From NCBI GenBank assembly GCA_032358255.1, contig JAULBX010002335.1, positions 62,001 through 126,000 of the forward strand: a stretch of DNA of 64,000 nucleotides. Direction: 5' to 3'. Position numbers and translations under genes: made by a program. Shown here in pieces: positions 1 to 64,000 of this stretch. This stretch comes from Heterotrichella gracilis (lineage: Eukaryota; Sar; Xanthophyceae; Tribonematales; Xanthonemataceae). The notes under the pieces are model-generated. The model was not told where the DNA came from. It saw only the letters and a list, made by a program, of their open reading frames with translations, and searched no databases. Every line of letters starts with the position of its first letter. Position 1 is the stretch's first letter.

Positions 1-1504
1 CTCTGCGAGGTCCGCTGGGCGCCTGGGTGGCGGTGACAAGGAGGCTGCTTCGCCTGTGCTTCCTCACATGGCCACGCAGAAGGAGGGGCGCCCGGACTGG
101 GAAGGTGGGTAAGCCCGTGTACTTATGGGTTTGTGGACATGCAGCATGCTTTGCATGATGGTGTATTTATTCAATTTCTCCTGTTTTGGGATCATTACCC
201 CAACTCCTATTCTGGGATCATTACCCCTGAACCCCTGTCTGTGTGTACGCACAGAAACCGAGGCCAGCGACGCAGCGCCGGCAGGCAGCGGAGCCCCCAA
301 CGGCCGCAGCCTGCGCTACAACAGCTTGAGTGACGACGGCAGGCGGAGCGTGCTGGTGCAGCCCTCCTCCTCTCCTGGAAACCCTAGCTTGCGCTACAAC
401 AGCTTGAGCGATGACGGCAGGCGCAGCATGCTGGTCCCGCCCTCGCCCATGACTGCAAACCCTAATTTGCGGTACAACAGTCTGAGCGACGATGGCAGGC
501 GCAGCATGTCGGCCACGCTGTCGCCCGCTGCTTCGGTGGATGTGCTGGGATCAGGTGGGCTTGGGGTTCAGGGGTTAGGGGTTCAGGGTGGATGTCCTGG
601 GATTGGGTGGGCTTGGGGTCTATGGGTCAGAGTGGATGTGGGTATAGAGAGCATGGGAGGATGGTCGGTGCATTTGCCAATGCATACCCACTGTGGAAGG
701 GAGGCATTTCACTCAGTTATTTACCGCTATGCTCCCCCTTATCCCTGAGCTAGTACCCTCCTATGTGTTTCCCGCCCCCTTGCTTCCTTCCCACCTCCAC
801 CCCACCTCACGCAACATACCCTGCGCAGGGTTTGGCTTTGGGCCCCCGCCCTCCCACCGGCGCAGTCACCAGCACCCAGGCTTTGGGCCTGCGGCAGCGG
901 CTGCTGCTGCTGCTGCTGCGCTCATGGCCACCCCCCTGCAGCTGCCCCCCAAGCACCTGTACACATGCACAGTGGGCCGCAACCGCTCGCAAGCAAGGTG
1001 CGTGTGCCGCCCTGAACCCTAAACCCTAGACCTTCGACTCTTAGCTACGCACATGCACAGTGGGGCGCAACCGCTCGCAAGCAAGGTGGGTGTGCCGCCC
1101 TGAACCCTAAACCTAAAACCCTAGGCTCTTATCTTCCAATTCACATGCACAGTGGGGCGCAACCGCTCGCAAGCTAGGTGCGTGTGCCGCCCTGAACCCT
1201 AAACCTAAACCCTGACCTGAAACCTCCTCACTTGCGCCATGGGTGGCAAAACCATGTGTTGCATTAGGCAAAGGACTGCCAGCACCCTCTCCAACACAGG
1301 CCACCCTCCCCTCCCACCCCTTGTATAATGTGGTCCGTAAGGGCTGCACTGGGACAGTCGATGTCTGTATGCGACAATCTGTCACAAGCGCATTGTGTTG
1401 ACCCCTCCTCCGCGCCTCCCCTTTGCAGGTACATGCTCCATGGGTCCATGGAGGTTGCGGAGCTGCTGCACGAGTTTACGCAGGGCATTGGGCCCAGGGT
1501 TTAG
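1..1504 (+). CDS. 5'-truncated gene with three LRYNSLSDDGRRS repeats (unknown function)
   Basis: Proposed exons are 1-104 (runs off the window), 255-554, 829-997 and 1429-1504; the phases agree at every junction. Exon 2 encodes three copies of a roughly 25-residue unit centred on LRYNSLSDDGRRS, separated by Ser/Pro-rich linkers. Exon 3 encodes a Gly/Pro stretch, an Ala10 run and VGRNRSQAR. The last exon encodes YMLHGSMEVAELLHEFTQG. The repeated RYNSLSDDGRRS unit is basic and serine-rich and resembles a phosphorylation or docking motif; that is inference, and no family was recognised. The end is uncertain. The reading frame stops at 1502-1504, but a GC donor near 1480 could splice in phase to 1879, which follows a very good polypyrimidine tract and encodes a Ser/Pro/Gln-rich stretch. 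Copies of the exon 3 end and of the last exon lie in the following introns or flank. Confidence 0.5.
962..1215 (+). repeat. Three tandem copies of an exon 3' end plus splice donor
   Basis: Copies start at 962 (the real exon end), 1051 and 1143, a spacing of about 90 bp. Each contains ACATGCACAGTGGG, CGCAACCGCTCGCAAG, a GTG donor, and then a CCCTGAACCCTAAACC tail resembling the telomere heptamer. Confidence 0.85.
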
Positions 1505-3468
1505 GGCTTAGGGTGTAGGGCCTAGGGTACGTCGGGGCTGGGACCTAGCGATAGGGCTTAGGCTTTAGGGCTTAGGGTTGGGCAGCTGCTGGACGGGGTT
1601 CACGCAGGGTTGAATGCCTTGGGTATTGGGGATGAGGATGCAGGACCTTGGGTGCAGGGGTTCGGGCTGCTGCACCAGTTCACGCAAGGGTGTAGGGTTT
1701 AGGGATTAGGGTCGCGCAGCTTTTCTGTGACACTTGGTGACACCACACCAATTCGTGCACATGAAGGAGCCCCGCACAGGGTCGAAACATAACTAAACCA
1801 AAATCCGTATAATGGGCAGCCGGCAGCGCCTTTTTTTGACTCCCAAGCCCGTTTTTTTGTCTTTTGTTCCCCTAGGGAGTGCTCCATCGCAGCAGGTGTC
1901 AGGTTCAAGTCCCCGAACTGTCAGCCCAACCCCCAACGACGCGAGTTCAGCCCCTGGGCAGCAGCAAGGGAATTGCCAAAGCAGCGCCATAATTGTACCA
2001 TTGGGGGTGTCAGCTGCTACTAGCTGGTGGCTGCCAGCAGTCCCTTTTTGGAGGAGGGGTTTAGGGTTTAGGGTTTTCTGCTGTGAGGCTGCTGTGGAGG
2101 TTGTTGCTGCTGCCCTGGCACCAACGTGGGGCAACCCGTGGCTGGCTGGTGGAGGGTTTAGGGTTGTTGTACACGCTACGCTTGGCGGGGTTTTCCAGGG
2201 TTGGCGCCGAGCGTGTGTGGTGGTGGGTGGGTGGGGAGCTGCGCGGCAGGGGTGGGGAAGTCCATAGTGCCTTAGGCTAGGCTCAGGAGATTTTTATGGT
2301 GAGATTAGGGGGAGCAGGCTTTTCACTTTCCAGCATAAGCTACAAGAATTGTCAAAGCTGTTCATATTTGTTCTTCTTTAAGTCAGCTGCAGCAATGAGC
2401 TGATGTCGGCTGGGAAACGCCTTTTTTGGAACTGTCAGTTGAAGCCGCGCCGTGGGTCACTGCAGTGCACTAAACCTCGTGTGTAGCTGCAAGCTAGTAG
2501 TCAGTGCTACGGCCCACTATGGCAGGCTAATTGTCACAGCGTGGTAGTGGAGGTTGCAACCATAGTGACCACCCCATGCCGTGCTACAAATTGGCCGGCA
2601 TATGCCCTGGCACGTCAGATTCTGCGTAACCTTTGGCAGCCAGCCTTTGGCAGAGCTCTTGTTTCGGACACACCCAGTCGAAAACTCGTTGCCAAGCTGT
2701 TACCAAGCAAGGTACCATTGCCAATGGTCAGAGTCTGATGGTTCATTCTGGCGGAGCTAAGCAGTGCCAAGCCAGTTGAACCATACCCTGCACCTGCGGA
2801 CTGGCCGGCACCTGCGGGCCTGAAGTTCACCTTTATTGGTTTCTTCTACAAGTAACAGATTGTCACGCCGCTGTGCGGAGGTGATGGATGGAATAGGGAA
2901 TAACAGGTCTTGAATTGTATAAGTTACAGGACCTTGAAGACATTCAGTCGCACTAGCACAAGACAAAAGGTAGTCTCAGGCAATCTAGCACTAACTTGAC
3001 AGTGTCTCTCTATATTATGTGCCCACATAAGCAGCAGGTGCCACCGTAACCTGCGGGTGGCCAAACAGCAAATTAAAACAAAGAATCTGCCTTTTCGGCA
3101 AAATCCTCAAGCCCAATTGGGTGCTCAAGGGAAACCACTCTGCGAGGTTCGTTGCAAAGCCTATCTCGTCTATCAAACACGGCTTTCACGTGTGGTGCTA
3201 GCAAAGCCATATCAGATATGTCCTATAGTAGCCTGAAAAAGGGTGGGTCCACATACTGTTGTTCAACTGCCCACATATCAACACATGCAAGTAACAAACG
3301 CACACCTGCCATCACAGAAACCAAACAAGACAAATAGACAACGGCATAGGGCGAAAAAATGGCGCACACTCCTGCTTTCTGGCAAAATAGTTCGATGGAC
3401 GCTCCTCCTGCGATGGGTGGGTGGTGGGGGAAACGGGCAAGAAACCTGCCATGCCAACCTGGCTACAA
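1505..3468. other. No supported gene; possible continuation exon and degenerate copies
   Basis: At about 1581-1620 and 1665-1700 lie decayed copies of the upstream exon segment that encodes ELLHEFTQG, each followed by TTAGGG-rich DNA. A possible in-phase exon begins at 1879 after a T-rich acceptor. It would encode a Ser/Pro/Gln-rich stretch (SAPSQQVSGSSPRTVSP), but its end could not be fixed. From about 2300 to 3468 I see only short ORFs without recognisable features; this is presumably the 3' flank of the minus-strand DMP gene. Confidence 0.4.
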
Positions 3469-4633
3469 TCATACGGTGTCAACGGCGAAGTTGGGTGCTG
3501 GGTCGAGGATGGTGGTCTTGGCCACCTTCTCAGTAGACTCTGCCTTGTTCTTCTTCTCCTTTTTCTCCTTCTTGGAGGACAAGGACCGCTCGGGCGTGAG
3601 CAGCTTCTCGTCGATCTTGGTGTCTAGCTTGTCCCCCTTGGAGGCCTTGAGGGTGTCGTCCCTGGGCAGCTTGCGGGCGGAGGGGGCACGGACCTTCACC
3701 GGGCGATCAAGCTCGTTGTCCTCCTCGGCAGTGAAGTCGAACATGTAGCCGATGGAGCGACGTGGGTTGCCCAGGAGCTGGAACACCACCACGCCCAGGA
3801 TGACGGAGCCGAAGAGGATGGCCTGCAGGAAAACGACGAATCATTCATCCCATTAGTGGGTTAAAAGCGAGGCAGCACCATAGGGTGATCCGTTGTTGGT
3901 GCACGATCAGAGTGAGCAACAACAGGTGAAGTATGGGGTTTTTCCCTCAGACGGGCCGTCTGAGGCGGCGGTAGTGTGCATGCAGCAAGGTCCAATCGCC
4001 CACACACCTGGCTGAGAACTGTGCTGATGGATGAGGTTCCTGGCTGGTCCCCGGGGAAGAGGCAGAGGATGCCAGGGGGGGTGAGCAGCGCGATGGCGGC
4101 GAAGATAGCAGTAGCAGCAACGCCGTGCACCATATCCTGCCACCTCAGGTACGCCCTCCTGCACAGACGGGACAGAACGGTTCAAACCAGTGCACCCCTG
4201 GCATAAAACGAAGGCACGCTACCAACCCTAGTGGTCACGCAAGGCAGGGTTGCTGTACGATCAAAGACCCGAAAAGGGGTTGCTTTCAGCCCTGGTATTG
4301 AACAACGAGGTGCAAAGCGCGTTCTTCTTACCTTGACCTGCGGAGGCGGTCCCTGGCCTCCCTGGGCAGCGAGTTGGGCAGGTAGAGCATCCCGCACACC
4401 CCCACCATAAAGGGTGTGCCGTCATCGGCGGTGTCAGTCATAGAAGACAGGAAGCACACGGTCCCCAGGACGCCCAGCACGATGTAGATAGCGATCCTAT
4501 CCGAGTCCGAGCACAGGTGGTTGTTCCATGGTGCCAAAGCAAATTGAAGCAGAAATGCAGAGCCGGTGGGCAGATAGTACGCAAGCTTGGTCAAAAAGTC
4601 TATTGCCATTGCTGCTGCGTGGTCTGGGAGCAA
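3469..4633 (-). CDS. DMP-family membrane protein (DUF679 domain)
   Basis: Exons on the minus strand are 4633-4332, 4158-4008 and 3822-3469, all in phase, giving 268 aa. Four hydrophobic segments are visible: the LPTGSAFLLQFALAPW region, IAIYIVLGVLGTVCFLSSM, the VHGVAATAIFAAIALL region and ILFGSVILGVVVFQLL. Family hallmarks are LPTG near the first membrane span, CFLSSMTDT after the second, the LRRWQDMVHG type of sequence before the third, and GNPRRSIGY after the fourth, equivalent to the plant TxRHGIGYP. DUF679 membrane proteins act in the endomembrane system, and the plant DMP8/9 subgroup promotes gamete fusion; a gametic role here is only inference. Unlike typical plant DMPs (about 200-240 aa), this one has a Lys/Glu-rich C-terminal tail of about 75 residues (KKEKKEKKNK). 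The start could instead be the ATG at 4609. No exon-edge copies were seen in its introns. Confidence 0.85.
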
Positions 4634-6108
4634 AGCAAAGGGCTACGAAGTGGTGGGCTCAGGCGCAAAACGCGTTTTGGTGATACAAATGTATGGGGGC
4701 AACAACCGGTGATCTAAACGTGTCGCAAAGGACGAACCAACCACAGCCGCCAGACAACAGGTACACCACAAGCCTACGACACCCTTGTTTTACACTTATG
4801 TTTGCTGTGTATCGATAGTCAGTTGGATCATTGGTGGGTGGGTTTCCATGTTTATGTAGCAAAACGCCGCCCTCAAAACAGTTTGAAGGCCTGTACTCGG
4901 CTGCCTGTGCTCGCCAACCAATCGGCTTTCCCCTTTTGCCAGCAGGCATGCAGCAGCTGCAAGGGACAACTTGTACGAAACCCATCTCGCTACTGGATAC
5001 GGACGACGGGGAGGGAATTGCGAGCAGGGTGACGTCAGTGGTGCCACCTGGCCGCTCTGAAACCGTTGAATAGCTACAACGGTTTCAGAGCGCCCAGGGG
5101 TGTTTAAAACCAGGTCCTGCTTAACACCCAGCAACTGGGTGGTACACCTCTAACAGTGGGCTGCAGAGTGGGCTGCAAGGTTGGTGCCCTATCGTTCACT
5201 AGAAAAATGTTCAAGCTGGACGTCGTGGTGGTGACCAATGGAGACGTAGAGACGTGCGTGATGTGTTGGTTCCTCAAAAGAGCTGCCACACTTGGGGTGC
5301 TGTTACAACATTACAAACCCTAATGAGAGGTTTCAAGATCTGCACAAGCAGACAATAAAGTTAATTCACAGCTGGGACAACAAGAATAAAGAATCAGAGG
5401 GAAAACTGGGGCGCGGGCGTCAAGGACTGGATTTTTGACCTAAAGGTGAGCTATCTTGTGGCTCCAAAAGCAAACACTCACACAGTCAATAATCAGTGTA
5501 CTTTGTGGCAGTGTCCTGTGCTCTCAAGTTCATGCGTTGTGGGATGGTGCACAGGGAAGCGAAAAACCCAGCGTGCGTTCTAAAAGGAAACCTCAAAGGG
5601 TATGCAGAGCTGGTATACAACAGCGGACCTTCACCAGACAAAAATCCGGAAGTGCACTGATAAAGTGCGTGGCAAAGGTCTGTCAGAACAGTGCTGTCAA
5701 TCCTGGACGACGCAGTGCGCCTGGTGTAAGTTTATTTGCGGGAAAACGACCAGTTTGTGTGGCAGACAGTATTCTTAGGCACAAAAAAGAAAAGCCCAGT
5801 CAAAACTTAGCAGTGTTCAGTGCAGTAGTTGTTTGTAAAAAGCAGTGGCACAAGAAAAACTGTTTGTTATCGGCTCAGGGTAATCGAGTCTACACTGTGG
5901 GGCTACCCTCACCTCTCACGCGCTATGGATAAAACTCTCACAGTACCAGTGCTATGCTGGAATGCATGCACCTACCTACCTACCTAACACACGACAGTGC
6001 ACCTAACAGGGCCGCACTCCTACATTCCGGCTCAATAAAACGCGCCGCTAGAAAAAAAGGCACCATACCTGCCCAAAGAAAACCCTCGCACAAACCCTCC
6101 GCCAGGGT
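4634..6108. other. Intergenic: DMP 5' flank and EXORDIUM-like 3' flank
   Basis: No supported gene. An open frame at 5456-5932 has no recognisable domain. The one distinct element is a hairpin at 5047-5098, listed separately. Confidence 0.5.
5047..5098. repeat. Short perfect inverted repeat (hairpin)
   Basis: The arms CGCTCTGAAACCGTTG (5053-5068) and its exact complement (5077-5092) flank an 8-nt loop. Pairing continues outward for about 6 bp with one mismatch. It lies between two genes. It could be a transcription-end or small-RNA hairpin, or a relic of a small inverted-repeat element; the sequence does not decide. Confidence 0.9.
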
Positions 6109-8488
6109 TCACGAGGTGACCACGCACCCCCGCTGCAGCTTGGTCTTGCGGTCGGCCTCCACCGACCACAGGTTCTGCACCAAGTACTTTTCTCCCCCCA
6201 CAACCATATTATACACCTTGCCCCTGGAGTCCTTCTTCACCCCCCCAAACCGCCACGCGCACTTGTCGGCGTTCTCCTCGCCCTCCGCATCCTGCCACCC
6301 CGTGACCGAGTTTGGGTTGGTGGCGGTCTCAGACACCTCGTGCGCAATCACACTCAGCATGCCGTCGGCGCCAAGGTTGCCTGCAGGGGGGGAAATAGCG
6401 CGGGTGAAAAACTGGTGTGCGCTGCACATTGCCAGGGTGTGGTGCACTGGTCAAGTTCGGTCCCAGTTCATATACTACCTCAACAAAATGGCCTACAGAG
6501 AGGGGAGGAATAGCACCCAATAAAAATTGTGTGCTGCACATGTTAGGTGTGATTCATGGTTCTGATGCCATCAGTGATGGCCTATGTGAAACCCGGCGCT
6601 AGGGTGTGCGCACCTGTGGGCGAGGCCTTGATGTTGATGTCGAATGCCCCCGTGTGGATGTTGGGCTTTGACAAAATATCGCTCATGCAGCCCCAGTAGC
6701 AGTACTTGGGGTGGCCCACATAGGCGTAGCGCAGATTCTTGCCATGCACCTTAAACTCATGGTGCAGGCCACAGTACTGGTAGCACAGCCCCGACACGCC
6801 CACCTGCAAGGGTTTTCCAAAGGGTGGTGTCAGGGTTTTCTCCTGGCACCTGGCCTCGCGGTGCACGCCACGATACTGGTGGCAAAGCCCATTTGATAAT
6901 GGAATTCGGGTTGGCAAGATAAAGTCTGGGGGGTGCAGCCTGTGCAAGGATGACTGCCAGCCTGGCTGCACTCCTAAACCCTAGGCTAGGGTGCATGGCC
7001 ACCTACCCACCCAACAACGCGCAGCCGTCACCACACACACTTACGTCAGGTGCTGTGAAGATGAGGTACTGGTCATTGGGGTTTTCTGGCAGGTGATTTG
7101 CCTTGACTGCCTCCCCCAGGAGGGTTTCTAGGGTCTCAATCTCCATGTAGATGCCGTGGGTGAGGGCCTTCTGAAAGTACACTGCCCCCAGGTGGATGTC
7201 ACCCGTCACACACTTGCCCTTGCTGAGGGTAGGGAAGGGGGTTGGGGTCAGTGGGCGGTGGTGGTTGTGAGCGGGAGGGAGGCGGTGCCATTACATGCCT
7301 CGACTTATGACTGTGATTCATTGACTACGCCATGCGTCAGGGCTCATGATGGTAGGGTTAGTGCATGGGTGGGGTGGTGTGCGCCTGTGCAGTGAGGCTC
7401 TGGCAATGAAAGCATGTGCACGTGCTTGCACCACTCCGCATGCAGCATGCGCTGGCAGGATCACCATACTCTCAACCCCCCCAACACCCCACATCAGGCC
7501 CACCCCCCCTCCCACCCGCAACACACCCTGTTTGCATCCCACTACACACATGCAGCCAGGCCCTGAACCCTAAATCCTAACACCCTGCCAGTACCCCTCA
7601 CCTGCAGTATTTCCTGTTGGTGCTCCACCAGGCGGAGGCGCCCAGCCCCGCCACAAAGGACTTGATGCGCGTGACTGTGTCGCGCTCCTTGTCCCAGTTG
7701 CCGTAAAACAGCATGTGCACCTGGACAAGAATAAGAATAAATTCATGAATGCACCGGGACACACACAGCCGGTGGTCCGCCATCAGCGAACAGCAGCCTT
7801 TAGGGTTTTCCGTCCCCCAACCCCGGGGCATGGTATGGAGACACAGCCGGTGGTTGACCAGTGAGTTGCACAAGAAGAGGGCCAACAGGTGCAACATGCT
7901 GGTGGTCTGCTGTCAACAAAAGCGGCGGTGCAGTGTGTACACGAGGAAGGGACGAGCCTACGCCCAGGCTGCCAGCTAGGCAGTCACCCCTGCACTAATT
8001 GCAAACCCTTTGCGCTACACAGCCTCTGCCTTGAAAGGTCCTGTTACCATTCTTGGACGGATCAACTTCGAGATCGGATAATGGAATGCAGCATGCACAG
8101 CAGGCACCCCTTGGTGCCCAATGCGAGTACTGCACTGGAACAAAACCCTATTATAGGGTTTACAGGTGTGCTGTGAGCCCACCTTCATCGGCTGCGTCAT
8201 GACGGGCCCCCCGTGGTACTTTATGGGCAAAGGCATGGGGTAGTTGCCCATCGTGGTTTTCCTGTTGCCCCGCGTACTGGCGGCATCCAAGCCACTGCCA
8301 GCCATAGATGTGGTGGCATTGGCGGTGCCATTGGCTGTTGCATTCAGGTAGGCGTAAAACTGCAATGTGGAGAGGGGAGGTGCCAAGAAGCGGGGGCCGT
8401 TGCTGCTGCTAGTGGCTGTGGTTGTGGCTGGGTGGGTGGTGAGCAGGAGCAATACAGGCCACAGGAGGGTGGTTGGCAGGCGCGGCAT
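6109..8488 (-). CDS. EXORDIUM / phosphate-induced protein 1-like secreted protein
   Basis: Minus-strand exons are 8488-8183, 7720-7602, 7222-7045, 6803-6614 and 6380-6109, all phase-consistent, encoding 354 aa. The start at 8488 gives a clear signal peptide (MPRLPTTLLWPVLLLLT). The PHI-1/EXO family pattern follows in order: IKYHGGPVMTQ, then MLFYGNW near residue 105, a WW pair in ASAWWSTNRKY, LIFTAPDVGVSGLCYQYCG, NLGADGMLSVIAHEVSE near residue 270, and ENADKCAWRFG. EXO proteins are extracellular and in plants link growth to sugar and brassinosteroid signals; the algal role is unknown. The Asn/Thr/Ala-rich stretch after the signal peptide has several N-glycosylation sequons (NAT, NGT). I see no break; length and motif order match the family. 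Confidence 0.9.
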
Positions 8489-10313
8489 GGCGGCGGTGGT
8501 GGGGTGGTGGTGGGAGTGGTGGCGGTGGGCTGGAGGTGGGCCGATGGCGTGGGTGATGGGAGTGGTGGGTGTGGGCCTAGTCAGTGGTGCCTGCAAGGGG
8601 TTGCCGCAGGGTCGGTGACCGGTGGGCAATTGTAACCAGAGACAGGCATGCCATGTCAGCATTCAGATTGGTGGTGTAGGTCGGTGCGCATATGTGGGCT
8701 ACTTATATCCCCAGAATACGAAGCACCACAGGGGTGGGGTGTGTGGGTGAAGGTCGTGGTGGTGGGTGGTGGTGGGTGGTGGTGGGTGGGGGATGGTGGG
8801 AGGGCCCCTGCTTCACTGAGCAGGCATTTCGAAGTCCACCCACCAGCACCCACCAGTAGAAGACAGGGATGGGATACAGGTGGGTGCCTTGAATCCACAC
8901 ACAACTACCCCTGGGTGCTTGCTTTGACGGTCGTGCAGGCATGGCGATGGGCCGTTGCATGTGTGCCGGCGGAAGGGGGGAACGTGGGCATGCCGTCACA
9001 ACGAACCAAACGCACAAGATGCCCGGTGAAAGCGAAGGAGATTTGCGAGTGCTGCTACATAGTCTATGCTGCTGTAGGAGTGGGTGGGGACGCCATGTAT
9101 CAGGTGCACCGCAGCTTCCGATTAAAAAAATTCTTGCCAGGCTGGTTTCCCAAACCGTGTTGGGTCAACGACCCGTGCATGCATACCGCGTTGCCTCAAG
9201 ACCGGTACCACTGAGTGTAGCAAACTACAAGGTGGGCGACAGGTTTACTCACTTAACCTGTAAAGGCTCCTTTCGGGGGTGAGCTGGCGTCAAGATAGGG
9301 GCCTGGTCTCGGTTGGTGGGGTTTCGGAGAACTTCCGAGACGTTGGTCTCAGACGTGGCCCCCTGAGGTGCCGTTCCAACGCAGCGTGCGTTTGAAGGCG
9401 AGTGAAGCACCTAGGTGACGGAAAGCTACAGCACAATCAAGGCTTTGAAGGGTCTGGGGACAGCTGGGTTGCGCTATGTTTGCTAAAAATCTTTGCTCTG
9501 CAGGTGGACGTTTTGGTAGTCAGATGGGGACCAAGATGCAGAGTCGTGCAGGATGGTGGGCTAACACGGATAGCTAAAAGGACGGGTTTTGCAGCAACAC
9601 GTTGCCAGGTTCAGAGCTTAAAAGCCGCCTGCTGTATGTCGAGACAACCGTCGAGACTTGTCACGACATGATGATTCTGTGCGATCCGACATTATTTTCA
9701 GCATTGTTCCCCTGAAGTGCTCCATCCCTCGGGGACGGACCACTGGGGACCACCAGTTCCACAAAGTGGCCATGCAGCTCACTTGAGGGGCTTCACAGCT
9801 GTGCTTGGCACGGCTCGATTAAGAGTTGCAAGGTCACCCTTAAGAGCCTGCCTGTATTTACTAAGCCTGTGGAGCAAGGGTGGCACCCCACACCGGTTCT
9901 GTTACACTGGCAATTTTGGAGCGTGTACAGACTTTGAACGGGTTGAATTGAATACAATGGACAGGAATTCTTTGGGGCGCGATGCCCAGCTAGCACCAAG
10001 CAGGCTACAAGGTGGGTGCCCTTGCACTACACTATACCTCAACTAGCTGATGTCAAGGGCACCAAAGAAGGGGGGCTGGGGGTCAAAACTTGCGGGGGGG
10101 AACGGGCCTGTGTCCGTACAGCGATGGCACCGCTCAGGCTGCACGCCTTTACACGCCTGAGAAAAACAATAATCGGGCTGTGTAGCATTGTGGTATGCCA
10201 TTGGCCCACAGGCTGGACCACCCTTGATGACATCTGGGCCACGCCCATGGTGCCAGCCTTAGTTGCCATCAGGAGACCAATGCCCTCAGGCCACGGATGG
10301 CAGTAGGCTGCTG
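8489..10313. other. Intergenic; G/T-rich microsatellite, no supported gene
   Basis: This is the 5' flank of the EXORDIUM-like gene and the 3' flank of COX10. At about 8745-8800 there is a (GGTGGT/GGTGGG)n simple repeat. Around 9295-9365 there is a short stretch with repeated GGTCTC and partly self-complementary CGGAGAACTTCCG. No coding signal is visible. Confidence 0.5.
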
Positions 10314-13300
10314 CTATTGCTTCTTCCCCTCCTCCACAACCTCCCCTTCCTCCTCCTCCCTCCCTTCGCCCCCCTCGCACACCGCCCGAGAGGGGCAGCT
10401 CATGGGCACCCCCAGGAAGGGGAACGGCACCGGCAGCAGCGGCAGGTGCCACCGCTGGCCCCCACCCCCCACCCCCACCTCCACCACCTCCACCTCCCTC
10501 CCCTCCCCCAGCCCAAGCTGAGCCAGCTTCTCCGACAAAAGCGCCACCCTGTCCTCGCCAGTGTTTGGCTTCCTGCTCCACAAATAAGCTGCCATGAGCA
10601 GCGGGAGGTGGACCAAGCTGGCCCGGAACATGACCCGCGCCGAGCGCGCGCTAGGGCTCTGGTAGAACGCCGCGGCGGTGAGCGTGTACCCGCCCGTGAT
10701 GATGGCGGACTCGTAGGCAAAGGCAGGCGTGGTGAGGTCCATCCACACAGCCAGCATGCCTACGGGGTTGATTAGGAAATTTAAAATTGATAATGAGGGC
10801 CACCCAAGGAGATTTCACTAGGGCGGCAGCCCAACAGCCATCCCTGGGGCTTTTCCTCCTCCCAGGGTATAGCCAAATTGCATGTAGAACTCCAGTGCTC
10901 AATGCCACATGCATCCAAGCATGGCTGCGCATAGCACTAACCTGCATGTGCATGTGCTTGCCTGTTCAAAGCATCAAACCCAGGGGTCACCAAGCACAAA
11001 CATGCATGAGCAGGTGGCCCTAAGCTGGCGGGCGAGCAAACCTGATTCTCGTTGAACCCGCAGAAACCTAGCCGCAAAACCCTAACAGCAAAAGCCCCAG
11101 GACCTACCTAGCGGCAACAGGTAGGCGCAATTTCGGATGGCTGCAGCAGCAGTGCGCCTGCCGGATGGGTCAGCCAAAGACAGCATGCGGTACCCCCCGC
11201 GTGCGTAGTCGTCCTTGCACAGCCATGCCAGCGCCAGGAAGTGGGGCAGCTGCCAGAAGTACAGGACAGCGGCCAATAGGCCTGCGGGTGGTGGTTGCGA
11301 CTGGGTGGGGGTGGAGTGGCAATGGATGGCAACAGGTGTAACAATGGATGCATGCGGCACCAGGCGGGCGGAGTTACAAAAATCTAGCCAGCCCAGTGGT
11401 GCATATCGCATATGGGCTTGGCGGTGTGTACCCTAGTTACCAAGTCACCCTAAGTCACCACCCCTGCCCATTGCCTGACGCAAGATGACCTAGGTAGGGT
11501 TGCCAGCATTACCCTAGTCGCCCTAGGCACCCCCGCACCTGCTCCAAACTTTAGCTGCTTGAAACAAGCAAACCTAGCTGGCAGTGTGCACCTTAGTTTG
11601 TTGACCTATTCACCCCCGCACCTGCTCCAACCTCCAGGTTGCCTGATGCCGCCGCCCAGCCCATGAGCGGAGGTATGGCGCCCACCACCGCCCCCACCCA
11701 TGTGTTGGCCATGCTGATCTGCTTGAGGGGGGTGTACACAGCAGCATACAGCCCGATGTTGGCGGCGCCTAGGCTGGCGGTGAGGGGGTTGGTCTGCAGG
11801 GGGGCAGAAGGGGAGAGGGTGGTTAAGAAGGGGTTTTGGCTCATGAGTCGGGATGGATACGGGTGTGGGTACCGGTGAGTGTGTGGGTGGGGAGCATGTG
11901 GGCTGCGGATGATGGCTGTGGTTGCAAGTTGTGCTGTCTCGGGTTGCAAGGATATGGCCAGTGTACATGCAGTGGGTGTGGTGCCCACATGGGTCGAGCG
12001 TGATGCCCCAGCATATGCATGAAGCATTCCGTGACTGGGGTTGCCTGCATGTACCTTCAACCCACGTACACTACCGGTACTAAGGCACCCCAAGAACCAC
12101 TTCCCTGCCTTGTAACCGTTACTTGCTTGCTTGCATGCGTTCCAGCAGCTTGTGTTTGTAGTTCCAAAATAACATAACAGTGATGGACAGCCTGCCGCAT
12201 TTGGCAAAAAATAGCACAGCACTGTGATTACAGTTGTAATGAGTCACTAAATCGTGGTGTAAAAATTGTATCCATATGCAACCACTGTACAGGCCAGGAC
12301 TCCCACACCCGCCGTGCCACTACAACTATAAATCCTAGACCGTAAATCCCAAACCCTTACGCCCGCGAGGCCAGGCACCACAGCAAACCCTAAACCTATC
12401 CCAAACCCTAAGCGCACCCACCTTGTAGGCCAGGAGCCCCACCCCCGCAAGTCCAGTCACCACAGCAAAGCCTATCGCGTGCGCCCGCGTCACCCTCCCC
12501 GCCGGTAGCGGCCGGTTCATGGTCCGCTTCATCTTGCCGTCGTTCACAATTTCATACACCTGGTGGTGGGCGAGGGGGCATAGGCTCAGCGACTTTCAAT
12601 GGTGAATGGCAAGAAGGGCTTCCAAGACTTCGTGAGCAGTCATTCGGGTGGGAAAGATTTAGCAACATCCGTTTTTATGCTAGTCAGGTGGAGAAAGTAG
12701 GGAGGTGTCAGGCGATGGGTTTCAGCATAGTGTGGTGAAAAAAAATCCAACGAGCTCCAAATTCAACCAAATTGCCTACTGCACAACGTGCCGGCGGAGC
12801 ACAATCCATGCTGTGGGTGCGGGAACAAAACCCTAGTAGGAACCCCAGCAAAACCCTGCTTCCAAGCTAGACCCTACACGCCCTCCGACTATCCACAAAC
12901 CATTTCACAGCCATTTACGCACCTGGTTGAGCGTGTTGGCTGACGTTGCAGCGAGCATGGTGCCGAGGGACGTCCATCCCAAGCCAGCCCAATCCACCTG
13001 CGGCCCACTGCCTGCCACATAGCCAGCTGCTGCCGTGCTGACCACCAGACCACTGAGCCTGAACTTGGCCAGTCGCTTGTACACATCCACTAACTGCTTC
13101 AGGGATGTGGCTTGGACGCCCTTTCTGGCAGCAGCGGCTGTGGCCACGTGGTGCAGGGGTGTGGCTGCTGTGGACTGGGCTCGTAGGTGGAAGGCTGCTG
13201 GGGAGGAGGTGGAGGCCTGGCAGGAGGGGCTGGTTTGCTGCTGGAGGAACTTGGCGATGGGTGAGCCCGATGGAGGGGGTTGGGTAAATCGGAGCTTGGC

Positions 13301-13336
13301 CAAGGCTGTCACCAGGTCCTGGGCTGCCCTCCTCAT
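10314..13336 (-). CDS. COX10: Protoheme IX farnesyltransferase, mitochondrial (haem O synthase)
   Basis: Minus-strand exons are 13336-12923, 12559-12422, 11793-11622, 11281-11108 and 10759-10314, all in phase, giving 447 aa. COX10 attaches a farnesyl group to haem B, making haem O for cytochrome oxidase, in the mitochondrial inner membrane. The basic N-terminus ([17 protein letters not shown]) suits a mitochondrial presequence. Diagnostic motifs are [21 protein letters not shown], the polyprenyl-diphosphate/Mg site [20 protein letters not shown] followed by RPLPAGR, LYTPLK-like [27 protein letters not shown] and [12 protein letters not shown]. The tail is unusually acidic and ends [14 protein letters not shown]; the stop at 10316-10314 is accepted, but the last ~60 residues are not conserved. 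A decayed copy of the end of exon 2 lies in intron 2 (about 12247-12421). It is divergent from RPL13 with 759 bp between the start codons. Confidence 0.93.
12247..12421 (-). repeat. Decayed copies of the COX10 exon 2 end in its intron
   Basis: On the minus strand the intron repeats the coding segment [17 protein letters not shown] in degraded form, once as [14 protein letters not shown] and again as [11 protein letters not shown]. These copies sit next to CCCTAAACC-type motifs. Confidence 0.7.
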
Positions 13337-14095
13337 GGTGGTGCACTGTTTGGTATGGAGTTGGTTCAAATATGGGGAGGGGTATTACGGAGATAAACAC
13401 ATCGGAGGGATGGTAACGACTGGTTTTCTTTACTTAAGTACTTCAGAGCTAGTTGTCATCCTGTCAACGAAGCCCTGGTGGCATTGCAACTGCCATGGCC
13501 ACCACACCCCATGCGGGCCACCCAGGGCTGTAGTGGTTAAGGAGCCTGTAGATGCTGCTCGGGTCAAAAATCCTGAAAAAGGAAAGGAACTTTCTTCCTG
13601 GTCCACTGCTTTGGATGGACGATATGGGTGCAGCCTGTTCAGTGTGTGCGTTGTGGGGTTTCTATTGCATCCAAGCCAGGCAAACCCACACAGCTGCGGC
13701 ACCGTGGCAGCCACCGTACACCACACGCAGCAGTCAGCAAAGACGATGAGAGGGTTGGCACAAGTTTCAGCCTTACCTCTGATACATCTCGAGGTTCGGA
13801 GACGTGCCTCGGCGGGCAAACGGCGGTCGACCCACTGCCACCACCGTTCCCGCCGATATTGAACCTCCCCGTTCTTCTAATCACCCTCTCTCAACGTTTC
13901 TGCTGTACTTTTAGTCTGGCCTGCCCACTTGCGTCTCCCTCTTTCAAGTTGGCGGCTGCCATCCAGGGATCGCAGGTAAGGCTCGCGGGCAGCTGGACCG
14001 TTTCGGCGTCATATTACAGGTCCCAAACGTGGGTTTCGTTCGTCTGTTTGCCGCTGACGGCGCTCGGTGGCTGCTGTAGGGGGCAGTAGGTCAAG
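13337..14095. promoter_or_regulatory. Divergent intergenic region between COX10 and RPL13
   Basis: The 759 bp between the two start codons must hold both promoters and both 5' UTRs. The last ~200 bp before the RPL13 ATG are pyrimidine-rich (TCTCTCAACG, TTTCTGC, CTCCCTCTTTC), as is usual for ribosomal protein gene leaders. A leader intron is possible but not resolved. No TATA box was identified. Confidence 0.45.
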
Positions 14096-17083
14096 ATGGT
14101 GCGCCACAACAACGTCATCCCAAACCAGCACTTTAAGAAGAAGTGGCAGTTCTACGTCAAGACCTGGTTCAACCAGCCGGGCCGGAAGCAGAAGAGGCGC
14201 GATGGTGAGCCTCCCTTCCCTCCAAAACCACCTTTCGCTCCCATCTTTCCGCTCTACGGCGAGGTCTCATCCCCATGTCTCATTTCCCATTTCTGTCGTG
14301 CAGCCCGTGCCGAGAAGGCCACCAAGGTGTTCCCCAGGCCCGCCTCCGGCGCCCTGAGGCCCGTGGTCCACTCACAGACCGTCAAGTACAACAGCAAGAA
14401 GCGCCTGGGCAGGGGATTCACCCTGGAGGAGCTCAAGGTATGCCATTTTTCGCTCCATCCCATCCCCATGGCATCCATCCCAATGCATCCATATGCACCC
14501 GTAGCAGCATCAGCACCCGTCATGGTGGTATTTACTGTGGTTTGCTGGCCTGTATTTTGCAGGAGGCTGGTGTGCCCGCCAAGCTGGCGCCCACCATCGG
14601 GATTGCAGTGGACCACCGCAGGCAAAACCGGTCGCTGGAGGGTCTCCAGGTGAGGCAACCTGCACCCTGCACCCAGCCACACATGCACGCGCCACCCCCT
14701 GCGCAGCCCTTTCACAGCTTGCACCTCATAGCAATGCTACCTCCTGGCGCCTGGCAGCATGCGGCACACAGCGCGCAGCTACCCCAACAGCAGCCGGCAT
14801 GGCGATGGGTTGGTAGGGGTTTTCCAACCATGGGTGGAGCCCCAGGTTCAGCTGTCAGGACGGGCCAGGGGGTTGTGGGGAGTTGCGTGCACACTAGTCG
14901 ATGGGTGACAGCCGTCCCGCGCTAGTGGGCAGTTCTTGGTGGCAGCAGCACGCAGCAGCTGCGGGTATGGCTTCAGCAGCCCAGGCAGTTGTGATCAATG
15001 GGCAGTCAGAGGCGATGTGCAGATTTGAGTCACAGGAGCCTGTGCACGTGCACCCAGGCTCGTGGCTGGCTGGTACTGGCAGGGTCACTTTCAGCCAATG
15101 GCAGCCCTCTCGCCGCCAGTGCCACAGTGTTGCGCTGCCAGCCCAGCTGTTTAGGGTCTTTGGTGTGTGGTTTAGGGTTTGACAGTGTTGTGCCGCCAGT
15201 CCAGCCGCCAGCTGCACTGCCACCATGTTTACATCCCCCATGTACTTCAGCACACCATGCCACCCCCATGCATATGCAGCCAAGTGGTGCCTCCCACAAC
15301 CCATGCAGTTTGTTTCCTCGTCAAACCACTTGCGTCCCAACAGCATACGCTTGAGGGTTTCTCCCGCACACCCCGCCCTGCACAGGGACGTTGCCCGACC
15401 AAACCCATACCACAGCCTGCTGGTCCCCTCCCCTGAATCCTTAACCCCAAGCCCTAAACCATAAACCCTCCGATTCCCGCTCCGCAGGAGAATGTTGCCC
15501 GGCTGAAGGAGTACCGCAGCAAGCTGGTGCTCTTCCCCCGCCGCGCCAACAAGCCCAAGGCGGGCGACTCCACCGCTGAGGAGCTGGCCACCGCCTCGCA
15601 GCTGACCGGGAAGCTGATGCCCATCACCGGCGTCAAGCACGTGCTGGAGAAGGTGGCGCTCACGGAGGACATCAAGGTGAGCAGCGGAGGGTTTGGGATT
15701 CTACTTGTAGGGTTTAAGGTTAGTTTATTCTATAGTTTGGGGTTTAGGATGCGTTGGAGAAGGTGGCGCCCACGGAGGACATGAAGGTGAGCAGGGTATA
15801 CTGGGTCTAGTGCTTTCCCCCTTCATTTTTGGGTTTCAGGTATGGGTGCGTTGGAGGTGATGTCGCTGACAGAGGACATCAAGATGAAGAGGAGGCTTTG
15901 GTGGACTGCTTGGAAGTCAGGTTTAGGTTCCAGGGATTTGAGGTGCACCGGAGGAGGTGGCACAGATGGGGGACGAGAGGGTGGTGTGGCGGTAGGGTCT
16001 AAAGGGGTTAGGGTGCACCAGCAGGCTGCTGCCCATCACTGGCGTCAAGCAGGGGCTGGGCAAGGTGACGCTGACGGAGGGCATCAAGGAGAGCAGAGAG
16101 GGTATGGGATGCTACTTTAGTCCATATTAGGCCTGGGGTTGAGGGTGCACTGGACAAGGTGGCGCTGACGGAGGGCAATCAGGGGAGCAAGAGGGGCATG
16201 GTATCGATAGCATGGATATGTAGGGGTTGTCAAGGTGCAGTAATGGGTGTATCGACTAGGCAGCGGGGGTTTTGGAGGAGGGAGGGGGTATACTGCAGGG
16301 GGGTATTGTATGCGCCAGGGTGGCAAGGGCTCCGGCACTGGTTGCGGGTGTGGGGTGCGTGTGGGGGTATTAGGCCGATGTATGAAGTCCTAACCACTGG
16401 CAGGAAGCCTTGGCTCTTGTACGGGGGTGAGGTACACCCAGGCATGCCTGAACCATGGATGAGGATAGATGGATTAGACTATGGCTTTATAGCTGGAATG
16501 CAGATGCATGCGTATGGGGCCAGTTTAATAGAGCATCCCAGGAACGCATGTGTTCTTGACGCACCCCTCGCCTAGGGGAAAGCCTGCTGCTGAGGCAGGT
16601 CATGCACCCGTTTGCTTTGTTAGGGTCAGGTTATAGGGTTGGGGAGGTGGTGCTTGGGGGGTGGGGAGCGGTTTTGGTCCGTGTGTGCATATTGGCAGGG
16701 ATGTGGGCGGTGGGGTGGAAGGGGGGAAGCCAAGGACTGGGTGGCTACGGGCAGCACCTTGAGTGTGGGTGGTGCGGCATGTGTGCGGATGGTACGGGTG
16801 CAATCAGCAATTGCAAGTGCAGGCACGCATGGGCCGTTGCATTGCAGTCCACGCTGAGCATGCGGCCAGTGCGTTGGCGTTCGCTTCGACGTGTGCTTTA
16901 CACGGTCCATCAGCGATTGTTAGATTGTTGTGTCCAACCGCCTCTTTACCCACCCCCTCACCCGCTGCGCAGTCCAACAAGGCCTACTACACCCTCCGCC
17001 TGGAGCGCGTGAACAAGAAGATGGCTGGCCTCAGGGCAAAGAGGGCGGCAGAGGCGGCAGCAGAGGACAAGGACAAGGCATAA
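14096..17083 (+). CDS. RPL13: 60S ribosomal protein L13 (eL13)
   Basis: Exons are 14096-14204, 14304-14437, 14563-14649, 15488-15676 and 16973-17083, all phase-consistent, encoding 209 aa, the family's normal length. The protein is a cytosolic large-subunit component. Near-universal eL13 motifs appear in order: [92 protein letters not shown] and a Lys/Ala-rich C-terminus ([14 protein letters not shown]). The fourth intron is very long (1,296 bp) and carries four decayed copies of the 3' end of exon 4. No frame damage is seen. Confidence 0.97.
15749..16195 (+). repeat. Four decayed copies of the RPL13 exon 4 end
   Basis: The real exon end ([11 protein letters not shown] plus a GTGAGCAG donor, ending at 15676) is followed in the intron by copies at about 15749-15797, 15847-15890, 16021-16095 and 16146-16195. 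The third copy also includes the upstream LLPITGVKQ part. The copies diverge progressively, and only the first keeps a GTGAGCAG donor. Confidence 0.85.
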
Positions 17084-17200
17084 GCGCCCAAGTCCCTGGT
17101 CGCCTCTCGAGCTGTTTGCTGGGGCTGTTGTGTGCTTTGATTGTGGGCACCCACGGGGTCTCCTTGGTGTGATTGTGATGGCGGCTGTGGCAGCTGTGTG

Positions 17201-17224
17201 CCGGCGCGCGCCGGCGCGCGCCGG
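17201..17224. repeat. 24-bp perfect GC palindrome in the RPL13 3' UTR
   Basis: Two CCGGCGCGCG units plus CCGG form a perfect self-complementary sequence, 118 nt after the RPL13 stop and just before a TGTAA motif. Confidence 0.9.
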
Positions 17225-17227
17225 CTG

Positions 17228-17232
17228 TGTAA
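17228..17232 (+). promoter_or_regulatory. Candidate chlorophyte-type poly(A) signal TGTAA for RPL13
   Basis: TGTAA is the common green-algal polyadenylation signal. This copy lies about 145 nt after the RPL13 stop codon and immediately after the GC palindrome. It is assigned by position and motif only. Confidence 0.45.
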
Positions 17233-17935
17233 TACAAATTTCGCCGTGTCTCTGGAAAGCTGTTGGCAGTTTGCCTTGGCCAGGCAGTGGTCTGGTCTCT
17301 CCTGGTTGTCACCAAAACCCTAAACCCTAACCAGTGGTCCCGCCTGGGGCGCCTCGGCTGCTGGCAGGAAAGCTCCTGGCTGTGGGCATGCATTGCAAGA
17401 TGTTGCCTCCCATGAGGACATCGACATGATATCAAAGACGAGACTAGCCTAGAATTGCTGCTCCACATGCGCGGTTGCTCATTCAGTATAGACGGCCCAG
17501 GCTGAGCACTGCTGTCACACACTGTCAGCATGCTGTGCACAATCTCATAAAAAAATATGACTGATTTAGGGGGTTCAAGGAGTCTGAAAGAGCGTGCATG
17601 CATCACCATAATGACACCACTGTGACAGGAAAATGCGCCGTCTAGCCACTCCCCAACGATGTTATGACCACAGAACGCATGATAATTTATTGTTTGGTAA
17701 CAAAAAAATAAATTGCGAATACGAGCCGACGTTTCATATTGATAAACTGCAGCCTCCAGTGTGGCACCTGCATGCATTAGTCTCTCTGTTTGGGCCAATA
17801 AGGGAGGCTGACGCCTGAATCAGTATCTGAGATTGAGTCAAAACTTTTCTAAAAATATCAAGTATCACGTATTTCAACAAACAACATGTCATTGACCGTC
17901 ACCACCACCCATGCATGGCGCACATGCATCTGGTG
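17233..17935. other. Intergenic, no supported gene
   Basis: The region lies between the convergent RPL13 and F-box genes. A long minus-strand open frame (17031-17798) overlaps the antisense of RPL13 exon 5 and has no recognisable domain, so it is not called. Confidence 0.5.
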
Positions 17936-19203
17936 CTAGGACCCCCAGGCCGCAGCAGTGCGCAGCCACGCGCAGCACCGCTCCTGCTCCTCCCTCGCCT
18001 CCTGCACCCGGCCGGCATCTGACACAGTGCCCGGGTCAGCTCGTTGCACCGTGATCACCACAACGCTGCCATCCTCATCCACCGTCATGATGTACTCCCC
18101 CTGCCGCCCCTTGACTGTCACCCCCTCGCCATTCGTGGCGCAGTGCCACCCCCGCCGCGGATGCGCAGGTCCAGGTGCAGCGGCCACTCAAGCTGCACGC
18201 CCTGCCCCTCCCCGGTGTCCAACCTCGTGAGGTGGGGCATGACTGGTAACACGAGATCCTCCTGCAGACCGCCCACCATGATCTGCTGGAGGGCTGTGAG
18301 GCTGGCCAGCGCGGGGGACACGTCCTGCGTGGTCTCGCTGTGTAGCTGCAGGGATGTGAGGTGGACAAGGTCTGGAAGGAGCGCCAGGGCATCTACTTCC
18401 AAGTGGAGGAGGGCCAGGCTCTGTAGCGAGGTGGGGAGGCTGCCAGGCTCAATATCCAGGTGGTAGCCATTCACAGTTAAACTGTTGCTGGGTGAGCTGA
18501 CGCAAAGAGGTGCCCACGGTGGACTCCTGTTGCAAATCTCCGATGTGGTCTAACTCCAGGCTGGTGAGTGCAGGCTGGTGGGCGAGCATGGGGCTACAGT
18601 CTGCCCGTTCAGCACCACCGTTGCAGAGCCCAGCTTGGGAAGGCAGGGCAGCTCCGGCCACCAGTGGCGGCTGCCGGAAGGGTGCCTGACGTGGAGGTCG
18701 AGCTTCTCCAGATTCACCAGCGCTGACATGGCAGGCATGCACCGCGCCACCTGCTTCGGGGTGCAGAGGAGGTGGAGGTCCAGGCGAATCAGTAAGGTGA
18801 GCCGGAAACTAACCTCGAGCAGCTGTCCCGCAGTTTTCCCGCTGTACTCGTCATCAATTAAGTACAAGGCGCTCAGGCAGGCTGGGTTGAGGCTCTTGAG
18901 CAGCTGCAGCATGACATGTGGGTCGCCGTTGATGCCAGTGAGGGACGTTGTGGCTCCCAGCCTGGGGCCCAGCCAATTAACAACCCGCCAGCTGAGGGGC
19001 GGGCAACAGATGTGCTCCCACGCCGCGCTGGGGACTGCCAGGGCCTGGCGCCAGCGCCTGCACACCAGCTGCAGCTGCACTTTGCGCTGGGTGAAGTGGA
19101 GGGACTGGCCGGTGAACGGCAGCGGCCCGATGATGCGCTGCAGCAGGTGGTCTGGGAGGGAGTGTATCGGGCACACCACCCGCTCGCCGCGGCCCCTGGT
19201 CAT
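17936..19203 (-). pseudogene. F-box / leucine-rich-repeat protein gene with three frame breaks
   Basis: From the ATG at 19203 the protein has an F-box (SLPDHLLQRIIGPL near residue 13, then LVCRRWRQALAVPSAAWEHI), as in substrate receptors of SCF ubiquitin ligases. A leucine-rich region follows. The frame then changes three times without plausible splice sites. Near 18600 one frame ends after VVLNGQTVAP and the LRR pattern continues as HQPALTSLELDHIGD in another. Near 18475 it moves to NGYHLDIEPGSLPTSLQSL. Near 18150, in a G run, it moves to a third stretch ending in VDEDGSVVVITVQRAD. LRR periodicity is preserved across the breaks. It is therefore either a young pseudogene or an intact gene with assembly indels, since two of the sites are next to C or G runs. 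No introns are seen. Confidence 0.6.
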
Positions 19204-19236
19204 TGCTACTCGTGATTGGTCACTGGCGGGTGACAC

Positions 19237-20340
19237 CTACAGGACAATGAGATAGTCAACGTGTGTGCCAGCACCCCATGGTAACCGTGGTACTCTACTG
19301 TGGTGCGGTAGTGCAATCCTCAGTAACAACCCTTGTAGGCGCCACTCTGCATGTATGCGGCTGCTTGTGCCTATGTAGTACGCATATGCGCAGCGCTTGG
19401 GTGACCAATTGTGCGGTGTGGTAGTCAAACATCATCGTGACATATGCAGCCTGGTGAGGTAGTTCAAAAATTGTGCAAGGCACCATGAGAAACCAGGCTA
19501 GTGAGCCAAAGTGGCCACGGGCTGAGATGCCCACTACGCATATATGCATCACGCGGGTGACGCCTTGTGAGGTGGAAGGCATAATAACGCCCTGGCAAGC
19601 GTGTGGTACCTTGTTTCAGGGGCCAAGTCCAGGCGGCCCAAAGAGTCGACTCGAGGTGGGACCTGGAGGCTATCAAGGGCTGTTATCGTTACCTGCGTTA
19701 CAGCGCAGGATAACGTAAGTGACAGGGGAAGCAAGCGGGTTGAAGGGATACAAGCAAGAAATGCATGCATGCACAAAATTTGCATGCATATATTCACTGT
19801 AGAATCGCTAATTCACGGTATGTATACTTGTTAAACAGACGCAAACGCCAGTTTTGCAACGGAGTGCTTATACCCGTGGGTTATGGCTATATAGCAACTG
19901 CACGAAGCCGCACTTAGGCTTGTTATAACCTGCTTGCCCGCTGTTCCCGGTGACACACTCCCCTGGAGACGCTCATGGAATCAAACAGACCGTCTAGACG
20001 TGGGTTTCCTTCAAAGCAGCAACCAAAAGGACGAGACAGAGCAAAGCTATCTATCCAGAGTTTGTTGCCCACGGCTAGTATCTGAAATCGTTCCCCCCAT
20101 TCCAGTCACATTCAGCATTGCCAGCCCACCACATAATGGCAGCGGCTCTAGCCCAGAGTGTGGGTAGGCCCAACAGGCCTCTTCAGTCCTGGCCCTCTGC
20201 TCAAACGGACCGTCTCCCTGTGCGAGGTATGGTGGCTGGTGTTCACAAGTACCATGCTGGTGTGCCTACCCTTCCGGTGGTGGGTGTTCGCTAGAGCTGC
20301 CAGCCTAAGTCGCTCTTGCGTGAACCACAGCAGGCACTGT
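19237..20340. other. Intergenic, no supported gene
   Basis: The region lies between the divergent F-box relic and member A of the coiled-coil family. Only short ORFs are present. The 5' exons of member A may begin near its right end. Confidence 0.45.
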
Positions 20341-21777
20341 GCGCATCACACGCAGCTATGACGCAGCTGTGGTGCACCGCCTTCGACGGCGGGATGCTGT
20401 GGCTGCAGGAGGTTTTGGTGAGCACCTTCCCCTGGTAGTAGCGGCCCTGTCAAACTGCCAGGCCCTCACAACAGTGCGCTAACCACCCTTTCTCTCACCA
20501 GTGGCAGGAACAGCCGTAAGAGAGCTTGCTGAGAGCTGCCCAACAAAGCTGACCAAGCCAGGAGGGCTTGAAGGGCACTGCACTGAGGTACCGGTGAGTG
20601 CACCGTGCACCTCTCCGCAGGAACAGCACACCTGGTTTGGTCCGCCCTGCCTGGTGCTTTTGCAGCAGCTGTGGTTGCTTGTGTTCCACCTCTACCCACG
20701 CGCTTGTCTGTGTTGCACAGCAGCCATACCTGGGGACCTCTTGGCTCCACAAGCTGCTGCGAAGCCTGGTGTGCTTGGTCGTACTGGTGGTGGCGATTGC
20801 CTTTGGAACCCTGGCGCGTCCCGGTGTGGCCAAAGCTGGCTGGTTTGGTGAGTGCAATGCCTGATAAAGCGGCCTTATAGTACCAGGATCAGGGACCAAA
20901 TTCCCTGCCTGACCGTTATGCAGCACAGCACACACCCTTGACCAGCTTTGGTACCTACCTGATAACCTGTGCCAGCAGTTCCTTTGCCTTCACATCTTCT
21001 TACCTGGGCGACTTGTTGCTTGGCATCCTTGAAGTGCTCCCATGCCAAGCAAGCACCGGTGCGTGCTGTGCCAGCCTGTGATGCGCGTCCCTGTACCATG
21101 GCAGGTGGCGCGCAGTCTGCACAGGTCACCCGCTTGCGGAGGTTAGTTGCAAAGCTAAGGAAGGACAGGGATTCGGCGATAAGGGTGATAAGGATTAAGG
21201 ATGAGACGATTCAGGCCAAGGACGAGCTGATTAAGCTCAAGGAAGAGGTGATTAAAACCAGGGATGAGAGGATTAAGGCCCAGGATGAGCTCATTAAGAT
21301 CAATAATACGAAATTTAAAGCCAAGGATGAGACAATTTACACCAATAAGGTGACCTGCTGTCTTCAGTATTGTCTTGCCCCTGTGAGCCTGTCCCCTTGC
21401 CACCGCAATAAAACCCACTCTCTGTTCAGGAGATCGCTGCGTTGGCCAGCCCAAGACACACGCTGCCAGGGCATCCCCTCAGGTGACCTGCTGTGCATGG
21501 TAGTGCGCTGTCATTTTGAATCTGACCCTTGCAGTCATAACCAAGCCCACTGCTCCTTCAGGATGTCCACCCATTGGTGTTGTTGCTGGCGATGGTTATA
21601 ATTATACCATCATGCGTATGTATCTTGGGTATTTATGCAAGACACCATCAGATGTCTGTTGCCTCGAGACTAAACCCTGGCAACAGCCCCGAGTCGCAAG
21701 GTTGCAATTGCAAGCAGGGTGAAACGCAGGCTGTGCCAGGTGCGATTTTGTTTTTGAGAATCACACTTGAACAATAG
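20341..21777 (+). CDS. Coiled-coil/membrane protein, family member A (unrecognised family)
   Basis: The gene model is supported by alignment with member B at 62.6-63.6 kb. Phase-consistent exons are a 5' exon ending at 20417 (start unresolved), 20502-20593, 20721-20847, 20976-21349 and 21562-21777. The third exon encodes a first hydrophobic span (LVCLVVLVVAIAFGTLARPG) after HKLLRS. The fourth encodes KQAPVRAVPACDA and then about seven near-perfect heptads of the type KDExIxA (for example IKDETIQAKDELIKLKEEV), a charged coiled coil. The last encodes a second span (LVLLLAMVIIIPSCVCIL) and a tail with the signature NSPESQGCNCKQGE. An alternative middle exon (about 21448-21497) fits the splice rules but is 50 nt long, would shift the frame, and is absent from B. 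Function unknown; the architecture suggests a membrane-anchored coiled-coil protein. Confidence 0.55.
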
Positions 21778-21910
21778 TCCCATTTTCATGGCTACAACAG
21801 CTTCAAATATTTTGATATAGAATGCATTTTCCAGAAGCAGTGACTGGACGATACTATCTGTCCAGTTTCTACTACTGACGGAGGGCGTTCGTGTTGCCTA
21901 TTTTGCAGGA
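21561..21910 (+). other. Terminal-exon block shared with members B and C, plus downstream homology
   Basis: Beyond the stop codon, similarity to member B continues through the TTGCAGGAAAGTGAGAGGGA segment at about 21900. In B the equivalent block (63779-63906) starts after a good acceptor and stays open as EGEREQNAFQQSEDIFNNW. In A it hits a stop after eight codons. This could be an alternative last exon that has decayed in A. Confidence 0.35.
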
Positions 21911-21960
21911 AAGTGAGAGGGAGCAGCTGCTGTAAGATCAGTTTTTCAGCAATTAGGGCC

Positions 21961-22145
21961 TGGCAAGCGGGTCATATATATCCATGGCGTGGATGGAGAA
22001 ATTGATGGGATCTATGGTGTCAAACCAGGTGCTGGTGATTGAGGAATTCCGCCCCTTGTTTTGTGTATCTGCAAAAGCACCTTTTGATACCACACATCCC
22101 ATCACTTTTTTCATCCACGCCATGGAGACAAATGACCCGCTGGCC
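21961..22145. repeat. Long imperfect inverted repeat (64-nt arms, 57-nt loop)
   Basis: The left arm 21961-22024 (begins TGGCAAGCGGGTCAT) pairs with the right arm 22082-22145 at roughly 85% identity. Shared blocks include AGCGGGTCAT, CCATGGCGTGGATG and GATGGGAT. The left end overlaps the block shared with member B, which lacks the inverted repeat. It could be a hairpin RNA gene or a MITE-like relic. Confidence 0.85.
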
Positions 22146-22967
22146 ATTTATCCCAACATGGTCTGGTTGGACCCCGTACTGTGGGTGGCATTAATCTTGC
22201 CCCAGAAAGGTTGCTCCCACCTACAATACCCTGCCAAATCAGACCATGTCGGCATATATGGCGAGCGGGCTACTTGCCTAGCCCAGATGGAATTGCCCAC
22301 GCGGCAATCGCCCACCGCACCATCGCCAGAGGTGCCATCACCGCCATCGCCAACACCGCCACCCCCATCTGTACCAGCGGCAGCGCCACCTGGCAGCTGG
22401 GCACGGGCATCCATCGCCACCTGGCAGCTGGGCAAAGGCGTTTTTATGGTCACCTAGCATCCAACCTGGCAGCTGAGCAAGGCCGTCCATCGATCGGTAT
22501 CAGCTGATGGCACACCCTCATCCACCTTGCAAAGTAGGTGGATGGTCACCGCTGGTCAGCAGGCTAGGCTAGCAGGCTGAGTTTGCTATGTAGGCGGTGG
22601 TGCCCTAAAGGGTGTTGGTTTAATGTTCCTTGACACATTTTGCTACCATGTTAATAATATTTTGCATGGAACTATGGCATGGTACCATGTGATACGATGG
22701 CACCACAAGCAGCCAGAAACTTTCTTTTAAGGCTGGTCTTGCACAGGCCTTAGCCAATGCCAGCAGGCGGGGCACTGCTAGTGATCGGATTACTGGACCT
22801 TTGGATGCATTTATTTCATTGCGAGTATTAATTACCAGCGTAGCTATGACATTGTTGCTGTTCAGTGTTCAGTGCAGTGCAAGAGTTTGATGCTGTTGTC
22901 AGGTTCAAGGCCTGGCATGTACAAAATTTGCAGCTGAACTGCCAACGGCTTCCTGTAGGTTACCGGG
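22146..22967. other. No supported gene; short minisatellite
   Basis: At about 22385-22490 there are three imperfect copies of a unit containing CACCTGGCAGCTGGGCA and CCATCGC. It is preceded by a (CCATCGCCA)-type simple stretch at 22310-22375. No coding signal. Confidence 0.5.
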
Positions 22968-23122
22968 TGGGTGTGGTGATATTGCCGATGCAGGGCCCTC
23001 TGGGGACCAGCTCTTCAGCTTATCTCGTGCGCAAGCCCAAGATGACAGCGCGGGCTGGAGCACGAGATAAGCTGAAGAGCTGGTCCCCAGAGGGCCCTGC
23101 ATCGGCATTATCACCACACCCA
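22968..23122. repeat. Nearly perfect long hairpin (63-bp arms, 29-nt loop)
   Basis: The left arm 22968-23030 and right arm 23060-23122 are complementary with a single mismatch (ATATTG against ATAATG). The arms contain GGGCCCTCTGGGGACC and AGCTCTTCAGCTTATCTCG. Such a long, nearly perfect duplex would be a good Dicer substrate, as expected for a young miRNA or siRNA locus. A recent inverted duplication is the alternative. Confidence 0.95.
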
Positions 23123-23380
23123 CACAAAGGCTGTGTAATGCAATCCGGTGATCGCCATACTCTCTTTGCAAAATAGGCACTGGCCCTGGCAGCTGCACGC
23201 TGCCAATCAAAGATTCCAGATTTTCTTGCTCAACAATGTTGTCAGCTCAAACCATTGTCAACTGCACACAGCACCCCTTGCCCCCTCCCCTCCTGCGCTG
23301 CGTATTAACCCCGATCACACACCCTCCCTTCATGCGCCACGTGTCGCCTCCCGCACCCTCACGTCCCCTCCCCTCCTGCA

Positions 23381-25215
23381 CTACGTATCAAAGCCCGAGT
23401 ACACCCCAAAGTTCCTTGCCAGCCGCTTCTCTTCCTCCACGTAATTCTTCCCCTTGGGCGCCTGACCCAGCTCGCGCTTGCGCTTCTCCTGCACATGCAA
23501 CACCCTAGCTTAGGGTTCTGGGTCTGAAAGGCAAAGGTAGTATGCAACACGCAGCTACATGGACACAGCTGCAAGCCAAAAAGCACGATGGTTAACAACA
23601 GACCCGGGTCTGCACACATCTCGAACTGATTGCAAACTGCAATGATGTCACCAAGGCTCATGCTTTAGGGTATTACTCCAGGGCTTTCCACCAGGGCTTT
23701 CTTGCCATGCACGAGGCCTCGCGAAGGTTTTCCCGCACAATTTGCGTAAAGCCAGCGGCGCCTCCTTCCGAATGCGCTGCTACTCCACCCTCAATACGCA
23801 GGCGGGCAGAGTGGACAGCAGCACCCAGCCCCTGGTCAGCAGCTACAAGGGTATCCACCAGGGTTATGCACCCAGGGTTTGTGACTAGGGTTTCACTAGG
23901 GTTTCCCCCCTAAGCGTCAGCCTCACACACCTTTTGCTTGAAGGTCATGCGTGCCTCCTCCCGCAGGCGCTGCTGCTCTGCCCGCCCCTCCTCACGCAGG
24001 CGGGCAGAGTGTGCGGCGGCCTTGACCGCAAGGCCAGCGGTCAGCTCAGCACCCTCTGTCGCCAGCATGCGGGTGCGCTCCCGCTCCTGCATGAGGGTTT
24101 CACATGTGGAGTTTAGTGTAGGGTTTAGGGTTTAAAACACCAGCTCAGCACCCTCTGTTGCCAGCATGCAGGTGTGCTCCTGGTTCTGGGTGCACGAGTG
24201 GCGTATTAGGGTTCAGGTTGAAAGTTAGGGTTCCTGTCAGCAGGAGGCGGGTGAGCTCCTGGTCCTAGATTTTGGGTTCAAGTTTAGGGTCTAGGTTTCC
24301 TGTCAGAAGGTCAGCATGCGGGCGCTCCCTGTCCTAGGGAGAGGATGGCGCATGTTGACATCATCTTTCAGACACCCTAACAAGGTGATTGAGTCAAACT
24401 AGTGAATCCCAAGAGGGCACAATACCACCCATACCACCATTATTTTTTGCATGAGTCACGAGTTGACCAGGTGGATGCCCGCGCTCTGTTGTGAGTGAGT
24501 CACAAACCACCGCAGCCAATGCAGCTATGGAGCACAGCATAGGGTTTGCGTGCGTGGAGTGCCTGCTGTAGGGTTTGGGTTTAGGGTGTAGGGTACCTGT
24601 AAGCTCTCATGCGCATCAGCCGCGCTGCCTCTGTCCTTGCCATCGCCCCTGTGCGCAGTGGTGCAGGGTTTGTTAAGTGTAAAAGGGAGAGGGACGATGT
24701 TTGGTGGTAGTATAATGTCGGCCACTAGCAATGGCATGGCTTGGTCAAGCATGGCATGTGTGCAACTATTGGGGAACGGTGCAACCAGTAACCTTCAGAT
24801 AGTTTAACGTCAAAGATTGCTCAGACAAGAGTCTGGGCTCCAAATTCAGCAGTACGCTGTATGCATGCATATAGCCTGGACATATGCATGCATCATGGGT
24901 GCTCCCTTTCAACCCTTTTACAAACGGTGAACCCCTAGCAACAGGCAGGCATTCAAAGAATGCTTACCACGCCCAATTTCCCGGTTCAAGGTCTTCCTTA
25001 GGAGGAGGTACAAACAGCACAGATGGACCGCTCTTGTAGCCATGCTCCTGGAGGTCTTCGACCGTTATGGATAACACTTTGGCCTTCTTTTTTGACAAGA
25101 TGTCGTCTGTTTCAACTTCTGCGCCGCCCTGACCCGACCCTTGCTGCGAGCTGTCGCCGTCGCTGTCCGTGCCTGAGAGCTCTGCAAGCGCGTCCATGAA
25201 CTTCGCTCGAGCCAT
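23381..25215 (-). CDS. Conserved acidic N-terminus/coiled-coil protein of unknown function
   Basis: Minus-strand exons are 25215-24968, 24648-24597, 24086-23931 and 23488-23381, all phase-consistent, giving 187 aa. The N-terminus MARAKFMDALAELSGTDSDGD is acidic. LQEHGYKSGPSVLFVPPPK follows near residue 55. Then comes a helical, Arg/Glu/Ala-rich segment (about residues 100-155, RLREEGRAEQQRLREEARM), and a C-terminal block RKRELGQAPKGKNYVEEEKRLARNFG ending YSGFDT (here split: GKNYVEEEKRLAR, then NFGVYSGFDT). The C-terminal block looks like a conserved eukaryotic small-protein motif, but I cannot name the family. The ATG at 25215 is preferred. An open frame continuing upstream to 25944 includes a YLYLYL run translated from a microsatellite, so it is not credible. 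Introns 2 and 3 carry decayed copies of exon 3. Confidence 0.65.
23740..24340 (-). repeat. Decayed exon 3 copies around exon 3 of the coiled-coil gene
   Basis: At about 23740-23850 a degraded copy still reads AAVHSARLRIEGGVA on the minus strand, matching AAAHSARLREEGRAE of exon 3. On the acceptor side, copies of the exon 3 start (complement of GCATGCGGGTGCGCTCCCG) recur at about 24158, 24240 and 24312. Confidence 0.75.
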
Positions 25216-26327
25216 GGCGGGGCGGGCCGGAGTGCAAAACGCCCACACACCAGAGAGGTGGCCCGCTACAGCTTGCGATAAGGGAGCAGAAAAAACGGCA
25301 CTGGACGGCAGGAACAGGTGTACTGGGAAGTGGTTGGTCCACTTCCTGCGCAAGGTTACCTCGCCAGCTGGTTGCGTGCGTGCATATTGCAAGGACAACG
25401 ACTGGGATGCCCAGGCTAGTTTCAACTGGTGCCTTAAGAGCTGTGAAGGAAACTGATACACAAAAAGACTGTAGTGCTTGTTGTAGCTTGGCTTTGCTTT
25501 CAACCGTCGTCTTTCAACTGGCCAGTTGCAAGCTGCTAGCATTTTTAGGGTTTTGGAGTACCCTACCCTAGGGTTTGTCTGACAAACCATGGCATGCTTG
25601 TTCAGCATATGGGCATTCGCAAATACCAGCGACGTGGTTCGTCTCTCAAGTTGCCATTCGGATAAGTTAACATGCTTCTCAAGAGCCACTCTCGCCTGAA
25701 CGGCTGTGTCCGCGTGGCATGCAAGGCTACTGCGCCGCAAGCTAAACGGTACTCGTAACGTTGAAGTAAAGGTGCAAGTTGAGATGGAGCAGGCTACGAA
25801 GTATAAGTATAAGTATAAGTATAAGTATAAGTATAAGTATAAGTATAAGTATAAGTATATGTGAAAGATTCGGGAGTGCACCGTACAGACGTCTTCCGGC
25901 GTTAGCATTGCATGCATGTCCAATCGGCGCTTGCATGCATGCATTAAAAGATGTTTTCAATAGCTTGTTCCCACTGTTAGGCAGCAGGGTTTTGGATAAT
26001 TTGCAAGATTTGCAGTCTCTTCGCCATCTTGGGCATTTGTCATGTGCGTCTTTGGGTGGTCCCAGAAAATAGGCTTCGTGCTTTCTGGACAACCTCTCAT
26101 AACGTTCTCTGCACCCAACAAAGCACCCAACAGCAAACTGCAAGTATTTCACTTTGGTGAAGGTGCCCAATGATAGTTATATCTTGTTAGCCTGGCTGAA
26201 CTTTCGGAGGTTTGTTTAACGGCACCCTTGAGTGAGTAGTCCTTGTGATGACAACAGCACCCTTCTTGCTTTTCAACTGACGCCAACCTCGTACACGCCA
26301 GTAGTGTCCTCCGTCACTTGGTTTGCC
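25216..26327. other. Intergenic with hexanucleotide microsatellite
   Basis: This is the divergent spacer between the coiled-coil gene and the BTB gene. Apart from the (GTATAA)n array no feature is evident. Confidence 0.5.
25801..25858. repeat. (GTATAA)n microsatellite, about 9.5 units
   Basis: Uninterrupted 6-bp repeats fill 25801-25858. The minus-strand translation gives a spurious Leu-Tyr run. Confidence 0.97.
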
Positions 26328-27292
26328 ATGGCTGACGACCGGCTGTCACAAGCTGAGGAGGGCCTCCAGCAGCAGAACCTGTTGACACTGCGGGGCATGC
26401 TTAGCTCTGATGCCTACAACGACGTGTGCTTTGTGTGCAACGACGGCGCCCAGGTGCACGCCAACAGGGCCTTCCTGGCAGCACAAAGCACCTATTTTGA
26501 GAGCCCGCTGCAGGGTGGATCCTCCGGAATGAGGGAGGATGGCACGTACCAGCTGGTGATAAATTTCCCACAGGCATCCAGTGGCGCACTGAAGCTGGTG
26601 CTGGACACCTTGTACTCAGCCAGCCTCACAGCCATCCAGCCTGATGTGACTGCGGTGAAAGCCTACTCCCTGGCTTCGCAGTATGGCCTAGACTCGCTGT
26701 GCAGGGCCATTGAGGCTGCCGTTGCTGCTAAAGTCGGCCCTGGAACACTTGGCCAGTTGCTCTCTGCAGCCGTTGAGCACAGCACAGAGCCTCTACAGGC
26801 AGCGCTGTCGGGTTGTGTGAAAGAATGGGACGGTGCACCACGTGGCAGCTTCACGTTTGAGGGGTTCAGCATGCCAGCGGTGCTGTACCTGCTTTTGCAT
26901 GTGGCAGATCTTCCCTTGAGCCAGGCCCAGGCGGTGATTGCTCTGGTGGAGTGGGGCAAGGAGCGGGTGGCGGGTGATGATCAAGGCAATGCCCATGGGT
27001 CCCACCAGCCTAGTGCACTGGCGCAGCTCCTGCAGCCTGCCATGGCGCTCATCGACACCTCTCAGCAGTTGATCCAGCAGTGGCAGAGAAACACCTGGTG
27101 CCACATGATTTCATGAGCCAGGAGGAGATGGTCAATTTGCTCACACAGCAGGCAGCCAAAGAGCAGGCGCTGGAAGCGAGGCGTGCTGCTGCCATCAAGT
27201 ATAATGGCAACTACTGGAAGGCAATGGCCTACACCATTTTGAGTGTGTTCCACCTTGTGTTGGCAGTTGGCGCCTTGATCCACCCCCAGCTG
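26328..27292 (+). CDS. BTB/POZ-BACK-like protein, first exon, with a likely one-base frame break
   Basis: From the ATG at 26328 the frame encodes a BTB/POZ domain: SDAYNDVCFVCNDGAQVHANRAFLAAQSTYF at about residues 28-58, a LYSASL turn and LASQYGLDSLC. BTB domains dimerise and often serve as CUL3 ubiquitin ligase adaptors. A BACK-like helical region follows (MPAVLYLLLHVADLPLSQ). This frame stops at 27116 after an atypical end. Directly after ATC at 27051-27053, the -1 frame continues the BACK pattern as RHLSAVDPAVAEKHLVPHDF. It then runs through a coiled segment and a membrane span (MAYTILSVFHLVLAVGALI) to a GTGAGTG donor at 27293. One missing base, real or an assembly error, explains this best. 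The alternative is an intact 262-residue BTB protein overlapping a second gene. Confidence 0.65.
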
Positions 27293-29779
27293 GTGAGTGA
27301 ACACCCTGCATACCCTACTGTAGGGTAAACCTCTTCCACAATAGATGTGGCCACCCGCAGTGAGGGTGTTGTCTCTAAAGGTTAAGTCACGGTGTTTGAC
27401 CGTCAGTAATTGGCAGAGTGCACCAGGGATGTATCCAGTGGTATAGCAGGCGGGTCCACAGCTGCCACAGGTCTCCCCTCCTGCCTCACCTTCTGGTGCA
27501 GCACCGATGGCCGGCCGCACTCCATCACGCTGTACCCCACCGCAGCACAAGTATCATCACATTCAATCTTTGCACACACATTCCATCAACAGTTCATGGC
27601 AGTGATCGCAGAGCTGGTGTGGCACTTCGTCAAATTTGCAAAATCAATTCATCGCATTCCTCACCATGTACTGTGCAGTTCCCAAATTCCAGTCACCCTC
27701 AGTGGACCTTACAACCCCTGCCCTGCCTCCATCCCTCTCCCTCTCCCTTGTTTCCCACGCTGTTTATGCCTCCACCTCACTGCACCTGGCTCACCGTGAC
27801 GCTGCATTACCTCACGTACGTCACATGCAGGACTGGAATTGGACTGCCCCCACTTTCACCGTGCCTTGCATTGAGCTTCATGTTGTCCCTCTTCCCACAG
27901 ATCGGCTATGTGTTCTTTCACCAAGATGCGCTGCCCTCCTATCCTGGGACATCGGTGGGGATTGTGGGCCGCCTGCTAGGGATCACATTCCTCATGGTCT
28001 CTGCGTCGTGCATCCTGTGCTCATACTTTGTGGTGAGTGACTGAATGCTATTGGGAATTGGCACTGAGTCAATGTGGGGATGCATGCTTGATGATGCTGG
28101 CCTTGCGATCCCTCTCCCTGTCAATCGCTGTCTGATTTGTGTTGAGGCTGCGGTGTGTAACGTGCAACTCCAAACCACGTAGTCACATATTCTCACGCCC
28201 CACCAGCTCACACCGCAGGATTTCGTGTGCAGGTGTTCAGGGCAGACGACGAGTATGCCCCGCTGATGCTGAACAAGCTGCACGATACGCTGGTGGAGTA
28301 GAGCATAACGGCACTCACACTGCTGCTGCTGAACGCCACGGCCTGGTGGGGATTGCTGCTGGGATTCCTGGTGTTTCGATCCACATGTGCGATCCTTATC
28401 GCATGCATGACCAAGGAGGTCAGGGCCAGCGGGCAAGCAGCCCCGCTAGGGGTCGCAGGTAAGGATTGTGGGGCCTTGAAATAAACAGTGAACAGGAGGA
28501 TTTTCCATCATTTTTCATGCAATCTAGGCCGGGATTGAGCAGGCGTGTTGGCATAAGGGTGAGGTACGCAGTTGGGTGGTACCCTCCTGTTGCCCATGTT
28601 CAAGTGCTAGGAATTAGGGTAAGCGCGCAGTGTTGGCAAAACCCTCCTGTTGTCCTGTGGGGTTCCCCATCACCGGGGGTCATAACGCTGTGGTTGGGTG
28701 TGGTGTAGGTGCTTTAACCTCCCATGCCCGTTCACCTGATGCCCCTTGTGGCCACTCACAGACCATGCAGCTCATTTGCTCAGTGGGGCATGGTGTTTAG
28801 GGTGTAGGGTTCAGATGTCTGGTGTGGCCTGCATGTATCAGTCATGCATGCAGCTCCAGAGCAGTGCAACAGTGCGCATGTGTTGCCCGTGTTCAAGCGG
28901 GCCGCCCTTTTACAAGGGTCTCCCGCATGGTTGCAGGTTTTCAACAAGGGGATTGAAAGGTTTCTGACCATGTTGCCCCCTCCAGGCACCGTCAAACCTG
29001 CAACCCTTTGTAAGACCCTAAAGCTAAACCCTGCACGATGGTCAACTCGCTATGCATATCATTTCTGATCACGGTACCCCGGGGGCCCCTTGTTATTTGC
29101 AGGCCCTCCAGGCACCATCAAGCCCTAGCACGATCTATACTTCCCCTTGAAAATGCTGCTTACTCTGCTGGCCAACGAGGCGGGTGTGTCCTGCATCGTC
29201 TTCCCTGCTTACACCCTGCAGAAGGCGTTTGGCGCCATGGACGATGCCCAGGTGGACTACTATTGGCGCTTCATTAATGTAATTGTGTCATACATGGGGC
29301 AGCAGTTTGCCGACGTGATCGATTGGGTACTGACCACGAGGGGCAATGGGGGGCGCAGAATGGCCATCCCCTGGTTCCTGGCGTGCACTGCTGTGGCTGG
29401 CATCATGTGGGGGGTGCTGTCAGCAGCGAGGCGGACGATTGGGCCAATCGGCGGCGCCCAGCTGACTTTCGAGTGGCAGGTAATGGGCGCAGGGATGCAG
29501 ATCCTCCTGCCCATGTTGGTTGGCCTGGCTGATCGCTCAGTGCTGTTCCCCAGGGGTTCTGGGGTGCCCAACATGGCCATCCCCTGGTTCATCGCATCGG
29601 TCTCTCATTGTTGGGTGTTGGCAATCAACGTGTGGCAGGGGGGGGTGTGGCAGGCATGTGGCCGCCCCTGGCTGGTTCTAGTCTTTGGATTCTGGGTGGT
29701 GTGCTCCCTGTGCGCTAACATGTGGAGGGAGGAAAGGGACAAACTACCAAGGATCCGCCCCAAACCCCCAGCGCAGTGA
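27293..29779 (+). CDS. Multi-pass membrane region downstream of the BTB exon (partly resolved)
   Basis: Well-supported exons are 27901-28032 (FFHQDALPSYPGTSVGIVG, then the span ITFLMVSASCILCSYFV), 28233-28458 (FRADDEYAPLMLNKLHDTL, then LTLLLLNATAWWGLLLGFLVF) and a long last exon of about 29129-29779. The last exon has five to six hydrophobic spans (for example FLACTAVAGIMWGVLS and WLVLVFGFWVVCSLC) and ends KLPRIRPKPPAQ. Probable further coding lies at 27410-27550 and 27600-27650. The 28233 exon contains an in-frame TAG at 28299-28301 between LVE and SITALTLL, with no splice alternative seen, so the copy may be damaged. The exons lie on the same strand immediately after the BTB exon. I infer one transcription unit, but the junction into the last exon was not phase-resolved. 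No family was recognised. Confidence 0.5.
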
Positions 29780-31137
29780 TATTTTCCCCTTGCAGACATG
29801 TCAGGATTTTTGCTCCCCTCTGCACATGTGTCCCCTGCTTGGGCACAGCATAACATGGAACAAAAATTGAAATCGAACTGCAAGGCGCATATGCTATATA
29901 GTGGGTGAGGCTGACGGCGCATTGTGTGGCAGGCTGGCCACCTGGTAAGTCTTAGACCTAAATTAGCCACAGCAGTTTAAAAAATATGGAGTTTGAAGTG
30001 GTATTGTGTAGACATGGCAGACTCTTGCCAAGACTACTGAGTAGCTGCTGTACTTAAAGTTTGATTAATTTAGTCTGCGCTTTTTATATGCCGAATATGT
30101 TGACCAATGTGTCACAGCCACTAGGCCAGGTCCTGGATGATCATGCGTGGTAATTACATTATAATCATTATGTTTACAAGTGGTAGCGTCGATTGCACGG
30201 GGGGCAACAGTTTTCGACAGATAGCTGTAGAGATAATCATTGCAGCAGCTGCTGCTGCAGTCACTGTTGAACTGCGTAGGTGCCAGCAGCCTGGCCCAGG
30301 ACTAGTCTGCGCATTTCATTTTCGTTTTTCAAAACTGCTGTGATGTGGTCCAGGGCACCAATACAGTATTTGTATTGTATGTGCCATAGGTGCGCGGCAA
30401 GCTGGCCCAGCAATGTCTATGTAAGCTTTGAAGTTTGCTGTCACTGAATCGTCCACAGTATAGAACCAGGACACCCTATGTGGAACTAGGATACCGCGGC
30501 ACGGTATGTACCATTGGTAGCTGGCAGCAAAAAGGTCCTCAGCAAAGATATATGGGATGTGGTTCCGCGGCAAGTAAAGACATTCTCGCAGCCGAACCAC
30601 ATCCCATATTGGCATTGGCAAACCCCACAAACAAAGTCATTGCCTATGCAATGCATGTCACATAAACCACCCAACGCACTGCGGCACTAAAACACCGCCC
30701 CTTCCCACATCAGCACAATGTGTCATGTTATGATGCACCCCCTCGTCCCTGTCACCCGCCCGCCCACCCACCCACCACGGGCGGGGTCCTCCAAACCCCT
30801 TCTAGCATATGCATCCAGCCATGATAAAACGTGCAGCTGTCATACACGCCATCCCCACCCTCCATCCCTAGGATACCTCAGATGGAAGGAACAAACAAAC
30901 AAACAAAAGCCGTTCCAAGTCGTCAATGGAAGGAACAACATGCACTTGTCCATTTTCCCCTTTAAAGTCCTCTTCTTGCCCCGCTTCCCATCCACAACCC
31001 TCGCCCTAGCTGCAGGCGCCACCTGTTAATCCGAAGAATATGCCGTGCATGGCCATCATGTCATCATCATCCTGCCCCAGACAGTCAACTGCTGCTCCAT
31101 CCCTGGGATCAGGATTGACCTGGCTCCAATCCCCAGC
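29780..31137. other. Intergenic; hairpin, no supported gene
   Basis: This is the convergent spacer between the membrane gene and YGGT. The hairpin at 30550-30609 is listed separately. A CA-rich stretch near 30760 (CCCGCCCGCCCACCCACC) is low complexity. Confidence 0.5.
30550..30609. repeat. Perfect 16-bp inverted repeat with 28-nt loop
   Basis: ATATGGGATGTGGTTC (30550-30565) pairs exactly with 30594-30609. A second small palindrome (TACCG..CGGTA) lies about 40 nt upstream. Possible miRNA-like hairpin. Confidence 0.9.
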
Positions 31138-33210
31138 TCACCACAGGTCCTCCTCCGCGCCCACGTCCAGGGCCCCCGCCAGGAATTGCAGGATGAGGAA
31201 GCCAAACAGGGGGGTGAAATCGATTGTGCCCAGCAGGGGGGGGACCAGGCCGCGGAACAGGTTGAGGTAGGGGTCGGTGACCTGGGGCAGGAAGTGGGAA
31301 GGGGGGGTATCGGGCATTGGTAGGGGAAAACGGGGGGGTGAGAGAAGAGGATGTGCAGTAGGTTGGCACAGGTAGGGTGGTTATGCGGCGAGATGGCCGA
31401 TCGAAAACAATGCTCATTACCCTAATGGGAGGTGCACATCATGATTGTCCCTTGCATTACAGCTGCTTGGAGATGCCTTTGTTTCTCACGCCACCAACTG
31501 CTTTTCCCACACCCATCCCGGAACCCTACAAGGGTATTTTGACGCACACCCACCTGCCTGAGCGCCACCCACGACTGGTCCTCCCCACAACCCTCACCCT
31601 ATCCCCATGCCTTAACACCCCACGTCCAACCCTAAACCCCACAAGGAGGTCTGTCGCACACCCACCTGCCTCAGCGCCAGCCAGGGCTGGTTCTCCCAGC
31701 TGAACACAGGGAACCAGGACAGCAGCACGCGGATGAACAGCAGCAGAAGGTACAGCTGCGCACACAGGGGAGGAGAGGGGGGGTGAGTAAGGGTGGGGTG
31801 CGTGTGTGGTATGTGGGATGTGTGGGTAGGAGGAAGCAGCATACGGATGAACAGGAGAAGGTATAGCTGCGCACAGGGGAGGGTCAGGGGTGGTCAGTGG
31901 GTGGGCTGGAGGGTGGGGGTTTGAGCAGCACGTGGATGAACAGCAGCAGCAGGTACAGCTGCACACACAGGGGAGGGTGGGGGGTGAGAGTGTGGGTGAG
32001 GTGCACGTGCGGGATGTGTGGGTAGGGGGAGGCAGCACGCGGGAGAGGAGACTTGGCTGGGCACAGGGGTAGCTGGGGGGTGGTGAGTGGTGTGCGGGGT
32101 GTGAGTGTGGGGGTTGGAGTAGGGGCAAGGTGCAGCTGGGCTTCCACCACAGGTCATGTGTAACACTTTTAGAATTTGTCTGTTTGGCAGCCCGCGCCCC
32201 TGGTCCCCGTCCCAGCCCACTCGGGTTGTACCTTGATGAAGGACCCCACTGCGCGCGTGATGAGCAGGAACGTGTTTGTGTTGCTGGTCATTGCGGCAAA
32301 GGGCGCCATCAGCGCAAGCACCTTCATCTGCTTCACAGACTGCCTCAGCTGCGCATTGATAGCCTGCGCAATTAGGGTTTAGCTTTAGGGTTAAGGGTGA
32401 GATGGGATCTAGTTGTGCACCACTGCTTCATCAAAACCCTGAACTCCAGCTGAGCACTGATGGGCTGAGGCAGGTATGGGAGATGGGGATGGGGGTGACT
32501 AGGGCAATATGCTTGCCGTGAATGGGTGCGGGCGGGCCACCAGCGTAGGCGCGCGCGGTTGCTAGTGGTGGGTACGTGTGGGGTGCACGACCACATGCCT
32601 CGTCCCTGCAAGTTATATGCTATATGTGTTGGGTTGGGAGCTACACACAAGCCACTGCCTCTAGTGAGCCCGTCCACTCCCTCAATGCATGCATATCGTG
32701 TGACCCCCATGCTGTACCCCCCACCCCACCCCCACCTCCGTTTCTTGGTCAACAGGCGGCACCATCTTCTTCATGGCGGTGGCGATGCTGCTGCAGGCCG
32801 CCTTCCAGGTGACCAGCACGGTCCCCGCCAGGCGGGAGGCGGGGGAGGGGGTGGCTTGCTGGGCACGGGGGGCGCATGAGAGCGTCTGTCGGTGGGCGGG
32901 GCGGGCGAGGTGCAGGCCCCGCCGGGGCCGCAGCGACACGCTGCATCTGCTAGAAAGACCTGTGGAGGGTTTGGGAGAAGGGCGGGTGAGGGTGTGGGGC
33001 GCGGGGATGGACAGGAGGTTTAACACTTGTTTTCATCTGTGACCATGGCATGTGGCTAGGTGGGTCTGGGTGTGGCAGTAGCTGAGGAGCATCAGCACCG
33101 GGAAAGTATATGACCACTACAGGATAAAGAAGACCGTCAGCAAGAGGCATGGGGGGGGGGGTTGGACGTGAAAACAGCGCACCTGAAAACGAAGTTGACG
33201 CCTGCGCCAT
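31138..33210 (-). CDS. YGGT-family plastid membrane protein (YlmG/Ycf19-like)
   Basis: Minus-strand exons are 33210-33183, 32959-32736, 32363-32232, 31755-31666 and 31281-31138, all in phase, giving 205 aa. The start encodes a plastid transit-like sequence rich in Ser/Arg (MAQASTSFSGLSSRCSVSLR). The YGGT domain occupies the last ~75 residues: LYLLLLFIRVLLSWFPVF, then WLALRQVTDPYLNLFRGLVP, and TPLFGFLILQFLAGALD, i.e. two membrane spans with the conserved RxLLSWFP and TDPYLNxFR motifs. In plants and cyanobacteria YlmG/YCF19 proteins help nucleoid distribution and assembly of photosynthetic complexes in thylakoid or envelope membranes. The first exon is only 28 nt; it was chosen because it gives an ATG, the correct phase and a Met-Ala start. 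It is divergent from the O-fucosyltransferase-like gene, about 800 bp apart. Confidence 0.87.
31540..32072 (-). repeat. Tandem copies of both edges of YGGT exon 4
   Basis: On the plus strand the exon 4 start (GATGAACAGCAGCAGAAGG followed by the acceptor complement) recurs at about 31832-31882 and 31925-31977, and more weakly at 32030-32072, a spacing of about 93 bp. The exon 4 end with its donor recurs at about 31545-31590 in the next intron. Confidence 0.85.
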
Positions 33211-34007
33211 GGTTGGTGTACGCCCGATAGGCCACCTCTGCCAAAGCAACGGGTGTTGCAATCGAACTCCCAACCTGTCGGAACTTACCAAACCGGCGTG
33301 CTTGACCGAAGGTGGGGGTTGTTCAGAGTTGGCGAGGAAATATCGTTATATGCATGCACACAAGTGACTGGCCGACTTTTGTACGAAAAGAAATTAATAA
33401 ACGGAAATGTCATTTATTTTCCACCGTTTCTTGGAGTTTACAAATGCCCAAAGGGAAGTCTTCCAACCTGTACAAGGTTGGCCTCTATTACAAATGGTTG
33501 TACAACTGTCATTTGGTGAGAAGTGTTGCGGCAACTATCCAACGTGAACACCAACTTAGCTGCCCAGAGGATCGTCTTGTGTCCCACTATGTCGTGATGG
33601 TACCCACTACTTGTATCGGCAGATAAGAAAGCTGAACGGATCTTGATCAAGCGGTGGGATACAGCAGTATTGCACAGCGTGTTAGACAAGTAGTGAAAGC
33701 TTTTGAAGTTGGTGAAACATCCTTATTGAACTCCACGGCATGTGAAGGTCCTGGTGACTACTGACGGGCACCCTTAGTGTGCTCCTTGCCGTTTCTACTC
33801 CGTTCAATCAGCATAATACTTCAGACATAGTTACTCGTTGCAATAGACAGTCAACATCAGCTTTGTTCGCTGGTGACAGCAATGTGACGCATGCGAGGCC
33901 CAGTCTGGAGACATGGGTCCCGCCACCACACAGCGTTCTCCAAAGCTATGAACAGTCACAACCTGCTCGCGGCTTCTACACAGCTACAACACCCTACGCT
34001 TCACGCA
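33211..34007. promoter_or_regulatory. Divergent spacer between YGGT and the O-fucosyltransferase-like gene
   Basis: The 797 bp between the two start codons should include both promoters. No TATA-like or repeated element could be assigned. Confidence 0.35.
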
Positions 34008-37000
34008 ATGCGCCCTCTTGGCGCCTTGCCTGCGCTGCTCTCAGCTATCCTCTTGTGTCGAGGGGTTACTGGTTCGGCATGGGACGCCCTGCCCCCACCC
34101 ATCCACCCCAAGGTATAACCCACAACACCCACTTGAAGCAATCATTCGCACCATCCTCTCTGTTCATTGCACGCCAATGCATCAATTGTGGTTAGAACAA
34201 GGTTTTTGATGGGCAGTGGTTCACAGGTGCTTGAACTGGAGCATGAGGCTACCCACTTTCGAGTGGAAGAGTGCCCACTGGACCGGCTGATATTGACAGA
34301 ACGGACTGTGATTGGGTTCAACAACCAGCTGACCATGATCCAATTTGGCCTGATGCTGGGTAAGTTGCTGCACTGCTACAAGGAACACCAGGCAGGAATG
34401 CACACTGAGCTGGGTGCCAAAAAAGTCAAAGGATGTGGCCATGAGACAAACATTGGAAACCTCTTTACTGGCTACACTTGTGGACAGCCAGAGCATGTGT
34501 TTAGTAGCAGTCGTCCACTTATCCTTTGAACGTACGAATTTTTTTTCCCACAGGGTGCACAACCGCTCTACGGCACCTTACATTGAGCTGCAAACACCTA
34601 TTGCACTCCTGTAGCACCGTTTAATGCATCCCTTCATGTCGATGCATCCCTTCATTACAGCCGTGGTAGCAGTCATCCGGCCACCACATGCGCCATTCAA
34701 AGCTTGACAAGCAGCATGCGCCTCTGGCAGTGCTCAATAATAATATTCACCAAGTCAACCTGTTTCCATGTAATGTGGTCGACCATCCCTGCTGTGCACC
34801 TCCATCACCGCATCTTCAACGATCACCACACTGCACAGTGCCGGGCAACAATCAGATACACAAAAAATTTCACAATAGCAAGCAAAATATTGCCATTGTG
34901 TATTCACCACCATGTGCTGCTGTGCAGGCCGCCTGACCAACCGGACCTTCGTCCTTCCGCCCCTCAGCGCTGCCTACCACACGGAGCAGGTGTTCTTCAG
35001 GGACGCCCTGGATGTGCAGGAGCTGCGCAAGTTCTGGTGAGTGCAATGGCAGGGAAGTGCAGTGGGCAGGAGGGCCGGGCACTCTGACTTTTTCTGAAAT
35101 ATGTAATAATGTATTAAATAATATAAAACTGTGCTCTCTTGTTCAAAGTTAACGCCACAGGACCTGTTCGAGGACGGGTCGGCTAGTCGTTTGTTTCATG
35201 CGCAATTCCTGGCAGCGCCGGGTCAAAGCGACATGTAGTGGCCGCGCTGCGCCGGCGCCTACAATGTGTATTGGAGGAGACGCAGCATGCATGCCACTGC
35301 GGGCGCATGAGCATGAATGCCCTGCCTTTAGATATAACTAAACGTCCACCCCCGCGCCCCATCAGTGTACCTAATGACCAGCTTTTAAGGCACGTGTTCA
35401 CAGCACACCCATCCCCACAAGGCACAATCGTCAACCCCAATCCCCACCCCAGGCCTTGCTTTGTGGAGCTTGAGCCCCACCAGCACCACCAACCGGCACC
35501 AGCACCCTCCCCGGCAACCCCACCAGGCCTCCCCCGTCCTGCCGGTGGCCTTACCCTACCCAACTCCACTGCCTACATCGCTCACCTACTGAGCAAAGGG
35601 GGGTACCATCGCGTGAACAAATACCTGCACCAGTATGGCCACCCAATGCAGGCGTTTGCAGGTGGGTAGGTGTGTTGGCATGTGTGCGTGGGGAGAGATG
35701 GTGGGTGGTGGTGTGGTTGGGGTGGGGACGGAGGTGACATGGCATAATGCAGGCTCTATAGAGACAGATATGATCGATATCACTCTGCTTTTGGCAATGT
35801 GGGTTAGTGAGGTGCACACCCATGGTATTCACATGGCCCACAATGGGAGTTTAGACACCACACCACAGCAGTACAGCAGTTGCCCTTGCACAGCTTGTGC
35901 CACCTCAGCACTATTTTGGCGACATATGTGTGATTTTGAAGGAATTAGATCCAAACCCCGTCATAACACCGCACCACTCCCTACATGCAGACTGGGCCAC
36001 CAGCGAGACAGTGGCTGACTCCCCCATTGTGTTCATTCCCCGCCGCACCCTGTACAAGAGCTGCCCAGGGGACCCGGCATGGGATGAGCTATTTTGGCGC
36101 CACGTGGCACCTGCTGCTGACGTGGCACGCGAGGTGGACATCTACCTTGAGAGAAACCTGCCCAAGGCAAGTGGGCATGGGTTGCAGAACAAAGCGGGCT
36201 TTCTTGTATTGATCTCAGAAAAGCGGAAATGGTTTATGATAATCATTCTTGTAATCCATCAAAATGATTGTATGCAGTTCATAGTGCAGCGTTGCATGCG
36301 TCTTCATCGGGATTTGAGTTAACAATTGTACCTTTTGCTGCCATCTGTCACCCAAGTCACCACCACTGGAACTCCTCCATTCTCACCAATACCAAACCAT
36401 CCACACCACAACCCTACCACCCTCTGCCGCAGGGGCGCTACGCCGTGGTGCATCTAAGGCACCTGGAGGGAGCATGCGCGTCATTTGTGGGGTACCAATT
36501 CGAGCCGGGGCCTGTTCAGGCCGCGGTGGAGCACATGTGCAATATCACTCCCCCCCTGGTGGACCAGGTGCTGACGTCACATGGGCTGTCAGGGGATGAA
36601 GACATCTATGTGGCCACTGATGGGCAGATGCCGCTCAACGAGGAGATGTTCAGGTGGGCAATCCTGCCAGTGATCATGCGCCAAGCAATTGGTTAGAGGA
36701 CAGGGAATTAGCAGGAGGGCAGTACCCTAAACCCTAAATCCGCACAACAATGTTCAGGGTGAAGAGGATGGGTAGCTAGTTGCATACATTCTAAAATTCT
36801 ATTACAATGCATGTGCCGACGGCAGTACAGCCAAACTAACAGTCTCTCCTGCACTCTTTGCTACCTCTTTGCTTTCCAGCTTCATACAAAGTCTGACTCT
36901 TTCCTCCAAATCCTAAATCCTCTCAGAGGGAGTTCCAGTACTAGTTCCCTTATTCCCCATATTGAGTGTTTCCCCCTACTCCTTCCAGGCTGACTGGGCG

Positions 37001-38429
37001 TGCCCACTTCTACACCGACGGCCTCCCCAAGGAGCATGACAAGAACAGCAAACATAAGCGCACCGCAATGGCGCAGGTGCGCTCAGGACCCGCTGGGTAC
37101 CTATCGACGTGACAAAAACCAATAAACTGATTCGCATGTGCATTCTTAGAACAGTGGTACAGCCAGGCTAGCAGTCCGCCTTGCACAGTGTGCAACAACC
37201 AGACAAATCACATGAAGAATTTGTATCTACAATGTACAGCATGTTGATGAATGCTGCTGGCAGTGTACAACTGCCGGTGATCTGCACGAATGGCACAGCG
37301 GACTGTATGTTCCTCTGCCATTTCTGTACAATGAACGCCACATTTTCTGCAATATGTTTTTTTCTCCCCGGACGACAAGCAGCATCACAACTACATTTAA
37401 AATTTGCCTCATCAGCCAAGCCCCATTGCTACGTGGTAGGGTTGGTCAGCCCTGCCCACCTCCTGTGACCTCTTGCATCTCTAATTCCTCCCCCCGTACA
37501 GGGCCATGCCGGCGTGCCTGTGTTTGCCCCCGCGGTTGACATGTTCCTCATGGCTCGCGCTCCCCTGCACATGGTGGGCAACATGGCAAGCAGTATGGCG
37601 GCAAACACTGCAAACATACGGTGCGCACATGTGCACATGCCAGTGGACAAGCTAGGTCCAGAGCTGCAATACCAGGGCAAATGCCTGTGCACGTGCAATT
37701 TGGTCGGAGTGGCGTGCGTGGCCTTGGAGGAATGCAATCATGTCGGTTACTGGCCGCTTTGCACTGCAGTGGCTTCCGTCCCTTTTGCAAAAGGGACTTG
37801 GCAATGCTGTGGTCCTGCCCATTCAGTTAGGGTATCTGCGTGCATCCGCAATTTTAGCAAACCACAGCTTGCATACCCTTTGCCAACCCTGGCCAGGGCT
37901 GTTCGACCCCCTCTCATAAAAGAACCCTAACCTAGGGTATTACCTTGGCTGCACCCACCTATCCCACCACCTGCGCCCCGCAGGGCCGCCTCCGCCCCGC
38001 AGGGCCGCCTCCGCCCATCTACCCTCGGTCCTGGCCTGGACCCCGCCTGCCAACGCCTCCCTGTCTGCCCCCTGGTGCTCAGTCTCGCAACAAATGTTTC
38101 TTAAACCAGGCCACTTTTATGAAAACACCTACCTCCTTGCTCCAGGGTTTCACCGCCACGCGTGAACCCCTCACTCACCCCACCCGCTTGCACACCGCAG
38201 GGCCGCCTCCGCCCATCTACCCTCCATCCTGGCCTGGCCCCCGCCTGCCAACGCCTCCCTGTCCGCCCCCTGGTGGTCATGTTCCAGACAGAGGTTCTAC
38301 TGCGGGGCGGAGTACCTCAACGCTGCGGGCAAGCGCAAGCAGTGGACTGCGTGCTACCCACTGCCGGTGGGGGGCGGTGGCGAGGTGGGGGCCCCGCCAG
38401 GGGGGCCGCCAGGGCCTGTGCTGGAGTGA
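34008..38429 (+). CDS. GDP-fucose protein O-fucosyltransferase-like glycosyltransferase
   Basis: Exons are 34008-34112, 34227-34359, 34928-35036, 35453-35661, 35991-36166, 36433-36653, 36989-37076, 37502-37620 and 38288-38429, phase-consistent throughout, giving 433 aa. The start encodes a signal peptide or anchor (MRPLGALPALLSAILLCRG), fitting ER/Golgi entry. Family marks are VIGFNNQLTMIQFGLMLGRL with NRTFVLPPLSA (the donor-site N-terminal motif, here FNNQ rather than GxGNQ), VVHLRHLEGAC (the HxR motif), DEDIYVATDGQ, and VDMFLMARAPLHMVGNMASSMAAN near the C-terminus. These enzymes transfer fucose to Ser/Thr of secreted proteins; the acceptor here is unknown. Intron 5 uses a GC donor (AAG|GCAAGT at 36166/36167). 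The glycine/proline-rich last 20 residues are not conserved. The intron before the last exon holds a duplicated block. Confidence 0.8.
37975..38287 (+). repeat. Duplicated block upstream of the last fucosyltransferase exon
   Basis: A segment beginning CCGCAGGGCCGCCTCCGCC and running through CTGCCAACGCCTCCCTGTC to CCCCCTGGTG occurs at about 37977-38070 and again at 38198-38275, with few differences. Confidence 0.85.
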
Positions 38430-40077
38430 TGCATATCTCGGCAGTGGAGGGGGCGACAGGAATAGGGGGAAAGGGGGGGTAGTTTATTAGCTGCTGGCGG
38501 TGATTGGTTATCCCCTGTACTTGGAGGGTAGGGGACATACTACCTGCCAACTGTTGGCCAACACCCTAGGCTTGTGTGTGGGCCACGGCCGTTTATGAAC
38601 CGTACAGGGAACAATTCTTGAACTGAACAAACTTACGAGCTCTTTATTGATTTGCAGCTATTATATATGATAGTTTGCCTACCTACTTTCAAGCCCCCAA
38701 TTGGGTCAAGCTGAGGCCGCCAGTTTGGCTGGCAATTTCTGAGACCGTCACCTGGCAGATGCAAATTAAATTCAAATGTTCCATGTTCACATCTCTTGTT
38801 CAAATGGAAATTTCAATCTAGGCCTTGTGCCACAGCGGAGTGCGTTTGCTCAAATTCATGGACAGTGCCACTTCAGGTTCTCCTTAGTTTACTTGATCGT
38901 TACATGCATGTACGTGTAGTTGCTTCCACCTTGTGCCGGTGGTATCTGGAAAATTATTGACATTTGCATTGCAGCAGGCCATGCCTGCCCGTGCAGTAGA
39001 ACATCACAAGTGTAACGGTCCATTGCTGCATTCTTTGAACCTTTCGGCATAGTGCTTTGAACAGTGCGCGTGCGGTGTGGTTTAACAGAGATTGAAACAA
39101 TTCAAACAGCTGCAGGCCAAACCAGTGGCGTAGTGGGCAACGCGGCACGACTGTGGGCACCGCGCTGGTCATTGTAAGAACTGGGTTGAACAACATAGCA
39201 CAAGCTGCCTCTAGCTATAGGACAGAGAAAATAGTATTTAATATATTACTGACATCTTTGGAACAGTTCCAGGGATCATCCTGTCAAGCCTGTGCCAAAA
39301 GGAAGCAAAACGTTACCCATGTTGAGCCAAAAATAGGAAAAGAAGGAAAAACCACATAAATATTTATATAAAGAGAAAAAGAAAACAAAATAGGCCCTGT
39401 TTAACTCCCCGCTTTCTTGAATTACTCAGTGCCCCTGATTGCAATCAGATCATGCACGATCATGGCCTGATGCTATCCATCGGTGTACCGACACCTGTTG
39501 CTGGGCAGCTGTCCGCGTGACATACAGGACAAGCCGTCAGCCGTTCCTGCCACACAACGGTTTTCCTAGTATACTGCAAAACTGCCACTTTGCCTTACCT
39601 GCCTGGATGTTGTGCTCTACAGTGGGGGCTATATACCTTTTGTGTTTGTTTCCCGGTGTACCAGGTCTTGCGCACATGTGACAGTACCCAACAAATCGTC
39701 CCAATAACCCAGAACCACTCATGCTACACCCATTCCTTCCCGCTTGTAGCTTAGCCGTAGCAGCGATACAAGGCCGGCAATGACTGGCGCGATTGGCATA
39801 TGCATGCATGCCCCAAGTGGCGTGCTGCCCGGGCATGTGTTCGCATCCACCAGACACCCACACTTGCTGCCCACCCCTAGGTGCAGAAGGTTTCTTCAAA
39901 CTGACAGCGTATGCAGCACGAGCTACTCCCTCCCATCACCTGGCTTCCCACGATGTTTCGGAAGGTCAACCCCGGTTTCCCGCCCTCGCCACACCACCAC
40001 CACCAACAACGCCACCCAACAACCCACCCGCCCCCCGCCGCCAGCGGAACCCTCCAGCCCTCCCCTCCCCACCGCAG
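38430..40077. other. Intergenic; no supported gene, 5' region of the Ca2+ pump
   Basis: From 38600 to 39420 the DNA is A/T-richer with no coding signal. The frame of the pump's first exon stays open upstream to an ATG at 39780, through a Thr/Pro-rich stretch, so the true start may lie in this interval. Confidence 0.45.
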
Positions 40078-43000
40078 CCTTCGACATCACCCAGCAGCAG
40101 CTGTCCAAGATCTGCGAGCTGCCCGTGAATGACGTCTACAGCTCGGGGCTCGTCGCATCCCCCAAGGACCTAGCAGCCAAGCTCCGGACATCGCTCAAGC
40201 GCGGACTGCCGGGCGACCCGGCGGACCTGGCCGCCCGCGGCGCTAGGTTCGGCTACAACACCCTCCCCGAACCGGCGACCACTAGTTTCGCCGCGCTGGT
40301 GGCGGATGCCCTCCGGGACCTGACGGTCCGCGCGCTGCTGGTACGGGGGACAACTACCCTTCCTTCTCTTTTTTGCAATACCAAAACTACAGTGCAGTGC
40401 CCACCTGCTACCAGTTAGCTGTTAGTAGGCAGCGCCGTTTACGGCAGTGCTAAAACTACAAAGCAATGCCCACCTGACATGTCTGATGAACGGCGGTGCT
40501 GCCACACCTTGGCTACCCTCACACCACTTGGGCTGGCATGCCTCTTGGGCCATAGGGAATGGCGCCTGCTCTGGCCATTTAGGTAGAGCGTTCAGTGCCG
40601 TTGCCAGGCTGGTAACTCAGGCGCTGCGAGTAACCTGAAACCCTAAACCCTAGGGTTCCTTGCCTGCGCGGTGTGTGCCCCGCAGGTTGCAGGCTCGATC
40701 GCGGTGGTGCTTGGCCTGACCTTCGACCCCAGGGCAGCATTATCACCATGCGACTAGCCTGAAACCCTAAACTGTAAGCCCTAACCAGCGCGTTGTGCCC
40801 TGCAGGTCGCGGGCTCGATCTCGGTGGTGCTTGGCCTGACCTTTGACCAGGGTGGCGACAGCAGCTGGATCGAGGGTGCAGCCATCCTGCTGTCTGTGGT
40901 TGTGGTGGTGGGTGTGACTGCGGTGAACAACTACCAGAAGGAGCAACAGTTCAGGGAGCTCAACTCGCTCAAGAATGACTCCAAGGTAGGGGCACGAACC
41001 CCTTCACCCTTACAATCTCAAACCCTTACTAGGGAGCTCAAGTCGCTTGAAGGTTTCTCCAAGGGGGGATCCTGTAGATTTTTGAAGCCCTAAAACCCTA
41101 GCCTGGCAACCAGGCAAAACAGCTACCCTAGCTATTGCGCTGCTGGAAACCCCTCGTGTTTGACAACCTCGGCCTGGATAGGAGCTACTGCCCTGTGCAT
41201 CGATACGCCAAACCTCAAGCCACACCGTTCTCATGCTCCCTTCCCCACTAACCTCCCCCTATCATTGACCCGCCGGTTCCTCGCCCTGAATCTGGAATCC
41301 CTAACCCGCTCTGTCTCACGCACCCTGCAGTGCCGCGTGATGCGTGGTGGCGTTGAGAGCGAAGTGAGCGTGCGGGAGGTGCTGGTGGGGGATGTGCTGC
41401 TGGTGGAGACTGGGGACATACTGCCGGCGGATGGCGTGCTGTTCAGGGGGCACAACATACGGTAGGTTGACCACAGAGTTAGGGTAATGGTTAGGACTTT
41501 TGGGTGGATATATGGTTTTGGAGGCTGGGGACATCCTGCCGGTGGATGGTGTGCTGTTCAGGGGGCACAATATACGGTAAGGGGTAACCCATCGGGTTTT
41601 GGGTACGACAACCGTGCATGGGTAAAGAGAATACATGGTAGTGTGTAGGGTGTGGCGTGGTGTGGTGTGGTGTTGTATGGTGTGGTGTGGTGGAGGGTGC
41701 ACAACACATGGATTGCGTGAATGGCTTGTTTGTTTTTCCTAACAGTATGGACAAGGGCCACTCTACACCCTGATCTTCCTCGCACCGTATTCCATCACCC
41801 CGTTGCAGCATACACAAAAACCACAGCACTTGATGGCAACACAAGGACACAAGGGCATGCCCGTTGATGCTGGTTGGATTGAAACCAGCCTGAATCACAA
41901 ATCTTGCACCACAACCACCAATGCCTGTCTGAGCCCAACTCCTGGCCAGCCAACCCACATGCACCCCCATCCTTGCAGGATGGACGAGAGCCACTTGACT
42001 GGCGAACCCGATGACATCATGAAAGACACCAGCACAAGTCCCGTGATGCTTTCTGGGAGCAAGGTGCTTGACGGCTATGGCAAGATGGTGGTGACAGGCG
42101 TGGGGGTGGCATCGCAGCAGGGGATCATCTCGAACTTCGTGATGGGGGGGGAGCAAGGGGAGGAAGGCGGGGATGGGGGCCTGCGGTAGGTGACGAAGGG
42201 GGATGGGGGTGGGGGTGGGTTTCACGCCAGTCGAGTGTTTGGCTGGTGTGCATGTTGATTGGTACTGGAAGTACTGACTGTGGCGGATGTTGCAATGGCT
42301 GGCAGTGGATGATCCAATGGCAGGGCCCATACATGGATCTATAATCTCTCCAACTTGATGTCTAATGAATGAACACCCAAATCATCTGACCCTTCTCCCA
42401 AGCCTAACACAACCCCTGCTCTCTCCATGGACGACCCCCCCCCCCCCCTCTCCCACACCACCAATACCACCCATCCCGCAGGGAGGCCACTGCCCTGCAG
42501 CGCAAGCTGGATCGCCTAGCGGAGCGCATCGGCGGGGCGGGCCTGTACGCGGGGCTGTTCTGCATGTCGGTGATGGCAGTGGAGTTCAGCGTGAATACCA
42601 TGGTCATACAGGGGGAGCCCTGGCGTTGGGAGTTCCTGTCCACCTACCTGCACTTCTTCATCACTGGGATCACAGTGCTGGTAAGGGTTTTGGGCAGGGT
42701 TTTGTGGTAGGGTTTGTGTTAGGGTTTGGGAGTACCTGTGCACCTACGTGCACTGCTTTATCATCGGGATCACATTGCTGGTGAGGGTTTTGGGTAGGGC
42801 TTTGTCAGGGTTTGGGGGAGCGCACCATGACCAACAACCTCCCATTATATGAACCCTTTTCCCTACTTTTTGTTACCTTTTGCACATTTTTTGTATTTTG
42901 TACTCTTTACTTTGTTGCTTTAAGCTTTTCTTTAAGCTTTTCACATACACTTTTCTTTCCATGTACTTTTTCACTTTATTTTCCACGTTAAAGCTCTGTA

Positions 43001-46000
43001 TCTTTTCTCACTTTATCCTATCCCCATCCCCAGGTTGTTGCCATCCCCGAGGGCCTACCCCTTGCAGTGACGGTGGCCCTGGCCTACTCAGTCAAGCGCA
43101 TGCTCAAGGACAACAACCTAGTCAGGCACCTGGCGGCGGCTGAGACCATGGGCTGCGCAACCACCATCTGCAGCGACAAGACAGGTGGGTAGTGTGGAGG
43201 GGGGAGTAAGGGAGGAGGTGGTGGGATAGGATGTGGGGATGTGATGAGGGTGTGTGCCTGGATGTGGGGTTTATAATAAACCCATGTGCATGCTCAAAGC
43301 CAACAACCTAGTCAGGCACCTGGCTGCAGCTGAGACCATGGGCTGTGCAACTACCATCTGCAGCGACAAGGCAGGTGGGTGGGGTGGGATCAAATGTGGG
43401 TCACGTAGTGGACAAGGTTGTGGGCATGTGGTGAGGATGGGTGGTTGGAGTGGGGTCATAGATTAGGCTCATGTGCATGTGTAAGGACAACCACCTGGTC
43501 AGGCACCAGGCAGCAGCTGAGACCATGGGATGTGCACTACCATCTGCAGCGACAAGGCAGGTGGGGTTAATGGGGGTTGGGGGGTAGGGAGCGGGCTGGG
43601 AGGGTGTGAGGGGTGGCCTTAGGAGCCCATCTTTCAGGTATCAGGGTTTACGGTTTGCTTCTGACACCCCACCCCATCTCTCAGGCGCCCTCACCACCAA
43701 TGAGATGACTGTGGCCAGCGTATGGATCAGGGTTTTGCGGTTTTAGGGTACTGTATTAGGGTTTTAGGTTGTTCTTATGACCTCCCCTTCCACCACCCCC
43801 AGGCACCCTCACCACCAATGAGATGACTGTGGCCAGCGTGTGGGTGGGTGGCAGGCAGTGGCAGCGGCAACAAGGGGGGGGCGAGAGCACCACCGCAAAC
43901 GGGAACGGCTCGTCTGCCGTGGCGTGCAGCGATTGGGCCGCTATGGGGGTAGCGCAGGAGGTGCAGCAGCTGTGCTTTGAGGGGATTGCTGTGAATGCCA
44001 CCGCCAGCGTGAGCCGGGATGAGGCCACAGGTGGGTGTTAAGATTTTGGGCTTAGGGTTTATGGTATGCTGTGAATGCTGCTTGAAGTGTGAAGGGGATG
44101 AGGTGGCTGATGGGATATGGTAGGGGTTGGGGTGCAGCGATTGGGCGGTCATGGGGAAGGCGCAGGAGGCGCAGCAGCTGTGCTTTTGAGGGGATTGCTG
44201 TGAATGCCACCGCCAGCGTGAGCCGGGATGAGGTCACAGGTGGGGTTGTAGGGTTTGGGCTTAGGGTTTATGGTATGCTGTGAATGCTGCTTGGAGTGTG
44301 TAGGGGATGAGGCAACAGGTGGGTTTTGGCGGTGGTGGGTTGGGGTGGGGCGTGGGGCATGGGTCATCGTCGTGAACGCAATAAATGGGGGTGTGGGGTT
44401 CATGTGGGGATTTGCTGTGAATGCGCCGTTGCATGCAAGGTAACTAACGCACGTCCACACCCCTGGTCCAAAGCCCAGTAAAGCCTGCTCAACCCCTTAC
44501 CAATAACCGCGCACTTACAGTGCACCGCTGCCGCGGCTGGCATGACAGTTTACTCGGGATTGCAGGCACCTGCGCTTCCAAACCCTACCCTTCACAGCCC
44601 TTTCAAGCCCCAACTCGTAACCCAATGCAACCCCCATCCCAAATCGAGGGGACGAAGGTCGAAGCCAATTGCAACCCCAATCCCAAACATCCAATCTTTA
44701 AAAACCCCACCATTTGACATCATCCCCGGGATGCAGGTGAGCTGACCAAGATCGGCAACCGCACCGAGTGCGCGCTGCTGCAGCTGGCATTGGAGTGCGG
44801 GTGGGACTTCAGGAGCCTGCGGTCGCGCAACAGCATACTGCGCCTGTTCCCTTTCTCATCGGAGCGCAAGCGCATGTCAACCCTGGTGCAGCCGCAGGCG
44901 GAGCCAGGGTACGGGGTTGGGTGAATGGTTTGGACGGGAGGTTGACGGGGTTGTTATTTTCTAGGACAGCATGCTGGGCCTGTTCCCATTATCATCGGAG
45001 CGCAAGCGCTTGTCCATTTTGGTGCAGCAGCATGCGGAGTCTGGGTAAGGGCTTGGTGGCGCCCTGTCGGAGCGGGGTGGTGGGGTTTTCTGGTAGCATT
45101 TAGGGTTTTTGTTTTGGTACGGGGGCATGAGATTGCAAGCGCCTGTGCTTTTGCAACACCATGCTGCGCCTGTTTCCATTCTCTTTATTTTGCGAGCGCA
45201 CATCCATGCTAGTGTGCCGCAGGCGGAGCGATGGTAAAGGATTTAGGCTTTCAAGTCCAGGGGAGACCCCACCAAGGATCTTGCACTTCACGCAACTGGA
45301 AGGATGGATAGGATGCACCCTCCATCTGATGTTGCACAAGTGCACGACCACAGCCTAGCGCCCCACCGAAACCCTACCATGGGTCCTGACCACTCTCCAC
45401 CTCGTCCACCTCGCAGGTCGCCTCCCCCTCCCCACGCCCGCCTGTTCACCAAAGGCGCGCTGGAGCTGGTGCTGGCCACATGCACGCACAAGATGAGTGT
45501 GGATGGGGAAGTCGTGACACTGAGTGAGGATGATAGGCAGAGGCTAATGGGGCGATATGCAAGCAGCAGCAGACGGTGAGCAAAAAAAAATGTTGGGAAA
45601 TGATGGTTGGATAAGTACTTGCAGGCATTGGGAAACACGCTTGAACCCTTTGGAGCCACCTTTGAAAACCATTGAATGCCCTTGAATGCCCTAAAAGTCC
45701 TCGGGGCTGGGTGAGGAGGACAGGCATAGGGTGCTGGGCAGGGACACAAACAGCAGCAGGCAGTGCGGGAACCACGGAAAACACTCTCTAAAGAAACTCT
45801 GCAATTACTCTTCAAAAACCCTAGCCAGTCTCGCACCACCAGCCGCAAACTGCGCCGCAAAATTTCACCCAACCCACCCCACTTTCCGTGCAGCATCCTG
45901 TGCCTGGCCTACCGGGACCTCCCCGCCCCCTCCCACTCCTCCCACCCCCTGGACTACGACAAGGTTTCGGCTGTGGACATGGAGCGCGACATGACACTTG

Positions 46001-48558
46001 TCGGAATCGCGGAGCTCGAGGACCCGCTGCGCCCAGAGGTGCCAAACGCCATCAGCCAGTGCCAGCGGGCGGGTATAACAGTGCGAATGCTCACGGGGGA
46101 TAACCTTGCGACTGCTACCAGCATTGCCCGCCAGTGTGGCATTCTGCCAGCAGGTGTGTGTTGGTGGGAGGGTGGGGAGTCGGGGTGGGTTGGGTGGAGG
46201 GCTGGAGTGACTGCAACTGCGTACTGATGTCAGATGGCGGGTGGTTATGGAGGGTTAGGTGACAGTATGTGTGGGTTGGTGGGGAGTGGTGAGCGACAGT
46301 ACCCCTGTCCTTGTGATTGTGAATGTAATTGTAGTAATATTATGTCTGTAACCCTTGCCTGTGGTTTTGATGCAGATGCCAATGGCAGCGCGCACCCTTC
46401 TGCTGCAATGGAGGGGAGGGAATTCAGGAGCCGGGTTTTGGACCCCAATGGGCGACTCATCCAGGCGGAATTCGACAGAATTTGGCCGCATTTGAGGGTC
46501 ATGGCACGGTGCTCACCTACCGACAAGTACATCCTGGTCAAAGGTGAGGAATACCCTTGAAAACTGTACGAGGTGATTCTGTGTTGGGACACTATCGCGT
46601 ACCTGGAATTTTGTGTGCTAATGTTCATTCAATGGGTCATTTCACTCTAAAGCAGATTCCAACAACCCCCCCTGCCTGTTGTTTGTAAGCAAATTATCCT
46701 TTGCTGCTGAAGACCACTCCCCTTCACCACATCCGCCGCTAAACCCTGTCCCTCAAACCCTGAACCCTACACCCCCGCCCGCAGGCGTCAAGGGGAAAGA
46801 GATAGTGGCGGTGACAGGGGACGGAACCAACGACGCACCCGCCCTACGGTTGGCGGACGTGGGCTTCGCCATGGCCTCGGGCACCTCCATTGCCAAAGAG
46901 GCCTCTGACATCTTACTGCTTGACAACAACTTCAACAGCATTGTGTCTGCGGTGAAGTGGGGCAGGAATGTGTATGAGGGGACATCCAAGTTCCTGCAGT
47001 TCCAGCTGACCATCAACATCGTGGCGGTCACCACGGCGTGCATAGGTGAGTGGGTGGAAGTATTCAGGGGAGAAAGTAGAATAGAATGCTAGAATTCAAT
47101 CGGGTGCTTCTTGTAGGAAATCACTGGGGGGATTATACAGACGGGGAGGCGCTGTCTGCGAAGGATTTGATGGTGGTCTCATGTTGTCTTAGCGTGCCAC
47201 TCCCAGTGTCATTTTGGCCACCGACTTTCCCTTGCACAAAATACAGCAGCATCCTTCGTACCACCTCAACAGAAATTCCTGATTTTGCAATTTCTCCCCT
47301 TTGCAGGCGCCCTCACGGTGCAGGAGTCCCCGCTCACCGCCGTCCAAATGCTGTGGGTCAACCTCATCATGGACTCCCTCGCATCCCTCTCCCTGGCCAC
47401 CGACTCCCCCACCGACGCCCTCCTCGACCTCCCCCCCTACTCGCCCCAAGACAGCCTCATCACCCCCACGGTGGCCAAGCACATCCTGGGCCAAACCATA
47501 TACCAGCTCGGGGTGATGTATGCGCTGGTGTTCCACGCGCCGGGGATTCTGGGGGTCCCCGCGGCGAATCTGATGGAGGGCCCTTCGCAGCACTACACCA
47601 TGGTGTTCAATGCGTTTGTGCTGATGCAGCTGTTCAACCAGGTCAACTCAACCAAGATCCACGACGAGGCGGACGTGCTCAAGGTAAAAAGCTTTCCGAT
47701 CCGAGTGATCAGGGGGGGAAATTGTGGTATATTTGGTGGGGAGGGGTAATCAAAGAGTTGTTGGAGGTGATGTTGTGTAATCATGCTGATGCAGCTGTGG
47801 AATCAGGCCAACTCAGCCAAAATTCACGATGAGGTGGACGTGCTCAAGGTGAATGTAGTGCGATCAGGAGGGTTATTGTGGTAAAAAAAAAAAAAAAAAA
47901 GGGTGAAGCCCTACGCGAGACGGGTAATTTTGGGGACGAACCCGAGGAGGCATCAGCCGCGAAACTGTGCACCCTTTAGCTAAGCAACCCATCCAGAAAG
48001 TGACCCTACGTCAATCCCAGGTGAGCAGTCGAGCGGGTACTAATCCCACCGACTATACCTGAAGGGCCAATTTAATGGCCTGGGTGCAGGTGAACTTGCG
48101 CTATGAAGCTCGCTAGGAGGGTTATTGGGGTGTACCTTTCCACATTACAAATAAATCACTCCTTTTACTAACATTACCACAATAAAAAAAATGGGTTGTA
48201 GATACAGTGTAATCAGATGTGGACATAGGAGCGTGCACCCATTGCAACACACCCACACTACCACCCACCACCCACACCCACCACCCACTGCCCACAACCC
48301 ACACAAACCCCATACCTCACGCAGGGTCTGCTGGATAACCCGCTATTTGTGGCAATCCTGGGTGGGGAGCTGCTTTTACAGGTGCTGATCGTGCAATTTG
48401 GGGGCCTGGCGTTCATGACCACCCCCCTGACCGCCCAGCAATGGGCCGTTTGTGTGGGGATTGGCGCCGGATCCCTGGTGGTGCGCCAAGTTTGCCGGGG
48501 AGTGCCGACCGTGGAGTGGAGTTTTCTGAAGCGGGCAGACGCCAAGGGCCGGGGGTGA
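40078..48558 (+). CDS. Type IIB (PMCA/ACA-like) Ca2+-transporting P-type ATPase
   Basis: Fourteen phase-consistent exons: 40078-40340, 40806-40985, 41331-41461, 41979-42185, 42482-42680, 43034-43184, 43803-44030, 44737-44908, 45417-45575, 45894-46153, 46376-46543, 46785-47045, 47307-47683 and 48325-48558, about 996 codons. Motifs in order: first two membrane spans ([25 protein letters not shown]), GDILPADGV and MDESHLTGE (actuator domain), [19 protein letters not shown], the phosphorylation site [20 protein letters not shown] (nucleotide binding), [10 protein letters not shown], and [12 protein letters not shown] with [36 protein letters not shown] and [11 protein letters not shown] are typical of PMCA. 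It pumps Ca2+ out of the cytosol. The C-terminus ends soon after the last span ([13 protein letters not shown]), so no long calmodulin-binding tail is seen. The start is unresolved. Many introns carry exon-edge copies. Confidence 0.93.
40686..41070 (+). repeat. Copies of both edges of Ca2+-pump exon 2
   Basis: A decayed copy of the exon 2 start (GCAGGCTCGATCGCGGTGGT) with its acceptor lies at 40683-40735 and runs into a stop. A copy of its end (AGGGAGCTCAAGTCGCTTGA) lies at 41031-41070. Confidence 0.85.
41519..41585 (+). repeat. Copy of Ca2+-pump exon 3 end plus donor
   Basis: The GGGACATCCTGCCGGTGGAT to GGGCACAATATACGGTAAGG segment repeats the exon 3 end ([17 protein letters not shown] plus donor) with few differences. 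It could be used as an alternative donor region. Confidence 0.9.
42728..42795 (+). repeat. Copy of Ca2+-pump exon 5 end plus donor
   Basis: GGGAGTACCTGTGCACCTAC through ATCACATTGCTGGTGAGGG repeats the exon 5 end and its donor. Both the original and the copy are followed by GGGTTTTGGG-type sequence. Confidence 0.9.
43283..43570 (+). repeat. Two copies of the Ca2+-pump phosphorylation-site exon end
   Basis: Copies at about 43283-43380 and 43470-43566 repeat the last ~95 bp of exon 6 and its GTGGG donor. The first still reads [20 protein letters not shown] but has SDKAG in place of SDKTG; the second has a frame shift. Neither has an acceptor, so both look non-functional. Confidence 0.92.
43684..44430 (+). 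repeat. Copies of both edges of Ca2+-pump exon 7
   Basis: An upstream copy of the start (acceptor plus [12 protein letters not shown], 43684-43735) would give DKTGALTT rather than DKTGTLTT if spliced. Downstream, copies of the exon end lie at about 44060-44110, 44127-44245 (longest, includes [17 protein letters not shown]), 44272-44325 and 44404-44430. Confidence 0.9.
44963..45240 (+). repeat. Two copies of Ca2+-pump exon 8 end
   Basis: At 44963-45047 and about 45150-45240 the segment encoding [20 protein letters not shown] is repeated with increasing decay. The first copy ends in a GTAAGG donor. Confidence 0.88.
45700..45765 (+). repeat. Short copy of Ca2+-pump exon 9 end
   Basis: GAGGACAGGCATAGGGTGCT through CAGCAGCAGGCAGTG resembles the exon 9 end (GAGGATGATAGGCAGAGGCT to CAGCAGCAGACG). 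Confidence 0.6.
47762..47855 (+). repeat. Copy of Ca2+-pump exon 13 end plus donor
   Basis: The segment encoding [21 protein letters not shown] is repeated as a decayed version (CAGCTGTGGAATCAGGCCAA to GACGTGCTCAAGGTGAATG). Confidence 0.92.
47866..48130 (-). mobile_element. SINE-like insertion flanked by a 13-16-bp direct repeat
   Basis: AGGAGGGTTATTG occurs at 47866-47878 and 48115-48127; extended to 16 bp the match has one difference. Between them lie an 18-A run (47883-47900) and about 210 bp of sequence unlike the surrounding intron. Read on the minus strand, the insert ends in oligo(T) next to its target-site repeat and contains GGGTTCGTCCCC, weakly resembling a Pol III B box (inference). 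This fits a T-tailed SINE in antisense orientation inside the pump's last intron. No second copy is visible in the window. Confidence 0.55.
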
Positions 48559-49774
48559 TATTGTATGGATAGATGCGCGCATTGCTATGGTGGTGGGGGA
48601 AGGGGGGGTGGGATAATTGGGGATTGAGAGTGGGGAGGGATTTGGGATTTGAGAGCAGCTGCATCCGTGTGTAGGAATCCATTCTCATGTGGGGCTCCTG
48701 ATAGTCCCTTCAGCAAGCTGCAGCACTGCGAGGAGATCTGGGGACTCAGCTGGGGAATGGGATGCTGCACCCTTAATGTGCACTGTCCAGCAGCATGCGC
48801 CTTTAAACGTTTCTTCTCAGGAGGTTGCCAAGCCCTGTTACAGGCTGCCAGAACCTGCCACAACTATTGTAGTGTATACAACACATACGCCAATTTTGGA
48901 AAGGCTTTGGGAGGTTGACATGTATTGTACCTCAAGTATGATTTATTCTCGTTATGAGTATGGTACTAGAAATGCCAGATAATTAGGAATTATTACGTAG
49001 TGGGAATTGTCCCTGAGGCTAAGCCTTATGCTGGAAATAGACAATTTGGAAGGCTTCGCTTAGCGTATATCAGCTGCTGGATACACGAGCAATACATGCA
49101 CATGTGGTCTTACGGCCAAGTGATACAGGTGTTCAACTACAGGTTACTTGCTGTCCAGATTTATTGAATGCAAGAATTGCAGTGTGTCCGACAGTCAGCA
49201 ATTGCTCATATGGCTGACTCGATGGAAATATTAATGCAGCTGTACGTGGCCCCTAAATCCGCTCTCTGCGTTCCCTTGTCTTCTGAAATTCCAGGTTATT
49301 AACTCATGCTTGAAAGTAATATTACTGTGCACATTACTGTGCACATTTCATCGCATGTTAATAACATGTACGAGGATGAATGCGCTAATGGGAGGGCATA
49401 CAACCTTCATCAGGTCGATTCTAATAGTTAAAAGATCCAGTGACTCACTGAAAAGAAAAAAGAAAAAGAAAATTCCACACAACAACGGTCAACACCATGA
49501 TGGAAGACGTGCCTGTTCCTCACAAAAGCACTCCATGCAGAGTAACGGTAGTGAAGACTACCATAGTCATCGGGCACTTGAATCTAGTAGAAGATGGCCG
49601 TTTGAAACCATCAGATCGGGCCCACAGCTGCAAGGACATCCTAGGTCCGTTCTACAAAACCCCAAAGGGATCCGTATCTGGACCTCCTCCCGACAATCCC
49701 ATCGCCCCCAGCTGGCCAACACGCACGGCTGTGCGAACGCCACAGGTTCGATTCCAAACTCCTAGGGTGTTGGT
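48559..49774. other. Convergent intergenic region, no supported gene
   Basis: The region lies between the stops of the Ca2+ pump and the SDR gene. Short ORFs at 49310-49778 lack recognisable features. Confidence 0.5.
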
Positions 49775-52700
49775 CTAGGGTTTCTTAATCTGGACCTCCT
49801 CCGGCACCCCCACCGCCTTGGCCGAAGCCGCCCACAGCTGCGCAGAGGCCTCTGCTTGGTAGCTGGGTGGCACCGAGGGGGTGAGCAGGGTGCGCGACTG
49901 GAAGCGGCCTGAAACAGGGAGGGGAAAACTCAGGATTATGTGGGGAGCAGGGTATACATGGGCCAGGGCTCCGGATGCGGTGCATGAGTTACCACCATTA
50001 GCTGCACCTGGTGCATGTTTCAATTAATTGCCACATGGAACATGCTTCGCAAAGTGTGAGTAGCGTTCTACAGGGTGCATGCTGGACGAAAAGTGAGTGT
50101 ATCCTAGGGTGCATGCACAAGGGTTTCTAAGAGGGTCCCAGCAGTGCCTTCAGTCAAGGGCGATGCCAAGGGATCCTTGAGGACTTCCTCGCATCTCCGG
50201 TCAGGCATGGACACAACCAGCCATTGGCCAAGCACACAGCATCACGGTGCTGCTGTACCCAGCTAAGGGAAGTTAGGTCATTTCCCACACCAGCGCCTTC
50301 TGCCGAGCGTTCCCCGTTGGCTGCAGGTTTCCTCGGAGTTTTTGCACATCTCCGGTCAGCCAGCGGCAGGCCATAACCACCACCTTTTCTTAGGGTTTCC
50401 CCGAGGTTTTTGTAGGGTTTCCTAGGGTTTGGACACACCTCCGCTCAGCCAACGGCATGGGTAGTCCATCACCGAGCACACAGCAGCACCCGCCCCCCAC
50501 AGCCCGGCTTGCAGGCGGCTCATGCGTGTGGGCTCCACCCCTGGGAACCACCACATCGCCTGGGATGCAAACAGGCCCCGTGCGTAGAACTGGAAAAAGC
50601 AGGGCAGGGGCTGGTATCAGAGGCGTAGGTGGGTCATGGGGTACCTAATGCGCAATCCAATACCCTACTTGATGATCATCGCAGTTTCCTTACAGGTTTA
50701 GGTGCAAAAACAGCTCCAGGCACCTTGAAAGGCTACCAAGCAGGGTTTAGGGTTTCAAGCACGCCTTGAGCCAATCACTGTGTGGAGCACATCTACAGTT
50801 ATTGATGGTGAAATCACTATGTTATCAAGGTCACAACTGAAGTAACTAGACTGTGCGGTAAATCAGTACACCTACACTGTGCGGCATGAGATGCAACCAC
50901 GGCATATTGTGGTGCAGCATGGGTTCTCAGGTATTTACCCGTAGGTCGTCCTCCGGTGCCTGCACCCCCTTGTTGCCGTTGCTGGCCCCCACTTGCGCCC
51001 TCCCTGCCCTCCTGCACCACAGAGGAATACCCACATGATCAGGCACCACGGCTGATAAAAATATATTGTATAAACAACTTGTGAATGTGGTCGAGCGCAA
51101 GGGCGAGCGCAGGGGCCAATTCCATTTGACGGAATGAGCATGTACTGTATACCACGCTCATGATGTGATGCAGTCAATTTGCCAACAGCGTTAAAAATCA
51201 CTGTAATCTTACACACGGTATACCATTATCTGGGAAAGTACTGTCATGTGCAGGCGCTACCTGTGGTGCAGCTGGGCGCTCCTGGGCGCCTCCTATCCCA
51301 TGGCACGATCTTGACCAAGTTGTTTTTGTTCTACAAACTATCAGTGACACCCTGTGTGACCAATACAAAGCCCACTCATCCTGACCAATTCCTTCACAAG
51401 GCACAGGCATTACCTGTGGTGCAGTTGGGCGCTCCTGGGCGCCTCCTTTTCCCATGGCACAGTTGCTGCGTGCAGCACCGCTTGGGCGCCATCCAGCGGG
51501 GGGGCGTAAAACGCGTCCACGATCCAGCGCAGGGGGGGTCGGCCAAATGCTGAGCGCTGCCAGATGTTGGAGCGCACGCCACCGGGGTCCACAGCCACAG
51601 ACTGCATGGGGTGAAGATCAGGGTTTAAATTGGGTCTGGGTTAGGGTTAGGGTGTGGGCTCGGGTAAGGGTTTGGTCAGGATTTGGATCCTCAGTCAACG
51701 ACTTGCCCAGGTTGTGGGGTGTAGGGTTTGGATTTGGAGTATACTCCGGGTTTTTATTGGGGTTTGGGTGCCAGCCATGCCTGGACCTGGGCCTGACTGG
51801 CAAAATCATCAGAACTTTCAAAAAGTACAGGACCAGCGATAATCAGCTCAAGCCATACATTCTATAGACTTGCCATGCATGGTATCAAAGAAAATAATGC
51901 AGCATTAATGTGGTTTGTGTATTTGTAGGGTAACCCCCGCCCGTTACATCAACTCTCCCTAACCCACCACCCACCCGCACCCCGAATCTGCCCAACTGCC
52001 CGCAGCATCTCACATACCTACACATTCAACAGCTTTGCCCAGACCCCCTTCAACTAGACCGTAACCTCTCCACAACCAGACTTGAGCAACCACCACAAAC
52101 ACCCCACCTGAAATACAACCGTGCCCCACCTACCCACATCGCACACCACTCACCATCCCGCACCCCGCACCCACCTGCACTCCCAACCTGCCCAGCCGCC
52201 GCTGCATCTCATATGCCAAAAACACATTGCACAGCTTGGTGGTGGAGTAATTGCTGCCCCCCCGCCAGCTGGACAGGAATTTCTCCCCCTGCAGCGGGCA
52301 GGGCACCCTCCCCACCCTGTGCATGATGGATGACACATGCACCACCCGACAGGGGGAGGAGGATACTAGCTTCTGCTCTAGGAGGCGGGACAGGTGGTAG
52401 GGTCCAAGGTAGTTGGTCTGCGGGGCACACAGAAGTGTGAGGTTTAGGAAGAGCCTTAGGATTAGGTTTAGGGGTTGTCAGAGAATTCCCTCCCTTGAGA
52501 TGGGGCAAGGCACCATCCCCATCGTGTGCATGGTTGATGACACATGGGCATGCACCACCCTGCAGGGGGAGGAGGATACTAGCTTCTGCTTTAGGAGGCG
52601 AGACAGGTGGTAGGGTCCAAGGTAGTTGGTCTGCGGGCACAAGGGGTGTAGGTGAGAAAGGACAGGTAGGGTGAAGGTAGGGTAAATGTTACTGACTGTA

Positions 52701-53761
52701 GAGTAGAGTTGGAATGGACTCCTGGGGCTTCCCCGGTCTATATTTTCCGTCCGGGTTTCCTCGACATTTCACCCACACAACCACCTACACCCCACCCACC
52801 ATCACACAACCACCAGTACCCAGCCACCCACCCACCTGGCACAGCCCTCCAATACCCTCTGGGGTATACCACTCCTGCACGCTGTTGGCCCCTGCATTAT
52901 TGACTAGGATGTGTAGTGGTCGAGGTTGTGCGCTGACGTGGTCTGCAAAGGAGCGGATGCTTTCTCGAGATTCCAGGTCAAGGGGGGGACCAACCTCGAC
53001 TGATGCGTAGGGGTAACGTTCCCTGCAAGGGGGGGATCGAGGGGGTTGACGGGGGTGCGAGATGTTCATGTGCGTGGGGATGAGGGTCATGAAGGGGTCA
53101 CAAGACCATATCAACAAATGGTACGCAATGTCAATAAATACGTGGACTCATTGTGCAAGTCATTAAATGCCATGCAACTACATAACCTAACGTGTAGAAT
53201 TGTCCCCGCCTGTGCATTAAACTTGACCCGACCCCCTGCCCTAGGGTTTCACCTTATGTCTGCCGCTGTCTGCTCCGCGGCTGTGGTATTGCGACAAGCA
53301 AGCATCACAGTGGCGCCCATGCCCGCCAGCTCAGCAGCAGTCTCCCTGCAGGACGCAGGAGGGTTTCGGTAGGTTTTCCGCCGTGCTGTAGGGATCTTCC
53401 GAGCCATAGTGGCCAGCTGGCAGCAGATTGTGCATGTGCCATCGGTTACAGGTGTCTGGAATACAAGAGGGGCAGTGATGACTGGTATACGAGGGACTGT
53501 GACGAGGTTTCTTCTGAGTGGTCTTAAGCCTTCATTATGTATCTGCTACCCCCACCTCCTGAAGCACTAAACCCTCTCAGTCCCAACCACGCTTGCAAGC
53601 CCGGCATTGACTAATTCCAAATGTTGCCCTAGCAATGATCCCCAACAAAACCCTTCCGCCGTTTAACCCTAGCGAAAGCCCTACCTGCCTATCCCGCTGT
53701 TTGCGCCAGTGACTATCGCCACCTTGCCCCGCAGGTCCTGGACCCCCTTGGAAGGGACCAT
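49775..53761 (-). CDS. Short-chain dehydrogenase/reductase (WWOX / retinol dehydrogenase-like)
   Basis: Minus-strand exons are 53761-53685, 53345-53253, 53022-52836, 52417-52175, 51601-51414, 51011-50939, 50589-50439 and 49908-49775, phase-consistent, giving 381 aa. It is a Rossmann-fold NAD(P)-dependent oxidoreductase. Visible are the cofactor motif VTGANSGIGRETAAEL near residue 20, ACRN (typical of NADP-using RDH/WWOX-type SDRs), LHILVNNAGAN, the catalytic Ser in VVHVSSIMHRVG, and the YxxxK pair in NYSTTKLCN, so the catalytic set is complete. Then come VAVDPGGVRSNIWQR and a C-terminal extension (residues ~260-381, AMWWFPGVEPTRMSRLQAGLW) longer than in simple SDRs, possibly membrane-associated. 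The substrate is unknown. The start ATG at 53761 follows an in-frame stop; a further upstream exon cannot be excluded. Confidence 0.85.
50140..50395 (-). repeat. Two copies of SDR exon 7 end
   Basis: The plus-strand segment GACACACCTCCGCTCAGCCA near the exon 7 donor recurs at about 50190-50245 (CATCTCCGGTCAGGCATGGA) and 50340-50385 (CATCTCCGGTCAGCCAGCGG). Confidence 0.75.
51250..51310 (-). repeat. Copy of SDR exon 5 end plus donor
   Basis: TACCTGTGGTGCAGCTGGGC followed by GCTCCTGGGCGCCTCC and CCCATGGCAC repeats the exon 5 end at 51412-51462 almost exactly. Both keep a GT donor on the minus strand. Confidence 0.92.
52508..52640 (-). repeat. Upstream copy of SDR exon 4 lacking the active site
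   Basis: The first ~120 bp of exon 4 (TNYLGPYHLSRLL onwards) with its acceptor are duplicated about 208 bp upstream. The copy loses frame before the VSS and YxxxK active-site region. It could act as a decoy acceptor. Confidence 0.9.
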
Positions 53762-54876
53762 GCCGCCTAGGGTTTTGCCAAGGGCTGGCCTTAGGGTGCG
53801 GCTTGGGCGAGTGGGTAAGGGTGGCTGGCCAGAAGTTGGTGTGCTGTCGCTACCTGGTACACAAGTCGTTTATGGTCAAGGCATTGTCAATACGGGATAT
53901 CAGGTCCAGGATATGCAGCTGGTATTGCATGCATGGTGAGATGTCCTCGTGGGGTGGACAGCTGCCGACCACGATCCGGCGGAGGGTTGGGTGACTGTCA
54001 AAGGCGTGTTTACATCTCATATGAGTAACTGCCTCGCAGAGCGTTGCACCACATGTGGCTTCGCTGCGAATGCATGCATTATGGCATTGGCATATGCATG
54101 CATAGTGCCCCAGGTCCATGCATATGCCACCCTTCCCACGAGTGCTTGCACACTCCGCTCACTTGTATGTTCCAATTATTTCGCGAGCCTCAGACGCGCT
54201 GCACGTTCTGAGATTCCGTCACAGGTCCCATACATTGGCAATGGGTGATGGGGACACTGCACTGGAGTGGGATGGCATTGGTCAATGCTTGCTTTACCCA
54301 CAGAAACGCACGTATCCGTGGGTATACGTTGTTTACAGGTTGATTGGCTTCCCATTCTCCTTCCAGCCAGGCGGACCAAAAGGCGGTGGCCACCCAGCCA
54401 AAGGTGGCAGGTGTCAAATGCGTGGCCCTAGAATGCGGAAATGTGCAAGGGTTAAATATCGCGGGCAGCGAGCTTGAGGGCTGGGGACCGACATTCGCCC
54501 GCAATCACGCAAGATATTGTCCCCGAATTATGAATTTGAATTGTGCGCGCCGCCGCGCTCGCTGATTGGCCCAAACCGCAGCAGCTCATATCTTGGGCTG
54601 CCAACTTTGCGGTAGCTTCAAAAGTTTTCGATACTCAAACCAACAGCCGACTGCTCTCCCATAAAGCATCAGACAGCCCTAACAAACAGCTCTCGACCAC
54701 CTCTCAGCAAACACCTCCACAGGCATGTCGTTTAGCTATCGCTCTTGACCAGATCCAATCTGCCTTGGGGCGTCATACTCAGCAGGCGCTTGCGCGCTGG
54801 ATTGTCAGCAAGCCAACTGGCCGCTCATGGCGTTTTGTTTGCTATTGCAGGTCAACCAGAGTACTGAGCGATAGAC
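53762..54876. promoter_or_regulatory. Divergent spacer between SDR and TTHB210-like gene
   Basis: The 1,115 bp should contain both promoters. It has several ATGCATGCAT/GCATATGCATGC stretches at 53925-54120, common low-complexity motifs in this DNA. No gene is supported. Confidence 0.4.
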
Positions 54877-57800
54877 ATGGCAGGCCTCAGGACGCCTCTG
54901 GCGTTGCTGCTGCTGGCGGTCAGCATTCAGCTGGCATCAGGTACTACCACCGTTGGACCATGTGTGTGCGTGTCGTGCCCGATTCCTAGGCGATGTCCCG
55001 ATCGACCAGGGCCCAGCAGCCGTATTTCCCCATGTTGCGAGGTCAGTGCGGCCCCGACACCGTCCGACCGTTTTCTGCAGCGCTGACTTGCAGCCTGTCG
55101 GCACCCATGTGTCCAGCATCCAACGTGGTTCGGTACGAAACCCGGCGTCTACCCACAAACTGGATCCACGCTACATATGCGTTCAAGGTCGAGGCCAGTG
55201 CAGGGTTGCCAGCAGGCGTCTGGTGGCGCCTGTCTATAAGTGAACCTTCGGCCCATGTGGTCTGCCAAGCTGGCACCCATGGGCCTGCACACCTGGCCAA
55301 CGCAAGGCATCCCTTGCTACGGTCTGCACTGCACTGCGACCCGACTGCTTTTTTACTGTTAACATAGGCAGGCGTCACGTTTCGGGTCGTAAAGGCAGCA
55401 ACAGGAGCACCGAGTGAAAATCGTGATGTGCGGATACACCCATCATACAGGCGGTACCAGATGGGTGTGAGGCACATGACATGGAGGTAGGCCATAGGCG
55501 CTCGCTAAACAGGACCAAACAGCGGGTTAAAGACAGTTGCGTCGCAGAACGCGCCACACACTCTGCTTGCCTTGAAAAATGCGCTTAGTCATGCAAACAC
55601 CCAGCTGTTGATGCAACCAGGGGACTGAGGTCCCCCACCGCCGCCACATCCCTTGTCGAAACCCTCCCCACCCACTACCTGGCCCCCTTGACCCTTCCCT
55701 CGCCCCCGCAGCCCGCCGCAGCCTGCTCCAAACCGATATGGTGACCATGGCGATGGGCGACCCGGTGGTATCCTGCCCCATGGTGGAGATGCTTGCAAAC
55801 TCCAACTCGTCCATCTGGAGCCCAGAACTGAGCGACAAGCTGCACGCGGGGTGGACCTACTACACGGATGAGCAGCCGCTTGGAGACGTGAGTGGCTTGC
55901 CAGGGTGCACTGTTGCTTTTGCAGAACCCTTGACAAAACCCTAATGAGTGCACAATGGTCAACCTTGAGTAGGGTAGCAACAGCATACCACCGAAGGTGC
56001 ACTAATGGGTAGGCACTTGAGGTGTGCATGGCTGCCAAAAGTACCCTGGTAAGTGAATGCATAACTACAGTGCTGCGCCAAATACCCTTAACCACAAACC
56101 ATATTGGTGACATGCCTTGGTTGAAATTCCCCGCTGGTCATACCCTGAGTAGGGTACTGCACTGGAGTAGGTCATGCCCCGATGTACATCCTTGCCCTTG
56201 AGGTTCAAAACCCCAACCTCTCGGCATTTCCCCACCACTCCACCAACATCGGCAACCTGCGCCTGCCCGCCAAAACCCTACAACCGACCCTACAGTAACC
56301 CTGCCATGGCCTACTACAGGGATCATGCCGACGGGCTTCATTGAATTATGTAATAGCAGCGTTCATTTGGTTGCCTTTATTATCTTACCTTCACTTCCCT
56401 TCATTCTCCTGCCATTACCCTTCTCCAGGGCCTGCTGGAGAGCTTCAAACGGGTCTGGAACCTGCTTTGCAACCCTGCCCAAACCCTACAGCAACCCTAC
56501 AGTACCTCCAATCTGTCGCTGTCCTTTGACCCTGTTGTGCTCCTACCGCAGGGCATGGTGAAGACCTTTATCGAGTTCTGGAACGGCACCGGCACCTGCT
56601 TTGGCCCCCAGTCCATTGGTGTTGACATCGACATGTCAGTGTTCACATCGCTGCCCAACATCAGCCAGGTGCCGATCAAGCCAATGTGCATGTACGTACC
56701 CTACAAACCCCCTGCAAGAAACCCTAATTTGCCTCTAAAACCTAGCAAGTGCACAAGCACCTGCTTCAAATCCCAATTCGTCAGGGCATTTCTGCTGCAT
56801 GTCCAGCAGCAAATATTGTTTACCAGCTTACCAAGGTCTCAAACCCTAAACCCTTTCGTGTACATGGGCGCCAATGGCAAGTAGTTTAAAGCAGACCTTG
56901 AAGCAGATGCCGCTTGTGGCAAATGCACAAGGGCATCCTCACCGAGATCCTAAACATGTACAGTCTACGCCAAACCCTAGCTTCAACCCTAGCCGCTTGC
57001 GTGTGCAGGATGGGCCCCGATGGCAAGGAGGTTTGCCAGGGCATCTACACAGAGAACATGGACCTGGAATTCCCCTCTGAGCTGGGTGCTTTCTCCCCCT
57101 TCTCATTTGTCAGCTTCTGGTGGAACCCAGAGGGGCACCAGCCAGAGGGTGCGCACCGAAATACCCTAAACCCTAAAACCTGAAATGTGCATATTCCACC
57201 GAGCTGGGTGGCTTGTCCCAATTATTATTTGTTGGTTTAAAGTGGAATCCAAAGGGGCACTAGCCAGAGGGTGCGTGCAGAGACCCTATACCATAAATGT
57301 GCATTGCTCACTTGCGCGCCAGAAAACGCCAGATCAGGAAACCCAAGACCCTGAACCTGCATCTAGGGAGGCATCTGCCTGGGGTGCGCGCCAGCTAGGA
57401 TTCTTTACCCTATATCTGCAGTCCCCTTCTCCCCCTTCTCATTTGTCAGCTTCTGGTGGAACCCAGAGGGGCACCAGCCAGAGGGTGCGCACCGAAATAC
57501 CCTAAACCCTTGTAGGTAATTGTGCACTGCCCCCCACATGAAAGTCGTCACCCCCAGACCCTACACCAGGGTTGCTGACCCTTTGTCCTTCACATGGAAA
57601 CCCTAAACCCTAATCCTTGCTCCCTTTTCCCGTGCAGGCGGTACACCTTCCCGCACATAGACATCCACTTCTCCATGGAAACCCTGAACCCCAATCGTTA
57701 CACCCCATACCCTAACCCCTAATCTTCCTTCCCTCCCCTGTGCAGGCGTATACACCTTCCCCCACATGGACATCCACTTCTACCTGTCGTCCATGGATGA

Positions 57801-60429
57801 AGTGCTTAGCATCCTGCCAGGTAACAACCCAACAATGCACCCTAATAAGGGTCAACAACAGGGGGGTTTCACTGCCAATCTGGCTGTATCGCCGGAACGC
57901 ATACCGCGGTATAAGTAAGGGTCAACAGCAGGGGGTTTTGAGGACAACGGAGGGCCCCTTGCGATGCACTGTAGATGGGGAGGGGTTTGTTCCAGACACT
58001 AAGGATACAGCAAAGGACATGGGGGGCTGTAGCGTTTACCAGGGCGTACCTGAACTTGGGGCCACCGCGCTACCTGTGCAGCCCCCACTTCTTTGCTACC
58101 GCCCTACGAAACTCTATCCTAGGGCCTCTGCCCTGCACAAAACCCTAATAAAGGTCTTCCCTGTGCAGGCCCCTGCAGCGGCCTGACCAGCAGCTTCCTT
58201 GCTACCGCCCTACAAAACCCTTATCCTAGGGTGCCTGCCTTGCACAAAACCCTAACTTAGGTCTTTTCTGTGCAGGCCCCTGCCGCGGCCTGACCAACGA
58301 CTCGTTCACCATTGCCAACGAGGCCATCCCCAAGCAGTGCTTCCCAACTAACTCACCAGCCAGCAACATCACGTACATGAACGTGGGCGAGACGGTGCCA
58401 TTCGTGAGTGTACCCTAGATCTAAACCCTGAAACCTAGACCCTAAACCCTGCACAAGCCAGAAACACCTCCTACATGAATGTGGGCGAGGCGGTGCCAAT
58501 CGTGAGTGTGCTCGACCCTTCTTAGACCCTAAATCTGAAACCCTAAAACAGACAGCAATACCTATACCAAAACGTGGGCAAGGCAGTGGAATCCATGAGT
58601 GTCCCCTTCCCTCCTTAACTACTTCAGAAGGAAAGCGAGAGGAGACATGCCGGCGCCACACACGGCGGCACTCCATGGATCACCAATGTTATAATAGATA
58701 GACGGCCAGGACAGCAACTAGGAGAGCATGGCGTGGGGCAAGGGCATGATTTCTTGCATTCATTCCAGCAATGCAGCCAAATCGGCAGTCAAGGTTGCAC
58801 CCTTGCACACGTGGCGCCAAGCGATTTGGTCCTGGCACTGTTTATGCCATTCGAGTTTTGGCGGAGTGGCCTTTTTCCTCAGCCACTTGTCGTGCTGCCT
58901 TTTAAGCAGCTGTGCAGCACCCCAAGCAGCACAGCTGCACCCCACGGTCCTACCCTCACAAAGGACCTTGTCCCCCTTTGCACATGACCTTCTACCCTTG
59001 CTCATGCACATTCAGCCCCTGACAGTTGTCCCTCCTGACATTACCCTCCCTCCTCCACCACAGATGGGCAACCAGATGATCAACACCATTTTTTTGGGGT
59101 AAATTCTAACCCCTAAACCCTAAACCATTACCCCCCTCCCCACCCCACCCCCGCAGATGGGCAACCACATGATCAACACCATGGGCCCAGAGTTTGACCC
59201 CGCCAACGACTTTGGGGTCAGGGGGTTCAATAACAGCATCTTGTACAACACCTACGGGGGGCAGGTGATCGGCGTGGAGGCCATGCCCACAATCAAGTAC
59301 CTTACGTCAGGTTGGTGGGGAGGAACCCTACACTCTAAACCCTGCTTCACATTTGTGGTGCCTTGGTGTGTGCCACTGGCCCCCTGACTCCGCCTCTGTA
59401 CATCCCTTTGTTTCGCTTTTCGTTCTTCCTTGGGTGCGTGGGTATGGGGCCCTTGGCATGAGGGAATGGCTGAATTCCCTCTCACTCTGTCTCTTCCTCA
59501 ACCTGAACGCCCTCGTACTTGCCACGACCTGGCTACCTTCTTTTCATTGGATTCCAAACCCGTTTTGTCTCTTCACACCGCAGGGGTGGAGGTGTGCAAG
59601 ACCCTCCCCGGGCGGCCCAATTCGTGGGCCTTCACGGGGTTCAAGCCCACCACCTACTGCGTCCTCACCCTGGATGACGTGGTGAGGGTGTCGCTCTCCA
59701 AGTTCCTGTGGTGCGTGGCAATGGAAAACCCTAAACCCTGCTTAGAACCCTAAGGGTCAAGCCGCTGTTTGCCCAGAATCGCTGTTGCCGTCCGCAAATG
59801 ACGACCCAGACCATGGAAACCCTGCGCCCACCACCTGCAAGGCTGCGTAGGGTTTGTGTGTTGGGGTTTGCTGTGGGAACCCTACATAAAACCCCTAGCT
59901 TCCATGGGGACCACCACCTATAAGGCTGCTCCTGTTGCTCGTCTACATGCTTTACAGCAATGCAGCCACAGTACCAGTCTGCTTGACATGAGCCACCAGT
60001 GGTGTTAATCCTACAACCCAGGAATCCTTCCTAATTATGTAGTACACACACCTCTGATCATTTTCCAATCAGCAGCACATCGCTTCCATCCCCTCCTGCC
60101 TCCTGCATGGTACGATGCTGACCTAACCTGCCAGGACCCTAACCAAACCCTAAACCCTTAACAATCCCCCCCTGCCCCCGCACAGGTATGATGCTGACCC
60201 AGTCTGCCAGGACCCCTCAGGCCGCCCCCTGGCCGCATATGCCCCAGATTCCCTGGCGGTCTCCACTGAAATTGTGCCCACAGTGCCCCCCTTCTGCGTG
60301 CTCCCAGAGCCAAATGTGCCCTTCCCCCCACCCCCTATGCCCCCCACCATGCCCCCCCCAAAGCCCAGCCACCCCCCACCCACCATGAAGATGATGCCGC
60401 CCATGGTGCCCAAGAAGATGACGGGGTAA
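54877..60429 (+). CDS. Secreted TTHB210-like / DUF5602-like domain protein
   Basis: Exons are 54877-54940, 55712-55887, 56552-56691, 57009-57148, 57746-57820, 58276-58403, 59157-59310, 59584-59710 and 60186-60429, phase-consistent, giving 415 aa. The start encodes a signal peptide (MAGLRTPLALLLLAVSIQL) followed by ARRSLLQ. The core reads GMVKTFIEFWNGTGTCFGPQ, SFVSFWWNPEGHQPEGVY, TFPHMDIHFYLSSMDEVL, VPFMGNHMINTMGPEF and FNNSILYNTYGGQVIGVEAM. The WNPxGHxPxGVY-xPHxDxHFY and MGxH...PEF patterns match what I know of the TTHB210-like domain; the biochemical role is unknown. Six cysteines and NxS/T sequons fit a secreted protein. The C-terminus is Pro-rich (PPPPMPPTMPPPKPSHPPP). Introns carry copies of exons 4, 5, 6, 7 and 9. 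Confidence 0.7.
57200..57510 (+). repeat. Two copies of the TTHB210-like exon 4 end
   Basis: The exon 4 end and its donor region (57090-57172) recur nearly exactly at about 57423-57508 (SPFSFVSFWWNPEGHQPEG again encoded) and in degraded form at 57200-57275. The near-identity of the second copy, including the intronic CACCGAAATACCCTAAACCC, shows a recent event. Confidence 0.93.
57639..57690 (+). repeat. Acceptor-side copy of TTHB210-like exon 5
   Basis: GTGCAGGCGGTACACCTTCC then CACATAGACATCCACTTCTC copies the exon 5 start (GVYTFPHMDIHFY) with a base missing and a stop. Confidence 0.9.
58160..58605 (+). repeat. Copies of both edges of TTHB210-like exon 6
   Basis: The exon start is copied at about 58160-58200 (GCAGGCCCCTGCAGCGGCCT). 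The exon end is copied twice after the exon, at 58461-58510 (TACATGAATGTGGGCGAGGC with donor) and 58550-58605 (more decayed). Confidence 0.9.
59063..59105 (+). repeat. Acceptor-side copy of TTHB210-like exon 7
   Basis: CACAGATGGGCAACCAGATG then ATCAACACCAT repeats the exon 7 start (MGNHMINTM), then breaks into a T run and a stop. Confidence 0.92.
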
Positions 60430-61497
60430 TTGCCGAAGCGGCAAATCCCTAGGGTAGGGTAATGACAGAACCCTTGTAGTAGAGTGGGACGCGGAAGATA
60501 CACCTTTACACGCCGTTTTGAAGGGAGCCATTGCATGGGTGTCTCAGTTGAGTGTGCACCTGGGGACCGAGTGGTGCTACCTTGGGACCACAATTTTGGT
60601 TGAGGTCCACGAGGTCCTTCTCTGGTGTATTTTAAAGGACGCACACGAGTTGACAATTGCCACAGGGTTGGCAGTAGAAGGAGGACGATTGAATGATGAC
60701 TATCAGTGAGGAGCGCGCTCAACCTTTTTTTTTAGCTTCCGTGATTGGACTAGATGCGCAAACTAATGTTGAGATGATTAGCAGCCCTGGCCAAGTGGCC
60801 TCGGGTGATTTGAAGAGATAATTGGAAAGACGCTGTGGGTATTCAAGATCTCAGTTCTGTTAGGCACGTGATCCCGCAGTTTTCCTTCCATGTTTTAATG
60901 GCAAGTGCAGTGTGGGCCACACCTCTGCTGTGCAAGGGGATGTGCCAGGTTTAGTCACCCCATCCACATCTCTTTACCTTTTCTTGAACCCTTGCGCAGG
61001 GTTCTGTTGCCACTTTTCCAGACAACGAAAATCCCACAGGACCTCCCGTTAGACTACTCATACCGATCACTCCATTGCTACCAGACCCTGAGCAGTTTGC
61101 ATGAACGCACGCAAGCCTGGCCCAGGCCCTTTTTCCACCACATGTTCACTTCTTTAATCAGGGCAGGGTCTACCCCTGGGCCCTTTTACCCTTAAGGAAA
61201 CCTTAGACCACCCTGGTTGGCCAAAGTGATTTTACCTCAAACCCTGGAGGTCAATCTCCCCCAGGGCAGGGTTCAGCATGTGAACCCTGCACCTCCCTCC
61301 TCCCTCAGACTGAGTCTAAAGAGCTCCCTGCATGCTGCGCATTTGGAGCCCTACCATGACGTGATAATCATTGTGACATTTGCAGCCATATTGTGACTGT
61401 GGCACGGCTGCAGCTATCATGATTTACCATAGCATTGAACATTGTAACAATGCAAACGTTCCAATACTCTGACCTTGGCCCCACGCTGGGCCAGTAA
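60430..61497. other. Intergenic, no supported gene; degraded exon 9 copy lies just upstream
   Basis: Only short ORFs are present. Just before exon 9, at about 60106-60145, lies a degraded copy of the exon 9 start (TACGATGCTGACCTAACCTG). In 60430-61497 nothing else is recognisable. Confidence 0.45.
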
Positions 61498-61701
61498 AGT
61501 GGTGCGGATGTGCTGGTATTCACAACGGTTGTGATGATGGTAATCATCCTCGGCTTTGTTGTTGAACACTTTCGGAGGTACTGTGCCTGGAGACTCCTAC
61601 CTGGTAACAACCCCGAGTCGCAAGGTTGCAATTGCAAGCAAGGTGAAGTGCAGGCTGAGGCAGGTAGCGATTATGTTTTTAAAATAATAGTTCATCACTA
61701 G
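61498..61701 (+). pseudogene. Coiled-coil family fragment C (terminal exon only)
   Basis: The fragment encodes a hydrophobic span (VLVFTTVVMMVIILGFVV) and the family tail NNPESQGCNCKQGE, ending FKIIVHH and a stop. The tail is closer to member B than to A. No heptad exon or first membrane exon was found upstream, and the upstream junction is out of phase with B's exon structure. It is therefore probably a truncated duplicate, part of a tandem pair with B. Confidence 0.65.
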
Positions 61702-62300
61702 TTTGCTTTGCATGGTTGCAATGGCTTCAAATTACCACTATGAAATGCATTATCCATAAGTAGGTATATACATTATCCATAAATAGGTATATGAATTATA
61801 TCAGATAGGTATATGAATTATATCAGATTCTGTCCAGTAACTCCGCCTTTGTGCGCTCCCTTTTCTTCTTGATATTTCTACTCAAATAATAATAGTAAAC
61901 ATGATTTGTCTTTGAGAGGAACAAGGCAAAGTACCCCTCGATTACAGGCAGATCCGTTGATAACCACTACCCAGCACTGTTTAGGGTTTAAACACCCTAA
62001 ACCCTAAACCCTAAACCCTGCCCGGGGGGGAGGCGAAAGAACACATTAACAAATGGCATGTCTGCATGCCTCAGTTGTGGAATTTTTTTTCCGTACTGCT
62101 GGGCGTACTGCTGAACATACCCAGGAACAGGAAATTTAGGAGCAATACCAGGGATGTTCCAAAACTAGGACCTAGCAAGCATGTCAATTATGTTAATGTT
62201 GTGGACACACAAATTGCTGGGTACCGTGCTTCTGAAGGGGCTGGTTTACTCGAAGGGTTCCCTTGCTCTTCCTCTGAAATGGCAAAAGCGACTTTGATGC
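61702..62300. other. Spacer with head-to-head telomere-like repeats
   Basis: It contains a (TATATGAATTATATCAGA)-type short duplication at 61780-61830 and the inverted telomere-like array at 61981-62021. Near 62180-62245 sequence similar to the 3' flank of member B reappears (GGGTACCGTGCTTCTGAAGG), extending the duplicated block. Confidence 0.5.
61981..62021. repeat. Head-to-head interstitial telomere-like repeat
   Basis: GTTTAGGGTTTAAAC is followed by ACCCTAAACCCTAAACCC-type repeats (about four units). The TTTAGGG unit and its complement therefore face each other across a TTTAAAC junction. Confidence 0.9.
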
Positions 62301-62455
62301 TGGTGAAATGGTGTGCCGCCATGGTCAGGGTTTGGCATGGTGCTGTGGGCGGTAGAAGTCTATGTGGCGGGCGGTGCCAACTTCATCTATGCTCTCCAAG
62401 ACATTATTGAATTGCTCAGCTGCAAGGGATTATCCCAGCTCCCCCATCCCTTTCA

Positions 62456-62535
62456 CCGCCATCCCAATCCCCAAATGCAGGTGCACTCCAATCCCCACCA
62501 TCCCCATCCCCATCCCCACCATCACCGCCACGGGG
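62456..62535. repeat. CCCCAT/CCAC simple repeat
   Basis: ATCCCCATCCCCATCCCCAC-type low-complexity DNA lies upstream of member B. It makes His-rich or Pro-rich frames that should not be read as genes. Confidence 0.85.
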
Positions 62536-62639
62536 AGCACCACCATCCTCATGGGCAAGGGCGACCATCAACAATGCTGATGCAGAGCCTCCTGTGGGCA
62601 GCGACTCTTCAGCTATCATGTGCGCCAGCACAGCATCAG

Positions 62640-63649
62640 GACTGTCAATGCCGGCAGTAGGGCACTGCACTGACTTATCGGTGAGTGCACCGTGCGCCCC
62701 TGCTGCAGGAAGAGTGACCTAGTTTTGCTTAGCCCTATCAGTGCTTTTGCAGCGCCCCTGGTTGCTTGTGTTCACCTCTCTCACGCTCTGGTCCGTGCTG
62801 CACAGCCTGCATCCCCGGGGACCAAAGGGCCGCACAAGCTGCTCCGAAGCCTGATGTGCTTGATTGCAATGGTGGTGGTGGTTGTCCTAGGGGCTCTGGC
62901 GCGGCCCAGTGTGGCCAGGGCAGGCCTGTCTGTGTCTGGTGAGTGTATAACCTGATCAAGCCACGTCACTATACCAACATCAGACTGCGCGTGCGTGTTT
63001 GGCTCCCTGACTGTATGTAGCTTGGCACACCCTGGCTAATCTTGGTCCTGACAACCTGTGGGCATCACAGGACTTGTTGGTCTGCATCTTAATAAGTGTT
63101 CCTATACCAAGCAAGCACCAGTGCATGCTGTGCCTGCCTGTGATGCGTGTACCTGTACTGCAGATGGCTCGCGGATCGCACAGCTTGAAAACGAGAAGAC
63201 GGTGATGGAGAAGAAGGTGGCGGAGATGGAAAAGGAGATGGTGAAGACCTTGGAGGTGGTTGTCAAGGCCAAGGATGAGGTCATCAAGGCCAAGGAGGAG
63301 GCTCTCAAGGCCAAGGAGGAGGCTCTCAAGGCCAAGATGGGTTCTGTCAGGGCATCCTCTAAGGTGATCTGCTGTGCATGGTTGTGCGCTGCCATTTTGA
63401 ACCTGACCCTTGCAGTCATAACCAGGCCCACTCATCCTTCAGGTCAAGCTGCACCCAGCGGTGGGAATGGCGTTGGTGGCTGTATATGCTTGCACCACTG
63501 TTGTTTATGCAAAATTCTTCCAGAGGTACATGGCATCGAGAGTCCGCGCTGGTAACAGCCCCGAGTCGCAAGGTTGCAATTGCAAGCAAGGTGAAGTGCA
63601 GGCTGCGCCAGGTAGCAACTCTATTTTGAAGATAATAGTTGAGCACTAG
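62640..63649 (+). CDS. Coiled-coil/membrane protein, family member B (unrecognised family)
   Basis: Phase-consistent exons are a 5' exon ending at 62680 (start unresolved; ends PAVGHCTDLS), 62806-62938, 63071-63363 and 63443-63649. They mirror member A in borders and phase (1 and 0). Exon 62806 encodes HKLLRSLMCLIAMVVVVVLG and ALARPSVARAG. Exon 63071 encodes KQAPVHAVPACDAC followed by a coiled coil with heptads VKAKDEVIKAKEEALKAKEE. The last exon encodes a second hydrophobic segment (VGMALVAVYACTTVVYAKFF) and the tail NSPESQGCNCKQGE. A conserved splice structure with diverged sequence argues that the family is real and has been under selection. Function unknown. Confidence 0.6.
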
Positions 63650-64000
63650 TGCGCTCTGCATGGTTGCAACGGGCTAAAAATACCACTCCGAATTTGCGCT
63701 TTCCAACAGCAGTACATGGATGCCTGTCCAGTGACAACCCCAGCTCATACTGACAAACTGTTGGTGTTGCCTTTTTTGCAGGAAGGTGAGAGGGAACAGA
63801 ACGCTTTCCAGCAGAGTGAGGATATTTTCAACAATTGGGGCCTGGGGCATATCATGTTGATGGTGTGGTTTAACAAAGTGCTGGGTACCCTGCTTCCGAA
63901 GTGCTGATTTGTACTGGGGGTACGATCCCTTGTTCTTTCCCTTTGAATCTTGTTGGTGGTGGGGTGGGGTGCTGATATGGTCAGATTTGGCCCAGCCCGA
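63650..64000 (+). other. 3' flank of member B with possible alternative last exon
   Basis: After a TTGCAG acceptor at 63779, an open stretch encodes EGEREQNAFQQSEDIFNNWG through NKVLGTLLPKC and stops at 63906. The block is conserved in part behind members A and C. No donor giving matching phase was found in the preceding exon. Confidence 0.35.

What the first reader, a model, noticed from the sequence alone, without database searches (positions are those of the whole stretch)
1..60429. Serial copying of exon edges with their splice sites into adjoining introns
In at least eight unrelated genes (first gene, COX10, RPL13, coiled-coil gene, YGGT, Ca2+ pump, SDR, TTHB210-like), 30-130 bp of an exon edge plus the splice donor or acceptor is repeated one to four times inside the flanking intron. 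About 35 copies were counted by eye. Donor-side copies lie downstream of the exon and acceptor-side copies upstream, so each is a local tandem duplication across the splice site. Many end in TTTAGGG/CCCTAAA-like motifs. Ages range from near-identical (57423-57508) to barely recognisable. This suggests a recurrent process that lengthens introns by duplicating exon-intron junctions, perhaps primed by the telomere-like heptamer.
Basis: partly seen in the sequence, partly recalled or inferred. Interest (0 to 1): 0.8.

Follow-up and report, generated by a model that had tools for sequence, protein, structure and literature searches.

The report
Exon-edge copies filling algal introns
In this green alga, the ends of coding exons are repeatedly duplicated into the neighbouring intron, where the copies decay as junk; it happens far more at coding edges than in other non-coding DNA and may be a way in which introns grow.

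Summary
In the window plus 250 kb of two other contigs (314 kb, 0.46% of the genome), 95 of 875 predicted splice junctions have a copy of their own exon edge in the flanking intron. A more sensitive test finds 124 of 718 usable junctions, against 0.1% for other introns and 0.3% for the reverse complement. Copies are direct repeats; 38 of 95 nearest copies are full tandem duplications, 57 share only the exon edge and some intron. They evolve neutrally.

Comparing neutral intron tails only, junctions exceed intergenic DNA 6- to 13-fold and intron-only duplication about 4- to 14-fold. Stop-codon edges carry copies as often (10 of 47), so the target looks like the coding edge, not the splice site. 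Telomere-type heptamers are strongly associated (odds ratio 5.5), but priming by them is not shown.

Best reading: recurrent break-associated duplication at coding edges, filtered by selection, with longer introns as a likely result. Why coding edges are preferred is unknown. No description was seen in ten paper searches of one open-access library.

The parts
962..997 (+). Exon edge (donor side) that is copied, first gene
1050..1213 (+). Match to exon edge 962-997 and its intron part, spanning two repeat units (d 88; exon-part identity 0.97), with telomere-like tails
1142..1205 (+). Intronic copy of 962-997 (d 180; 0.94)
15755..15794 (+). Copy of eL13 (RPL13) exon edge 15645-15676 (d 110; 0.94); further degenerate copies to 16204
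24141..24188 (-). Copy of acceptor-side edge 24042-24086 (d 99; 0.87); the gene model here is short and uncertain
31506..31585 (-). Copy of donor-side edge 31666-31697 (d 112; 0.84)
31831..32122 (-). Two overlapping matches to acceptor-side edge 31716-31866 (d 92 and 190; 0.89 and 0.86)
37986..38081 (+). Copy of acceptor-side edge 38201-38279 (d 198; 0.94)
40625..40728 (+). Copy of acceptor-side edge 40806-40848 (d 120; 0.91), Ca2+ pump
41519..41579 (+). Copy of donor-side edge 41404-41461 (d 115; 0.91), Ca2+ pump
42726..42814 (+). Copy of donor-side edge 42626-42680 (d 100; 0.85), TTAGGG-rich spacer
43288..43591 (+). Two matches to donor-side edge 43092-43184 (d 190 and 376; 0.92 and 0.85)
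43638..43725 (+). Copy of acceptor-side edge 43803-43843 (d 118; 0.95)
44128..44367 (+). Copy of edge 43920-44119 (d 212; 0.88)
44966..45056 (+). Copy of donor-side edge 44830-44908 (d 136; 0.84)
45153..45236 (+). Older copy of 44827-44908 (d 325; 0.74)
47784..47853 (+). Copy of donor-side edge 47619-47683 (d 165; 0.86); genome-wide only these two places match
51251..51306 (-). Copy of donor-side edge 51414-51460 (d 153; 0.96)
51956..52035 (-). Copy of donor-side edge 52175-52237 (d 200; 0.80)
52556..52641 (-). Copy of acceptor-side edge 52343-52417 (d 213; 0.95)
57201..57297 (+). Older copy of donor-side edge 57079-57148 (d 122; 0.77)
57427..57510 (+). 100% identical 84-bp copy of 57091-57174 (d 336); the genome search returned only these two places
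57600..57672 (+). Copy of acceptor-side edge 57746-57781 (d 108; 0.91)
58088..58189 (+). Full tandem copy of acceptor-side edge 58276-58296 with its intron part (d 107; 0.95)
58452..58617 (+). Copy of donor-side edge 58354-58403 (d 98; 0.84)
59052..59089 (+). Copy of acceptor-side edge 59157-59182 (d 93; 0.96)
60088..60139 (+). Copy of acceptor-side edge 60186-60215 (d 76; 0.87)

Best explanation
Recurrent small duplications at the edges of coding exons. SHOWN in the sample: a stretch of mostly 20-100 bp of exon edge with its splice site (or stop codon) reappears in direct orientation on the non-coding side, 70-220 bp away for 90 of 95 nearest copies. In 38 of 95 the whole repeat unit is tandemly duplicated; in 57 the spacer is not shared. 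The copies show no coding constraint. 22 of the 95 junctions have two to four copies. The density is several-fold above the same class in non-coding DNA away from coding edges. INFERRED: breaks in or beside coding DNA are repaired by fill-in and end joining, which duplicates the overlap of a staggered break and sometimes adds spacer sequence. Selection keeps only duplications that leave one intact exon edge with working splice signals, so the spare copy ends up non-coding and drifts, and the intron grows. Telomere-type tracts are either filler added in some of these repairs or are favoured afterwards because they suit splicing. Why coding edges are preferred is not explained.
For: Excess and orientation: 208 direct against 9 inverted pairs, none in one shuffled window. 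Own exon edge against own intron 124 of 718, other introns 0.1%, reverse complement 0.3%, exon interior 10 of 490. Neutral copies: difference rate by codon position 0.097, 0.096, 0.193; in complete tandem cases the aligned intron part differs by 0.158, about twice the 0.096 and 0.072 at codon positions 1 and 2, as expected when both sides drift. True tandems: 38 of 95; alignments of chosen cases. Spacing: 90 of 95. Coding-edge bias: uniform placement expects about 108 intron-only and 74 intergenic arrays; seen were 4 to 7 and 3. With intron tails alone the excess is 6.0- to 13.4-fold over intergenic and, dividing the expectations by 4 to 7, 3.7- to 14.4-fold over intron-only. Stop codons 10 of 47. 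Tracts: odds ratio 5.5, p 3e-14; coverage 22.7% in the tail next to the real junction, 14.6% in the tail after the copy, 5.9% beyond.
Against: No sequence of a close relative was available, so no empty site was seen, and no break was observed. Gene models are ab initio, and 54 of 548 predicted exons were relabelled as intronic copies by a rule that uses the duplications themselves. If all 20 intron-intron pairs are counted instead of the 4 to 7 arrays outside exon-edge arrays, the tails-only contrast with introns falls to 1.3- to 2.9-fold; the intergenic contrast is not affected. In 57 of 95 cases the spacer is not shared, and intron tails align far less often than my neutral simulation predicts (17% against 81% for 36 tails of 75-150 bp), so simple tandem duplication is not the whole story. 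Mismatches in the exon part are slightly clustered (p 0.007), which hints at some gene conversion. Identity does not fall significantly with distance from the exon, as serial copying would lead one to expect.
Confidence: 0.6

Rival explanations
1. Duplications arise uniformly along the genome; coding-edge ones are only seen more because the constrained exon keeps them recognisable for longer.
For: Exon parts do diverge about half as fast as neutral pairs. Real neutral tails are harder to align than simulated ones. If all 20 intron-intron pairs are counted, the tails-only contrast with introns is only 1.3- to 2.9-fold.
Against: With simulated detection power 0.86-0.88, 108 intron-only and 74 intergenic arrays are expected against 4 to 7 and 3; 10 of the 20 intron-intron pairs lie inside exon-edge arrays and one more is exon-derived. 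Tails alone still give 6- to 13-fold over intergenic DNA. At window score 70 or more, 47 of 1182 junction windows against 16 of 4552 intergenic windows.
Confidence: 0.15
2. Telomerase or telomere-repeat homology drives the process: a broken end carrying TTTAGGG/CCCTAAA primes copying of the adjoining exon edge.
For: P(copy) 0.252 with a tract within 60 bp, 0.057 without. Tract in the junction-side tail only in 21 events, in the copy-side tail only in 5, in both 34. At 11 joints with an abutting run the exon bases continue the repeat by 1.27 nt on average against 0.375 permuted (p 0.0006; inflated by chance extension of the alignment). A telomerase RNA-binding domain is encoded.
Against: 33 of 93 events have a tract in neither tail. 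Runs do not end at the joint more than at random points of the tail. 2 of 7 stop-codon cases read have heptamers. A tract-primed mechanism should copy deep-intron sequence as often as exon sequence (inference).
Confidence: 0.2
3. The tract association is a splicing effect: CCCTAAA supplies a branch point and pyrimidine tract at acceptors, and G runs help donors, so duplications with such spacers survive.
For: At acceptors the tract is almost only in the CCCTAAA orientation and peaks 20-50 nt upstream of AG, where a branch point would lie (recalled). Copies start at least 30 bp from the junction in 94 of 95 cases. Introns without copies also show a weaker peak there.
Against: CCCTAAA is also enriched at donors with copies. 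Copy-side tails, which need no splicing function, are still enriched (14.6% against 5.9% beyond). One intergenic duplication has a tract between its copies and not after the second.
Confidence: 0.35
4. Old tandem copies are kept similar by gene conversion from exon to copy, so exon-edge arrays outlive others.
For: A 100% identical 84-bp block at 57427 lies beyond a 77% copy at 57201; slight mismatch clustering (p 0.007).
Against: In complete events intron-part divergence is about twice codon-position 1-2 divergence, as with a single age; longest identical runs are not significantly long (p 0.096).
Confidence: 0.15
5. The copies are alternative or decoy exons kept by selection.
For: GT is kept in 60 of 75 donor copies and AG in 43 of 48 acceptor copies; identity at these positions (0.89-0.97) is above that of most adjoining intron positions.
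Against: The codon-position pattern shows no coding constraint on copies; spacing shows no excess of multiples of three (38 of 123).
Confidence: 0.08

Closest known systems
Small tandem duplications made by CST-guided Pol alpha-primase fill-in at breaks with 3' overhangs (PMC8355091, abstract and discussion read)
   Same: Direct small tandem duplications that need no sequence repeat or homology; CST, the complex involved, also acts at telomeres (recalled).
   Different: There: induced breaks in mammalian cells. Here: an evolved, coding-edge biased pattern in an alga; breaks, CST and polymerase were not shown (Stn1 search inconclusive).
Short interstitial telomeric sequences inserted during double-strand break repair (PMC7215372, passages read)
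   Same: Short telomere-type tracts at internal sites, sometimes with duplication at the target (3 of 66 horse loci as the only change) and bases in register with the repeat.
   Different: That paper finds the share of human loci in introns compatible with random insertion; here tracts are concentrated near junctions and tied to exon-edge copies.
Intron gain by tandem genomic duplication (PMC4974935 and PMC3443670, search listing and start of abstract only)
   Same: Tandem duplication inside a gene involving splice-site sequence.
   Different: The copies counted here lie inside an existing intron and carry both exon and intron sequence.
Introners (PMC9860276, search listing and start of abstract only)
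   Same: Change intron content in many genes of one genome.
   Different: Introners are families of dispersed elements; here copies match their own exon edge and hardly ever another gene's intron, and two tested units match only their own locus.

Membership tests
Small tandem duplication by fill-in end joining | Direct, adjacent copies with no long homology at the joint | tested here: inconclusive
   Direct orientation met; 38 of 95 complete, 57 of 95 with an unshared spacer; exact joints blurred by divergence
Small tandem duplication by fill-in end joining | Dependence on CST and Pol alpha-primase | not testable with these tools
   Needs mutants; the Stn1 profile matched neither this genome nor the control genomes
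Interstitial telomeric sequence inserted at a break | Repeat identical to the organism's telomere | tested here: met
Interstitial telomeric sequence inserted at a break | Absent from the empty orthologous site | not testable with these tools
   states that this genome has no relatives here
Intron gain by tandem genomic duplication | New intron bounded by the two copies of an exonic AGGT segment | tested here: inconclusive
   123 of 129 counted copies lie in the same intron, which does not fit; but copies whose junction fell in a predicted exon, where such cases would show, were dropped before that count
Introner | Similar sequence shared by many introns | tested here: not met
   Own edge 124 of 718 against 0.1% in other introns; two units match only their own locus genome-wide
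Duplicated alternative exons | Copy under coding constraint | tested here: not met
   Codon positions 0.097/0.096/0.193 over 123 events

The most novel reading that the evidence does not exclude
A mutational process aimed at coding-exon edges, coupled to telomere-repeat addition at repaired breaks, is a main engine of intron growth in this algal lineage: each round pushes an older exon-edge copy deeper into the intron, so much intron sequence may be decayed exon edge plus telomeric filler.
Probability: 0.25. Interest if true: 0.85.

Novelty: new variant of a known kind. Interest (0 to 1): 0.6.

Why it matters
How introns grow other than by transposon insertion is poorly known. Here one may be able to watch it: neutral exon-edge copies of graded age sit beside their constrained source, so many junctions carry a dated record. 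The coding-edge preference is large and not explained by detection bias as far as I could test, which points to a break or repair bias tied to coding DNA. The telomere-repeat link connects intron growth to end repair, or else shows that telomeric sequence is readily used as a splicing signal. Practically, such copies mislead gene finders: by my rule, 54 of my own 548 predicted exons were such copies.

Tried and rejected
Uniform duplication with longer survival at exons: disfavoured, not excluded for introns if every intron-intron pair is counted. My first power estimate (0.86-0.88) was too kind, since real intron tails align less often than simulated, so one search was made with tails only. 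Window counts without age correction agree in direction: at score 45, junction windows 10.5%, intron windows outside exon-edge arrays 1.7%, intergenic 1.1%; counted over all introns, intron windows are nearly as rich as junction windows (9.0% at score 45), since they include the copies. GC content as cause: exon-edge GC is equal at junctions with and without copies (0.625 and 0.627). CpG depletion as an exon-specific cause: depletion is found in exons, introns and intergenic DNA alike (0.47-0.61). Junction-centred breaks: for spacings of 70-135 bp the exon share of the unit rarely exceeds 0.6, but unshared spacers make this ambiguous. Decline of identity with distance from the exon: weak and not significant (Spearman -0.12, p 0.17). 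Dispersed element: rejected. Assembly error: not tested with reads; copies differ by about 12% on average, which an error would hardly give, except for the 100% pair. Rfam and bacterial-code tRNA scans of the window found nothing. Ten paper searches gave no description of the phenomenon in the listings I saw, all in one open-access library.

Full report
Setting. The window is bases 62001-126000 of contig C26 of a 68.5 Mb, 903-contig genome. The best-scoring named relatives of its COX10-like protein are trebouxiophyte green algae, such as Nannochloris (62% identity) and Chlorella sorokiniana (68%); that the organism is a trebouxiophyte is an inference. I added 200 kb of contig C2 and 50 kb of C46, 314 kb in all, about 0.46% of the genome. 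No relative of this genome is held, so everything rests on one assembly.

Gene models. No annotation exists, so I trained a gene-finding hidden Markov model on the 314 kb. It recovered clear splice signals (donor CAG|GTGAGT-like, acceptor TGCAG|G) and 548 exons. It also called many intronic copies as exons. I relabelled 54 predicted exons (15 + 33 + 6) as intronic when each lay almost wholly within a copy of a longer predicted exon. This rule uses the duplications themselves and is a weakness; other false short exons remain, for example in RPL13. Two outside checks agree with it. Against solved eL13 structures the predicted protein aligns up to residue 215 and resumes, weakly (E 0.0023), at 280, so the stretch with the two relabelled exons 15748-15786 and 16025-16101 is not matched. 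Against a plasma-membrane Ca2+ pump, residues 350-468 lie between two aligned stretches and hold second versions of segments that precede or follow; the printed alignment was cut before the end.

Is it there? Direct repeats of at least 40 bits within 1 kb number 208 against 9 inverted; one locally shuffled window gave none. At 45 bits there are 171 pairs: 105 exon-edge/intron, 22 exon/intron, 20 intron/intron, 5 exon/exon, 3 intergenic/intergenic and 16 mixed. Mapping these to junctions gives 95 of 875 with at least one copy: 57 donors and 38 acceptors. Rates per stretch are 23 of 182 (window), 62 of 562 (C2) and 10 of 131 (C46). A more sensitive test of 60-bp exon edges, restricted to 718 junctions with exon of 45 bp and intron of 100 bp or more, finds 124 (17.3%) at score 28, against 0.1% for another junction's intron, 0.3% for the reverse complement, and 10 of 490 for exon interior. 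Two units searched genome-wide match only their own locus.

What the copies are. In 123 events the copies differ from the exon at 9.7%, 9.6% and 19.3% of codon positions 1, 2 and 3. That is what a freely drifting copy beside a constrained exon should show. In the 38 complete tandem cases the aligned intron part differs by 15.8%, about twice positions 1 and 2 (9.6% and 7.2%) and like position 3 (15.5%). In the other 57 the similarity covers the exon edge and part of the intron, with an unshared spacer. Real intron tails align much less often than simulated neutral pairs, so spacer insertion or rapid spacer turnover must be added to plain tandem duplication. Of the 95 junctions, 22 have two to four copies. 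The nearest copy is 70-220 bp away in 90 of 95, and begins at least 30 bp from the junction in 94 of 95. Introns with copies have a median of 455 bp, others 283 bp; 10.4% of intron sequence lies between a junction and its furthest detected copy.

Is the coding edge special? Placing units at random, with simulated detection power of 0.86-0.88, predicts about 108 intron-only and 74 intergenic arrays. By category 20 intron-intron and 3 intergenic pairs were seen. Of the 20, 10 lie inside exon-edge arrays, 3 only near one, and 7 are apart; of these 7, one (RPL13, 16056) is exon-derived on reading and the other 6 are 4 arrays. So intron-only arrays number 4, or 7 with the 3 neighbours. Because the simulation flatters neutral pairs, I repeated the comparison with only those junction events whose intron tails are detectable by themselves. 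The excess over intergenic DNA is 6.0- to 13.4-fold; over intron-only DNA it is 6.4- to 14.4-fold with 4 arrays and 3.7- to 8.2-fold with 7. With all 20 pairs it would be 1.3- to 2.9-fold. The Poisson values treat events as independent and the expectation as exact. At stop-codon edges 10 of 47 have copies, at start codons 2 of 39, none in the reverse-complement control. Seven stop-codon cases were read; that each has a stop codon follows from the model, so these gene ends need independent proof. If right, the target is the coding edge and the splice site is carried along. Fewer copies at starts would fit selection against upstream start codons (inference).

Telomere-type tracts. The organism's telomeres appear to be CCCTAAA repeats: exact eight-fold arrays occur in 11 contigs, 6 on the + strand near the start and 5 on the - strand at high coordinates, and a telomerase RNA-binding domain is encoded. 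The heptamer covers 3.7% of introns, 0.55% of shuffled introns, 1.4% of intergenic DNA. Between a junction and its copy it covers 14.3%, against 3.75% at the same offsets in introns without copies. Junctions with a tract within about 60 bp have copies in 58 of 230 cases, others in 37 of 645. Coverage falls from 22.7% in the junction-side tail to 14.6% in the copy-side tail and 5.9% beyond (93 events). This fits filler added at the joint, with older filler carried along, but selection for splicing signals near the true site could give part of it. At acceptors the orientation is almost only CCCTAAA, 20-50 nt upstream, a plausible branch point (recalled). Against a driving role: 33 of 93 events show no tract, and runs do not end at the joint beyond chance.

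Mechanism. The anatomy fits recurrent repair of breaks at coding edges that duplicates the overlap and sometimes adds filler, followed by selection and drift. Published work shows that small tandem duplications arise by CST-guided fill-in at breaks with 3' overhangs (PMC8355091, abstract and discussion read), and reports telomeric repeats inserted at breaks in mammals, with duplication as the only flank change in 3 of 66 horse loci (PMC7215372, passages read). Neither reports a coding-edge pattern in what I read. Which enzyme acts here, and why coding edges are hit, is open.

Novelty. Each ingredient is known; the combination, its density and the coding-edge bias were not seen in ten searches of one open-access library. 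I file it as a new variant of a known kind.

Noticed in passing
window 308-541: In-frame coding repeat of 78 bp (2.6 copies by TRF), the first two units ending in AAACCCT; 4 of the 5 exon-exon duplications in the sample have spacings divisible by three.
   Followed up: partly
window 61569-61744 and 63517-63692: 176-bp direct repeat, 82% identical, 1948 bp apart, outside the exon-edge pattern.
   Followed up: no
L009-L028 joined (C2:200001-400000), 108634-108748: Intergenic tandem duplication with a TTTAGGG-type tract between its two copies and not after the second.
   Followed up: partly
whole 314-kb sample: CpG is depleted in exons, introns and intergenic DNA (observed/expected 0.61, 0.47, 0.56), with TpG and CpA excess, which suggests widespread cytosine methylation.
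   Followed up: no
L009-L028 joined, 5363-5679 and 22470-22708: Intron-only arrays of three units of 93 bp and 78 bp with no match to nearby exons.
   Followed up: no
window 25799-25859: About ten perfect copies of the hexamer AAGTAT.
   Followed up: no
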